Positions 1 to 64,000 of a stretch of DNA of 64,000 bases are shown in pieces; within the stretch, counting starts at the first letter, position 1; every line of letters begins with the position of its first letter. The stretch comes from Siphonodentalium dalli. Taxonomy: Eukaryota > Mollusca > Scaphopoda > Gadilida > Siphonodentaliidae. The translations under genes and the position numbers were made by a program. The notes under the pieces are model-generated. The model saw nothing but the letters and a program-made list of their open reading frames with translations, made no database searches and was not told where the DNA came from. The stretch lies in assembly GCA_032622095.1 (NCBI GenBank), contig CP136064.1, positions 249,707,827 to 249,771,826 on the forward strand. Reading direction: 5' to 3'.

Positions 1-1053
1 GCAAACGGGCGTTGGGGATTATCCCTCAAAGAGTCGTTTTCGGGATCCGTATACCTCTTTAACAAACATCGCAGAAGGCAATACGAGGACACCATGCATG
101 TGTTTGTGAAAGATGCAGATATGTCCAGATTTGGTGCGACAAATATACACACGAGCTGCATGTGTAACGCATTTTGTGGAGAAAACAAAACATAACGAAT
201 TATTGTTTAGTAAGCAAATGTAACTTTTTAAACGAATTCCAAATGTGAAAAAGAAATACGACGCATTCTGAGTTACTCGACTTAACATACGACAAAACGT
301 TTGTAAACATAGTAACCGGTTATAAATGCGTCGTATTTTTTTTCTGCACCAAAATCTGTCATAGAGGACAAAATTAAAAAAATATTTGGGAAAATCATGA
401 ATAAAAAGAAACAGATATAAGAATTTATTTTTTATCATACAATTTATACAACATGGAGTATACATATAGCATACACATGAACTATCCGAGAATACCAAAT
501 TTTCACAACAAGTAGTATTGTGGTTTTAACCACGAGCCTTTATATGATGTATGCATATGTACTTTTTTTGGGGTAAAACAAATATTCTGCATGGGCACCT
601 GTAACTCCAGTAGGTTTATTCCTTTCAATTTTTTCTTTTTAGCAGATATTATTTGTAGAATAATATCAAACAGAATGCCACTATACCTGATGTTCATACT
701 AGTATATATATGTTTGGTATTATTCAGTTTACCAGTGATATCAGCACCTGTGGAAGAAAGTTCTTAGGAACATTCGAACTTTCCTTATGCCCCACGCAAG
801 AAGCTAACACAGCAATTCTAATTAATTAAATATAGCCTATCTCTTCCCAGAAAGTTTTATATATATTCCGGGGTATACAATAAAAATTTGAATCGAGACA
901 CCTTTCCGGTTTCCATCAATTAATATAAATGTTATTTATAGTTTCTTATCACATCCGCGGGACAGTTTTAGAGGCTATTTTTAAAGAACAGATTTCGTGC
1001 GAAAACGTTTGTAGCATATACAAAGCGTACAAAGAAGAACTCTATTTTTTAGA
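1..1053. other. No gene recognised
   Basis: AT-rich DNA with no homology I can name. An open frame on the minus strand at 19-498 has Cys/Phe/Tyr-rich, low-quality composition and no splice or family support, so I do not call it a gene. Confidence 0.5.
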
Positions 1054-1072
1054 CCCCCCCCCCCCCCCCCCC
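1054..1072. repeat. Poly-C homopolymer
   Basis: A run of 19 C residues lies about 90 bp upstream of LINE fragment 1. Its length is likely to vary between alleles and to be error-prone in sequencing. Confidence 0.9.
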
Positions 1073-1162
1073 AGCTGCACAATCTCGGCAAATTCTTTTA
1101 GCCGCTAGTGGACATTCTGTAGTTCCTTTTATTGCACGATCCAGCGATTTAATGTGACAAGA

Positions 1163-2520
1163 ATGGGAATTGTCGGTCCAACATATGATCTATTACAAAC
1201 TTGTTTGGACAATCGGCATCAGCGAGAAATCGTTTCAAACTAGAATTTCTGCTGGATGTGTGTCTCAGTTGGTGCGCCCCAGGGATACATACTCGGCCCT
1301 CTTTTTCTTTTATCTACATTGATTATATTGTACACAATGTTACGTGCAATATAAGGCTTTTTGCCGATGGTACCTCTTTATTTCTATCCATTGAAGACCC
1401 AGTTATTGTCGCAGAAGTAATCAACAACGATATATATAGTCTGATTTTCGAATAGTCTCAAAAATGGCTTGTGAAATTTAATCCAATGACAACAAAATAA
1501 CTTCTAGTATCATGGAAAAATAACCTAATCGACCGCCCTCCCCTTGATATGTTGGTAAGGATATTGTAGAAGTCGATACTCACAAACATTTAGGTCTTAC
1601 CTTTAACAGAAAGATCACATCACTGCATGATATTGAAAATCGAGCCGCAAGTCGAATGTATATACTGAGAAAGTATAAATTCATGCTAGACAGGAAAACC
1701 ATTGAGCGTATATACTTGGCATATAACCTTCCAGTGTTGGAATATGCCTCAACGGTATGGGGTAATTGCTCAGTCGAAGATTCAACCGCTCTGGATGATA
1801 TTCAATACGAGGCTGCTAGATTAGTCACGGGAGCAACTATAGAAGCTGAAGTAAAAGAATCATTACTACGGGAAACAGGTTGGAACACACTATAGTAGGA
1901 GAGAAAACACTAAACTTGTGCAATTTAAAAAAATGATTAAGAGAACCACGCCCCTTACTTATATTACTCTCGTTCCTATTGAATCTGGAAGTCTAACCAA
2001 TTATAATTTCAGACCAAAAGGTCTCAGGACTTCCCAGAGTTTTCACGACAAGATACGAAAATTCATTTCTTCCAGCTACCGTCAAATCATGGAACAACCT
2101 TCCACCAGTGGCGAAAGAATGTAAAGCAGTCTCTGACTTTAAGAATTTTCTTTTAACCGATCGCATTATCATACCGTCATATTATTTTACAGCGTACCGA
2201 AGAAATTGTCAAATCTCCCACTGTCACATGCGAACGAACTGCAGGAACCTGAAATATGACCTGTTTTGTAATAATTTGAATAATAGTCCATTTTGCGACT
2301 GTGGATAATTAGAAACTGCCGAGCACTTCTTACTCCACTGTCCAATATTCGAGCGTGAAAGAGTCCATTGTTTAGCTAGTCTACTGTGAACTTGAATGTC
2401 AGTATATTACTGTATGGGTCTATAGATATATATAATACCAAAATGCAGACATATTCATCGCCGTACAAAAGTTCATCGACGATACCGAACGATTATCTGA
2501 CATAATATGGTTATGAACTG
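1163..2520 (+). mobile_element. LINE fragment 1 (non-LTR reverse transcriptase, 5'-truncated)
   Basis: This is the decayed C-terminal half of a non-LTR retrotransposon ORF2. The start translates with the RT pattern before the GVPQG box (GIVGPTYDLLQTCLDNRHQ), followed by VGAPQGYILGPL. After several frameshifts come the region typical of these elements downstream of RT (LDRKTIERIYLAY, then VLEYASTVWGNC and EAARLVTGA) and a Cys-rich tail near 2,290. Stops and frameshifts show it is dead. The same family occurs in inverted orientation at 7,240-8,575, and similarity continues into the 3' flank up to about 2,520. The clade is Jockey/CR1-like by general appearance only. Confidence 0.85.
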
Positions 2521-2645
2521 TAAGACGTGAACCATATCATAAACAAATTGTGCTCTCGTATACTCATGCTGTTTCTTTCAAACAATTCATAAGGATTACG
2601 ATGTTTTTACCGTCTCTGATATTTCCCAGCGCCTCCCAATGCAGA

Positions 2646-2660
2646 GGGGGGGGGGGGGGG
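2646..2660. repeat. Poly-G homopolymer
   Basis: A run of 15 G residues, followed by a second short G run. Confidence 0.9.
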
Positions 2661-2997
2661 ACTCTGGGGGGATGGACGAGCTAAATGCGGCGAATCAGTT
2701 TCGCAGCTCGATATTGACGATAACCGTGTAATTGTCATACAACTTCGTACACGCACAAGCTATGTCTTCAAGTTTACCAACCATCAACGAATCACTCTTA
2801 CGCTGTCAACAAATGTTTTTCGTCAAAATTGTGAAATCCTTAGAGAAACACATATGATTGTAAACAGTTGGGCTATAAGAAACATCTTTTCATGTCCTTT
2901 CGACGATGCAAATTTCATCGATGAGCATTTTCAATTTGTGAAACATTGCGTATGTAGTCTACTATCACCATCTGATTTCAGCCCTGTTGATCAAATT
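2661..2997. other. No gene recognised
   Basis: Unassigned sequence between LINE fragment 1 and the first MITE. Nothing supportable was seen. Confidence 0.4.
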
Positions 2998-3001
2998 TTA
3001 A

Positions 3002-3498
3002 AGGCACGTGAGGCCTTAGTTGTCGAAAATATTCATATCTGTTCCAATCACCGTAAACAGAAAAAAAACAGTAAAACGCATACAGTTTCGTTCATATATA
3101 CCAAGACCAACGCGTAAACAGCATGTTATCACAAAGACCTACTATATTTTACCTAAGCAAGAGCCTGATTGTGTTACAGAAGAAAGCACAATGCTACTGG
3201 CTAATCACACACAAATGGCATAAACGCTCTTTAGTAGTTCCGTATCAGGAATTCACCCACAAAGAACGCTCTTTATGTTTACCATTATAATATAAACAAA
3301 CACCAGAAAAGTAACTTTTTATGCTTTTGTTTACATAACAATGGTCAACCATATGAGAATAACATACTGTTTATGCGATATTTATTATTTGTATACGGAC
3401 AAAGTCTGTCTACATTTTGATGTTCTTTCTGTTTGTGGTGGTTTTTGACGGTTGGAAATATTTTCACAGGATACCCACCGTCAAGGCCAACCGTACCT
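3002..3498 (+). mobile_element. MITE family 1, copy a (TTAA target)
   Basis: A 497-bp non-autonomous element that starts AGGCACGTGAGGCC and ends GGCCAACCGTACCT. It is flanked by TTAA at 2,998-3,001 and 3,499-3,502. Three further copies lie at 15,855-19,034 (interrupted), 19,641-20,134 and 56,380-56,873. TTAA duplications are known for piggyBac and Kolobok; the imperfect AGGYACG termini do not decide between them. Its right TTAA is shared with the neighbouring family-2 element, so one inserted at the edge of the other. Confidence 0.85.
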
Positions 3499-3502
3499 TT
3501 AA

Positions 3503-3929
3503 AGGCACGGGTGGCGTTCCTTGCAGAAATATTCATATTTGTTCAAATCGCCATCAACAGAAGGAATATTAAAATATATATAGTTTTGTTCATATGCCAA
3601 ACATAATCAGCGCGTAAATAGTATATTGTCGTCAAGACGTACGGTGGTGTACGCAAACAAGGGCCTGCTCGTGTTACATAAGTTTTGCTTCTGTTTACAT
3701 AACACAGCTCAATTCTATTGGTTAATCACACAAATGACATAAACGCTCTTTATTATTTCCATATCAGATAAACAGTAACAAATAACGCTCTTTATGTTTA
3801 CCATATCCGGATCTAAACAAAAGCCAGGTTCTGTAACGTTTTTTGCTCTTGTTTGCATAACAAAGGAAAACCAGTTGACAATAACATACTGTTTATGCCA
3901 TATTTCTGATTGGTATAAGAACAAGGTCG
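3503..3929 (+). mobile_element. MITE family 2, copy a (3'-truncated)
   Basis: It starts AGGCACGGGTGGCG directly after the TTAA at the end of family-1 copy a. It aligns with the complete copy at 14,236-14,652 but stops about 80 bp short, after AACAAGGTC, where LINE fragment 4 begins. The internal sequence resembles family 1, so the two families are related. Confidence 0.8.
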
Positions 3930-4372
3930 AGAATTTCGCACCATCGTTTTTGGAGACGAATTCCCTGCAAAACGGGTTTCAGTCGGGTGTCAGTTGTCTT
4001 ATGACATCATTCATGGTATCTGAGAGTATCTCCTATACGTCTGAGAGGCAGAGCAGACTACATGCCTACTATTTGGACGCGTGGGAGCCGTTCGTTCGTT
4101 ACTGTTTGGGTAGATGGTTTATAGTACAAGCTATACACCAGAGACAGTTTCAAGGCAAAATTTTCAGATTAATCCATCAACTTTTGACTGGCATCTCTTT
4201 TTGTCTAATGTGTAACAATTGCATAAGCCATTGGACCCATATGGTGTACGGAACGCGCCAAGGTAATACGTTTTCGCCAATATTTTATATTATCTTCATA
4301 GATGATTTATTATACAGGATAGAAAAGTCGAACGTTGGTTTTAAGCTATCCAACATCAATTGTTCTTCATAA
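3930..4372 (+). mobile_element. LINE fragment 4 (RT core, frame open)
   Basis: About 140 residues of reverse transcriptase in one open frame: QNGFQSGVSC, a LDAWEPF segment in the position of the catalytic FDKVWH-type motif, then a degenerate GVRQG box (GTRQGNTFSPIFY) followed by IDDLLYRIEK. The family's YADD motif is not reached, so the copy is cut at both ends. The frame runs in from the truncated MITE, making a short MITE-LINE fused ORF (3,794-4,372) that is almost certainly accidental. It differs from the other three LINE fragments in the shared RT positions and may be another clade. Confidence 0.75.
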
Positions 4373-4383
4373 CAGAATATATT

Positions 4384-4624
4384 CAACAGAATATATGCAA
4401 CAAATGAATGAATTTGAGCCATGGATTAGTGCAAGATACACTCAATACAATCAAAATGGTAATTATAATGAAATGAATTTATGACAGGAGTCATCATTCA
4501 TCATTCATATATAGAGCAAACGAGTGTATATATCCATGGCTCAAATTGCATATATGTTGCATATATTCTGTTGAGTATAAAAGGAGATGGTCTCATAAAT
4601 GGCCGGATTTAGTGGACAGTCCTT
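4384..4624. repeat. Fold-back (inverted repeat) element
   Basis: The arms at 4,384-4,443 and 4,522-4,573 are reverse complements; both carry CAACAGAATATATGCAAC and GAGCCATGGAT. The right arm continues outwards into sequence (4,585-4,624) that is also found, in the other orientation, at 12,491-12,560. Confidence 0.75.
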
Positions 4625-4931
4625 GTGATTTAACATGTTACGAAACATTGTGGCCGAAAACGTGCATCTACATGTTCATTTAACATTCACGTTAATATTG
4701 TTAATGTATAAAAACTATTTGTAATGTTTCCCAATTGTTTATGCAGTGAAATAACTTGTCAAAATTATTTAAATAAATTATTTTATTTTCACAACAGCAT
4801 CTTAAGTTTTTAGTACTCATGTCTTCCTTGAAACATAATTATATTAATTGAGAAGAATGGCTTAAAGCCACACCCTCGTCGATTTAAAAAAGAATTTTCG
4901 ATTTTGTTGTATTCCTGTGTAAGAGTAGGAT

Positions 4932-5099
4932 GATAGATATACATACGATAATAGCATATATAGTGTGTTTTGAGATGGACGATATCTCAATGAGTTGAAA
5001 ATGGAATACATCGCGAGGTTCTGCCGAGCGAAATATTCCACTTTCAACGAGCTGAGATAACGTCCAACTCAAACACACTATGCTATTATTGTATTTATC
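4932..5099. repeat. Hairpin MITE-like element
   Basis: The arms at 4,932-5,014 and 5,028-5,099 are near-perfect inverted repeats around a 13-nt loop; both contain AATAGCATA...GTGTGTTT.GAG. A 168-bp fold-back with no coding capacity. Confidence 0.8.
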
Positions 5100-7239
5100 T
5101 TGTACCGACCATATTTATTTATGAATTTTTTGGGCACCATTTTGAGGGGTTTTTTTTCTGAGTGAAACTCTGCGTTTTCGCATGTTGTTTACACAAATTG
5201 CCGTTGCGCATAAATACGTGTTAGTAAACCTGGAACAGCAGTTAGTACGCAATACGGTTTTAAGTTCGAGTCGAAGAAAGAATATATATATAGTTCGCGT
5301 ATCAATTTCTATAATATCGACTGGGAAGACAGTTCGATATAAAATACATTTGTGTCATATGCCAACATTTAACCACAGGAATTTGTTCTATTATAAACAT
5401 ACAACATTATAAATGCGTCAACGTTGCTAAGCGTGTCGGGGTCACACTGCATATAGTCCGTTTATGGTATTAATATAACACGCATATATATGTGTATTAT
5501 AGATGAAGTATAATGCATGGGCAATATCTCCAACCGGTATAAGATCAACTCATATCCATTCTGCACATACTCCGAACAGCCCCGTAACTGATAAACATTT
5601 AGTAAACCATTCTATACTGAATGGATTATCTCATTCAGTAATAAAAGTATACATTGGAACGGTCTATTATTCATTTGGAGGGGTGTTCGAGGAAAATAAT
5701 CTGACTAAAGATAACAAAAGTGCAGAAAGAGTGCTATTCATTGGATGGAAATGTTCAGATAATAAGTTGTTATAGCTAAAACATATTGTTTCGACATTTC
5801 CTAAGGTCGCTTTTTTAATGTAACAAGGGACTCTTTTTTCATTCGAGGGGATAATTTCTTTCTTTCTTTCACATCATAAACTCCGTATATGAGTATAACA
5901 TATATCTATGAACCTATCTTTATCACAGAATCGACAAGAACGACATCGTTTAATAACCTGGTTTGAAGCGACTCACGATGTTACGGTAGCAATACATGAT
6001 TTCTGACCATTTTCACAATTTTAAGGGGTTACTCTACTCCAACTTTCTGTTGCCCCATGGTCATTGATAAGTAACACACGAATGCTTGGTTGCAAGATAC
6101 TGAAATGGTCGGAGCATATATATATGTCTGTATTGACCGAATTGTCATATCACAAGTTGAATTAACTCATTTGTACTGACAATGCAAAATCCTCATTTTA
6201 ACAATATTTTAGGTTTTCGCTTTTGGGCGACGGTTTAGGCTTATGATTCATCAGTCTCCTTGACAAGCCGACGATAATCCTAACGGATGTATATCTCAAG
6301 AAGTATCTATTATATCTCATTTCTACAACGACGCGGCATTCCCAATATGACGTAATAAACCATTTCCAAATCTGCAGTGCATTCCTGGTGTGGTGAATGT
6401 TTGTGAGAATCGTTGCATTTAGAGATAGTTATAAATACAATACGATGCGAAAGAATAATCAATCACGAATATCGTTGACTGATAAACACTCGAAGATGAT
6501 GTCTTCTATATTTGGATGAGTAAAATGAGTTATGGATATATCGCTTGTATTCAGTTTTCGAACAATAGTTGAGTTTGACAATGCGTGGGAAACTTGTCAA
6601 CACGTCATTTACCTCTGATCTGTGAAGTGATATGTTATTTTATTTTCAGAAATGTAGAACAGTGTATGCATATGCGGGGGATCCATCCCATTCACAACCA
6701 ACTCATTCGGCATTAAATAACATAGCTAATGTAGGGCGTAGGCTTTGTGTCCGTATATAGCATATAATTTGACTGGTCATGCTCGCCCAGCGTCGACCTC
6801 TACTCTTGGCGCGCCGGACCAGCTCAGCAAAATGTCCTGCCATATAAATACGCGCTTAATAATAACCACTTATATGATAGATATAAATCAAGTTAATTAA
6901 ATGACTAAAACTGAATACATCCTAGAAAGATCTAAAATGAACACGGAAATTAATTAAATGTATTATGGTTATATTATGCGTGATGATGCACACGTAACTA
7001 TATATATTATTTGTATATAATTATTTGTAATTTGTCTAGAATGTCTTATATATAGATGTTAGACAATAAATATGATGATGATGATGCCATAAACCAATGA
7101 AATCCCGCGCGTGCTTCGCCACTGTCCAATCAAATGGAGGGAATCCCATCAAAGCATGCAGTAACTGATTATACAAGAGATATCCGGAGACGTAAATATT
7201 GTAAAATTTTCTTCGGCTTTTTAAAGACTGATAGTTCAC
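5100..7239. other. No gene recognised
   Basis: Unassigned AT-rich DNA. A 90-codon open frame at 5,503-5,775 (+) begins after an acceptor-like TATTATAG but has no recognisable domain and no nearby poly(A) signal. A short (ATG)n tract at 7,072-7,085 may be the microsatellite tail of the adjacent LINE. Confidence 0.4.
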
Positions 7240-8575
7240 AGTTCATAACCATATAATGTCAGTTAAATCGATTGGTGTCGTCCATGAAATATTATACGGC
7301 GATGAATATGTCGGCATTTTTGGTATAAGATATATCTATTGACCCATAGAGTAATATTTTGACTTCCAAGTTCGGAGTTATAGATTAGCTAAACAATGGA
7401 TGGACCCTTTCACGCTCGAATATTGGACAGTGGATTAAGAAGTTCTTGGCCGTTTCTAATTATACAGTCGCAAAATGAACTTTTATTCAAATGGTTGCAA
7501 AACAGGTCATATTTCAATTTACTGCAGTTCGTTCGCATGCGACAATGGGTAGATTTTACTTGGTCTTAGGTACGCTGTATAATAATATGACGGTATGATA
7601 ATGCGATCGGTTAAAAGAAAATTCTTAAAGTCAGAGACTGATTCACATTCTTTCGCCTCTGGTGAGAGGTTGTTCCATGATTTGACGGTATATAGCTGGA
7701 AGAAATGAATTTTCGTATCTTGTCGCGTAAACTCTGCGAGTCCCGAGACATTTTTGTCTGAAATTATAATTGGATAGTCTTCCAGATTCAATAGGAACGA
7801 GAGTATATACGTAAGGGGCGTCGTTTTCTTAATCATTTTAAAAATTGCTCAAGTTTAGTGTTTTCTCTCCTGTTAGATAGTGTGTCCCAACCGGTTTCTC
7901 GTAATAATGATTCTTTACTGCAGCTTCTAGTTGCTCCCGTGACTAATCTAGCAGCCTCGTACTGATTATCTTCCAGAAAGGTTGAATGTTCAACTGAGCA
8001 ATTATACCCCATATCAAGGAGATATATTGCAACACTGAAAGGATATATGACAAGTATATACGCTCAAGCGTTCTCCTGTCCAGTATGAATTTATAATTTC
8101 TCAGTATTAACATTCGATTTGCGGCTCGATTTTCAATATCAGTGATGCCATCTTTCCACGTACCGTCCCTGATAAAAGTAAGACTTAAATGGTTGTGAGT
8201 TTCGACGTCTACAATATCCTTGCCAGACAACTGAAGTGGAGCGTCGTTAGGTTAGGTTACGATTGTGTTATTTTTCAATGATACTAGAAGTTATTCTGTT
8301 TTCATGGGATTAAATTTCACTATCCACTTTTAAGACCATTCGAAAATCAGACTAATGTCGTTGTTGTTGTTGTTGCAATTTCTGGGTCTTCAATGTATAG
8401 AAATAAAGAGGTATCATCGGCAAAAAGCTTGTATTGCACGTAACATTGTGTACAATATCATCAATGTAGATAAAAAAGAAGAGGGCCGAGTATGGATCCC
8501 TTGGGCACACCATGCAGCTGAGACTCGGCTCCAACAGGAATTCGATTTTGAAACCATTACTCCCTGATGCCGATT
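7240..8575 (-). mobile_element. LINE fragment 2 (inverted copy of fragment 1)
   Basis: Same family and same 5' truncation zone as the copy at 1,163-2,520, on the opposite strand. Readable pieces are FIYIDDIVHNVTCN (RT, near 8,440), FILDRRTLERIYLSYIL (near 8,090), and SFLLNLEDYPIIISDK with WNNLSPEAKECESVSDFKNF (7,520-7,840). Frameshifts and stops break the frame. About 4.7 kb separates the two inverted copies, and their 3' flanks also match. Confidence 0.85.
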
Positions 8576-9195
8576 TTGTTTAAACGTATTTTATTTGCTC
8601 AATGCATAGTATTAACATACACACAAGCAAAAGGGATGGGATGACAAGTGCTTCACTTACAGTATCATCCTCTCCCCATTGTCAAAGCACTGAATATTTA
8701 CAAACTAAACGCTGACAAGAGCAAGGAAATATGTTATAACAATATAGCTATGTACAAGTAATGACAACTAACAGTAGAATTGATGCATTGTTTCACATGT
8801 TCTGTATGAGAGAAGGAAGAGTGATACAACAAAAACGCGATAGAGATACTGAAATTAAGCAAACGGTAGGAAGGATGGAGAGTGAGAGAGAGATAGAGAG
8901 ATAAAGGTATTGCAGGGTGTCGACAGCTTTACTGGGTTCGATAAATATTTAACATCAATGGCGAAATATCCTATGGTTAATTCGCTTTCGCGTTCTTATG
9001 TCAGCTCTACACATCTCAGACGTCGAGATCGAAACGTCCTGAAAAAAACACTATTATTTTCTTTCAATATACCGATAACATATATATAAAATGTCCATTG
9101 GGCGCATATAATCTAATATTCGGCCGCCAATCGTTATTTTTATAACGATTAAAAAAAATTCCGAAGTTAGCCGAAGATTTTGTTGTAGACGAAGT
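8576..9195. other. No gene recognised
   Basis: Unassigned. It includes a GA-rich low-complexity patch near 8,870-8,910. Confidence 0.4.
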
Positions 9196-9265
9196 CACGT
9201 GATCATCAGCCCGATCACGTGATTGTCACATGTAAACAGAAGCATAGCACGTGATCGATCACGTG
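9196..9265. promoter_or_regulatory. Cluster of four CACGTG E-boxes
   Basis: CACGTG occurs at 9,196-9,201, 9,216-9,221, 9,248-9,253 and 9,260-9,265, three of them as TCACGTGA or GCACGTGA. This palindrome binds bHLH-zip factors (USF, MITF/TFE, Myc-Max type). Four in 70 bp of AT-rich DNA is far above background. A TATTTTAAG TATA-like site follows near 9,301, and an ORF starts at 9,364. No transcript evidence is available. Confidence 0.4.
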
Positions 9266-9363
9266 GTAACTCATTGACAACGCATAGATACGCGACGGCG
9301 GTATTTTAAGTTTGCATGTAGTCGATCGCGGCCTTTGAAGATTGTCGCGTTATCACACTGCGA

Positions 9364-9663
9364 ATGCAAAACTTCGCCGAAAACATCGACTTTCTCGTAA
9401 TTAAATGTCTTTATCGTGTTATTATTACTATTATTATATGTATCGCGATGTGTTGTTACTATAAAGCCATGCCCGTATATTATTCAGTTTTGCGCGCATT
9501 TATCTATATAAAAGCGTGCTCGTGTTTATATATATTTTTTCGTTACCGGAATAGTCCAAGTTATATTATATATGCATATCAAGATTGCATATATACGCGA
9601 AGACTTGCACAGTTATTAGGCAATTATCATCTCGTAAACAGTCCAATTTCAAGATGCCATTAG
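9364..9663 (+). CDS. Candidate small hydrophobic ORF (99 aa)
   Basis: Single-exon frame starting MQNFAENIDFLVIKC. A stretch rich in I, C, V, Y and F (about residues 12-60) could form one or two membrane segments. The context is suggestive: the E-box cluster ends about 100 bp upstream, a TATA-like site lies about 60 bp upstream, and AATAAA is at 9,673-9,678, ten bases after the stop. No domain is recognised, and the composition is also what random AT-rich DNA gives. The AATAAA is part of a motif repeated elsewhere in the window. Confidence 0.2.
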   Translation: MQNFAENIDFLVIKCLYRVIITIIICIAMCCYYKAMPVYYSVLRAFIYIKACSCLYIFFRYRNSPSYIIYAYQDCIYTRRLAQLLGNYHLVNSPISRCH

Positions 9664-9685
9664 TCGTGTGTCAATAAAGAGCGTT

Positions 9686-11244
9686 TCGTTTTAATTTATC
9701 GTAACGCGGTAAAACAACACAAAATTGGTTTATTGCTGTCGGATTTAATCAATTATAATCAAGTCATTCATTACCAATATGATATGATAAGTTCATTTTT
9801 CCTTGGTTATGAATCATGTATATATTTGGGCAATATGGTGTTTATATATATTTCGGAATATTGCTTCCCCCACCCCAAAACAATCTAGCCGACTGTCACT
9901 GATGGAAATTCACTGCATCTATGCATGGTTATTGGCCTATAAAATTAGCACTCTAGCGATGCGGTCTATTGAATATCCAGGTCATAAATCGACCTCTATG
10001 TGTCAATTACGCATAACAATAGGGTTATAAAATATATAAATGTTCGCCGTGGTTCGTTTAAACATCCAATCATATATAACACTTTTTGAAGGAGGGATAA
10101 TAATCCGGTTTAATATGGAATCACATATTCAAGTGCTCTTTATTCGCAATATATCGTAATAGTGAACGCTCTTTATTGCGTCAAGGTAAAGGGACTCGAC
10201 TTAGAACAGTTGTTCTAGTGATTGTTTACTGATTACAACGATACAGGTCAATACATGTACATGAACTTCCGATATGTATGCTTTATATATCCTTCCATCA
10301 TTGTCATAGCAATTTCCACTTTATTAAACTCTTTTTATTCGTACCATATTAGGAAAACTCTTAACATGGAACGCTCTTTATTGAGCCATGGTGAAGGAAA
10401 TGGGGACTCGACTTAAAATAGTTGTCATCGTGAATTATTCATCAACATACTCCCCGCTTTAACTGCAATTGTATGTATTCGTAACCATGACTGACTCGTC
10501 AAATTAAACGCTCTTTATTTGGTATATGTAATCGGTTTCTGATTTTGCGCAACGGGTTTCCCACAGAAATCCTGCCAAATGTCACGTAAACGAACATCGT
10601 TTGGAAATGAATACAGCATATGCCTAACTGAGAGTCACTAGAATGAATGAATGATTGTAAATACGCGACACTCGGGGCATATATACGGAAAATTAAAACA
10701 TCGCGAACACGCACCCGAATAAAGTTCACATGCCGGCTCGTGTTTTTATAAGCTTTATACGAAAGTGTTATCTACCCCGCTCAATCGTCCCTCTATATTT
10801 TTTGTCAAAACAATACCGTAACTTTCCAAACAGCACTTAAGACAAATCACAAGTGAAGATAACTCACCGCGCGATGACAATTCACCATGTGTACACACTG
10901 CTATTGATATGCCCCGCAGTAATTCCATTACACTCACGCGCTGATGTCGATTCCGGATTTTCCATCGCCATATAGGTAGACATAATTAACTCCGACTCCG
11001 ATTCCCAGTTTTTAATTAGTTTACCTCGCTTGACGTCATGCGAGGTTTTGCGACGGAGATAGCCGACAACCGGTGGTGGTATTATTTATTTATTTCTCGG
11101 CTTATTTATTACGCGATTTTTATGGGACTTGGATCATTGTGATCACAATAGGGGTGGCTTTCCGATAGAGTTTTGTTGTTTCATGAGGATAGTAATCCTT
11201 TAATGAACCGATGCACGTAATTAAAGATTACAATATTCGTATCG
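9686..11244. other. No gene recognised; short direct repeats and a CRE site
   Basis: Two ~205-bp-spaced blocks near 10,165-10,222 and 10,370-10,425 each carry AACGCTCTTTAT followed by GACTCGACTTA and AGTTGT. A perfect CRE palindrome, TGACGTCA, lies at 11,031-11,038. Nothing here is supportable as a gene. Confidence 0.4.
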
Positions 11245-11860
11245 TCACTTATATGTGGGTTGCCGAACAAAAGTGATTCACATCAATAGGTATCAAACTA
11301 TTGTACAGCCTAAGTCTTTCTCTAGCATATAGCGTGCATTCAAAGAAATAGTGGTCAACAGTCTCATCGCCGAGACCACAACTACACAGTTTAGAGTCTA
11401 TCAAATGGTTAACTACTTTCTGTTCCCGCAAGTCACCACATCGACACCGGAGCTGGCATTGTATAACATTAGAACGCCGCTTTCCAACTGAGAAATATTT
11501 CGGTGGTTTCAGTTTACTATTTGCGAACTTTATCTGTTTGTTTTAAAAAACTCTAGACGAGAGTTTCTGCAATAGGGTTCTAGAGCATTCCATTCTGCGA
11601 GACATTTGGGAAACAGATGAGTCCATTCGTTTAGTGTCGCGGCGGAGAGGGGTAAAATCAGTTGCATTTCTGAGGTCATAATCAGTTGTATCGGCAAAAC
11701 GGGTGGTAGCAGAGAGACCAGATAATTTGCAGCTTTCTTGTTTACGATGTTATGTAGAACCGATAGTCGTTTAGTATATCGTCTGCTGTCTATAGGGTAT
11801 CCCAGCCAATTTCTAACATAAGCCAAATAATTTTGTAATGTGTTGTGATAAACAGGCGAT
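11245..11860 (-). mobile_element. LINE fragment 3 (3' end of ORF2)
   Basis: The minus strand reads the region after RT of a non-LTR element: WLGYPIDSRRYTKRLSVLHN, ANYLVSLLPPV, then (after a stop and frameshift near 11,530) IQCQLRCRCGDL and a zinc-knuckle-like CSCGLGDETVDHYFFEC at 11,320-11,390. It is more distant in sequence from fragments 1 and 2 than those are from each other. Confidence 0.8.
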
Positions 11861-12490
11861 TTTCGTATAATTATGTATTCATATGGCCTAGGATCGACTT
11901 TGACAATGGCGGTAATATATACATGCACTGTACAAGGTTCAAACTGTACAATGAATGTTAGACAATCTGTGACTATTACTGAAAGACGTGGATGTATTGC
12001 ACGAGTGATAAGTGGTAATGGTGAGCTATATAGGTGCAAGGAACTCGATCACAAGATGTATTCTAACTCTAAGGACAACCACAATGGACACTGCTGCATG
12101 TGTGTGTGCTCGCGAAGGTACAGTCGTAAAAGGACGCCATTCCCATTCGCGAACTCCCATACGGAGCCATCTGTGAACGCAAAATTCTGACTATGAAATT
12201 GTTGATCTGATTTACAGTATTCAAAATCTGTGCCATTTATTGACGTTAGCGCTTCATATACTTGGCGTGGATGCTTGTTTGAGCCGACAACTACTGGCTA
12301 CATGATTCTTCTCGCCAACGATCAAGAAAGTTTACAAAAGTAAGTCCTCAACATATATATGGTCATATCTCCAATTATGTGGGTTTGTTTGTAATGAAAT
12401 TTGCAAAGGTGATCTTTCTTTCCTTAATACACAGATCTGAAATCAACACCATTTGAGCGAGAATACGCGCATTTTCATAATTTTCCTTAA
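11861..12490. other. No gene recognised
   Basis: Open frames here (for example 11,873-12,190, +) have no recognisable domain. The region ends in TTAA at 12,487-12,490, the left flank of the next repeat. Confidence 0.4.
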
Positions 12491-12710
12491 AGCGGGACTG
12501 TGCACTAAATCCGTCCATTTATGGGACCGTCTCCTTTTGTACTCAACAGAATCGATACAACAAATGAATGAATATGAGCCAAGGATTAGTGGAAAATACA
12601 CTCATGTTCAATATGAACGATGCAAACAACATGTTAATTATAATGAAAATGAATGTATGACTCGAGTCATCTTTGCAGGATTTCATTACGTACAGTACTA
12701 TACAACCTTG
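12491..12710 (+). repeat. Dispersed repeat related to the fold-back at 4,384-4,624
   Basis: It starts AGCGGGACTGTGC directly after a TTAA and matches the outer right arm and the left arm of the 4.4-kb fold-back (CAACAGAATC, ATGAATGAATATGAGCC). The right terminus is not clear. It is probably another TTAA-type MITE. Confidence 0.6.
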
Positions 12711-14235
12711 GCGATATAGTCTAATATATGAGGGGGCGAAATTTTTAAATCTTTTTTATAAACCAAGTTTGATCGCAAAATAGCCCACCCTTTATAGATG
12801 TATACACATGTCCCCGAGCACATCGTGATATGGCCTAGCGGTTGAATCGACGGTAAACTCTAATGATACATAAAACATATGCCCGAACAGGAATTTAAAC
12901 CAGGAGCCCGTTGGCGGGAAGTGATATCAGCTTCCAAATATTATTTCACTAAAAAGTCATAAAGAGCATTTATTTTTGTTTTGCCTCCCTAGTCCTTATA
13001 GTGATATACATTAGAGAGCATTACGTAAATACGTAAGTGTATGCCATAAGTAATACGATTAGGAAGTATTTTTCAGTTTCAGTCGTGTTTTGAGCCCCAT
13101 TTTGATGATGAAATCTTAGGTGACTTATTGACGATTCGTTCAATATGCAGTGGCTGATCGCCTCAATAGAGTTCAGATAAAAAGAAGATACTAGTCGATA
13201 TATATCATTTCAAGCATATTTGTCGACAAGATTCGTTAAATGTATAGAAATGTTTAGATTGCAGAATGTCAACTTCACACTTCAAGCATCGATAGACTCT
13301 ACCATTAACATATTTGTGGCGTTATTGATTAGTCGAATAGTCTGGAATAGTGGCTAAAATGTAATCTGCTGATAAGTTCGTCATAATATCTTAGTGGTCG
13401 CGTATAATACGGACTATAAGATACCCCATGTCCATAACCGATACAATAAACCAACAATAACTGTTGCACGGACGAAAAAAATGTATGGCGGAAAAAGAGT
13501 TATAGTCTGTCTACGATTTAAGTGCGACGTTGAGGTCTCCACGCCGATTGTGGTCGAGTAAACGGCATTATCGCGTATATTTCGACATTCGAATGTGGCA
13601 AAAACGCTCCTTACCGTGTTAAATCAGGAGCATATCCATTTAACGGCGTTTTAAAACTTTGAGGTTAGATCAAATTGACGAGGCGAACGTTTAACATGCG
13701 GGGGAAATAACTCCATCTATCAAACCACAATTGGTATACACATCCAGAGCCGACTAAAAAAACCAGCTTGGCGTTTTTAAGATTTTGAAAACCTGTTTGA
13801 ATGCCGTTTTCGTGTGTAGTCTGTTGGGATATACAGCAGGTAGTTACTTACTTTTATGACATACTTTTACGCCAATATTAAATAATTACATGTTGTGGCG
13901 CCAATTTAGTTGGTTTATAGGGGTGTTGATACTGAATGAAAACTCGCTTTTGAACATTTTACACATTTTTGTTTACAATGTTTTTACCATCTTATACTGA
14001 AATTTGTTTACATTTATGCTTGTTTACCGCTATGCTCGAATTGAAATCAAAACATGTTACATTTACCCATATAATATTGTATACACAGAATTCTAACTTT
14101 GAAGGTATACACAATTGCACATGCATAATCGCGCAATGCTACACTATATACGGCATTTGTAAGACCCCCACTCCAGATGGTGATTCTATCGTAAATGAGC
14201 AAAACAGTGTCCCGCGATCTTAGGTCATCATTTAA
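12711..14235. other. No gene recognised
   Basis: Unassigned AT-rich DNA. A frame at 13,969-14,223 (+) shows no domain and stops where the next MITE begins. Confidence 0.4.
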
Positions 14236-14652
14236 AGGCACTGGCGGCGTTCGTTGCAGAAATATTCATATTTGTTCAAATCGCAATCAACAGAAGGAAT
14301 ATTAAAAAATATATATATAGTTTTGTTCATATGACAAACATAATCAGAGCGTAAATAGTAAAGTGATATAAACGTTCTGTATTATTTCCATATCAGGAAA
14401 GCAGTAACAAATAACGCTCTTTATGTTTACCATATCCGGATCTAAACAAAAGCCAGGAAACGTAACGTTTTTTGCTTTTGTTTACATAACAAAGGGAGAA
14501 AAAAATTTGACAATAACATACTGTTTATGCCATATTTCTGATTGGTATAAGAACAAGGTCTGTCTATATTTTACTATTCTTTCTGTTTATGGCGGTTGTT
14601 GACGAAGCTGAATATTTTAACAGCATACCCACTGCAAACGCCGCCCGTATCT
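14236..14652 (+). mobile_element. MITE family 2, copy b (complete)
   Basis: 417 bp, flanked by TTAA at 14,232-14,235 and 14,653-14,656. The termini AGGCACTGGCGGCGTT and (reverse complement of the right end) AGATACGGGCGGCGTT form inverted repeats of about 25 bp. It carries one AACGCTCTTTAT at 14,413. Confidence 0.85.
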
Positions 14653-15268
14653 TTAAAAGACAATTGCTGTCCCATAGTCAGGAGATGTGCATTTCCTTGT
14701 AGCTGATGTTATGTTGAAATTTGTGAAGAAAATAAACATAATGTTATAACATAAATTACAGAGAGAAGAATAAATCTTGTTTTCCATACAGGTATGAAGT
14801 AAATTCAGGTAATTGAATATTTCGAATAAATGTATACTATTTTATAACAAAAATATATATTTATTTAGTTAGATTTAATAAACTACATCTATATGAACTA
14901 TTTTTTGTATTATCTAGCTGACTTAACCCATACATACCCATCATATTACCAAAAACAGTCTTATTTGAGATTTGGCAGAAAGGTGATCTGGTTGTGATGC
15001 CCATGCATGTCACAGGTCTGACCCTCCCCCCCTGAAACCAAGTGTGTCAGTTTGATTCAGGGCTTGGATCACATGGACTTCTACCAATTTTCCCAAAACC
15101 AGAACAAGTGAAAGAATTTCTTTTAAAAATTACTATCCCGGTATCAGATATCCTAAACATCCCAAGTTTAGTATATTTGATACCCATTTTTGTTTCTAAT
15201 TAATTATTTTCACCTTTTCTGGTTTGGGACAATTGATTCATGTTTTCAAATCACTGAAACCGACACAT
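14653..15268. other. No gene recognised
   Basis: Very AT-rich spacer with no supportable element. Confidence 0.4.
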
Positions 15269-15491
15269 TTGCCACCAAGGAGTGTCATATGACACACCTA
15301 GAAAAATGCCTGTGTCAGCCCAAATGTGTTATCTGACACACGCGACACACATTCTGAGGACAAATTGGACGACACATTTGGATAATTTTTTCATAACTAT
15401 ATGTGTCAGATGACCTATTTGACCGACACAGGCTTTTTTTGCAGGTGTGTCGTTTGACCTGGTGTATGATTATATATGTGTCAGATTACCT
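15269..15491. repeat. Fold-back element built on TGTGTCAG-type motifs
   Basis: The arms at 15,291-15,340 and 15,402-15,451 are reverse complements (GACACACCT...GCCTGTGTC on both strands). Further scattered ACACATT/TGTGTCAG boxes lie outside them, giving a hairpin of about 220 bp. Confidence 0.75.
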
Positions 15492-15520
15492 GGATTCTGA
15501 TGACACAGAAATACTTATCA

Positions 15521-15700
15521 GTGCATGATTGTTCAGCTGATAACGTAGTAATATATCAACAGACATTTTCAAGCATCATTAATTAAAAAACTTCTTAAAC
15601 ACCCCCGTGTACGTGGTATCGCCAACCGGAAGGTATCACCAAACAGACCATGCGGTTTTGATAAATGAACATATCTTCCCTCAGATGAATCTACATGAAT
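15521..15700 (+). repeat. Dispersed inverted repeat, left copy
   Basis: It matches 19,272-19,446 in reverse complement, including TTCAAGCATCATTAATTAAA and ACACCCCCGTGTACGTGGTA. The two copies flank the Helitron-interrupted MITE. Confidence 0.75.
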
Positions 15701-15994
15701 CTTTGACATCCCAAATCCTATTTGGCGACATCTCATCGAAGGATCGATTCGCGGCTTTGACCCCCGAAATTATGATGGGTACCCACACTTGGTCGCGGAT
15801 AATATTTTTGCTAACCGCTCTGTATGTATGCCTGACAATGTGATGGTTAATTAAAGGCACGCGAGGCCTTAGTTGTCGAAAATATTTATATTTGTTCTAA
15901 TCACCGTAAACAGAAAAACATTAAAACGCATACAGTTTCGTTCATATATACCATGACCATCACGTAAACAGCATGTTATCATAAAGATCTACTA

Positions 15995-16014
15995 TCTATA
16001 TCTATATTTGCGAA

Positions 16015-16045
<31 letters not shown>

Positions 16046-18680
16046 GTTCTATAGAAATTCACAGGGGACCATCTAGATGATGCCAAAGGGGTCTACTAGG
16101 AGTAGCTTTTTACGAGAAAGATAATGGTCGGGGTTAGAATTTTCACAAGTGACGCCGTTGTTGTCAGGGGAAGAAAAGGGGGAGGGGCAGAACAAAAATT
16201 TGTCGCCGATTGCCACCAAACTTATATATAATCATCCCCATAATATGAGGAATCTAATGGCGTGGTTTAAATATGGAAAAAGTTGCGCCGTTCGCGTCAG
16301 GGGTGCCCGGAAGTGGGGGGGGGGGGGGGGCAGATTTTTGTTCTGTCGCTGATTGCCACGAAACTTACATATAATCATCCCCATGATATGAAGAGTCCAA
16401 CGGTGTGGTTTAAATATGTAAAAAGTGGCGTCGTTTGAGACAGGGATGAACGGAAGGGGAGAGGGGCACAAAAATTGATAAAACTTATTTTAGCGCCGAT
16501 TTCCACCAAATTGATATATATTCTTCTTCATGATACAAGGAATCTAATTGTGCGATTTAACAACGCCAAATTGTAGTTTTTGAATGAGAGATTGGGAGGG
16601 GTGGGCACTAAATTTGATAATAAGTCGCCGATGGCCACCACACTTATACAAAATCATCCCCATGGTATGAGGAGTCTAATGGCGTGGCTTTTATCTGTCA
16701 AATGCGGCCTCATTCGAGCCAGGGTTGCATTGAAAGGGACATGGGCACCAAAATTGATGCACAATTTTTTTAGCGCCAATTTCCACCAAATTGATACACG
16801 TTCTTATCCATGATACGAGGAATCTAATCGTGATTTAAAGACGCCATAGTGGTGCTGTTTCGGTGAGAGATGGAGAGGGGAGGGATTGGCACCAAATTTG
16901 ATAAAAAAAATTGTTTAGTCGCCGATTATATATCACATAAACAATCATCTCCATGATATCAGGAGTGTAATCGTGTGGTTTAAGGATGTCACAAGTGGGG
17001 CCATTCGAGTCAGTGGTGTATAGAGATGAGAGGGACACAAAACATTATATCTATATGTTTAGTGCCGATTTAGTGATACGAGGAATCTTATCGTGTGGTT
17101 TAGATACACCAAATTGGGTGAGATATATGGGGACCTTAAATTTGATACGAATTTGTATACTCGCCAATTTTCACCAATTTCATATATATGCATCTCTAAT
17201 CTCTAATGAGTCTTACTGTGTGCAGCTTGAGTCCTAAATAGGGACGGGATGGTCACCAAAATTGATACAAAATATTTTTAGTACCAATTACCATCAAATT
17301 CAGACACGTTCTTCTCAAATGATACAAGAAATAAAATCGTGTGTCTGTCTGTCTTTTTGTCTGTCTGTGTGCGTTCTATATATAACTTCACGCGGTACAA
17401 TCGAGATGGCACCAATGCGTTCTAAGAGGGGTAACATTTTACAAGGAAGATAATGGTGCGGGTTAAAATTTTCTAAAATGACGCTGTTGGTGGGAGGGGA
17501 AATTAAAAAAATATGGTGAAATAGTTTTGTCGCTGATTTCCACCAAACGAATACATAATCACCTTCGCAATATGGCGTTGTTCGAGTCAGCGTTGCATCA
17601 ACAATTGATTTAATAATTCGCCGATATCCACATATAAGTAATATACAGTCACCAGGCCATCTCCATATCATTTTAAGTAGTTGGGCGTTCACATTTGACA
17701 ATCCCGACATATGGTGACCCACATAAGTCACTTGAACAATTGTATCTTCTTAACAGTCATATTTATATGGGAATGGCAATCAAGGCATTCACACAATGAG
17801 CTAGCAAAAAGAGATAACTAGAAGAAGCATTAAACGTATATATTTATCATTCTATTGAAGAGATACATATATTCGTGCAAACTGAGAGACCTCGAACCGT
17901 CAGAGGGTTGCATATATATAATAACAAAACTTAGTCTGTTCCATTCAATACAGTTTCCACAAAAAGTTACAAATTGTCAAGAGATATGGAAGGCCTGTTC
18001 AAAAATAGTGGTCACAGTGTGCAGTCAAATATAGTTTCTTCTGATATACAAGAAAATGCAGTTAGTAGCACAAGACTTTTCAGGATCCTACCAATACTGA
18101 CATCTGACAAGGGTTTTAGTACAGACTCATCGACTGACATAAACAACTCAAAATCTCGCTCTGTGCCTGGCACATGTAGCTGATATGTTTGCGCAGCAAC
18201 ATTTCGTTTAAACTAAGAATATTTAGCCAATATATAGCACCATGAACAGAGGAGCACCTGGAAATTTCTTTGAAACATCTATATCTTAATGGAGATATGA
18301 TAGCCAGGTGTCCTCGAGATCTTAGTCCAACCCACTAGATTGATTGATACATCTCAATATGTAAAACCCAATTATCATCTTTTATCGAACTAATGTGTTT
18401 ATGATGTTCATGTATCATATTATAACGTCTAATGTATACGCAGTTGTAAATAAATAAATACTTCATTATTGGTGGAACGGATTAATCGCGATAAACAGAA
18501 TGACAATTGACAAGGTGAGCCACTACTTATATTCCATGACTGTAATAATCATGTTTTGTTATGCTATTTGAATATACAATTTATGAGAAAACGTATAACA
18601 CTTTAAGCAAGAGCATTCTCTATTCCCAACAAATATCCACAGCATACATTAACCTGAGCAACGCCGGGTAACCCTGCTAG
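15995..18680 (+). mobile_element. Helitron 1 (non-autonomous, 2,686 bp)
   Basis: It begins TCTATATCTATATTTG and ends with a short hairpin (ACCTG, 8-nt loop, CGGGT) followed 11 nt later by CTAG. It sits between A (15,994) and T (18,681) with no target duplication. These are the textbook Helitron marks (5'-TC, 3' hairpin plus CTRR, A^T insertion), and an intact copy of the host MITE confirms both edges. No Rep/helicase ORF is present. The inside holds (CTGT)n at 16,015-16,045, a degenerate repeat built on CCACCAAA...ATCATCCCCAT...GGAATCTAATGG (16,200-17,330), and a second copy of the 5' (CTGT)n-GTTCTATA region at 17,340-17,450. Confidence 0.9.
17974..18183 (+). other. Open frame inside Helitron 1, possible captured fragment
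   Basis: A 69-codon Ser-rich frame (MSRDMEGLFKNSGHSVQS...) with more protein-like composition than its surroundings. Helitrons often capture host exons, so this could be one. No domain is recognised and no splice sites were tested. Confidence 0.2.
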
Positions 18681-19271
18681 TATTTTATATAAGCAAGAGC
18701 CTGATTGTGTTACAGAAGACAACACAATGCTACTGGCTAATCACACACAAATGGCATAAACGCTCTTTATTAGTTCCATATCAGGAATTCACCAACCAAG
18801 AACGCTCTTTATGTTTACCATCATACTATAAACAAACACCAGAAAAGTAACTATTTATGCTTTTATTTACATAACAATGGTCAAACATTTGACAATAACA
18901 TACTGTTTATGCGATATTTCTTATTTGTATACGGACAAAGTCTGTCTACATTTTGATGTTCTTTCTGTTTGTGGCGGTTTTTGACGGGTGGAAATATTTT
19001 CACAGGATACCCACCGCCAAGGCCAACCGTACCTTTAAACATATATTTTTCAATTGATACACGCATTATCCGCCGTCAATGGCTGATAATTACGTTTCAA
19101 ACGAACTACCTAACGTCAAAAGGTGTCTACTCTTTATGATAAAATCGGAAATGAGCCGGAATTGCCATTAAATTTATCGGGATGAGAGCAAGCTATGGTC
19201 GTTATCCCATTGAGGGAACATTCCGCTTTATGAAATTATGTTTTGAATAGTGGATATCATCATTCAACTAG

Positions 19272-19446
19272 GAGATATATAGATTCATCTGAGGGAGTTT
19301 ATCAAAACCGCATGGTCTGTTTGGCGATACATTCCGGGTTGGCGATACCACGTACACGGGGGTGTTTAAGATGTTTTTTAATTAATGATGCTTGAAAATG
19401 TCTGCCAATCAGTCTGTTGATATATCAGCTGAACAACCATGTATAG
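19272..19446 (-). repeat. Dispersed inverted repeat, right copy
   Basis: Reverse complement of 15,521-15,700 with small indels (an extra block of about 14 bp near 19,405). Confidence 0.75.
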
Positions 19447-19640
19447 TCATTATTACCTCATCACTAGAACCCCCTGTCCAAGTTTAGTTAATGACATTTG
19501 ATAATGTGAGACAACCGATGAGGGATTCCTTCTAATTGGCATTGCAGCAGACTTTTACAAATTTTATCAACATTTTCAATCAGGAAAATTTACCTGATCC
19601 AGGGTTAAAACATCTCTGTCTGAGCTCATCGTTTGATTAA

Positions 19641-20134
19641 AGGTACGGTTGGCCTTGGCGGTGGGTATCCTGTGAAAATAATTCCACCCGTCAAAAACCG
19701 CCACAAACAGAAAGAACAACAAAATGTAGACAGACTTTGTCCGTATACAAATAAGAAATATCGCATAAACAGTATGTTATGGTCATATTTTTGACCATTG
19801 TTATGTAAACAAAAGCCTAAAAAGTTACTTTTCTGGTGTTTGTTTATATTATGATGGTAAACATAAAGAGCGTTCTTTGTGGGTGAATTCCTGATATGGA
19901 ACGAATAAAGAGCGTTTATGTCATTTGTGTGTGATTAGCCAGCAGCATTGTGTTGTCTTCTGTAACACAATCAGGCTCTTGCTTAGGTAACATATAGAAA
20001 ATCTATATGATAACATGCTGTTTACGCGATGGTCATGGTATATATGAACGAAACTGTATGCATTTTAATGTTTTTCTGTTTACGGTGATTGGAAAAAATA
20101 TGAATATTTTCGACAACTAAGGCCTCACGTGCCT
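19641..20134 (-). mobile_element. MITE family 1, copy c
   Basis: 494 bp, TTAA flanks at 19,637-19,640 and 20,135-20,138, reverse orientation. It differs from copy d inside the EGF array (56,380-56,873) at only a few bases, which indicates recent activity of this subfamily. Confidence 0.9.
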
Positions 20135-21946
20135 TTAAGGTTCCACTTTTTTCTGATTTTGAAAAAAAGTAGTAAATTGTTCTTCAAAATTATGCAAAGT
20201 TTACTAACTAATGAACCCTCCACACTATTTATTTTTCAAAGTAAATGCATTTTTCATGTGAATCTGCAGATGGTTCGCCTAGCGTTAAATGAAACCTACG
20301 CATATTTGTTCCTGTGGAGAAATGAGATTCATGGGGCACAACAGTTGAAAGTCAAGTGACCACCTGATTAAATGAATGTGGCATAACTTCTCATGCTTTA
20401 TTAGATGAATCATATTATTAAATTAAACTCAAATTCCAATCTGCATTTTTATTCTGAATTTGTGTATTACTAGGGGTTTCCAATTAAAGGGACACATGGC
20501 GTAAAAGACACAATGTTTACAAACAACATCAGTTTAATAATAATAGCTATATATCAAGTTTCAACATGGGTTATGTACAAAAAATATGAAGAAAGGCCAC
20601 ATGCCCTTTATTTTATACTGGTGTAAATACTATAGGCAGCCCCCTGCGGTTGTGGAGGAGTAACAAGTATAAGAGTTAAAACAGCCTGGGCTGTGATTGG
20701 TTCAGGCAACTCTTTAAGGATTGGCCATTTATAAATGAACAATCGGAACCCAAAAAGATCATTAATATATGGTCAATCGCAACCACGCGTAGTCGACTGT
20801 CCATTTAGAAAGAACCATTAACGCTAATCATTTAATTTAATTTTTATTAACTAAATAACGGAGATATTTGAAGAAGTGTTTTTGACGAAATAACGGAAAT
20901 ATTTGAAGAAGCCCAAGTCTCCCCATGTCCACCCACCCAATAGATGAATTTGACTTATATTTCACCAGAGTTGATCTATTCTGGTGTTTCAATTTCTCAT
21001 ACAAATCGCCGTTATTTAGTAAAGGTACATTCTTTATAGAGTTATTACCCTTCAGATTAAATATGAAGCTGACATGCAGGATTATTTATATTTGTCGTGA
21101 TTTAGTGGTCAATCCCAAGCTCACGTGCCACGTGTTGCAAGATTGACCATTAATTTTTAATGAAAATTTAGGTACGGGTTGTCCATTTATTAATGGTCAA
21201 ACTTATGCGCATTAGGTGGATTGGTTGCATGAATTAGAAGAAAAATGTTGACAAAAATTCAAAGAATCATTCTACCACATACTTCATTTGCCAAGAGGCC
21301 CATTTATTAAAGGTGAAGTCTGTTGTGGTTTTTTTTAGAATTTTTAAGTGATGTCATGATTAAAAAATTACAATATTTTTTAGTGCGGAACAGATACTAG
21401 TTATGAAAACACGAACATTTGAAGTGGATTCCCTGCTAGTTGGTATTTGTTTTTTTATTGGGAAAGTTTCCACAGATGTCAAGCTTACATAATCTGAAGG
21501 CAGTTTGAGTGTTTCCATTTTGGCCTCTGATCACCAAACGTTAGCATTGAAGCATATGGAAAATATTTACACCAGTGTAACCTAAAGGTATTTTATCAGT
21601 TGACACAATTGCTTGACATGAAAACGGCCGTGACAGATACGTCGTGAACTACATCTCAATGAGTAAACATTTGTCCATTTTCGCGGTCAAATAAAAACCA
21701 CAATTTGTTAAACATCTGAAACAGACTTCAGATACACGTATAAACTAATTGTTGTGCATATTTATCTCTATTCGTGGTGGCAATTTTGATCCTTATCAGC
21801 ATTTTAACGATAAGAGCGATGTTAATTGGGGGACTATATTTTATCCAACGCATTAAATTTCAAACAAAAAATCGTGAATTGGCTGAGCGTTTTCTATGGT
21901 TTCATATTTCGTTGATAATTACAAGGCATGTGTGAGTCGAGTTAAC
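20135..21946. other. No gene recognised
   Basis: AT-rich DNA. TTAA followed by AGGGACACATGG near 20,487 looks like a TTAA-MITE end, but no partner terminus was found. Confidence 0.4.
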
Positions 21947-22156
21947 GTGTTATGTTATCTGACGGTTTATATTTAGGGTATAACGGTGTGGTGTTATAGG
22001 TTAATATACTGTGCAAATAATCGTTTATGGGCCCCGTCTTCGCCGTCGCCCATTAAATAAATTTGCCACAGTATATTCGCCTTGTATGTGCCTTCCCTAA
22101 ATCACAAAATACCACACCGTTATCCCGTAAATATAAGCCGTCAGATAACATAACAC
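21947..22156. repeat. Fold-back element with two nested stems
   Basis: Outer arms 21,947-21,995 and 22,108-22,156 (GTGTTATGTTATCTGACGG on both strands). An inner stem, about 22,002-22,020 with 22,060-22,078, is built on AATATACTGTG. Non-coding. Confidence 0.8.
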
Positions 22157-22798
22157 TATATACGATAATTGCAACTATTTCTTTTCAATAAAACTATCCG
22201 ATTTCTATGTCTATTGTAATATGTTATTATGTATGTTTCGTTTATATTTGAAACCTACTTGCGTTTTATGTTATGTTTATTTGGGAAATACAAATTCAAA
22301 TTTTGTGAGAGAAAAAAAAAGGATCTCAACAAACAGAATACAATTGTCATATTCCACATGGAAGTGGAACTAGATATGTGCCGACATGGAATTACGGGGG
22401 GTGTTGCCCTCATCTGTGGACAATGCCCAACTCTAAAACTATTTAGAGCACAGTCCCGTTGTTGCAATCGTTCCCTGATTTTAGGTATAGCACACCAATT
22501 CCCAAGGCTGGCGAAGGAATAGTTCAGTCAGTAATTATCCCATTGTTATGCGCACGTAACTCATAACAGACAAATCGCACGGGCGCTTCAGAGTGGGACC
22601 AGTCCGTGTTGTTTCGGACATATCTATTCACATTCAACGGCGATCAGTTCATGTTAATCACGTCTTTGGGCGTGGCTAACTGGCTATTGTGTCCAATCGC
22701 AGCCAGAGCACGGATTGTGCGTCGTGATCAAAATACGCTCAAAGGCACATTTCCAGTTGATTGCATTATGTGGGATCAATTGTGCTCTAAGTCGGTCA

Positions 22799-22877
22799 GA
22801 GCACGTGAATAGTTCTTTACCAGAATAAATCTCGTCTTCGACTTAATTGATTCTGGTAATGAACAATTCGCGTGCTC
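22799..22877. repeat. Hairpin, 28-bp arms
   Basis: GAGCACGTGAAT at the left is matched by its near reverse complement ending CGTGCTC at 22,877. The stem ends with ACCAGAAT/ATTCTGGT. Confidence 0.75.
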
Positions 22878-23405
22878 TAACACTTACGTAAAAATAACAC
22901 AAATTTCTTCACATTATCAAATGTGAAAGTTTCTGTTTTTATACCACAATGTTCTTACTTTTGATTAAACTTTTAAACTGAAATTGCCATAAGTTGGACA
23001 GTTTCCACTATAATGCATGTTAGGCTACACATTTCCAACAATTGGAAAGCTTAAGGTACCAGTTGGTCTATTCCAACCAAAGAGGTACAAATTTTATTTT
23101 CCAGATATCGGTCTGGTTCAAGGATGAAGTGCAGTTTGACATAACAGGTTGGGCATACTCAAAAAGTATTAACTTCCACACTCTAAGTAAACTGTTACTC
23201 GCAAGGCAAAGTTGATACTTCCATCTTCGCAGGTAGTAATCCCATTTCTTACATTTAGTTTACCACTGACAAATTATTTAACAATTTTCTAAATTCAATG
23301 AAGATAAATGGAAATAAATTATATACAACTAACATAATATGACGTGCATTGGGCACGAGAAAACAGAATGTCAAGATGGTGCATGAGAAATCAAATATAA
23401 AAAGG

Positions 23406-23449
23406 ACACACACACACACACCCTCACACACACACACACACACACACAC
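23406..23449. repeat. (AC)n microsatellite
   Basis: Two AC tracts split by CCCT. Confidence 0.95.
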
Positions 23450-24751
23450 CCACATCAGAAACAGGACCAAAAAATATTCGGAAAAAAAACATGGCAACCA
23501 GTTGGAAAACTGTAAATGGAGCAATATAAAATTCCTCACAGTTGGTATTTGGTCTGGTTCTCATGGAGCTACACAGCTAAAAATTTCGAAGCTTGGCGTT
23601 TGACACCAAACGGAAACCGTGTAGCCACGTTCATATATATATATATGAGGAACAGGAGGTGATTAGAATTCAATCTGGTAGTCGTCTAACATTAATGTTT
23701 AGGTGACCCCAACTGGTATCAAACTGGAAAAAAGTTTCTATCCATCTAAAACAATTACTAATAATTGCACACAAGTTGACCCATCTGTAAAATATAATGT
23801 AAATGTAAACATGTGCTCGGACTAAATTTTCAAATAATTATTCTTCAACTCTTATTCTTCAAATAAAATTATTACCCATTCAGAAAATAAGTGATGATAA
23901 GGTAAGTGAATCTCAAATATTATTTTCGCTTCCAAAAAAACAACAACATATTTTGCAGCAAATAATTTCAAGTTGCCTATTCTCGCGGTAAACATGTGTT
24001 TCTGGTCATGTCAAGTGAGGTCCGCTGATCCTTAACAGATAACAATTGAAAATTAAATCAAGTACGCAAAACGGCAGAAACAAATAAATTTTTATAAAAT
24101 AGATCTCGCACCAATACACTAACTTCGGGTGGCATGGCTCTCTTAACTTGCGAGTCCGGATTTATAATAGAGTAAGCCTGACCATGTGCACGACGTCACA
24201 AATAAGGACATAGCTATATAAGCCGAACCAAACTTGATGGTCAGTTTCAATGATCGTTCAACGTAGAAGCATTTTGGCCATTGGGCGGCTTGTTGATAAT
24301 TGAATAATTATCACCACACACACACACATATATATATTGTGTCTGAATATCCATCAGTCACATAATATACGATGTATGCATTTTTATATCTGCTAGTTTG
24401 TTTATGCTCTCGAACTATAGCTGTAATGTCAGGAGGTGTGTTTTAAGTATAGATACTCAGTTCGGGAAGTGAATGAGAGCAAATAATTTCACGAGACCTG
24501 GTTATGCTGTTTCCGTTTATAGATGGGGCATCAAGCGTCAAGCTTCGAAATTTTAACATGGTTGATCATTTGGCCTTAAGACACTCCCCCGTCTGGTTTT
24601 ACCATTTACATATAAGTTGAGCTGCGTTGAAAGCAGACAATATAGTAACAACAACACGACCGACGCCTTAGACTATAGATCTCAATGACAATTCCCCAAT
24701 CTTCCTTTGTTCAAACATCAATATTGACAGTTCAATAAACGACGTGAGTGA

Positions 24752-25145
24752 GGATACGTTCATACGCTGGCAAGTTTTCACGGTATGTTTTTGCGGGCAT
24801 GTCGTCATAGAAAACCACATGGTGCCAGAATATGAACGGAAACAAGTACATAACGTGCATCTTTACCAAAGCGAAAGCCATGAGAAGTAAAAATTTAGAT
24901 AGTTCCACTTGTAACTGTGCTACTGGAATTTGCCTTCAAATGCCTGAGATAATTGCATGCTATGCAAAGGCAAATTCCGGTAGCATCGCTACAGGTGGAA
25001 CTACAGAGATATTACGTCGCACGTAGTTAGCTGTGGTACAGATGTACATTATGTGCTTGTTTCCGTTCATATTCAGGCGCCATGTCGTTTTCTAATACAA
25101 TATGCAGACCATACCGTGCAAACTTGCCAATGTATGAACGTACCC
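24752..25145. repeat. Large inverted repeat with matching reading frames in both arms
   Basis: The arms 24,752-24,943 (+) and 24,964-25,145 (reverse complement) are diverged copies around a 20-nt loop. Read outwards-in, both arms encode EYERKQ(V/A)HNVHLY. This suggests a duplicated, inverted coding or once-coding segment rather than a simple MITE. No family is recognised. Confidence 0.7.
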
Positions 25146-25655
25146 TTAATGTTGAAGGTCGCACGATGGATTGTGGCCCTATAGTCCTGAGCCATCCTAT
25201 ACATTTGTAGTGATATGACATCAGTGGACATATAAGCGACATTGGATGATAAATCGTGCATTTCTCCATGACCCCCTGGACTACTTGTCATTTACATATC
25301 TTGTGTAACTCTTCTGAATCATAATGACAACAAAATAATGTTTATAAAACAAGATTTCAAACTACAAAATAGCTTTCTTATAAATACAGTCCTGAGTGTT
25401 TGGTTATACAGCTAAAATGAAATGTGTCTTGATTGGGGTGCTAACAAGACAACGTTACCCTTATTGGTATGATGCAGGTAAGCTCCGAACGTTGCCGTGG
25501 GGTCGCCAGAAGTTTCTTTTCTAAACAATATTAATTTTAAAAAGTGTGTTCCGGACAGGTGTCTTCGGTTTGTATTCATTATATTATACCCGGAGACTAT
25601 ATAAAATTTATCAGGAATAGATATATGACCTTCAAGTCATAGTATTATATTCAAA
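25146..25655. other. No gene recognised
   Basis: Unassigned spacer. Confidence 0.4.
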
Positions 25656-25657
25656 TA

Positions 25658-25821
25658 CAGTAATGCTCTAATTAATCGACCTCTTAACCACAGCAGAATT
25701 ATGGGTAACTTTTCAGGATTTAGTCGGAAATATGGCTTGTTGCCATTCATCGGAAAGCTCTCGGCGAGAGTTACCCATAATTATGCTGTGGTTAAGAGGT
25801 CGACTAATTAGAGCATTACTG
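25658..25821. mobile_element. pogo/mariner-like MITE (164 bp)
   Basis: Near-perfect arms of about 55 bp starting CAGTAATGCTCTAATTAA, flanked by TA on both sides (25,656-25,657 and 25,822-25,823). CAGT termini and a TA target are those of the Tc1/mariner-pogo superfamily. No coding capacity. Confidence 0.85.
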
Positions 25822-25974
25822 TATTTGTTTGTTTGGCGGAAAATATTCAAATAAGCAGAAAAAATCGACTCGACCCACAATCCATTTCCGGTAGGTAATA
25901 CCTTGAGATTCGTTTGAGGTAACTTTATTGACGTTCCAGAGTTTATGGCTAGCCTAGTCATGGACTAGCCGATG

Positions 25975-25988
25975 TGGGGGGGGGGGGA
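25975..25988. repeat. Poly-G homopolymer
   Basis: A G run just before the tail of the SINE. Confidence 0.8.
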
Positions 25989-25990
25989 GA

Positions 25991-26348
25991 CAATAATAAT
26001 AATGTATATCATTTATATAGCGCTTAATACCTGGTGTAGCTCTAAGCGCTTACATTATTACCCCAGCTGTTTTTTTATTGTGCCTGCTGCCATTTTACAG
26101 GCGCTTCACTAGAGCGGCTTACGGATACCCAACAACCAGGTACCTATTTTTCGTCTAGGTACGACGAAGCGAGCACAGTACAAGCGACCTTGCCAAAGGG
26201 TCACAACCTGGCGCGAGGTTTGAAACAGCGTGTGGCTATTATCCGGCCAAGCCACTGTTGCGCAGACGATAGTCCACCGACAGGGCGCGAACTCATGCCG
26301 GAGCGTTGACACCATTACAAGTCCGACACTCTAACCACTGGACACTCT
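25991..26348 (-). mobile_element. tRNA-derived SINE
   Basis: On the minus strand the head carries an A-box-like TGGTTAGAGTGTCGG and a B-box-like GAGTTCGCGCC about 40 nt later, as in tRNA-derived RNA polymerase III promoters. A central body follows, then a 3' end AGCGCTATATAAATG and an (ATT)n tail at 25,991-26,005. The AGCGCT...(ATT)n tail is common to invertebrate SINEs that borrow a LINE 3' end. Confidence 0.75.
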
Positions 26349-26361
26349 ATTCCACAGATTC

Positions 26362-27144
26362 TCAAAAGCAATCTGAATAATGTTCCTTCACGAAAGGTAC
26401 AGTTTGTTGTATTGTATGTTGCTTTCAGGGTCCGCGCTGACCCGAAATTTACTTTTGCCAAATGAAAATAATTTTTGCCAAATGCTGTTAGAAGTTGCCA
26501 AATGATATCAGTTTCTACAATATTGTGTCTTTTATTTCGACTATTTAGACAATCGCTGCTTGAGCGACCTTTGATATCGATAGGAAAGCAATTCATTATT
26601 AATAATTCTCGCCTCTATACTTGGGTTTATCATAGAACAATAAACCAACAGCATGACAATGAAATTGTAGAAGGGTTTCTTCATGAGAAAGGCTCATCGG
26701 AACAAAGAGGGTTAGCTATGTTAGCGTCACCACCAGACATACTAGCAAACCATCCACCCGTCGATTCTAATGATATCAGATTAAATGCATCTTGATAAAG
26801 GTGTTAACTTTTCATAACCTTATAAATCACCACCAATAATACCATAAATGAAAGAGTTTCCTGAATTGAGTGGTATTGGTTGACAAATATTATTAAATTT
26901 TGAGGAATCAAAAGTGACTTGCCAACATTTTTGCCAATTGAAAATATTTTTTGCCAAATGTGAATTCTTTTGCCATTGGCAAATTTGGCTAGTGGTGGCG
27001 CGAACCCTGGTTGCTTTGGTTTAATTTTTTTCTTTGTTGCACCAACTACCTCTAATGTGGTGTGATCGGACTCATCGTCAACTTGAGTTTGTGTTGAAGC
27101 CCTTGAATAGTCGATACCGGATGACAGTAATTCATTTAGCCTTA
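26362..27144 (-). pseudogene. Coding-like exon split by a hAT MITE
   Basis: Minus-strand frame from 27,144 to 27,018 (begins near GLRLNELLSSG, ends KKKIKPKQ) has protein-like composition. Skipping the MITE and one copy of its 8-bp duplication, the same frame continues from 26,417 for 18 codons to a TGA at 26,362-26,364, directly before the SINE head. No domain is recognised. The 5' side is cut by a Harbinger-like MITE at 27,145. It could be an old host exon or part of a larger element. Confidence 0.4.
26426..27009. mobile_element. hAT-type MITE (584 bp) with 8-bp target duplication
   Basis: Termini CAGGGTCCGCGC and (reverse complement) CAGGGTTCGCGC, flanked by the identical octamer GTTGCTTT at 26,418-26,425 and 27,010-27,017. 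An 8-bp duplication with CAGGG-type ends is diagnostic of hAT. TTTGCCAAATG-like subterminal repeats lie at both ends. The middle (26,590-26,795) has a protein-like frame with HRTINQQHDNEIVEGFLHEK, possibly captured sequence. Confidence 0.9.
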
Positions 27145-27502
27145 GGCCCAAACAAAAATAATGCCTGTGTTTAGGGTTATATGGTCAAAAATAATTAGGG
27201 TAGGTAGGTATGATTTTTTTTTTTTTTCTTCAAATTTTGTTATTCTAAATTCCATAAGGTCATTGACAATTCAATCTAGAAAGCTTCACAGTTCAGATTA
27301 ATTGAAAGGTTCAATACTAATTATTGTTAATCTTGATTTAGTCAGAGCACTAGACTAATAAAACTTTCAAATCTTGTTAATAGGAGAGGTTTGAAAATGG
27401 GTAAGATACCTTTCGATGCCCTTCCCACTGAGCAAAACAAAAAATAGGCACCTTTTTCCAGGGTAGGTAGGGAAACCCTAAACATAGGTTCTGTTTTTGG
27501 CC
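27145..27502. mobile_element. PIF/Harbinger-like MITE (358 bp)
   Basis: Termini GGCCCAAACAAAAAT and (reverse complement) GGCCAAAAACAGAAC with GTTTAGGGTT inside both, flanked by TTA at 27,142-27,144 and 27,503-27,505. A TTA/TWA target and GGCC ends fit PIF/Harbinger. It contains a poly-T run near 27,213. Confidence 0.8.
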
Positions 27503-27505
27503 TTA

Positions 27506-29543
27506 TAGAACGGAACTATTCCACGATGAGTTACTCCATGCAGATCAGATGTTGATTATTTGTTGCACGGCTAGAATGATCACAGCGACGTAGATTACAT
27601 GGTGTCCTGGTTCGCCTGTGGACAAGAATGAGAGTATCATGCGATTATGAACAAAAATACATTAGCAAATTGGGTATACATGCATACGTAAACGACGTTA
27701 AAGCGGCAATCATAACTGGAGGAGGTCGCGACATCACCTCGATGTCCACCGATATTAAATCTAGTTTGATTCCATAAGAGATAGATAGCAAAGAAAATAC
27801 GATATCAACCAGCGCAAACCTCTGAAGTATATTATAATCCCGCCAGATGCTGCAATGTTATAGAAATAGTGACTTATTCGGCTCAGTCCGTGACACATAT
27901 GTCCATATTTGCCTGGTTTACAGCCGATATTGTTGAATATTTCATTTTGACAGCAATAATTTAATGACAAACTATGCGTTTATTTCAGTGAATAAAACCG
28001 ATAACTGAGTACCGTGGTAACATACCTATTGCACACATTGCACACAATTGTCTACTACTGATAAGAATTGCGAATAGCTAATATTAGTCGTAATTATGTC
28101 GGACGTTTCACTAACCCTTTCGCTACGAGTCTGTTTCTGAGAAAATCATGCCTCTCGAAGTAATGTGATATGGTGCTTTTTTCCGTGATTATTTTGTACT
28201 TAGCGTAATTGAAAACAAAAGTTATGATGGAAACGGCGATATGGAAGTGGACGAGGTACGCGTATATGTTACACATGTATATATACATATACATGAATAC
28301 CTCGCGTTCAAATATTCCTTCCTGATCACGATGTCGTTGTTGACTTCATTGCTGGCAACATGCCTTAACTTATTGTGAACAGAATTTCTATCAATCGTCA
28401 AGACTAGCGCTATTTGTTTCGCAAAATTCTCCTTTTTTACAGCGAACCAATGATTTGATTGCCACAATGGCTATAATTGTACATTTCAAGGACACAAGCT
28501 TAGAGGCAACTCCCACTTTGATAACAAGAGAAACGACATCGAATGTATTACTATTTGATTTATTTGTGAGGCTTGCTGAAACCCGAAACCCTAAGGCATT
28601 ATTTCGGATATGGTCAAACGAAAAGATAGAAAGAACACAAATTCTAGTGACGTAGTACCCAATTGCTAATTCGTAATTCAGTAGTAGTTCATCGTGCGAA
28701 AATTTCCGATGAAAAACAATGTAGCATTTAACTAATCTTTCCAAATATTTCAACAACACCGATCGAAAGCAAAGCATTTGAACTACGGACGAATCACGAA
28801 TTCAAATGTTTACTAGTTTATTCGGGACGAATTATTGGGTGATAAACAAACGGCGATGAATCCCCGAGAATAGTCACTGCGTCTAGTTCGTGTATAATAA
28901 TAATAATAATAATAATAATAATGTCTATGATGTTTGTCTAAAATTTATGAAAATAACTAATTTCGCACGATTATTTGCTATATTCCATTCAGGAAACATC
29001 AGCGGAGCGTTTTACATAACTCTAATTATAAATTATTCAACCGAGTGCATCGGCTAAGTAATACTTATCACTTTGATGATGTGAAATAAGCGCCTTTAAT
29101 ATAAGGAACGTCAACTTGACGTGAATGTTCTAGTGCATTATGTGGTATCAGTTTTCGTAAGTCCTCGCATCAATGCACGTATCGATGGGAATGCTTTCAT
29201 TCGCAATATACCAACAATGGCGATTGGTTAGAGGGCACTAAATAATTAGTTATGTCACATTGGTTTCTGCACTTGCAGTGTATCTTGAATACGAGTTCTG
29301 GTGCGCGATTGTTTTTATAACATTTCAAATAAATTACGAATTCAAGAAATTCCCATGACATGTACAAATGTGGGTTTCCATAACATTCCAAACCTGAAAC
29401 GCGTTCGTGTCCAAATAATGCCGGGAGATTTTGGCCGGGTATTGGCTTTCGAAATATGTACAAACATGTTGTGGAATACGTATTTTGAAAAGTTGAAAAC
29501 AGGTGTGATTCAAAAAGTACTCCTCAGTGGACAAAAGCCAAAA
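27506..29543. other. No gene recognised
   Basis: Several open frames overlap at 28,220-28,780 on both strands (minus strand NHWFAVKKENFAKQIALVLT; plus strand LFDLFVRLAETRNPKALFRI). They look mildly protein-like, but I cannot choose a strand or name a domain. An (ATA)n microsatellite lies at 28,894-28,922. Confidence 0.35.
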
Positions 29544-29612
29544 TAGTGGTCCGAGATCAGGAATAGTCCATGAGCGGCAGGTGAATTGACTATTCCTCCT
29601 CCAGGACCACTA
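29544..29612. repeat. Short hairpin
   Basis: TAGTGGTCC and AGGAATAGTC are matched by GACTATTCCT and GGACCACTA. Confidence 0.7.
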
Positions 29613-29899
29613 ATTTGACATAGTCAACGACAAGACGTGCATTACTTATTATATATGTCATTTGTGAATTATTCACATTTTTATTTGCGCTAATTTTGAA
29701 AACAGTTCTGAGATTAAGTTTACATATCTACGTGAATCATTTGGCGATGTCAGGACAGTATAGCATTGTTATTATTAAAGTTATGTGAAACACTCCGGTA
29801 TGGTGATGAAAGTGAAATAGAGAATATTATTGCTCAAAATTGTTATTTTTATTAATATTAATCCAAATAGACCACACACACCGCCACTCTTATATATAA

Positions 29900-30806
29900 C
29901 TAGAAGGTGACCCGACTTCGTCCGGGCTATTCAAAAACCAAATTTCAAGTCGATTGCTCCACCCGTTTACGAAATCTGGTCTGCGCATGCGCGAAACTGG
30001 CGTCGCACGGGCTCGACGACCCGATAAAATTCGTATCCGGGGCAAGATACATTCACATACCAAATTTCAAGTCGATAGCTCCACCCGTTTACGAAATCTG
30101 GTCTGCGCATGCGCGAAACTGGCGTCGCACGGGCTCGGCGACCCGATAAAATTCGTATCCGGGGCAAGATACATTCACATACCAAATTTCAAGTCGATAG
30201 CTCCACCCGTTTACGAGATATATAGCCCAATGTCATTTGCGGATACCTCGGCCGGTGATGAGTTAACGCGACATCGGCCGGATAAGAGTTAACGCGATCA
30301 CGTCACGATATGTTGATGGCGTAATATATTTACGCAATGATTTTCGATGAGCGAAGCATAGTCCTGCGTTCTTCCCGATAATTAAGGTAGAAACTTTAAA
30401 CGTACACAGGCGTGTGATGCATCATTGGAAAGATGAAGCGCCACAGATTCTAACCGTGCAAATTATATGACTGGCAATTTATTATTCGCGCTGAAATATA
30501 TTAGCGCAAAACGGCGTAAAAACAGATTTGACCTCGGCACGTGAAAAGTTGACCTCGGATCTGAAAATTAATAGGCCTATGCCACTTCCCGACAGAAAAT
30601 ACCCCCACATACCAAGTTTCATCGAAATCGGATCGGCCGTTATCGAGTCCATCGCGAACACACACATTAATAGGCCTATGTTACTCCTGACCCGAAAATA
30701 CCCCCACATACCAAGTTTCATCGAAATCGGCTGGGCCATTTTCGAGTCCATCGATTACACACAGACAGATACACACACACACAGGTCTTTCAAAATATAT
30801 AATAGA
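29900..30806 (-). mobile_element. Helitron 2 (non-autonomous, 907 bp)
   Basis: Read on the minus strand it starts TCTATTATATATTTTG at 30,806 and ends with a GC-rich hairpin (CCCGGAC...GTCGGG) followed by TCACCTTCTAG at 29,900. The flanking bases are A (5') and T (3') on that strand, without duplication. It contains a 121-123-bp minisatellite (29,939-30,215) and a second direct repeat of about 98 bp (30,567-30,755). No transposase ORF. Confidence 0.9.
29939..30215. repeat. Minisatellite, 2.3 copies of ~122 bp
   Basis: CAAATTTCAAGTCGA starts at 29,939, 30,060 and 30,183. The copies are nearly identical. They lie inside Helitron 2. Confidence 0.9.
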
Positions 30807-31839
30807 TAATTAAATGCAATGGCTCTCGGTGACGAAATCATTTGTGTTAGTTTATCGCAGATAGTTGCGTCCCGAATCGAGATGTAAATATTTACAATTG
30901 AGCGTAGTTCAGACGATGTTTTCTATGGAGTTATATGGTCGACTTCTATGAAATTTTCGGCGATGTTAGTAGAATGCTAGATTTACGAGGTTGGCATAGC
31001 AACTGGGTACTACATTGTAATGTGTCAGTTTAACGCACTCAAACAAGTCCATACTATGTCTTTAATAACCAACATCATCGCTTCGCGGCTCATGAATTTA
31101 TTTTTCTCAAGTCATGGTTAACAAAGACATTTGAGGAAATTTATAATTTCATTTCGATTAAAAATGGAAAAGGAAGTTATACTGTTATCTCGATAGTTAC
31201 CGTTAGCCTCCGCTTGCCAAATTAAACGGACAGAAACAATGTAAAGACGATGGACAGCTAGGAACGGACACATCATTGAAATACATTGTTAAGTATATTG
31301 CTACACCGATATTGCATGCAACATGTACTATATAATGCAGCTTTAGTGATTCGGTTACCATAAAATAAAAACCATGCGCGATTATTCGTCGACGGTAGGG
31401 CAGTTTGATAATATCGGATAATAGTATGCAGTATGCAGCCAACCAGATCGCAACACAGTAACGAGATATACACTATTCGAGTATTAGTATATATTTACAT
31501 ACTAAGTGTGATTATCACTAAATCCAGCATTCTGATTGGTCGGCGCCCACGTGGCTAGTTAGAATTATTTCTCGGTGAACGCGCAACAGCTCATAACTGC
31601 AGCCTCATAACAACATCGTCGCGTCATAGGTTTTGGAAAGACGAACGCGTAATGTTTTGGGCGCATTTGGACTCGCGCAGGATTGACTTAATAAATCATC
31701 GGGTTTCAATATAAAGAGAAATTGTTCCTGTTAACTTTTGCCAAGAGTGCTATGGGATATTTTTGGCTGGTTTTGTCACGATACACTTTTCGATTTAAAT
31801 ACATTTACAAACGTGGCTTTTTCGCTAAATGTAAATAAA
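30807..31839. other. No gene recognised
   Basis: Unassigned spacer between Helitron 2 and a fold-back element. Confidence 0.4.
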
Positions 31840-31996
31840 TATAAGGATTAACTGTCACGTGGACTGTTTTTATGGAGATGTAACCGCAAGGTGAGTGGTC
31901 ATAACTTGTATGTAAGAAGGGTTTTACACAAGTATGACCACTCACCTCGCGGTTACATCTCCATAAAAACAGTCCACATGGCAGTTAATCCTTATA
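31840..31996. repeat. Fold-back MITE-like element (157 bp)
   Basis: Arms of about 65 bp, nearly identical (TATAAGGATTAACTG at the left, CAGTTAATCCTTATA at the right), around a loop of about 28 nt. The high arm identity implies a young element. Confidence 0.85.
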
Positions 31997-32133
31997 TACA
32001 GTGTGCAAGAGGCACATAACCCAAACTGTCCAAATGTGGCCAGGACTTTATGGACACGACTTCCATCAACAACATATCTGTTTACACACATGATGAACGA
32101 ATAATGTCACACACATTAACTTAACAGTTAACT

Positions 32134-33379
32134 TATTTTGATGGAGATGGAAATTTGGCCACATTTTTCCAGCTGGAGGTATAGAACGGTAATTTGTTCT
32201 ATACGGCCCCTCTCTGGTGACCAATTAGGTCGAGCGTTAAGGGCCGAAACATATCACACAAACAGGCTGTATTTGATGTCTGTTATACCAGAGTTACGCT
32301 CTTGAGAACTCTTTGCTGGTATAGTTTTTTCGATCCCAACTTTTTAAATGCTATCTTTTGGACATGGTCTTAGTAAACATTTTCCAAAATGGGTTAATTA
32401 TTTTTCCTCCAAAACCATCAGGATATACCGATAGTCAAACACTGCATAACAATAAACATATACACAAACATACCACCAGAAAAGGTGTGCCATTTATAAT
32501 AAGGTTTATAAAATCAAAATATATAATATCTGACAGCGATAAACTGTTGCTGTATGTATGCATCTATGGAAACCATTTAACTCTATCCATATATTTATGA
32601 ATTTACTAACAATTTTCATCCTATGGGCAACGATAACCCTTAACGATATTATGAGTAACTGCTCGTCCAATAAGAGACGATAACCTTCAACTATATATAG
32701 TTTGCCCAAATTATCATATCTGACATACACGTTAACATGTTGGCATAGAACTTAACTATGATATGAGAAAGGAGTGATATACATTATAACTGTAAGATGT
32801 GCGTCGTATACATCATACATAAAATGGGAGGGGTACTATGCATCATAACTATGGATGGAAATGTGGTAATATACGTCATAAACATATATTTGGGAATTTG
32901 CAAACAATATCCATACATCTAATATACTACATTACTACGATGACCTTTAACTATATTTATCGGGAGCTACATGTATATATTCTCATACAATGCACACTAC
33001 GATGACCTTTAACTATATTTATCGGGAACTACAGGTATATATACTCATCCAATGCATGCTACGATGACCTTTATCTATATTTGTGTAACTATGGGTGTGT
33101 AACTTCTCTGTATACTCAATATATACATGTATATGCCTTATACTATTATCGCATAATTAAAACTTCACATAACCGATGAATAATCAACCGTTCTACTATC
33201 CTAACTGTTTTTGTTGACTTTTAGATAGCCGTGGGTTCACGCCTTCCGGTTACCAGTCGATGCATCACGCGGGTTTTTATCTGCCTGCTCGGTGTGTCGG
33301 TGTGGTGCTTGCGGATCTTGCCAAATAAGTTATCATTCCTGACATCCCCTTTGGCATAATTGCCATAAACCATAAAACA
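32134..33379. repeat. Segmental duplication, copy 1 (1.25 kb)
   Basis: Nearly identical to 35,351-36,586, offset by 3,217 bp. It contains three tandem copies of a ~65-bp block with CGATGACCTTTAACTATATT (32,935-33,080). No gene is recognised; a minus-strand frame at 33,221-33,451 is open here but broken in copy 2. Confidence 0.9.
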
Positions 33380-33764
33380 TATACTATCCGTCGGTGAGGC
33401 TTTTGGCAACACGCAACATTCGTTTTTAAACATTTGACGACTTAATTTCACACTCTTGTTATATTCAGTTTATTATACCTTTAGTTAATAGACAGACTCG
33501 TTCTTATTTTAAGTACCCGTTCATTTGTTGATCTTCATGACGTTATGTACTTCAGATCGGCCATATTGGCATTAGTGCGATACAGGTACCGATGGCATGT
33601 ACATGGTTGCAAAAAATTACTAGTTACAAAACTAGTTACAAAACTTATTGATTGCACGTGTTAAATATGTATATATACATGTATACCTACATATATCACA
33701 GATGGTGGCACTGAGTTCATTATTATTACACTTTTGCTAATTGACACATAGACTAACATTACTT
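33380..33764. other. No gene recognised
   Basis: AT-rich spacer. A short direct repeat of ACTAGTTACAAAA lies near 33,620. Confidence 0.4.
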
Positions 33765-34810
33765 CCAACAGTATAGTTGGTTATATTAGGTAATTTGATT
33801 CCTAGCATATATAACAATTATAAATGGTAATAGCGGTATGTTATAATCATTAATTTCGGAATGATCACGTCCATTTTGATACCTGTTTACAATATTTTAC
33901 AATTTTATGAATACTCTTTAATGATATGGTTTTAATCACTTATATGCTCAAGTAACAACGCTCTTTATAAGAGCCCATACTAACCTAAGTAATGGCCGCA
34001 GCTCGGAAGCATTCACCATAATCAATCTTGGAATTAATATGTAGCATCCACATCCCAGCAGTACAGTTGGTCATATAGCACGAATTTGTTTCCGTAGCTT
34101 TTAGGTTATAGAACACATTGGTGATGAAATTAAATTTTTATAATGATATAATCACACCCCTTAGGATTTTCCTACCACCACGCGAACGCGCCTCTTTGTT
34201 ATAATCACTAATTTCGCGGTAGGCATGTCCATTTTTGATACCCATTTACGATAATTTATAAAATTTTATGTTGAGTCACTTACACATTCAAGCAACAACG
34301 CTCTTTAACAGAGCTCACGCTAACTTAATGGTATGGCCCAGCTCAGAACCATTCAACATAATCTATCTTGGCATTAAGATATAATATCCACACCCCAACA
34401 GTACAGTTGGTTATATAAAACGAATTTGTTTCCGTGACTTTTAGGGGATAGCATATATTGATGCATGATATTGAATTTTTATAATAATATAAATGCAACT
34501 CCACCTTAGGATTTCGCTACCACCACGTGTACGCGCCTCGTTGTTATAATCATTAATTTCGCGATGGACACGTCCATTTTAGATACCCATTTACGATATT
34601 TTTTACAATAGTATGAATACTCTTCAAAGGTATGGTTATTAGCCACTTACTAGTACTAGTACATGCTCATGCAACAACGCTCTTCAAAAGAGCTCACACC
34701 AACTTAATGTAATGCTCGCAGATCGGAACCATTCACCATAATCTATCTTGGAATTAATATATATTATGCACACACCAACAGTACAGTTGGTTACATACAA
34801 CGAAATTGTT
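33765..34810. repeat. Tandem repeat, ~345-bp period, about 3 copies
   Basis: Each copy carries CGTCCATTTT, ACAACGCTCTT, ACAGTTGGTTATAT and ACCACG.G.ACGCGCCTC. The copies are diverged. A partial fourth copy appears at about 35,155-35,240. Confidence 0.8.
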
Positions 34811-35350
34811 TTCTGAAATCTACAACTTAGTTTGTAAATAAAACGCATCCGATATATATCCCTTTAAATAATTTTTGCACGCACCTGACTTGTGACGTCA
34901 CTGGTAAGTACGTCATACCGGAGCGAGTGGTTGTGACGTGTTTCTGTAACGTCTGGTACTTCAGAGCTGTGACAGCCATCTTGGGGTAGACTACACATTT
35001 GTATTCAGTACCATAACATATGTAGTGTTTTCTAAAATCAGGCATATATGCCGCACGGACAATCATATATTACGTGAGGGACCACACATGAGGACTCTGA
35101 CCTATATTCTTATAAAAAGGTAACATAGCTTTTCAGTTATAGCGTACATTATCGCATGAAATTGATATGTTATAAAATATAAACACAACTCCCCCATGTA
35201 TGATTTCCCTACAACCACGTGAACGCGCCTCGTTCATCGCACGAATCTGGTGTTAATATATCGTGTAAAATCTAAACAATTAACGGACTCGTGATTACCG
35301 GTATGAGAGACTCTCGTTCGCGCGGATTTTTTATCTAGTTTGACGTCATG
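34811..35350. other. No gene recognised; CRE palindromes
   Basis: Perfect TGACGTCA occurs at 34,893-34,900 and 35,341-35,348. TTTAAAGGGATATA (minus strand, near 34,862) resembles another TTAA-MITE end without a partner. Confidence 0.35.
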
Positions 35351-36586
35351 TATTTTGATGGAGAGGGAAATTTGGCCACATTTTTCCAGCTGGAGGTATA
35401 GAATGGTAATTTGTTCTATACGGACCCTCTCTGATGACCAATTAGGTCGAGCGCTAAGGGCCGAAACCTATCACACAAACAGGCTGTATTTGATGTCTGT
35501 TATACCAGAGTTACGCTCTTGAGAACTCTTTGCTGGTATAGTTTTTTCGATCCCAACTTTTTAAATGCTATCTTTTGGACATGGTCTTAGTAAACATTTT
35601 CCAAAATGGGTTAATTATTTTTCCTCCAAAACCATCAGGATATACTGATAGTCAAACACTGCATAACAATAAACATACACATAAACATACCACCAGAAAA
35701 GGTGTGCCATTTATAATAAGGTTTATAAAATCAAAATATATAATATCTGACAGCGATAAACTGTTGCTGTATGTATGCATCTATGGAAACCATTTAACTC
35801 TATCCATATATTTATAAATTTACTAACAATTTTCATCCTATGGGCAACGATAACCCTTAACGATATTATGAGTAACTGCTCGTCCAATAAGAGACGATAA
35901 CCTTCAACTATATATAGTTTGCCCAAATTATCATATCTGACATACACGTTAACATGTTGGCATAGAACTTAACTATGATATGAGAAAGGAGTGATATACA
36001 TTATAACTGTAAGATGTGCGTCGTATACATCATACATAAAATGGGAGGGGTACTATGCATCATAACTATGGATGGAAATGTGGTAATATACGTCATAAAC
36101 ATATATTTGGGAATTTGCAAACAATATCCATACATCTAATATACTACGATGACCTTGAACTATATTTATCGGGAGCTACATGTATATATTCTCATCCAAT
36201 GCACACTACGATGACCTTTAACTACATTTATCGGGAACTACAGGTATATATACTCATCCAATGCATGCTACGACGACCTTTATCTATATTTGTGTAACTA
36301 TGGGTGTGTAACTTCTCTGTATACTCAATATATACATGTATATGCCTTATACTATTATCGCATAATTAAAACTTCACATAACCGATGAATAATCAACCGT
36401 TCGACTATCCTAACTGTTTTTGTTGACTTTTAGATAGCCGTGGGTTCACGCCTTCCGGTTACCAGTCGATGCATCACGCGGGTTTTTATCTGCCTGCTCG
36501 GTGTGTCGGTGTGGTGCTTGCGGACCTTGCCAATATGTTATCATTCCTGACATCCCCTTTGGCATAATTGCCATAAACCATAAAAC
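35351..36586. repeat. Segmental duplication, copy 2 (1.24 kb)
   Basis: Pair of 32,134-33,379, with small indels in the tandem block and near 36,530. Its right end falls about 20 bp beyond the poly(A) signal of the EGF-mucin gene. Confidence 0.9.
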
Positions 36587-36605
36587 AATTATGAAGATAC
36601 ACGTC

Positions 36606-36611
36606 TTTATT
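36606..36611 (-). terminator. Poly(A) signal AATAAA of the EGF-mucin gene
   Basis: Minus-strand AATAAA, about 213 bp after the TAA stop at 36,825-36,827, followed downstream by a T/G-rich stretch (near 36,575-36,592). It is the first AATAAA after the stop. Confidence 0.5.
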
Positions 36612-36824
36612 CGTAAAATATTAAAATGTTTGTTGGATATAGCGCAACATTTCGGATCATATGATGGGGAACCCCCACTATGTACTTATGATATGTCGTG
36701 CGAAATTTCGCAGCATTAGTATGGTTTGTGCCGCGTTGGTTGGTGTGTGAAACATAAACGTCGAATGCTATTGACAGCATATTCTGAAGACTGCAGCTGA
36801 TGGCTTCGCCTCAGCATTATAATA

Positions 36825-37249
36825 TTAGGGGTACATGTAGACAAATAAGAAAGAGACCCACATCGTTAACATTATATAGATATTATGATTACTTCTAATT
36901 GAGCTGGAGTATGTTGTTGTTGCAGTGGTCGTTGTTGGTTGGACCGTGCTTGTTTCACTTGTTGATTGGGCCGAGCTTGCTTGACCAGTTGGTGTGACTG
37001 TGCGTGTTATATTCGTTGTGGGTGTGTTCGTTGTCGTTGGTGTGGCTCGGCTTATTTCACTTGTTGATTGGGTCGAGTTTGATTGACTCGCTGGTGTGGT
37101 TGGGTGCGTTTCACTTGTTGTGGGCATGTTCGTTGTCGTTGTTTGAGCCGAGCTTGTCCCACTTGTTTGTTGGATCGATCCTGTTTGTCCATTTGTTGTG
37201 GTTCGGTGTGTTTCAATTGATGTGGTCGTGTTCGTTGTCGTTGTTTCGT
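36825..37249 (-). CDS. Terminal exon: mucin-like stalk plus GPI-signal-like tail
   Basis: 140 codons and TAA. The acceptor GATTATTGCAG precedes AC-GAA-ACA, so the exon enters in phase 1 and, like the EGF exons, completes a Tyr codon with the T left by the microexon. Residues 1-115 are Thr/Ser-rich (about half T or S) with some Pro, few charges and no Cys, in roughly three 33-residue imperfect repeats (TTTTN..TTSETHPTT type): a typical O-glycosylated stalk. The end is SSSIRSNHN followed by IYIMLTMWVSFLFVYMYP and stop. Small residues, a polar spacer and an 18-residue hydrophobic end with no cytoplasmic tail fit a GPI-anchor signal better than a transmembrane anchor. The link to the EGF array rests on strand, order and phase. 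Confidence 0.6.
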
Positions 37250-38392
37250 CTGCAATAATCGATGGCATATAATAATACACACTGTCTGAACAGGTCGCAT
37301 TTGAGTTGGCTCAACACGAAGATATGTTATAATTTGATTGTCACAACCAGTTTCATAGTTTGGGATGTCAGATTTTGAATTTGTAACTTCGCACCCATTA
37401 ACCATAACATATTCCTAAATCTTTGAAGTTCTTCATTCCACGAATTTAAATTTCCACATGAATTCTAAAACATTTTCACATGTTGGAAACTTCCATCTTA
37501 ACACTCCAAAATATGAAGCAACTTCAAGCAAGGTTGAATTTGACCATTTTTGAATCAAAAGTTTGAAACCCTGAATGCACCTTTAACCACCAAATGTATA
37601 TACATCATGACTGTTGAGTCATGGCACTGTTTGGTTTCTGAATATTAAATATTAGATGCCAGAAATTGTCATGACTCAGAATTTATGCTAAATATTAGTT
37701 GCGTAAAGTTAATATTTTTACTATGTGCACTTATGTGCATACTTCTCAGCCAGGAGTTTTGTGAGGACTATATATGCTTTATGTTCTTGACAGGGCCATG
37801 GTTAATTAAGTTTATGTTTAGCGTCATCCATGATTATGTATAGTAACTCAGTAATGTAGTGAGTATTCATTGTTAATTATTCACGATATGTTTCTTAAAA
37901 TACTCATATAGTACAATGTGATTACTTAACACCAGCTTTGTTTACATTCATTTTATGTGAATGAATCAATAATTAATCGGATCATTATGATTTCCTGCCA
38001 AACAGGAAGTGCTGCGATTGGCACTAAAATTAAGCATAAAATTAATTAACCATGGCCTAACATTAACTAACATGAGGATGTGCAATTGCCTACAAACATT
38101 GCTTATGATGCTAAGGCTTAAGAGGATTAACCACTTTAGCAGCATTTTTAAAAAACAAAATGTCAACGTAGTGCACGTACATGTCTGGCACGTCCTGGGT
38201 TGGGCTACTTTGGCTGTACTGAATTGTTGTGGTTTAACCTGGCAGTGTGAAATCCACCGTTTATCTGCTTTGTGGAGGTTGTGTGATAACGCGTCCCATT
38301 GGATAAGCATATGAACTAGTATGATACTGAATTTGAACCATTGTTTTTGTGAAACATGAATTTAGATTATCAATCTTTTATCAAATCATGCA
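37250..38392 (-). other. Intron sequence between the last microexon and the mucin exon (part)
   Basis: No exon is confidently seen. A frame reading NGCEVTNSKSDIPNYETGCD (minus, near 37,400) with spaced Cys could be a short extra exon, but no good donor was found. Short inverted repeats near 37,791-37,823 and 38,031-38,062 share CCATGGTTAATTAA. Confidence 0.4.
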
Positions 38393-38990
38393 TGGAAGAA
38401 AGCGGAGGTTGTACCCATCCGCAAAAAGGGTGACCATAGTAACCCCAACAATTACAGGCCTGTGTCGATACTTAGCGTGATGGGTAAAGTTTTCGAAAAA
38501 ATCGTTTTAAAAAAGCTTCTTGATCACCTAAACAAAAACAATCTTTTGTACGAACACCAATCAGGTTTCCTGCCCAACCATAGTACCGAGGGTCAATTAA
38601 TTGAAATATTTAATAATTTGCTTAAGGCTATTGATGATGACATTATGACATGTGCTGTATTTTGTGATGTATCAAAGGCTTTCGATAAAGTTTGGCACGA
38701 TGTGGTTATAGTAAAGACAAACAGCTACGGAATACATGTTAAAATACTACAGTGGTTTCGAAGCTAACTTAGTGGTCGATCACAAAGAATGCGATTAAAT
38801 TCTGAAACATCCCAATACAAAAGGATTGCGGCTGGCGTTCCTCAATGCTATGTACTGGGGCCTGTGTTTTTTTATTTTTGATATACATCAACGATATTGG
38901 GGATAGAGTTTCCTCCAAAACACGCCTTTACGCCGACGACACCTGTCTATTTGAAAGTCATAAAGACTTGCAACCATTGGAACGAACTCT
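38393..38990 (+). mobile_element. LINE RT fragment fused to the array edge
   Basis: Opposite strand to the gene. Motifs in order: KAEVVPIRKKGD and NNYRPVSILSVMGKVFEK (RT block 1), YEHQSGFLPNHST, the catalytic-aspartate block VFCDVSKAFDKVWHD, then after a stop AGVPQCYVLGPVF, YINDI and LYADDTCLFES. A stop at 38,766 and frameshifts make it non-functional. It ends abruptly at about 38,990, where array sequence starts. Confidence 0.85.
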
Positions 38991-40109
38991 TAGGTCGGTA
39001 TTCTTGAAAAGTAAGACGGTTGTGAAACAATCTGAAATCTTTTCGTTCAGCCCATGCCGATATTCTATGATATGGCCTACATACATTTCCAAATATTTAA
39101 AGATACGTAGATACGTGGATAGGCAACTGTTTACTCCAAACGGGGTGTTCTCACCATCAATATTTGTTTGTAGATTCCATATTGTGCTAGTTATTAAAAC
39201 TAGAAAGATAATCTTTCAACTACGAATTGTACTCGTAGTTTGTGAGCATTATGTCATATTACGTAATCCCAGTGGCTGCAGTCTGGCCATCATCAGCCAA
39301 TTAATTAATGTAATTCTAATATTAATGTGTTATTGGAAATGTGTGACATTCTTGTCATGCGTTTGCTGAATTTGAAGTTCGCCATTAACAGTGGTTATTG
39401 ATATTTAGACGAAAAGGAGTTATGTTTCGAAAACAATACATCAAACAATATACTAATAAAGGAACACATCCCTAATAAGATACCCATATAGCTAAAGACT
39501 CAGAAACGCAAACAAAACATTGTAGTAATCGTTTACGCTAAAGTAAATGCAATTTCCAACTTTTATTTTGTTCGGTAGGGAACAGTGATTGCATGTAGGA
39601 AATGATACTCACAGTTGTTCGTTTGGTTACCTGCAATGTTAGATTGATAGCAAGTGAGTGGTCATCTATGAGTCTGTTGGTGATGTGGACTCATCATATA
39701 AATTGGTGAAATAAGTAACTAGGCATTATCTCACATGATAGTTTAGCGCCCAGTGTGGATGTGTTGATGTATACTATAAATTGAGATCCAACTACTGAGG
39801 AATCTTAAAACATATTAGGAGATTCATGCTGCTGAAAATTAATAGAGTATGGTCAGTTTTAATGCCTAATACGAGACGCATGACTATAATATAATATTCT
39901 TCACAAAAGCTGTAAGGACTAAATTCGAAACAATGAACACGTTTAAGCTTATGCGGGGTGTCTCTGTTTGCGAATAAATCGTGCTCAAAAAGGTAATTGT
40001 GTCAACATTGTTGTTAAAGCGGTAATCTTTAAACGAACAGACTCAAACAAGAAAGAAAATCAAACTCAGTTTTCGACATTTAGTTTTCCAAACCATGCTC
40101 CATAATTCC
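38991..40109 (-). repeat. Array unit 1 (truncated, no EGF exon)
   Basis: The left edge meets the LINE fragment. An internal deletion at about 39,312 joins CCAATTAATTAATG directly to sequence found at about 41,252 in the next unit, removing the EGF exon but keeping the microexon. Confidence 0.85.
39613..39630 (-). CDS. Microexon 1 (18 nt)
   Basis: GTAACCAAACGAACAACT between acceptor CTAACATTGCAG and donor GTGAGTATC. The leading GT joins the T of the preceding EGF exon to make TGT, the missing C6. The rest codes NQTNN, and the final T joins AC of the next exon to make Tyr. This last copy splices to the mucin exon across a 2,363-bp intron that holds the LINE fragment. Confidence 0.65.
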
Positions 40110-41060
40110 GGGGGGGGGGGGTAAATTGCATCGGTATTCTCCAAAAATAATTAGATTTAGTTTATGTTCAAACAGGTCAGTATTCTTGAAAAGTAACACG
40201 GTTGTGAAACAATCTGAAATCTTTTCGTTCAGCCAATGCCGATATTCTATGGTATGGCCTACATACATTTACAAATATTTAAAGATACGTAGATACGTGG
40301 ATAGACAACTTTTTACTCCAAACTGGGTGTTCGCACCATTAATATTTGTTTGTATATTCCATATTGTGCTAGTTATTAAAACTGGAAAGATAATCTTTCA
40401 ACTACGAATTGTACTCGTAGTTTGTGAGCATTATGTCATATTACGTAATCCCAGTGGCTGCAGTCTGGCCGTCATCAGCCAATTAATTAATGCATGTATT
40501 TATGTAACAACGCGATATCTACGCTCCATGCCCATTGATACTGACATGACTTAATATCCGGCCAAATTGACCACGTGAATATATTATATAATTACTTCAA
40601 AATAGGCTCCTTTTTGTGCTGAAATTCGCTGCTATGAAAAAATGCACACCGAGAACGGAACATACATGTATAACTACCTATAACGAGACGTAACGGCATT
40701 CACGTGATTACACAGTGTGTATTGTGATTTCAATCACACCATCGTCACGAACTATAAATATTAATTTTCTTACATGGACGATTTGGTTGAGAATTGGTCA
40801 TTTTTACTTTTGAGTACTTCTGTGATTATCAGCTATCGATATATGGTTATCAGAGTTACATCAATGCTCACAATACATATGATGAATAATTGTTTATTTT
40901 AATTTACCTTGCACACAGCTTATCTGGGGATGCTTCAGTTTGCAAATCAATCGTTTTAAAAACGGTAAAATATTGATTCCATTATAAACCAGGTTGACGA
41001 TTTATTTAACAAAATGACCTGTATTTACCCAATATATAAATATATACTCGCTATACTCAC

Positions 41061-41171
41061 ATCTGTTTCCGGTCCATCCAGTGTAGCAATAGCAGGTGTA
41101 GTTTCCGTCCATACTGTTATCACCGCAAGAGCCGTGATCTCCACAAGGGTTATACACGCATGGTGACGTGT
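41061..41171 (-). CDS. EGF exon 1 (type A)
   Basis: 111 nt, phase 1-1. It encodes TSPC-VYNPC-GDHGSC-GDNSMDGNYTC-YC-YTGWTGNR plus the first base of the C6 codon. Spacing of the six Cys, the G-W-T-G turn and the aromatic before C4 are those of a laminin/Notch-style EGF without calcium ligands. Acceptor TTTTCAACAG, donor T|GTGAGT. This is the membrane-proximal EGF. Its C6 is completed by microexon 1, 1,430 bp downstream. Confidence 0.8.
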
Positions 41172-41546
41172 CTGTTGAAAACAAGGAACCCGGCTTTAAA
41201 GTGTGGTTAATTGATCACAATCTGTTCAAATCTTAGTGTTCTTAATAACTCGAATATTAATGTGTTATTGGAAATGTGTGACATTCTTACCATGCGTTTG
41301 CTGAATTTGACGTTCGCGTCAACAGTGATTATTGATATTTAGACTAAAAAGACATATGATTCGAAAACAATCCATCAAACAATATACTAATAAAGGAACA
41401 CATCCCTAATAAGATACCCATATAGCTAAAGACTCAGAAACGCAAACAAAACATTGTAGTAATCGTTTCCGCTAAAGTAAATGCAATTTCCAACTTTTAT
41501 TTTGTTCGGTAGGGAACAGTGATTGCATGTAGGAAATGATACTCAC

Positions 41547-41564
41547 AGTTGTTCGTTTGGTTAC
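41547..41564 (-). CDS. Microexon 2 (18 nt)
   Basis: Same 18 nt. 375 bp upstream of EGF exon 1; completes C6 of EGF 2. Confidence 0.65.
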
Positions 41565-42287
41565 CTGCAATGTTAGATTGATAGCAAGTGAGTGGTCATC
41601 TATGAGTCTGTTGGTGATGTGGACTCATCATATAAATTGGTGAAATAAGTAACTAGGCATTATCTCACATGATACTTTAGCGCCCAGTGTGGATGGGTTG
41701 ATCATACTATAAATTGATATCCAACTACTGAGGAATCTTAAAACATTATATTAGGAGATTCATGCTGCTGAAAATTAATAGAGTATGGTTAGTGTTAATG
41801 CCTAAAACGAGACGCATGACTATAATATAATATTCTTCACAAAAGCTGTAAGGTCTAAATTCAAAGTGCACAACGAGAACGGAACATACATGTATAACTA
41901 CCTATAACGGGACATAACCACATTCACGTGATTACATGGTGTGTATTGTGATTTCAATCACACCATTATCACGAACTATAAATATAAATTTTCTTACATG
42001 GACGATTTGGTTGAGAATTGGTAATTTTTACTTTTGAGTACTTCTGTGATTATCAGCTGACGATATATGGTTATCAGAGTTACATCAATGCTCACAATAC
42101 ATATGATGATTAATTGTTTATTTTAATTTACCTTGCACACAGCTTATCTGGGGATGCTTCAGTTTGCCGCAAATCAATCGTTTTCAAAACGGTAAAATGT
42201 TGATTCCATTATAAACCAGGTTGACGATTTATTTAACAAAATGACTTGTATTTTCGCAATATATAAATATATACTCGCCATATTCAC

Positions 42288-42395
42288 AGCTGTGTCCTGT
42301 CCATCCAGTGTAGCAATTGCAGGTGTAGTTTCCCATACCGTTATCATAACAAGAGCCGTGATATCCACAAGGGTTATACACGCATGGTGACGTGT
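42288..42395 (-). CDS. EGF exon 2 (type B)
   Basis: 108 nt. Compared with type A: GYHGSC for GDHGSC, YDNGMG for GDNSMDG (one codon shorter), CNC for CYC, and TGHS for TGNR before C6. The donor is GTGAAT, weaker than in type A. All seven type B exons in the window are identical in sequence. Confidence 0.8.
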
Positions 42396-42771
42396 CTGTT
42401 GAAAACAAGGAACCCGGCTTTAAAGTGTGGTTAGTAGATCACAATCTGTACAAGCCTTAATGTTCTTAATAATTCGAATATTAATGTGTTATTGGAAATG
42501 TGTGACATTCTTGCCATGCGTTTGCTGAATTTGAAGTTCGCCATCAACAGTGATTATTGATATTTAGACGAAAAAGAGTTATGATTCGAAAACAATACAT
42601 CAAACAATATACCAATAAAGGAAGACGTACCTAATAAGATACACATATAGCTAAAGACTCAGAAACGCAAACAAAACATTGTAGTAATCGTTTCCGCTAA
42701 AGTAAATGCAATTTCCAACATTTATTTTGTTCGGTAGGGAACAGTGATTGCATGTAGGAAATGATACTCAC

Positions 42772-42789
42772 AGTTGTTCGTTTGGTTAC
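42772..42789 (-). CDS. Microexon 3 (18 nt)
   Basis: 376 bp upstream of EGF exon 2; completes C6 of EGF 3. Acceptor side reads CTACCATTGCAG, the B-half variant. Confidence 0.65.
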
Positions 42790-44223
42790 CTGCAATGGTA
42801 GATTGATAGCAAGTGAGTGGTCATCTATGAGTCTGTTGGTGATGTGGACTCATCGTATAAATTGGTGAAATAAGTAACTAGGCATTATCTCACATGATGG
42901 TTTAGCGCCCCGTGTGGATGGGTTGGTGTATACTATAAATTGAGATCCAACTACTGAGGAATCTTAAAACATTATATTAGGAGAGTCATGCTGCTGAAAA
43001 TTAATAGAGTATGGTCAGTGTTAATGCCTAAAACGAGACGCATGACTATAATATAATATTCTTAACAAAAGTTGTAAGGACTAAATTCGAAACAATGAAC
43101 ACGTTTAAGCTTATGCGGGGTGTCTCTGTTTGCAAATAAATCGTGCCCAAAAAGGTAATTGTGTCATCATTGTTGTCAAAGCGGTCATCTTTAAACGAAC
43201 AGACTCAAACAAGAAAGAAAATCAAACTCAGTTTTGGACATTTAGTTTTCCAAACCATGCTCCATAATTCCGGGGGGGGGGGGGTAAATTGCATCGGAAT
43301 TCTCCAAAAATAATTAGATTTAGTTTATGTTCAAACAGGTCAGTATTCTTGAAAAGTAACACGGTTGTGAAACAATCTGAAATCTTTTCGTTCAGCCAAT
43401 GCCGATATTCTATGGTATGGCCTACATACATTTACAAATATTTAAAGATACGTAGATACGTGGACAGACAACATTTTACTCCAAACTGGGTGTTCGCACC
43501 ATTAATATTTGTTTGTATATTCCATATTGTGCTAGTTATTAAAACTGGAAAGATAATCTTTCAACTACGAATTGTACTCGTAGTTTGTGAGCATTATGTC
43601 ATATTACGTAATCCCAGTGGCTGCAGTCTGGCCGTCATCAGCCAATTAATTAATGCATGTATTTATGTAACAACACGATATCTACGCTCCATGCCCATTG
43701 ATACTGACATGACTTAATATCCGGCCAAATTGACCACGTGCATATATTATATAATTACTTCAACATAGGCTCCTTTATGTGCTGAAATTCGCTGCTATGA
43801 AAAAATGCACACCGAGAACGGAACATACATGTATAACTACCTATAACGAGACGTAACGGCATTCACGTGATTACATATTGTGTATTGTGATTTCAATCAA
43901 ACCATCGTCACGAACTATAAATATTAATTTTCTTACATGGACGATTTGGTTGAGAATTGGTAATTTTTACTTTTGAGTACTTCTGTGATTATCAGCTAAC
44001 GATATATGGTTATCAGAGTTACATCAATGCTCACAATACATATGATGAATAATTGTTTATTTTAATTTACCTTGCACACAGCTTATCTGGGGATGCTTCA
44101 GTTTGCAAATCAATCGTTTTCAAAACGGTAAAATGTTGATTCCATTATAAACCAGGTTGACGATTTATTTAACAAAATGACCTGTATTTACCCAATATAT
44201 AAATATATACTCGCTATACTCAC

Positions 44224-44334
44224 ATCTGTTTCCGGTCCATCCAGTGTAGCAATAGCAGGTGTAGTTTCCGTCCATACTGTTATCACCGCAAGAGCCGTGA
44301 TCTCCACAAGGGTTATACACGCATGGTGACGTGT
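44224..44334 (-). CDS. EGF exon 3 (type A)
   Basis: Identical in sequence to EGF exon 1. Downstream intron 1,434 bp to microexon 3. Confidence 0.8.
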
Positions 44335-44709
44335 CTGTTGAAAACAAGGAACCCGGCTTTAAAGTGTGGTTAATTGATCACAATCTGTTCAAATCTTTGT
44401 GTTCTTAATAACTCGAATATTAATGTGTTATTGGAAATGTGTGACATTCTTACCATGCGTTTGCTGAATTTGACGTTCGCGTCAACAGTGATTATTGATA
44501 TTTAGACTAAAAAGACATATGATTCGAAAACAATCCATCAAACAATATACTAATAAAGGAACACATCCCTAATAAGATACCCATATAGCTAAAGACTCAG
44601 AAACGCAAACAAAACATTGTAGTAATCGTTTCCGCTAAAGTAAATGCAATTTCCAACTTTTATTTTGTTCGGTAGGGAACAGTGATTGCATGTAGGAAAT
44701 GATACTCAC

Positions 44710-44727
44710 AGTTGTTCGTTTGGTTAC
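44710..44727 (-). CDS. Microexon 4 (18 nt)
   Basis: Upstream of EGF exon 3; completes C6 of EGF 4. Confidence 0.65.
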
Positions 44728-45450
44728 CTGCAATGTTAGATTGATAGCAAGTGAGTGGTCATCTATGAGTCTGTTGGTGATGTGGACTCATCATATAAAT
44801 TGGTGAAATAAGTAACTAGGCATTATCTCACATGATACTTTAGCGCCCAGTGTGGATGGGTTGATCATACTATAAATTGATATCCAACTACTGAGGAATC
44901 TTAAAACATTATATTAGGAGATTCATGCTGCTGAAAATTAATAGAGTATGGTTAGTGTTAATGCCTAAAACGAGACGCATGACTATAATATAATATTCTT
45001 CACAAAAGCTGTAAGGTCTAAATTCAAAGTGCACAACGAGAACGGAACATACATGTATAACTACCTATAACGGGACATAACCACATTCACGTGATTACAT
45101 GGTGTGTATTGTGATTTCAATCACACCATTATCACGAACTATAAATATAAATTTTCTTACATGGACGATTTGGTTGAGAATTGGTAATTTTTACTTTTGA
45201 GTACTTCTGTGATTATCAGCTGACGATATATGGTTATCAGAGTTACATCAATGCTCACAATACATATGATGATTAATTGTTTATTTTAATTTACCTTGCA
45301 CACAGCTTATCTGGGGATGCTTCAGTTTGCCGCAAATCAATCGTTTTCAAAACGGTAAAATGTTGATTCCATTATAAACCAGGTTGACGATTTATTTAAC
45401 AAAATGACTTGTATTTTCGCAATATATAAATATATACTCGCCATATTCAC

Positions 45451-45558
45451 AGCTGTGTCCTGTCCATCCAGTGTAGCAATTGCAGGTGTAGTTTCCCATA
45501 CCGTTATCATAACAAGAGCCGTGATATCCACAAGGGTTATACACGCATGGTGACGTGT
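45451..45558 (-). CDS. EGF exon 4 (type B)
   Basis: Identical to EGF exon 2. Intron of 723 bp to microexon 4. Confidence 0.8.
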
Positions 45559-45934
45559 CTGTTGAAAACAAGGAACCCGGCTTTAAAGTGTGGTTAGTAG
45601 ATCACAATCTGTACAAGCCTTAATGTTCTTAATAATTCGAATATTAATGTGTTATTGGAAATGTGTGACATTCTTGCCATGCGTTTGCTGAATTTGAAGT
45701 TCGCCATCAACAGTGATTATTGATATTTAGACGAAAAAGAGTTATGATTCGAAAACAATACATCAAACAATATACCAATAAAGGAAGACGTACCTAATAA
45801 GATACACATATAGCTAAAGACTCAGAAACGCAAACAAAACATTGTAGTAATCGTTTCCGCTAAAGTAAATGCAATTTCCAACATTTATTTTGTTCGGTAG
45901 GGAACAGTGATTGCATGTAGGAAATGATACTCAC

Positions 45935-45952
45935 AGTTGTTCGTTTGGTTAC
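45935..45952 (-). CDS. Microexon 5 (18 nt)
   Basis: Upstream of EGF exon 4; completes C6 of EGF 5. Confidence 0.65.
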
Positions 45953-47390
45953 CTGCAATGGTAGATTGATAGCAAGTGAGTGGTCATCTATGAGTCTGTT
46001 GGTGATGTGGACTCATCGTATAAATTGGTGAAATAAGTAACTAGGCATTATCTCACATGATGGTTTAGCGCCCCGTGTGGATGGGTTGGTGTATACTATA
46101 AATTGAGATCCAACTACTGAGGAATCTTAAAACATTATATTAGGAGAGTCATGCTGCTGAAAATTAATAGAGTATGGTCAGTGTTAATGCCTAAAACGAG
46201 ACGCATGACTATAATATAATATTCTTAACAAAAGTTGTAAGGACTAAATTCGAAACAATGAACACGTTTAAGCTTATGCGGGGTGTCTCTGTTTGCAAAT
46301 AAATCGTGCCCAAAAAGGTAATTGTGTCATCATTGTTGTCAAAGCGGTCATCTTTAAACGAACAGACTCAAACAAGAAAGAAAATCAAACTCAGTTTTGG
46401 ACATTTAGTTTTCCAAACCATGCTCCATAATTCCGGGGGGGGGGGGTAAATTGCATCGGAATTCTCCAAAAATAATTAGATTTAGTTTATGTTCAAACAG
46501 GTCAGTATTCTTGAAAAGTAACACGGTTGTGAAACAATCTGAAATCTTTTCGTTCAGCCAATGCCGATATTCTATGGTATGGCCTACATACATTTACAAA
46601 TATTTAAAGATACGTAGATACGTGGACAGACAACATTTTACTCCAAACTGGGTGTTCGCACCATTAATATTTGTTTGTATATTCCATATTGTGCTAGTTA
46701 TTAAAACTGGAAAACTAGAAAGATAATCTTTCAACTACGAATTGTACTCGTAGTTTGTGAGCATTATGTCATATTACGTAATCCCAGTGGCTGCAGACTG
46801 GCCGTCATCAGCCAATTAATTAATGCATGTATTTATATAACACGATATCTACGCTCCATGTCCATTGATACTGACATGACTTAATATCGTGCCAAATTGA
46901 CGACGAGAATATTTTATCTAATTACTTCAAATTAGGCTCCTTTTGGTGCTGAAATTCGCTTCTTTGAAAAAATGCACACCGAGAACGGAACATACATGTA
47001 TAACTACCTATAACGGGACATAACCGCATTCAAGTGATTATATAGTGTGTATTGTGATTTCAACCACACCATTGTCACGAACTATAAATATAAATTTTCT
47101 TAAATGGACGATTTGGTTGAGAATTGGTAATTTTTACGCTTGAGTACTTCTGTGGTTATCAGCTATCGATATATGGTTATCAGAGTTACATCAATGCTCA
47201 CAATACATATGATGAATAATTGTTTATTTTAATTTACCTTGCACACAGGTTATCTGGGGATGCTTCAGTTTGCAAATCAATCGTTTTCAAAACGGTAAAA
47301 TGTTGATTCCATTATAAACCAGGTTGACGATTTATTTAACAAAATGACCTGTATTTACCCAATATATAAATATATACTCGCTATACTCAC

Positions 47391-47498
47391 ATCTGTTTCC
47401 GGTCCATCCAGTGTAGCAATTGCAGGTGTAGTTTCCCATACCGTTATCATAACAAGAGCCGTGATATCCACAAGGGTTATACACGCATGGTGACGTGT
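47391..47498 (-). CDS. EGF exon 5 (hybrid A')
   Basis: First occurrence, from the left, of the hybrid: type B from the start of the exon through CNC, then type A at the end (TGNR, donor GTGAGT). The switch lies between 47,402 and 47,421. Confidence 0.8.
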
Positions 47499-47874
47499 CT
47501 GTTGAAAACAAGGAACCCGGCTTTAAAGTGTGGTTAGTAGATCACAATCTGTACAAGCCTTAATGTTCTTAATAATTCGAATATTAATGTGTTATTGGAA
47601 ATGTGTGACATTATTGCCATGCGTTTGCTGAATTTGAAGTTCGCCATCAACAGTGATTATTGATATTTAGACGAAAAAGAGTTATGATTCGAAAACAATA
47701 CATCAAACAATATACCAATAAAGGAAGACGTACCTAATAAGATACACATATAGCTAAAGACTCAGAAACGCAAACACAACATTGTAGTAATCGTTTCCGC
47801 TAAAGTAAATGCAATTTCCAACTTTTATTTTGTTCGGTATGGAACAGTGATTGCATGTAGGAAATGATACTCAC

Positions 47875-47892
47875 AGTTGTTCGTTTGGTTAC
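47875..47892 (-). CDS. Microexon 6 (18 nt)
   Basis: Upstream of EGF exon 5; completes C6 of EGF 6. Confidence 0.65.
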
Positions 47893-48616
47893 CTGCAATG
47901 TTAGATTGATAGCAAGTGAGTGGTCATCTATGAGTCTGTTGGTGATGTGGACTCATCATATAAATTGGTGAAATAAGTAACTAGGCATTATCTCACATGA
48001 TACTTTAGCGCCCAGTGTGGATGGGTTGATGTATACTATAAATTGATATCCAACTACTGAGGAATCTTAAAACATTATATTAGGAGATTCATGCTGCTGA
48101 AAATTAATAGAGTATGGTTAGTGTTAATGCCTAAAACGAGACGCATGACTATAATATAATATTCTTCACAAAAGCTGTAAGGTCTAAATTCAAAGTGCAC
48201 AACGAGAACGGAACATACATGTATAACTACCTATAACGGGACATAACCACATTCACGTGATTACAAGGTGTGTATTGTGATTTCAATCACACCATTATCA
48301 CGAACTATAAATATAAATTTTCTTACATGGACGATTTGGTTGAGAATTGGTAATTTTTACTTTTGAGTACTTCTGTGATTATCAGCTGACGATATATGGT
48401 TATCAGAGTTACATCAATGCTCACAATACATATGATGATTAATTGTTTATTTTAATTTACCTTGCACACAGCTTATCTGGGGATGCTTCAGTTTGCCGCA
48501 AATCAATCGTTTTCAAAACGGTAAAATGTTGATTCCATTATAAACCAGGTTGACGATTTATTTAACAAAATGACTTGTATTTTCGCAATATATAAATATA
48601 TACTCGCCATATTCAC

Positions 48617-48724
48617 AGCTGTGTCCTGTCCATCCAGTGTAGCAATTGCAGGTGTAGTTTCCCATACCGTTATCATAACAAGAGCCGTGATATCCACAAG
48701 GGTTATACACGCATGGTGACGTGT
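48617..48724 (-). CDS. EGF exon 6 (type B)
   Basis: Type B. Intron of 724 bp to microexon 6. Confidence 0.8.
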
Positions 48725-49100
48725 CTGTTGAAAACAAGGAACCCGTCTTTAAAGTGTGGTTAGTAGATCACAATCTGTACAAGTCTTAATGTTCTTAATA
48801 ATTCGAATATTAATGTGTTATTGGAAATGTGTGACATCCTTGCCATGCGTTTGCTGAATTTGAAGTTCGCCATCAACAGTGATTATTGATATTTAGACGA
48901 AAAAGAGTTATGATTCGAAAACAATACATCAAACAATATACCAATAAAGGAAGACGTACCTAATAAGATACACATATAGCTAAAGACTCAGAAACGCAAA
49001 CAAAACATTGTAGTAATCGTTTCCGCTAAAGTAAATGCAATTTCCAACATTTATTTTGTTCGGTAGGGAACAGTGATTGCATGTAGGAAATGATACTCAC

Positions 49101-49118
49101 AGTTGTTCGTTTGGTTAC
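49101..49118 (-). CDS. Microexon 7 (18 nt)
   Basis: Upstream of EGF exon 6; completes C6 of EGF 7. Confidence 0.65.
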
Positions 49119-50482
49119 CTGCAATGGTAGATTGATAGCAAGTGAGTGGTCATCTATGAGTCTGTTGGTGATGTGGACTCATCGTATAAATTGGTGAAAT
49201 AAGTAACTAGGCATTATCTCACATGATGGTTTAGCGCCCCGTGTGGATGGGTTGGTGTATACTATAAATTTAGATCCAACTACTGAGGAATCTTAAAACA
49301 TTATATTAGGAGAGTCATGCTGCTGAAAATAAATAGAGTATGGTCAGTGTTAATGCCTAAAACGAGACGCATGACTGTAATATAATATTCTTAACAAAAG
49401 TTGTAAGGACTAAATTCGAAACAATGAACACGTTTAAGCTTATGCGGGGTGTCTCTGTTTGCAAATAAATAGTGCCCAAAAAGGTAATTGTGTCATCATT
49501 GTTGTCAAAGCGGTCATCTTTAAACGAACAGACTCAAACAAGAAAGAAAATCAAACTCAGTTTTGGACATTTAGTTTTCCAAACCATGCGCCATAATTCC
49601 GGGGGGGCGGGTAAATTGCATCGGAATTCTCCAAATATAATTAGATTTAGTTTATGTTGAAACAGGTCAGTATTCTTGAGAAGTAACACGGTTGTAAAAC
49701 AATCTGAAATCTTTTCGTTCAGCCCATGCCGATATTCTATGGTATGGCCTACATACATTTCCAATAATATGTGTTTGTATATTCCATATTGTGCTAGTTA
49801 TTAAAACTAGAAAGATAATCTTTCAACTACGAATTGTACTCGTAGTTTGTGAGCATTATGTCATATTACGTAATCCCAGTGGCTGCAGACTGGCCGTCAT
49901 CAGCCAATTAATTAATGCATGTATTTATATAACACGATATCTACGCTCCATGTCCATTGATACTGACATGACTTAATATCGTGCCAAATTGACGACGAGA
50001 ATATTTTATCTAATTACTTCAAATTAGGCTCCTTTTGGTGCTGAAATTCGCTTCTTTGAAAAAATGCACACCGAGAACGGAACATACATGTATAACTACC
50101 TATAACGGGACATAACCGCATTCAAGTGATTATATAGTGTGTATTGTGATTTCAACCACACCATTGTCACGAACTATAAATATAAATTTTCTTAAATGGA
50201 CGATTTGGTTGAGAATTGGTAATTTTTACGCTTGAGTACTTCTGTGGTTATCAGCTATCGATATATGGTTATCAGAGTTACATCAATGCTCACAATACAT
50301 ATGATGAATAATTGTTTATTTTAATTTACCTTGCACACAGGTTATCTGGGGATGCTTCAGTTTGCAAATCAATCGTTTTCAAAACGGTAAAATGTTGATT
50401 CCATTATAAACCAGGTTGACGATTTATTTAACAAAATGACCTGTATTTACCCAATATATAAATATATACTCGCTATACTCAC

Positions 50483-50590
50483 ATCTGTTTCCGGTCCATC
50501 CAGTGTAGCAATTGCAGGTGTAGTTTCCCATACCGTTATCATAACAAGAGCCGTGATATCCACAAGGGTTATACACGCATGGTGACGTGT
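50483..50590 (-). CDS. EGF exon 7 (hybrid A')
   Basis: Same as EGF exon 5. Downstream intron 1,364 bp, shorter than in units 2-4 because the ~71-bp block is absent. Confidence 0.8.
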
Positions 50591-50966
50591 CTGTTGAAAA
50601 CAAGGAACCCGGCTTTAAAGTGTGGTTAGTAGATCACAATATGTACAAGCCTTAATGTTCTTAATAATTCGAATATTAATGTGTTATTGGAAATGTGTGA
50701 CATTATTGCCATGCGTTTGCTGAATTTGAAGTTCGCCATCAACAGTGATTATTGATATTTAGACGAAAAAGAGTTATGATTCGAAAACAATACATCAAAC
50801 AATATACCAATAAAGGAAGACGTACCTAATAAGATACACATATAGCTAAAGACTCAGAAACGCAAACACAACATTGTAGTAATCGTTTCCGCTAAAGTAA
50901 ATGCAATTTCCAACTTTTATTTTGTTCGGTAGGGAACAGTGATTGCATGTAGGAAATGATACTCAC

Positions 50967-50984
50967 AGTTGTTCGTTTGGTTAC
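50967..50984 (-). CDS. Microexon 8 (18 nt)
   Basis: Upstream of EGF exon 7; completes C6 of EGF 8. Confidence 0.65.
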
Positions 50985-51708
50985 CTGCAATGTTAGATTG
51001 ATAGCAAGTGAGTGGTCATCTATGAGTCTGTTGGTGATGTGGACTCATCATATAAATTGGTGAAATAAGTAACTAGGCATTATCTCACATGATACTTTAG
51101 CGCCCAGTGTGGATGGGTTGATGTATACTATAAATTGATATCCAACTACTGAGGAATCTTAAAACATTATATTAGGAGATTCATGCTGCTGAAAATTAAT
51201 AGAGTATGGTTAGTGTTAATGCCTAAAACGAGACGCATGACTATAATATAATATTCTTCACAAAAGCTGTAAGGTCTAAATTCAAAGTGCACAACGAGAA
51301 CGGAACATACATGTATAACTATATATAACGGGACATAACCACATTCACGTGATTACATGGTGTGTATTGTGATTTCAATCACACCATTATCACGAACTAT
51401 AAATATAAATTTTCTTACATGGACGATTTGGTTGAGAATTGGTAATTTTTACTTTTGAGTAGTTCTGTGATTATCAGCTGACGATATATGGTTATCAGAG
51501 TTACATCAATGCTCACAATACATATGATGATTAATTGTTTATTTTAATTTACCTTGCACACAGCTTATCTGGGGATGCTTCAGTTTGCCGCAAATCAATC
51601 GTTTTCAAAACGGTAAAATGTTGATTCCATTATAAACCAGGTTGACGATTTATTTAACAAAATGACTTGTATTTTCGCAATATATAAATATATACTCGCC
51701 ATATTCAC

Positions 51709-51816
51709 AGCTGTGTCCTGTCCATCCAGTGTAGCAATTGCAGGTGTAGTTTCCCATACCGTTATCATAACAAGAGCCGTGATATCCACAAGGGTTATAC
51801 ACGCATGGTGACGTGT
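51709..51816 (-). CDS. EGF exon 8 (type B)
   Basis: Type B. Intron of 724 bp to microexon 8. Confidence 0.8.
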
Positions 51817-52192
51817 CTGTTGAAAACAAGGAACCCGTCTTTAAAGTGTGGTTAGTAGATCACAATCTGTACAAGTCTTAATGTTCTTAATAATTCGAAT
51901 ATTAATGTGTTATTGGAAATGTGTGACATCCTTGCCATGCGTTTGCTGAATTTGAAGTTCGCCATCAACAGTGATTATTGATATTTAGACGAAAAAGAGT
52001 TATGATTCGAAAACAATACATCAAACAATATACCAATAAAGGAAGACGTACCTAATAAGATACACATATAGCTAAAGACTCAGAAACGCAAACAAAACAT
52101 TGTAGTAATCGTTTCCGCTAAAGTAAATGCAATTTCCAACATTTATTTTGTTCGGTAGGGAACAGTGATTGCATGTAGGAAATGATACTCAC

Positions 52193-52210
52193 AGTTGTTC
52201 GTTTGGTTAC
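52193..52210 (-). CDS. Microexon 9 (18 nt)
   Basis: Upstream of EGF exon 8; completes C6 of EGF 9. Confidence 0.65.
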
Positions 52211-53573
52211 CTGCAATGGTAGATTGATAGCAAGTGAGTGGTCATCTATGAGTCTGTTGGTGATGTGGACTCATCGTATAAATTGGTGAAATAAGTAACT
52301 AGGCATTATCTCACATGATGGTTTAGCGCCCCGTGTGGATGGGTTGGTGTATACTATAAATTGAGATCCAACTACTGAGGAATCTTAAAACATTATATTA
52401 GGAGAGTCATGCTGCTGAAAATTAATAGAGTATGGTCAGTGTTAATGCCTAAAACGAGACGCATGACTATAATATAATATTCTTAACAAAAGTTGTAAGG
52501 ACTAAATTCGAAACAATGAACACGTTTAAGCTTATGCGGGGTGTCTCTGTTTGCAAATAAATAGTGCCCAAAAAGGTAATTGTGTCATCATTGTTGTCAA
52601 AGCGGTCATCTTTAAACGAACAGACTCAAACAAGAAAGAAAATCAAACTCAGTTTTGGACGTTTAGTTTTCCAAACCATGCGCCATAATTCCGGGGGGGG
52701 GGTAAATTGCATCGGAATTCTCCAAATATAATTAGATTTAGTTTATGTTGAAACAGGTCAGTATTCTTGAGAAGTAACACGGTTGTAAAACAATCTGAAA
52801 TCTTTTCGTTCAGCCCATGCCGATATTCTATGGTATGGCCTACATACATTTCCAATAATATGTGTTTGTAGATTCCATATTGTGCTAGTTATTAAAACTA
52901 GAAAGATAATCTTTCAACTACGAATTGTACTCGTAGTTTGTGAGCATTATGTCATATTACGTAATCCCAGTGGCTGCAGACTGGCCGTCATCAGCCAATT
53001 AATTAATGCATGTATTTATATAACACGATATCTACGCTCCATGTCCATTGATACTGACATGACTTAATATCGTGCCAAATTGACGACGAGAATATTTTAT
53101 CTAATTACTTCAAATTAGGCTCCTTTTGGTGCTGAAATTCGCTTCTTTGAAAAAATGCACACCGAGAACGGAACATACATGTATAACTACCTATAACGGG
53201 ACATAACCGCATTCAAGTGATTATATAGTGTGTATTGTGATTTCAACCACACCATTGTCACGAACTATAAATATAAATTTTCTTAAATGGACGATTTGGT
53301 TGAGAATTGGTAATTTTTACGCTTGAGTACTTCTGTGGTTATCAGCTATCGATATATGGTTATCAGAGTTACATCAATGCTCACAATACATATGATGAAT
53401 AATTGTTTATTTTAATTTACCTTGCACACAGGTTATCTGGGGATGCTTCAGTTTGCAAATCAATCGTTTTCAAAACGGTAAAATGTTGATTCCATTATAA
53501 ACCAGGTTGACGATTTATTTAACAAAATGACCTGTATTTACCCAATATATAAATATATACTCGCTATACTCAC

Positions 53574-53681
53574 ATCTGTTTCCGGTCCATCCAGTGTAGC
53601 AATTGCAGGTGTAGTTTCCCATACCGTTATCATAACAAGAGCCGTGATATCCACAAGGGTTATACACGCATGGTGACGTGT
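53574..53681 (-). CDS. EGF exon 9 (hybrid A')
   Basis: Same as EGF exon 5. Intron of 1,363 bp to microexon 9. Confidence 0.8.
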
Positions 53682-54057
53682 CTGTTGAAAACAAGGAACC
53701 CGGCTTTAAAGTGTGGTTAGTAGATCACAATCTGTACAAGCCTTAATGTTCTTAATAATTCGAATATTAATGTGTTATTGGAAATGTGTGACATTATTGC
53801 CATGCGTTTGCTGAATTTGAAGTTCGCCATCAACAGTGATTATTGATATTTAGACGAAAAAGAGTTATGATTCGAAAACAATACATCAAACAATATACCA
53901 ATAAAGGAAGACGTACCTAATAAGATACACATATAGCTAAAGACTCAGAAACGCAAACACAACATTGTAGTAATCGTTTCCGCTAAAGTAAATGCAATTT
54001 CCAACTTTTATTTTGTTCGGTAGGGAACAGTGATTGCATGTAGGAAATGATACTCAC

Positions 54058-54075
54058 AGTTGTTCGTTTGGTTAC
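54058..54075 (-). CDS. Microexon 10 (18 nt)
   Basis: Upstream of EGF exon 9; completes C6 of EGF 10. Confidence 0.65.
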
Positions 54076-54799
54076 CTGCAATGTTAGATTGATAGCAAGT
54101 GAGTGGTCATCTATGAGTCTGTTGGTGATGTGGACTCATCATATAAATTGGTGAAATAAGTAACTAGGCATTATCTCACATGATACTTTAGCGCCCAGTG
54201 TGGATGGGTTGATGTATACTATAAATTGATATCCAACTACTGAGGAATCTTAAAACATTATATTAGGAGATTCATGCTGCTGAAAATTAATAGAGTATGG
54301 TTAGTGTTAATGCCTAAAACGAGACGCATGACTATAATATAATATTCTTCACAAAAGCTGTAAGGTCTAAATTCAAAGTGCACAACGAGAACGGAACATA
54401 CATGTATAACTACCTATAACGGGACATAACCACATTCACGTGATTACATGGTGTGTATTGTGATTTCAATCACACCATTATCACGAACTATAAATATAAA
54501 TTTTCTTACATGGACGATTTGGTTGAGAATTGGTAATTTTTACTTTTGAGTACTTCTGTGATTATCAGCTGACGATATATGGTTATCAGAGTTACATCAA
54601 TGCTCACAATACATATGATGATTAATTGTTTATTTTAATTTACCTTGCACACAGCTTATCTGGGGATGCTTCAGTTTGCCGCAAATCAATCGTTTTCAAA
54701 ACGGTAAAATGTTGATTCCATTATAAACCAGGTTGACGATTTATTTAACAAAATGACTTGTATTTTCGCAATATATAAATATATACTCGCCATATTCAC

Positions 54800-54907
54800 A
54801 GCTGTGTCCTGTCCATCCAGTGTAGCAATTGCAGGTGTAGTTTCCCATACCGTTATCATAACAAGAGCCGTGATATCCACAAGGGTTATACACGCATGGT
54901 GACGTGT
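54800..54907 (-). CDS. EGF exon 10 (type B)
   Basis: Type B. Intron of 724 bp to microexon 10. Confidence 0.8.
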
Positions 54908-55283
54908 CTGTTGAAAACAAGGAACCCGTCTTTAAAGTGTGGTTAGTAGATCACAATCTGTACAAGTCTTAATGTTCTTAATAATTCGAATATTAATGTG
55001 TTATTGGAAATGTGTGACATCCTTGCCATGCGTTTGCTGAATTTGAAGTTCGCCATCAACAGTGATTATTGATATTTAGACGAAAAAGAGTTATGATTCG
55101 AAAACAATACATCAAACAATATACCAATAAAGGAAGACGTACCTAATAAGATACACATATAGCTAAAGACTCAGAAACGCAAACAAAACATTGTAGTAAT
55201 CGTTTCCGCTAAAGTAAATGCAATTTCCAACATTTATTTTGTTCGGTAGGGAACAGTGATTGCATGTAGGAAATGATACTCAC

Positions 55284-55301
55284 AGTTGTTCGTTTGGTTA
55301 C
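55284..55301 (-). CDS. Microexon 11 (18 nt)
   Basis: Upstream of EGF exon 10; completes C6 of EGF 11 across the MITE-bearing intron. Confidence 0.65.
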
Positions 55302-56379
55302 CTGCAATGGTAGATTGATAGCAAGTGAGTGGTCATCTATGAGTCTGTTGGTGATGTGGACTCATCGTATAAATTGGTGAAATAAGTAACTAGGCATTAT
55401 CTCACATGATGGTTTAGCGCCCCGTGTGGATGGGTTGGTGTATACTATAAATTGAGATCCAACTACTGAGGAATCTTAAAACATTATATTAGGAGAGTCA
55501 TGCTGCTGAAAATTAATAGAGTATGGTCAGTGTTAATGCCTAAAACGAGACGCATGACTATAATATAATATTCTTAACAAAAGTTGTAAGGACTAAATTC
55601 GAAACAATGAACACGTTTAAGCTTATGCGGGGTGTCTCTGTTTGCAAATAAATAGTGCCCAAAAAGGTAATTGTGTCATCATTGTTGTCAAAGCGGTCAT
55701 CTTTAAACGAACAGACTCAAACAAGAAAGAAAATCAAACTCAGTTTTGGACATTTAGTTTTCCAAACCATGCGCCATAATTCCGGGGGGGGGGGGTAAAT
55801 TGCATCGGAATTCTCCAAATATAATTAGATTTAGTTTATGTTGAAACAGGTCAGTATTCTTGAGAAGTAACACGGTTGTAAAACAATCTGAAATATTTTC
55901 GTTCAGCCCATGCCGATATTCTATGGTATGGCCTACATACATTTCCAATAATATGTGTTTGTAGATTCCATATTGTGCTAGTTATTAAAACTAGAAAGAT
56001 AATCTTTCAACTACGAATTGTACTCGTAGTTTGTGAGCATTATGTCATATTACGTAATCCCAGTGGCTGCAGACTGGCCGTCATCAGCCAATTAATTAAT
56101 GCATGTATTTATATAACACGATATCTACGCTCCATGTCCATTGATACTGACATGACTTAATATCGTGCCAAATTGACGACGAGAATATTTTATCTAATTA
56201 CTTCAAATTAGGCTCCTTTTGGTGCTGAAATTCGCTTCTTTGAAAAAATGCACACCGAGAACGGAACATACATGTATAACTACCTATAACGGGACATAAC
56301 CGCATTCAAGTGATTATATAGTGTGTATTGTGATTTCAACCACACCATTGTCACGAACTATAAATATAAATTTTCTTAA

Positions 56380-56873
56380 AGGTACGGTTGGCCTTGGCGG
56401 TGGGTATCCTGTGAAAATAATTCCACCCGTCAAAAACCGCCACAAACAGAAAGAACAACAAAATGTAGACAGACTTTGTCCGTATACAAATAAGAAATAT
56501 CGCATAAACAGTATGTTATGGTCATATTTTTGACCATTGTTATGTAAACAAAAGCCTAAAAAGTTACTTTTCTGGTGTTTGTTTATATTATGATGGTAAA
56601 CATAAAGAGCGTTCTTTGTGGGTGAATTCCTGATATGGAACGAATAAAGAGCGTTTATGTCATTTGTGTGTGATTAGCCAGCAGCATTGTGTTGTCTTCT
56701 GTAACACAATCAGGCTCTTGCTTAGGTAAAATATAGAAAATCTTTATGATAACATGCTGTTTACGCGATGGTCATGGTATATATGAACGAAACTGTATGC
56801 ATTTTAATGTTTTTCTGTTTACGGTGATTGGAAAAAATATGAATATTTTCGACAACTAAGGCCTCACGTGCCT
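56380..56873 (-). mobile_element. MITE family 1, copy d, inside an EGF intron
   Basis: 494 bp, with TTAA at 56,376-56,379 and 56,874-56,877. All other units show the uninterrupted site TTTTCTTAAATGGACG, so both the insertion and the 4-bp duplication are certain. It sits in the intron between EGF exon 11 and microexon 11. Confidence 0.95.
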
Positions 56874-57164
56874 TTAAATGGACGATTTGGTTGAGAATTG
56901 GTAATTTTTACGCTTGAGTACTTCTGTGGTTATCAGCTATCGATATATGGTTATCAGAGTTACATCAATGCTCACAATACATATGATGAATAATTGTTTA
57001 TTTTAATTTACCTTGCACACAGGTTATCTGGGGATGCTTCAGTTTGCAAATCAATCGTTTTCAAAACGGTAAAATGTTGATTCCATTATAAACCAGGTTG
57101 ACGATTTATTTAACAAAATGACCTGTATTTACCCAATATATAAATATATACTCGCTATACTCAC

Positions 57165-57272
57165 ATCTGTTTCCGGTCCATCCAGTGTAGCAATTGCAGG
57201 TGTAGTTTCCCATACCGTTATCATAACAAGAGCCGTGATATCCACAAGGGTTATACACGCATGGTGACGTGT
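57165..57272 (-). CDS. EGF exon 11 (hybrid A', only EGF of unit 7)
   Basis: Hybrid exon whose downstream intron (1,863 bp) carries the family-1 MITE. The following type B cassette on the upstream side is deleted, so its 5' neighbour is EGF exon 12, another A'. Confidence 0.8.
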
Positions 57273-57648
57273 CTGTTGAAAACAAGGAACCCGGCTTTAA
57301 AGTGTGGTTAGTAGATCACAATCTGTACAAGCCTTAATGTTCTTAATAATTCGAATATTAATGTGTTATTGGAAATGTGTGACATTATTGCCATGCGTTT
57401 GCTGAATTTGAAGTTCGCCATCAACAGTGATTATTGATATTTAGACGAAAAAGAGTTATGATTCGAAAACAATACATCAAACAATATACCAATAAAGGAA
57501 GACGTACCTAATAAGATACACATATAGCTAAAGACTCAGAAACGCAAACACAACATTGTAGTAATCGTTTCCGCTAAAGTAAATGCAATTTCCAACTTTT
57601 ATTTTGTTCGGTAGGGAACAGTGATTGCATGTAGGAAATGATACTCAC

Positions 57649-57666
57649 AGTTGTTCGTTTGGTTAC
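57649..57666 (-). CDS. Microexon 12 (18 nt)
   Basis: Upstream of EGF exon 11; completes C6 of EGF 12. It lies about 70-120 bp left of the unequal-crossover point. Confidence 0.65.
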
Positions 57667-59030
57667 CTGCAATGTTAGATTGATAGCAAGTGAGTGGTCA
57701 TCTATGAGTCTGTTGGTGATGTGGACTCATCATATAAATTGGTGAAATAAGTAACTAGGCATTATCTCACATGATGGTTTCGCGCCCCGTGTGGATGGGT
57801 TGGTGTATACTATAAATTGAGATCCAACTACTGAGGAATCTTAAAACATTATATTAGGAGAGTCATGCTGCTGAAAATTAATAGAGTATGGTCAGTGTTA
57901 ATGCCTAAAACGAGACGCATGACTATAATATAATATTCTTAACAAAAGTTGTAAGGACTAAATTCGAAACAATGAACACGTTTAAGCTTATGCGGGGTGT
58001 CTCTGTTTGCAAATAAATAGTGCCCAAAAAGGTAATTGTGTCATCATTGTTGTCAAAGCGGTCATCTTTAAACGAACAGACTCAAACAAGAAAGAAAATC
58101 AAACTCAGTTTTGGACATTTAGTTTTCCAAACCATGCGCCATAATTCCGGGGGGGGGGGTAAATTGCATCGGAATTCTCCAAATATAATTAGATTTAGTT
58201 TATGTTGAAACAGGTCAGTATTCTTGAGAAGTAACACGGTTGTAAAACAATCTGAAATCTTTTCGTTCAGCCCATGCCGATATTCTATGGTATGGCCTAC
58301 ATACATTTCCAATAATATGTGTTTGTAGATTCCATATTGTGCTAGTTATTAAAACTAGAAAGATAATCTTTCAACTACGAATTGTACTCGTAGTTTGTGA
58401 GCATTATGTCATATTACGTAATCCCAGTGGCTGCAGACTGGCCGTCATCAGCCAATTAATTAATGCATGTATTTATATAACACGATATCTACGCTCCATG
58501 TCCATTGATACTGACATGACTTAAAATCGTGCCAAATTGACGACGAGAATATTTTATCTAATTACTTCAAATTAAGCTCCTTTTGGTGCTGAAATTCGCT
58601 TCTTTGAAAAAATGCACACCGAGAACGGAACATACATGTATAACTACCTATAACGGGACATAACCGCATTCAAGTGATTATATAGTGTGTATTGTGATTT
58701 CAACCACACCATTGTCACGAACTATAAATATAAATTTTCTTAAATGGACGATTTGGTTGAGAATTGGTAATTTTTACGCTTGAGTACTTCTGTGGTTATC
58801 AGCTATCGATATATGGTTATCAGAGTTACATCAATGCTCACAATACATATGATGAATAATTGTTTATTTTAATTTACCTTGCACACAGGTTATCTGGGGA
58901 TGCTTCAGTTTGCAAATCAATCGTTTTCAAAACGGTAAAATGTTGATTCCATTATAAACCAGGTTGACGATTTATTTAACAAAATGACCTGTATTTACCC
59001 AATATATAAATATATACTCGCTATACTCAC

Positions 59031-59138
59031 ATCTGTTTCCGGTCCATCCAGTGTAGCAATTGCAGGTGTAGTTTCCCATACTGTTATCATAACAAGAGCC
59101 GTGATATCCACAAGGGTTATACACGCATGGTGACGTGT
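59031..59138 (-). CDS. EGF exon 12 (hybrid A', Ser variant)
   Basis: A' exon with one substitution: AAC-AGT for AAC-GGT, giving DNSMG instead of DNGMG in the C3-C4 loop. It is the only coding difference among the six A' copies. Confidence 0.8.
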
Positions 59139-59514
59139 CTGTTGAAAACAAGGAACCCGGCTTTAAAGTGTGGTTAGTAGATCACAATCTGTACAAGCCT
59201 TAATGTTCTTAATAATTCGAATATTAATGTGTTATTGGAAATGTGTGACATTATTGCCATGCGTTTGCTGAATTTGAAGTTCGCCATCAACAGTGATTAT
59301 TGATATTTAGACGAAAAAGAGTTATGATTCGAAAACAATACATCAAACAATATACCAATAAAGGAAGACGTACCTAATAAGATACACATATAGCTAAAGA
59401 CTCAGAAACGCAAACACAACATTGTAGTAATCGTTTCCGCTAAAGTAAATGCAATTTCCAACTTTTATTTTGTTCGGTAGGGAACAGTGATTGCATGTAG
59501 GAAATGATACTCAC

Positions 59515-59532
59515 AGTTGTTCGTTTGGTTAC
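59515..59532 (-). CDS. Microexon 13 (18 nt)
   Basis: Upstream of EGF exon 12; completes C6 of EGF 13. Confidence 0.65.
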
Positions 59533-60256
59533 CTGCAATGTTAGATTGATAGCAAGTGAGTGGTCATCTATGAGTCTGTTGGTGATGTGGACTCATCATA
59601 TAAATTGGTGAAATAAGTAACTAGGCATTATCTCACATGATACTTTAGCGCCCAGTGTGGATGGGTTGATGTATACTATAAATTGATATCCAACTACTGA
59701 GGAATCTTAAAACATTATATTAGGAGATTCATGCTGCTGAAAATTAATAGAGTATGGTTAGTGTTAATGCCTAAAACGAGACGCATGACTATAATATAAT
59801 ATTCTTCACAAAAGCTGTAAGGTCTAAATTCAAAGTGCACAACGAGAACGGAACATACATGTATAACTACCTATAACGGGACATAACCACATTCACGTGA
59901 TTACATGGTGTGTATTGTGATTTCAATCACACCATTATCACGAACTATAAATATAAATTTTCTTACATGGACGATTTGGTTGAGAATTGGTAATTTTTAC
60001 TTTTGAGTACTTCTGTGATTATCAGCTGACGATATATGGTTATCAGAGTTACATCAATGCTCACAATACATATGATGATTAATTGTTTATTTTAATTTAC
60101 CTTGCACACAGCTTATCTGGGGATGCTTCAGTTTGCCGCAAATCAATCGTTTTCAAAACGGTAAAATGTTGATTCCATTATAAACCAGGTTGACGATTTA
60201 TTTAACAAAATGACTTGTATTTTCGCAATATATAAATATATACTCGCCATATTCAC

Positions 60257-60364
60257 AGCTGTGTCCTGTCCATCCAGTGTAGCAATTGCAGGTGTAGTTT
60301 CCCATACCGTTATCATAACAAGAGCCGTGATATCCACAAGGGTTATACACGCATGGTGACGTGT
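60257..60364 (-). CDS. EGF exon 13 (type B)
   Basis: Type B. Intron of 724 bp to microexon 13. Confidence 0.8.
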
Positions 60365-60740
60365 CTGTTGAAAACAAGGAACCCGTCTTTAAAGTGTGGT
60401 TAGTAGATCACAATCTGTACAAGTCTTAATGTTCTTAATAATTCGAATATTAATGTGTTATTGGAAATGTGTGACATCCTTGCCATGCGTTTGCTGAATT
60501 TGAAGTTCGCCATCAACAGTGATTATTGATATGCAGACGAAAAAGAGTTATGATTCGAAAACAATACATCAAACAATATACCAATAAAGGAAGACGTACC
60601 TAATAAGATACACATATAGCTAAAGACTCAGAAACGCAAACAAAACATTGTAGTAATCGTTTCCGCTAAAGTAAATGCAATTTCCAACATTTATTTTGTT
60701 CGGTAGGGAACAGTGATTGCATGTAGGAAATGATACTCAC

Positions 60741-60758
60741 AGTTGTTCGTTTGGTTAC
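60741..60758 (-). CDS. Microexon 14 (18 nt)
   Basis: Upstream of EGF exon 13; completes C6 of EGF 14. Confidence 0.65.
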
Positions 60759-62122
60759 CTGCAATGGTAGATTGATAGCAAGTGAGTGGTCATCTATGAG
60801 TCTGTTGGTGATGTGGACTCATCGTATAAATTGGTGAAATAAGTAACTAGGCATTATCTCACATGATGGTTTAGCGCCCCGTGTGGATGGGTTGGTGTAT
60901 ACTATAAATTGAGATCCAACTACTGAGGAATCTTAAAACATTATATTAGGAGAGTCATGCTGCTGAAAATTAATAGAGTATGGTCAGTGTTAATGCCTAA
61001 AACGAGACACATGACTATAATATAATATTCTTAACAAAAGTTGTAAGGACTAAATTCGAAACAATGAACACGTTTAAGCTTATGCGGGGTGTCTCTGTTT
61101 GCAAATAAATAGTGCCCAAAAAGGTAATTGTGTCATCATTGTTGTCAAAGCGGTCATCTTTAAACGAACAGACTCAAACAAGAAAGAAAATCAAACTCAG
61201 TTTTGAACATTTAGTTTTCCAAACCATGCGCCATAATTCCGGGGGGGGGGGTAAATTGCATCGGAATTCTCCAAATATAATTAGATTTAGTTTATGTTGA
61301 AACAGGTCAGTATTCTTGAGAAGTAACACGGTTGTAAAACAATCTGAAATCTTTTCGTTCAGCCCATGCCGATATTCTATGGTATGGCCTACATACATTT
61401 CCAATAATATGTGTTTGTAGATTCCATATTGTGCTAGTTATTAAAACTAGAAAGATAATCTTTCAACTACGAATTGTACTCGTAGTTTGTGAGCATTATG
61501 TCATATTACGTAATCCCAGTGGCTGCAGACTGGCCGTCATCAGCCAATTAATTAATGCATGTATTTATATAACACGATATCTACGCTCCATGTCCATTGA
61601 TACTGACATGACTTAATATCGTGCCAAATTGACGACGAGAATATTTTATCTAATTACTTCAAATTAGGCTCCTTTTGGTGCTGAAATTCGCTTCTTTGAA
61701 AAAATGCACACCGAGAACGGAACATACATGTATAACTACCTATAACGGGACATAACCGCATTCAAGTGATTATATAGTGTGTATTGTGATTTCAACCACA
61801 CCATTGTCACGAACTATAAATATAAATTTTCTTAAATGGACGATTTGGTTGAGAATTGGTAATTTTTACGCTTGAGTACTTCTGTGGTTATCAGCTATCG
61901 ATATATGGTTATCAGAGTTACATCAATGCTCACAATACATATGATGAATAATTGTTTATTTTAATTTACCTTGCACACAGGTTATCTGGGGATGCTTCAG
62001 TTTGCAAATCAATCGTTTTCAAAACGGTAAAATGTTGATTCCATTATAAACCAGGTTGACGATTTATTTAACAAAATTACCTGTATTTACCCAATATATA
62101 AATATATACTCGCTATACTCAC

Positions 62123-62230
62123 ATCTGTTTCCGGTCCATCCAGTGTAGCAATTGCAGGTGTAGTTTCCCATACCGTTATCATAACAAGAGCCGTGATATC
62201 CACAAGGGTTATACACGCATGGTGACGTGT
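62123..62230 (-). CDS. EGF exon 14 (hybrid A')
   Basis: Same as EGF exon 5. Intron of 1,364 bp to microexon 14. Confidence 0.8.
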
Positions 62231-62606
62231 CTGTTGAAAACAAGGAACCCGGCTTTAAAGTGTGGTTAGTAGATCACAATCTGTACAAGCCTTAATGTTC
62301 TTAATAATTCGAATATTAATGTGTTATTGGAAATGTGTGACATTATTGCCATGCGTTTGCTGAATTTGAAGTTCGCCATCAACAGTGATTATTGATATTT
62401 AGACGAAAAAGAGTTATGATTCGAAAACAATACATCAAACAATATACCAATAAAGGAAGACGTACCTAATAAGATACACATATAGCTAAAGACTCAGAAA
62501 CGCAAACACAACATTGTAGTAATCGTTTCCGCTAAAGTAAATGCAATTTCCAACTTTTATTTTGTTCGGTAGGGAACAGTGATTGCATGTAGGAAATGAT
62601 ACTCAC

Positions 62607-62624
62607 AGTTGTTCGTTTGGTTAC
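62607..62624 (-). CDS. Microexon 15 (18 nt)
   Basis: Upstream of EGF exon 14; completes C6 of EGF 15. Confidence 0.65.
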
Positions 62625-63348
62625 CTGCAATGTTAGATTGATAGCAAGTGAGTGGTCATCTATGAGTCTGTTGGTGATGTGGACTCATCATATACATTGG
62701 TGAAATAAGTAACTAGGCATTATCTCACATGATACTTTAGCGCCCAGTGTGGATGGGTTGATGTATACTATAAATTGATATCCAACTACTGAGGAATCTT
62801 AAAACATTATATTAGGAGATTCATGCTGCTGAAAATTAATAGAGTATGGTTAGTGTTAATGCCTAAAACGAGACGCATGACTATAATATAATATTCTTCA
62901 CAAAAGCTGTAAGGTCTAAATTCAAAGTGCACAACGAGAACGGAACATACATGTATAACTACCTATAACGGGACATAACCACATTCACGTGATTACATGG
63001 TGTGTATTGTGATTTCAATCACACCATTATCACGAACTATACATATAAATTTTCTTACATGGACGATTTGGTTGAGAATTGGTAATTTTTACTTTTGAGT
63101 ACTTCTGTGATTATCAGCTGACGATATATGGTTATCAGAGTTACATCAATGCTCACAATACATATGATGATTAATTGTTTATTTTAATTTACCTTGCACA
63201 CAGCTTATCTGGGGATGCTTCAGTTTGCCGCAAATCAATCGTTTTCAAAACGGTAAAATGTTGATTCCATTATAAACCAGGTTGACGATTTATTTAACAA
63301 AATGACTTGTATTTTCGCAATATATAAATATATACTCGCCATATTCAC

Positions 63349-63456
63349 AGCTGTGTCCTGTCCATCCAGTGTAGCAATTGCAGGTGTAGTTTCCCATACC
63401 GTTATCATAACAAGAGCCGTGATATCCACAAGGGTTATACACGCATGGTGACGTGT
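63349..63456 (-). CDS. EGF exon 15 (type B)
   Basis: The most 5' EGF exon in the window. Type B. Intron of 724 bp to microexon 15. Confidence 0.8.
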
Positions 63457-63832
63457 CTGTTGAAAACAAGGAACCCGTCTTTAAAGTGTGGTTAGTAGAT
63501 CACAATCTGTACAAGTCTTAATGTTCTTAATAATTCGAATATTAATGTGTTATTGGAAATGTGTGACATCCTTGCCATGCGTTTGCTGAATTTGAAGTTC
63601 GCCATCAACAGTGATTATTGATATTTAGACGAAAAAGAGTTATGATTCGAAAACAATACATCAAACAATATACCAATAAAGGAAGACGTACCTAATAAGA
63701 TACACATATAGCTAAAGACTCAGAAACGCAAACAAAACATTGTAGTAATCGTTTCCGCTAAAGTAAATGCAATTTCCAACATTTATTTTGTTCGGTAGGG
63801 AACAGTGATTGCATGTAGGAAATGATACTCAC

Positions 63833-63850
63833 AGTTGTTCGTTTGGTTAC
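63833..63850 (-). CDS. Microexon 16 (18 nt)
   Basis: Most 5' coding piece in the window. It would complete C6 of an EGF exon lying beyond the right edge, so the array continues there. Confidence 0.6.
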
Positions 63851-64000
63851 CTGCAATGGTAGATTGATAGCAAGTGAGTGGTCATCTATGAGTCTGTTGG
63901 TGATGTGGACTCATCGTATAAATTGGTGAAATAAGTAACTAGGCATTATCTCACATGATGGTTTAGCGCCCCGTGTGGATGGGTTGGTGTATACTATAAA

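Follow-up and report, generated by a model that had tools for sequence, protein, structure and literature searches.

Every EGF exon of the tandem array described here carries two overlapping candidate donors of the same phase, 9 nt apart: a GC donor after C6-E-Y and a GT donor inside the codon of the sixth cysteine (C6). From the donors, phases, counts and conservation observed, we infer a mechanism of donor choice and 18-nt exon splicing, to which we give a probability of roughly 0.4. The canonical donor would have mutated from GT to GC before the array was amplified. In 38 of the 52 cassettes, the upstream donor (T/GTGAGT) would win and split the C6 codon, and the next 18-nt exon, which starts with GT, would restore C6 to give C-NQTNN-Y-TSPC. 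In the other 14 cassettes, the upstream donor (T/GTGAAT) would be too weak, and the GC donor would retain C6, giving C-E-Y-D-TSPC or, with the 18-nt exon spliced in as well, C-E-Y-G-NQTNN-Y-TSPC.

Coordinates are positions within the window, the whole 64,000-nt stretch of DNA analysed. All array features lie on the minus strand, where 16 identical 18-nt segments are interleaved with 15 EGF exons. An EGF exon is of type A when T/GTGAGT is followed 9 nt on by A/GCGAGT, and of type B when T/GTGAAT is followed 9 nt on by G/GCGAGT. The features are as follows.

63833..63850, minus strand, 18-nt segment 1 of 16, candidate microexon, phase 1-1, C-NQTNN-Y, GTAACCAAACGAACAACT
63349..63456, minus strand, EGF exon, type B
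62607..62624, minus strand, 18-nt segment 2
62123..62230, minus strand, EGF exon, type A
60741..60758, minus strand, 18-nt segment 3
60257..60364, minus strand, EGF exon, type B
59515..59532, minus strand, 18-nt segment 4
59031..59138, minus strand, EGF exon, type A
57649..57666, minus strand, 18-nt segment 5
57165..57272, minus strand, EGF exon, type A
55284..55301, minus strand, 18-nt segment 6
54800..54907, minus strand, EGF exon, type B
54058..54075, minus strand, 18-nt segment 7
53574..53681, minus strand, EGF exon, type A
52193..52210, minus strand, 18-nt segment 8
51709..51816, minus strand, EGF exon, type B; acceptor AG of the 12-nt rival lost in its intron
50967..50984, minus strand, 18-nt segment 9
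50483..50590, minus strand, EGF exon, type A
49101..49118, minus strand, 18-nt segment 10
48617..48724, minus strand, EGF exon, type B
47875..47892, minus strand, 18-nt segment 11
47391..47498, minus strand, EGF exon, type A
45935..45952, minus strand, 18-nt segment 12
45451..45558, minus strand, EGF exon, type B
44710..44727, minus strand, 18-nt segment 13
44224..44334, minus strand, EGF exon, type A, 111 nt
42772..42789, minus strand, 18-nt segment 14
42288..42395, minus strand, EGF exon, type B
41890..41901, minus strand, 12-nt segment GTAGTTATACAT, rival cysteine-restoring candidate exon, one example
41547..41564, minus strand, 18-nt segment 15
41061..41171, minus strand, EGF exon, type A, 111 nt, last of the array
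41046..41051, minus strand, GCGAGT 7 nt past the C6 codon of the last EGF exon, the usual donor site of EGF exons in this genome
39613..39630, minus strand, 18-nt segment 16, the last, upstream of the mucin-like terminal exon
36825..37249, minus strand, terminal exon, phase-1 acceptor tattgcag/AC GAA, ending in a stop

The sequence-only reading had described this alternation, with 16 segments in the window, but had named no strand. Strict alternation continues past the window, and the whole array comprises 53 18-nt segments and 52 EGF exons; the EGF exon preceding the first 18-nt segment lies about 1.3 kb beyond the window edge. An inverted single-EGF copy, which carries two matches to the 18-nt segment, lies about 107 kb from the array. 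The duplicated unit is the whole cassette, and the duplication is recent. EGF exons are 108 or 111 nt long and, in 51 of 52, end in T and start with AC (symmetric phase 1 borders); these phases hold with the GC donor too. Cassettes 29 to 31 are likely an assembly-error patch, since they carry 8, 5 and 7 private 1-nt insertions and the other 49 carry 0 or 1. The 1-nt insertions seen in a single EGF exon and in a single copy of the 18-nt segment both lie in these three cassettes. No Rfam match above gathering scores and no tRNA were found in the window.

The terminal exon (about 425 nt) is in phase with the upstream exons. It encodes a Ser/Thr-rich mucin-like stretch and then a hydrophobic C-terminus, which by eye resembles a GPI signal, and its frame is kept despite length changes in four copies of the inverted locus. 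The locus is an animal gene with a tandem phase 1-1 EGF exon array and a mucin-like tail that probably carries a GPI anchor. Scanning of 12 to 20 kb did not reveal the first (N-terminal) exon, and among the ATG frames with a phase-1 donor in the scanned stretch none was convincing as a signal-peptide exon ahead of the first 18-nt segment. PF00008 matched a typed three-EGF product in three stretches (44.7 bits), one EGF-like domain per exon. EGF matches were also seen in Notch and Delta structures, and the protein database matches include fibropellin-1-like proteins. The gene's own product was not found in two protein searches, one covering lengths of about 335 to 1070 residues and the other about 645 to 2060, ranges that would miss a full 52-EGF protein (about 2,400 residues) or a single-EGF one.

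All 15 EGF exons in the window start at ttttcaacag/AC. They end in AGA-T or AGC-T directly before GTGAGT (8/15) or GTGAAT (7/15), inside the C6 codon, exactly as first described. The earlier codon arithmetic is also correct: T+GT gives TGT (Cys), and T+AC gives TAC (Tyr). The 18-nt segment GTAACCAAACGAACAACT is identical in 16 of 16 window copies, each with ttgcag before it and gtgagt after it, which bears out the earlier claim for all 16 cassettes. The predicted joined product, ...GNRC-NQTNN-YTSPC..., has NQT and NYT sequons, in agreement with the proposal that the segment adds NQTNN and an N-Y-T sequon. Across the array, 49 of the 53 copies are identical, two have N changed to I, one has Q changed to E and one has the 1-nt insertion, so that the length is 18 nt in 52 copies and 19 nt in one. 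The AG and GTGAGT flanks are intact in 53 of 53 copies, as are the splice dinucleotides in both copies of the inverted locus. A genome-wide search allowing up to 3 mismatches gave 54 matches, 52 in the array and 2 in the inverted copy, a count that excludes the array copy with the insertion. The segment is very short, in frame and flanked by AG and GT, as a microexon would be, and a phase 1-1 exon with a good donor is plausible.

The conservation of the segment was considered as proof of exon status and dropped. Because the cassettes arose by recent duplication, and because 22% of intron windows of 18 nt show as few changes, identity of the 18 nt alone is no evidence of function. Taken with its AG and donor, the exon has 2 changes against an intron-window mean of 7.4, and 9.7% of windows match this; such conservation is only suggestive, not significant, and no proof of function. 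Against shuffled introns, the candidate is only mildly unusual, because 18 of 400 shuffles of one tested intron and 29 of 400 of the other produced an in-frame cysteine-restoring exon of at least 11.4 bits. Among the real introns, another cysteine-restoring candidate outscores it in 48 of 51, where it ranks second.

Elsewhere in the genome, 10 of 12 sampled EGF exons end exactly 7 nt past the C6 codon, with a GT donor there. At that position, all 52 array copies, and the inverted single-EGF copy too, have GCGAGT, and none has GT. GYRAGT occurs at about 1 in 1000 positions of the region, the array's own copies counted in, and the exact placement of GCGAGT was counted in favour of the proposed mechanism. 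GCGAGT is a donor of the GC-AG type, in the same phase as the splitting donor and 9 nt downstream of it. Its use would keep C6 in the EGF exon (C-E-Y-N/D-T-S-P-C, the standard 6-residue linker) and leave the microexon unneeded. This linker length is the commonest in relatives (243/397) and was likewise counted in favour; the 9-residue linker of the 18-nt exon is rare there (2/397) and was counted against. On the intron side the GC donor fits the consensus (GCGAGT); on the exon side, position -1 is split evenly between G and A (26 of the 52 each), and position -2 is T.

U1 duplex energies and generic splice matrices give pairing and scores rather than site usage. The duplex energies were -8.0 kcal/mol for T/GTGAGT (counting pairs upstream of a 2-nt bulge), -6.7 for G/GCGAGT, -3.7 for A/GCGAGT, -2.3 for T/GTGAAT and -7.4 for the 18-nt exon's own donor. 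The 10 baseline donors range from -4.9 to -9.2, and T/GTGAAT is weaker than all of them. Pairing thus favours the C6-splitting GTGAGT donor in 38 of 52 cassettes and the GC donor in the 14 of the GTGAAT class (7/15 in the window). By eye, one weak, unscored phase-1 GT donor, ACAG/GTCATT, was seen further downstream in type A.

The sequence-only reading had held that every EGF domain needs the microexon. For the GTGAGT class, this need is plausible. For "every" it lacks support, because the sole donor was assumed to lie inside the C6 codon, GCGAGT is present in 52 of 52 and the weak GTGAAT (-2.3) occurs in 14 of 52, where the GC donor reaches -6.7. The original model, in which every cassette splices at the C6-codon donor and constitutively includes the 18-nt exon, has its codon logic, phase fit and splice sites intact in 53 of 53, but the GTGAAT cassettes and the GC donor 9 nt on make it unlikely. 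Against solved structures (same chain), its three-EGF product of 127 residues scored 79.4 bits and the skipped product of 118 residues 61.5, but that of a 12-nt alternative exon (121 residues) scored higher still, at 89.4; the queries are unequal in length. These scores would argue solely for the presence of C6, and homology cannot choose between the exon models, because the 12-nt product outscores the microexon product. Pfam was rejected as a judge: the PF00008 match ends one residue short of C6, so including the microexon (44.7 bits) or leaving it out (45.0 bits) hardly alters the score. That 12-nt exon, GTAGTTATACAT, lies in the same intron and could restore C6 as C-SYT-Y-TSPC. It has the better matrix score (13.4, against 11.4 to 12.6 for the 18-nt exon in 4 introns), the candidate ranking in the 48 introns favours it, and its 7-residue linker is the more frequent of the two in relatives (28/397). 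It is nevertheless highly improbable: an acceptor or donor dinucleotide is destroyed in 2 of 52 cassettes and likewise in the one intron that follows the EGF exon in the inverted copy, an intron whose 18-nt exon is undamaged. The donor of the 12-nt exon also pairs weakly with U1 (-2.2), and its 5 changes over 20 sites are the ordinary intron rate.

Under a model of GC-AG splicing throughout, which we consider unlikely, every EGF exon would contain the whole C6 codon, and the 18-nt segment would belong to the intron or be inserted optionally. This model accounts for the invariant canonical-position GCGAGT and the modal linker, and the G joined to the acceptor remainder AC gives Asp; by eye, an Asp remainder (AC or AT) also opens 7 of the 12 sampled EGF exons. 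The A at -1 in 26 of 52 (-3.7 kcal/mol, below all 10 baseline donors) and the strong GTGAGT 9 nt upstream speak against it, as does the T at -2, where GC donors normally compensate by a closer consensus match (PMC2490688). We also doubt that the array is neutral or decaying, with EGF exons joined directly and Tyr in place of C6, or with no useful protein made. The EGF exons look constrained at their cysteines, and constraint elsewhere in them is weak, because they change at about the intron rate (0.33 per site, against 0.25 and 0.41) and pN (0.047) is close to pS (0.046). These rates fit decay, as do the 1-nt insertions, but the insertions fall in the likely misassembled patch, the terminal mucin exon stays in frame through the length changes in the inverted locus, and the other 51 EGF exons are open, with no stop and no cysteine loss; the simulated chance of this was 0.0015 for 36 events and 0.04 to 0.06 for 15 to 18 events. 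We consider it very unlikely that each cassette controls inclusion of its 18-nt exon separately, so that one gene would switch the last disulphide and two N-glycosylation sites of dozens of EGF domains while keeping the frame, and the donor class (GTGAGT, or GTGAAT plus GC) would set which domains can be switched.

The array resembles fibropellin-like and Notch-like tandem phase 1-1 EGF exon arrays in having one EGF domain per symmetric exon. Unlike them, it is made of 52 near-identical copies with GC at the usual donor position and a GT donor within the C6 codon, and it ends in a mucin-like, GPI-like tail. Introns interrupting EGF modules of ErbB ligands and membrane mucins are reported (PMC1618406); here the break would fall inside the C6 codon, and only with the upstream GT donor. 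Plant microexons complete conserved domains, as does the 9-nt phase-1 exon of AP2 genes (PMC8831610). Here too a tiny in-frame phase-1 candidate exon would supply conserved domain residues, but in an animal gene, once per domain and with a competing donor that may make it redundant. The coding regions of schistosome micro-exon genes are reported to consist mostly of very small symmetric exons (PMC4350168). The array shares such exons and a gene for a secreted or surface protein, but its 18-nt exon alternates with 108/111-nt EGF exons and its terminal exon has about 425 nt. GC donors are linked to alternative splicing (PMC2490688, PMC7242645). As in these GC-AG introns, the GC donor at the canonical position keeps the intron-side consensus (GCGAGT), but its exon-side bases are a poor match (T at -2, followed by A or G), and 9 nt upstream there is an overlapping GT donor. 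Recursive-splicing exons, described as repressed by the exon junction complex (PMC6224609), share with the 18-nt segment a donor-like start, here CAG/GTAACC (7.2 bits). Recursive splicing there was rejected: the donor rebuilt at the EGF-microexon junction, GAT/GTAACC, pairs poorly with U1 (-1.9 kcal/mol, against -7.4 for the exon's own donor), so recursive removal of the 18-nt exon is not expected. No description of a microexon completing an EGF cysteine was found in a limited literature search.

With 52 near-identical cassettes and natural donor variants, the array offers a ready-made system for testing how 5' splice sites compete. Should splicing use the GC donor, the locus is a warning that gene models restricted to GT can invent a dependence on microexons. 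If the GTGAGT class needs the microexon, the locus would record tolerance of a damaged donor in a repeated domain: splicing moved into the codon of a structural cysteine, and a very small exon made good the loss in one copy after another.

The genome searched comprised 2.23 Gb in 9 contigs, with the window at C4:249707827-249771826 (C4, the contig). On the minus strand of the window, 16 identical 18-nt segments, each with the acceptor ttgcag and the donor gtgagt, alternate with 15 EGF exons. The sequence-only reading had described these segments as microexons whose leading GT restores the codon of the sixth EGF cysteine (C6), split by the upstream donor; their placement between EGF exons was confirmed, and its codon logic and phases both hold as stated. 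The extent of the array beyond the window was read from ten additional 10-kb stretches. The whole array contains 53 18-nt segments and 52 EGF exons in strict alternation. The segment is identical in 49/53 copies, with N to I in two, Q to E in one, and a 1-nt insertion in one. With its splice sites, it gave 54 genome matches at up to three mismatches: 52 in the array and two in an inverted copy of the gene, located approximately 107 kb away, which has the same flanks and a single EGF exon.

C4:249931135-249955175, inverted relative to the array: gene copy carrying a single EGF exon and four tandem mucin-like terminal exons

Each EGF exon carries two potential donors, the GT donor that would split C6 and, 9 nt downstream, a GC donor (GCGAGT).

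Donor classes of the EGF exons (a slash marks the exon end)
T/GTGAGT with A/GCGAGT: 26/52 in the array, 8/15 in the window
T/GTGAGT with G/GCGAGT: 12/52 in the array, 0/15 in the window
T/GTGAAT with G/GCGAGT: 14/52 in the array, 7/15 in the window

The U1 duplex energies of the splitting donors were -8.0 for T/GTGAGT, including pairs past a 2-nt bulge, and -2.3 for T/GTGAAT. Those of the GC donors were -3.7 for A/GCGAGT and -6.7 for G/GCGAGT, ignoring the known penalty of C at donor +2, described in PMC2490688. For comparison, ten ordinary EGF-exon donors elsewhere in the genome ranged from -4.9 to -9.2. Given these energies, the GTGAGT classes are expected to split C6 and the GTGAAT class is not: in the former, the upstream donor would be used and the 18-nt exon would then be needed; in the latter, the GC donor would keep C6 in the EGF exon. 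The 18-nt exon is in frame with either donor. The predicted protein junctions are GNR-C-NQTNN-Y-TSPC with the microexon, GNR-C-E-Y-N/D-TSPC with the GC donor, GNR-C-E-Y-S/G-NQTNN-Y-TSPC with both, and GNR-Y-TSPC for direct joining; the first would apply to GTGAGT copies and the second or third to GTGAAT copies. Hence, as judged from sequence, microexon dependence is plausible for the GTGAGT classes (38/52 in the array, 8/15 in the window), and the broader claim that every EGF domain needs the microexon is not supported.

The position of the GC donor was compared with other EGF exons. In a genome-wide Pfam EGF search, 150 of 3146 candidates were scored and listed as matches; from these, 12 EGF exons were chosen by position, a non-random sample. 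A GT donor lies exactly 7 nt past the C6 codon in 10 of these 12; of the remaining two, one has its donor 4 nt past the codon and the other no exon end nearby. GCGAGT stands at exactly that place in 52/52 array copies and in the inverted copy, and in the array region GYRAGT accounts for about 0.1% of positions, array copies counted in. The GC-donor product, C-E-Y-N-TSPC or C-E-Y-D-TSPC, would have a linker of 6 residues, which is the commonest length in relatives (243/397); the 9-residue linker of the microexon product was found in 2/397. In the simplest history, the ancestral sequence at the 7-nt position would have been a GTGAGT donor, whose change to GC would predate the separation of array and inverted copy.

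A 12-nt segment in the same introns could also restore the cysteine (predicted junction GNR-C-SYT-Y-TSPC). With generic splice matrices, the 18-nt segment fell between 2nd and 5th place in 50/51 introns, which offered 37 to 102 in-frame candidates; the exception is presumably the insertion copy. When the comparison was limited to candidates that restore the cysteine, it came second in 48 of the 51 introns and first in two; the 12-nt segment was the top one in the four introns listed in detail. Shuffling of two introns gave a candidate that restores the cysteine and scores 11.4 bits or more in 18/400 and 29/400 shuffles. The 18-nt segment with its AG and donor shows 2 changes vs. an intron-window mean of 7.4, with 9.7% of windows equally low. 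The 12-nt segment is missing a splice dinucleotide in two of the array's cassettes, 7 and 45, and in the post-EGF intron of the inverted copy, where the 18-nt segment is intact. Therefore, the 18-nt segment is the favoured candidate exon of the two, with neither proven.

Of the 52 EGF exons, 51 have an open frame and retain the five cysteines encoded within the exon as well as the C6 codon; of the 15 variable codons, two are at cysteines, both synonymous. In simulation, the chance of zero stops and zero cysteine losses was 0.0015 when the 36 substitutions of the parsimony count were applied, and 0.04 to 0.06 with 15 to 18 events. Against coding constraint, pN (0.047) and pS (0.046) are about equal, and the exons change at 0.33 per site, a pace similar to that of the introns (0.25 and 0.41). 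The 111-nt and GTGAAT-type exons differ by 8.7%, mostly in amino-acid changes between cysteines, and the introns between the same cassettes by 4.3%; possible causes are diversifying selection and conversion from a different source. Private 1-nt insertions number 8, 5, and 7 in cassettes 29 to 31, outside the window at about 74-80 kb in window-based coordinates, and 0 or 1 in each of the other 49. Because both frame-breaking insertions fall in these three cassettes, they are probably assembly errors in a low-quality patch inside the tandem array.

A 5' exon was looked for upstream of the array and was not found in the 12 to 20 kb scanned. Two protein searches, one spanning lengths of approximately 335 to 1070 residues and the other approximately 645 to 2060, returned proteins with EGF arrays (26 to 41% identity) and no product of the array gene; the full 52-EGF protein (approximately 2,400 residues by our count) would escape both length ranges. 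The 3' end was placed after the last 18-nt segment and one intron.

Window 36825-37249, minus strand: terminal exon with phase-1 acceptor tattgcag/AC GAA, a Ser/Thr-rich stretch, and a hydrophobic C-terminus

By reading of the sequence, this C-terminus resembles a GPI signal. Inside the exon, a degenerate tandem repeat of approximately 102 nt encodes Ser/Thr-rich sequence. Between the last 18-nt segment and this exon, an open frame on the plus strand, opposite the gene (window 38366-38767), looks by eye like a LINE-type reverse transcriptase. The terminal exon as query gave six genome matches, five of them at the inverted locus, representing four copies there. Each has its own stop, keeps its frame despite length changes, and shares a common tail; the first is without the stretch around the acceptor. 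Different exons are amplified in the two gene copies, the EGF exon in the array and the terminal exon in the inverted copy.
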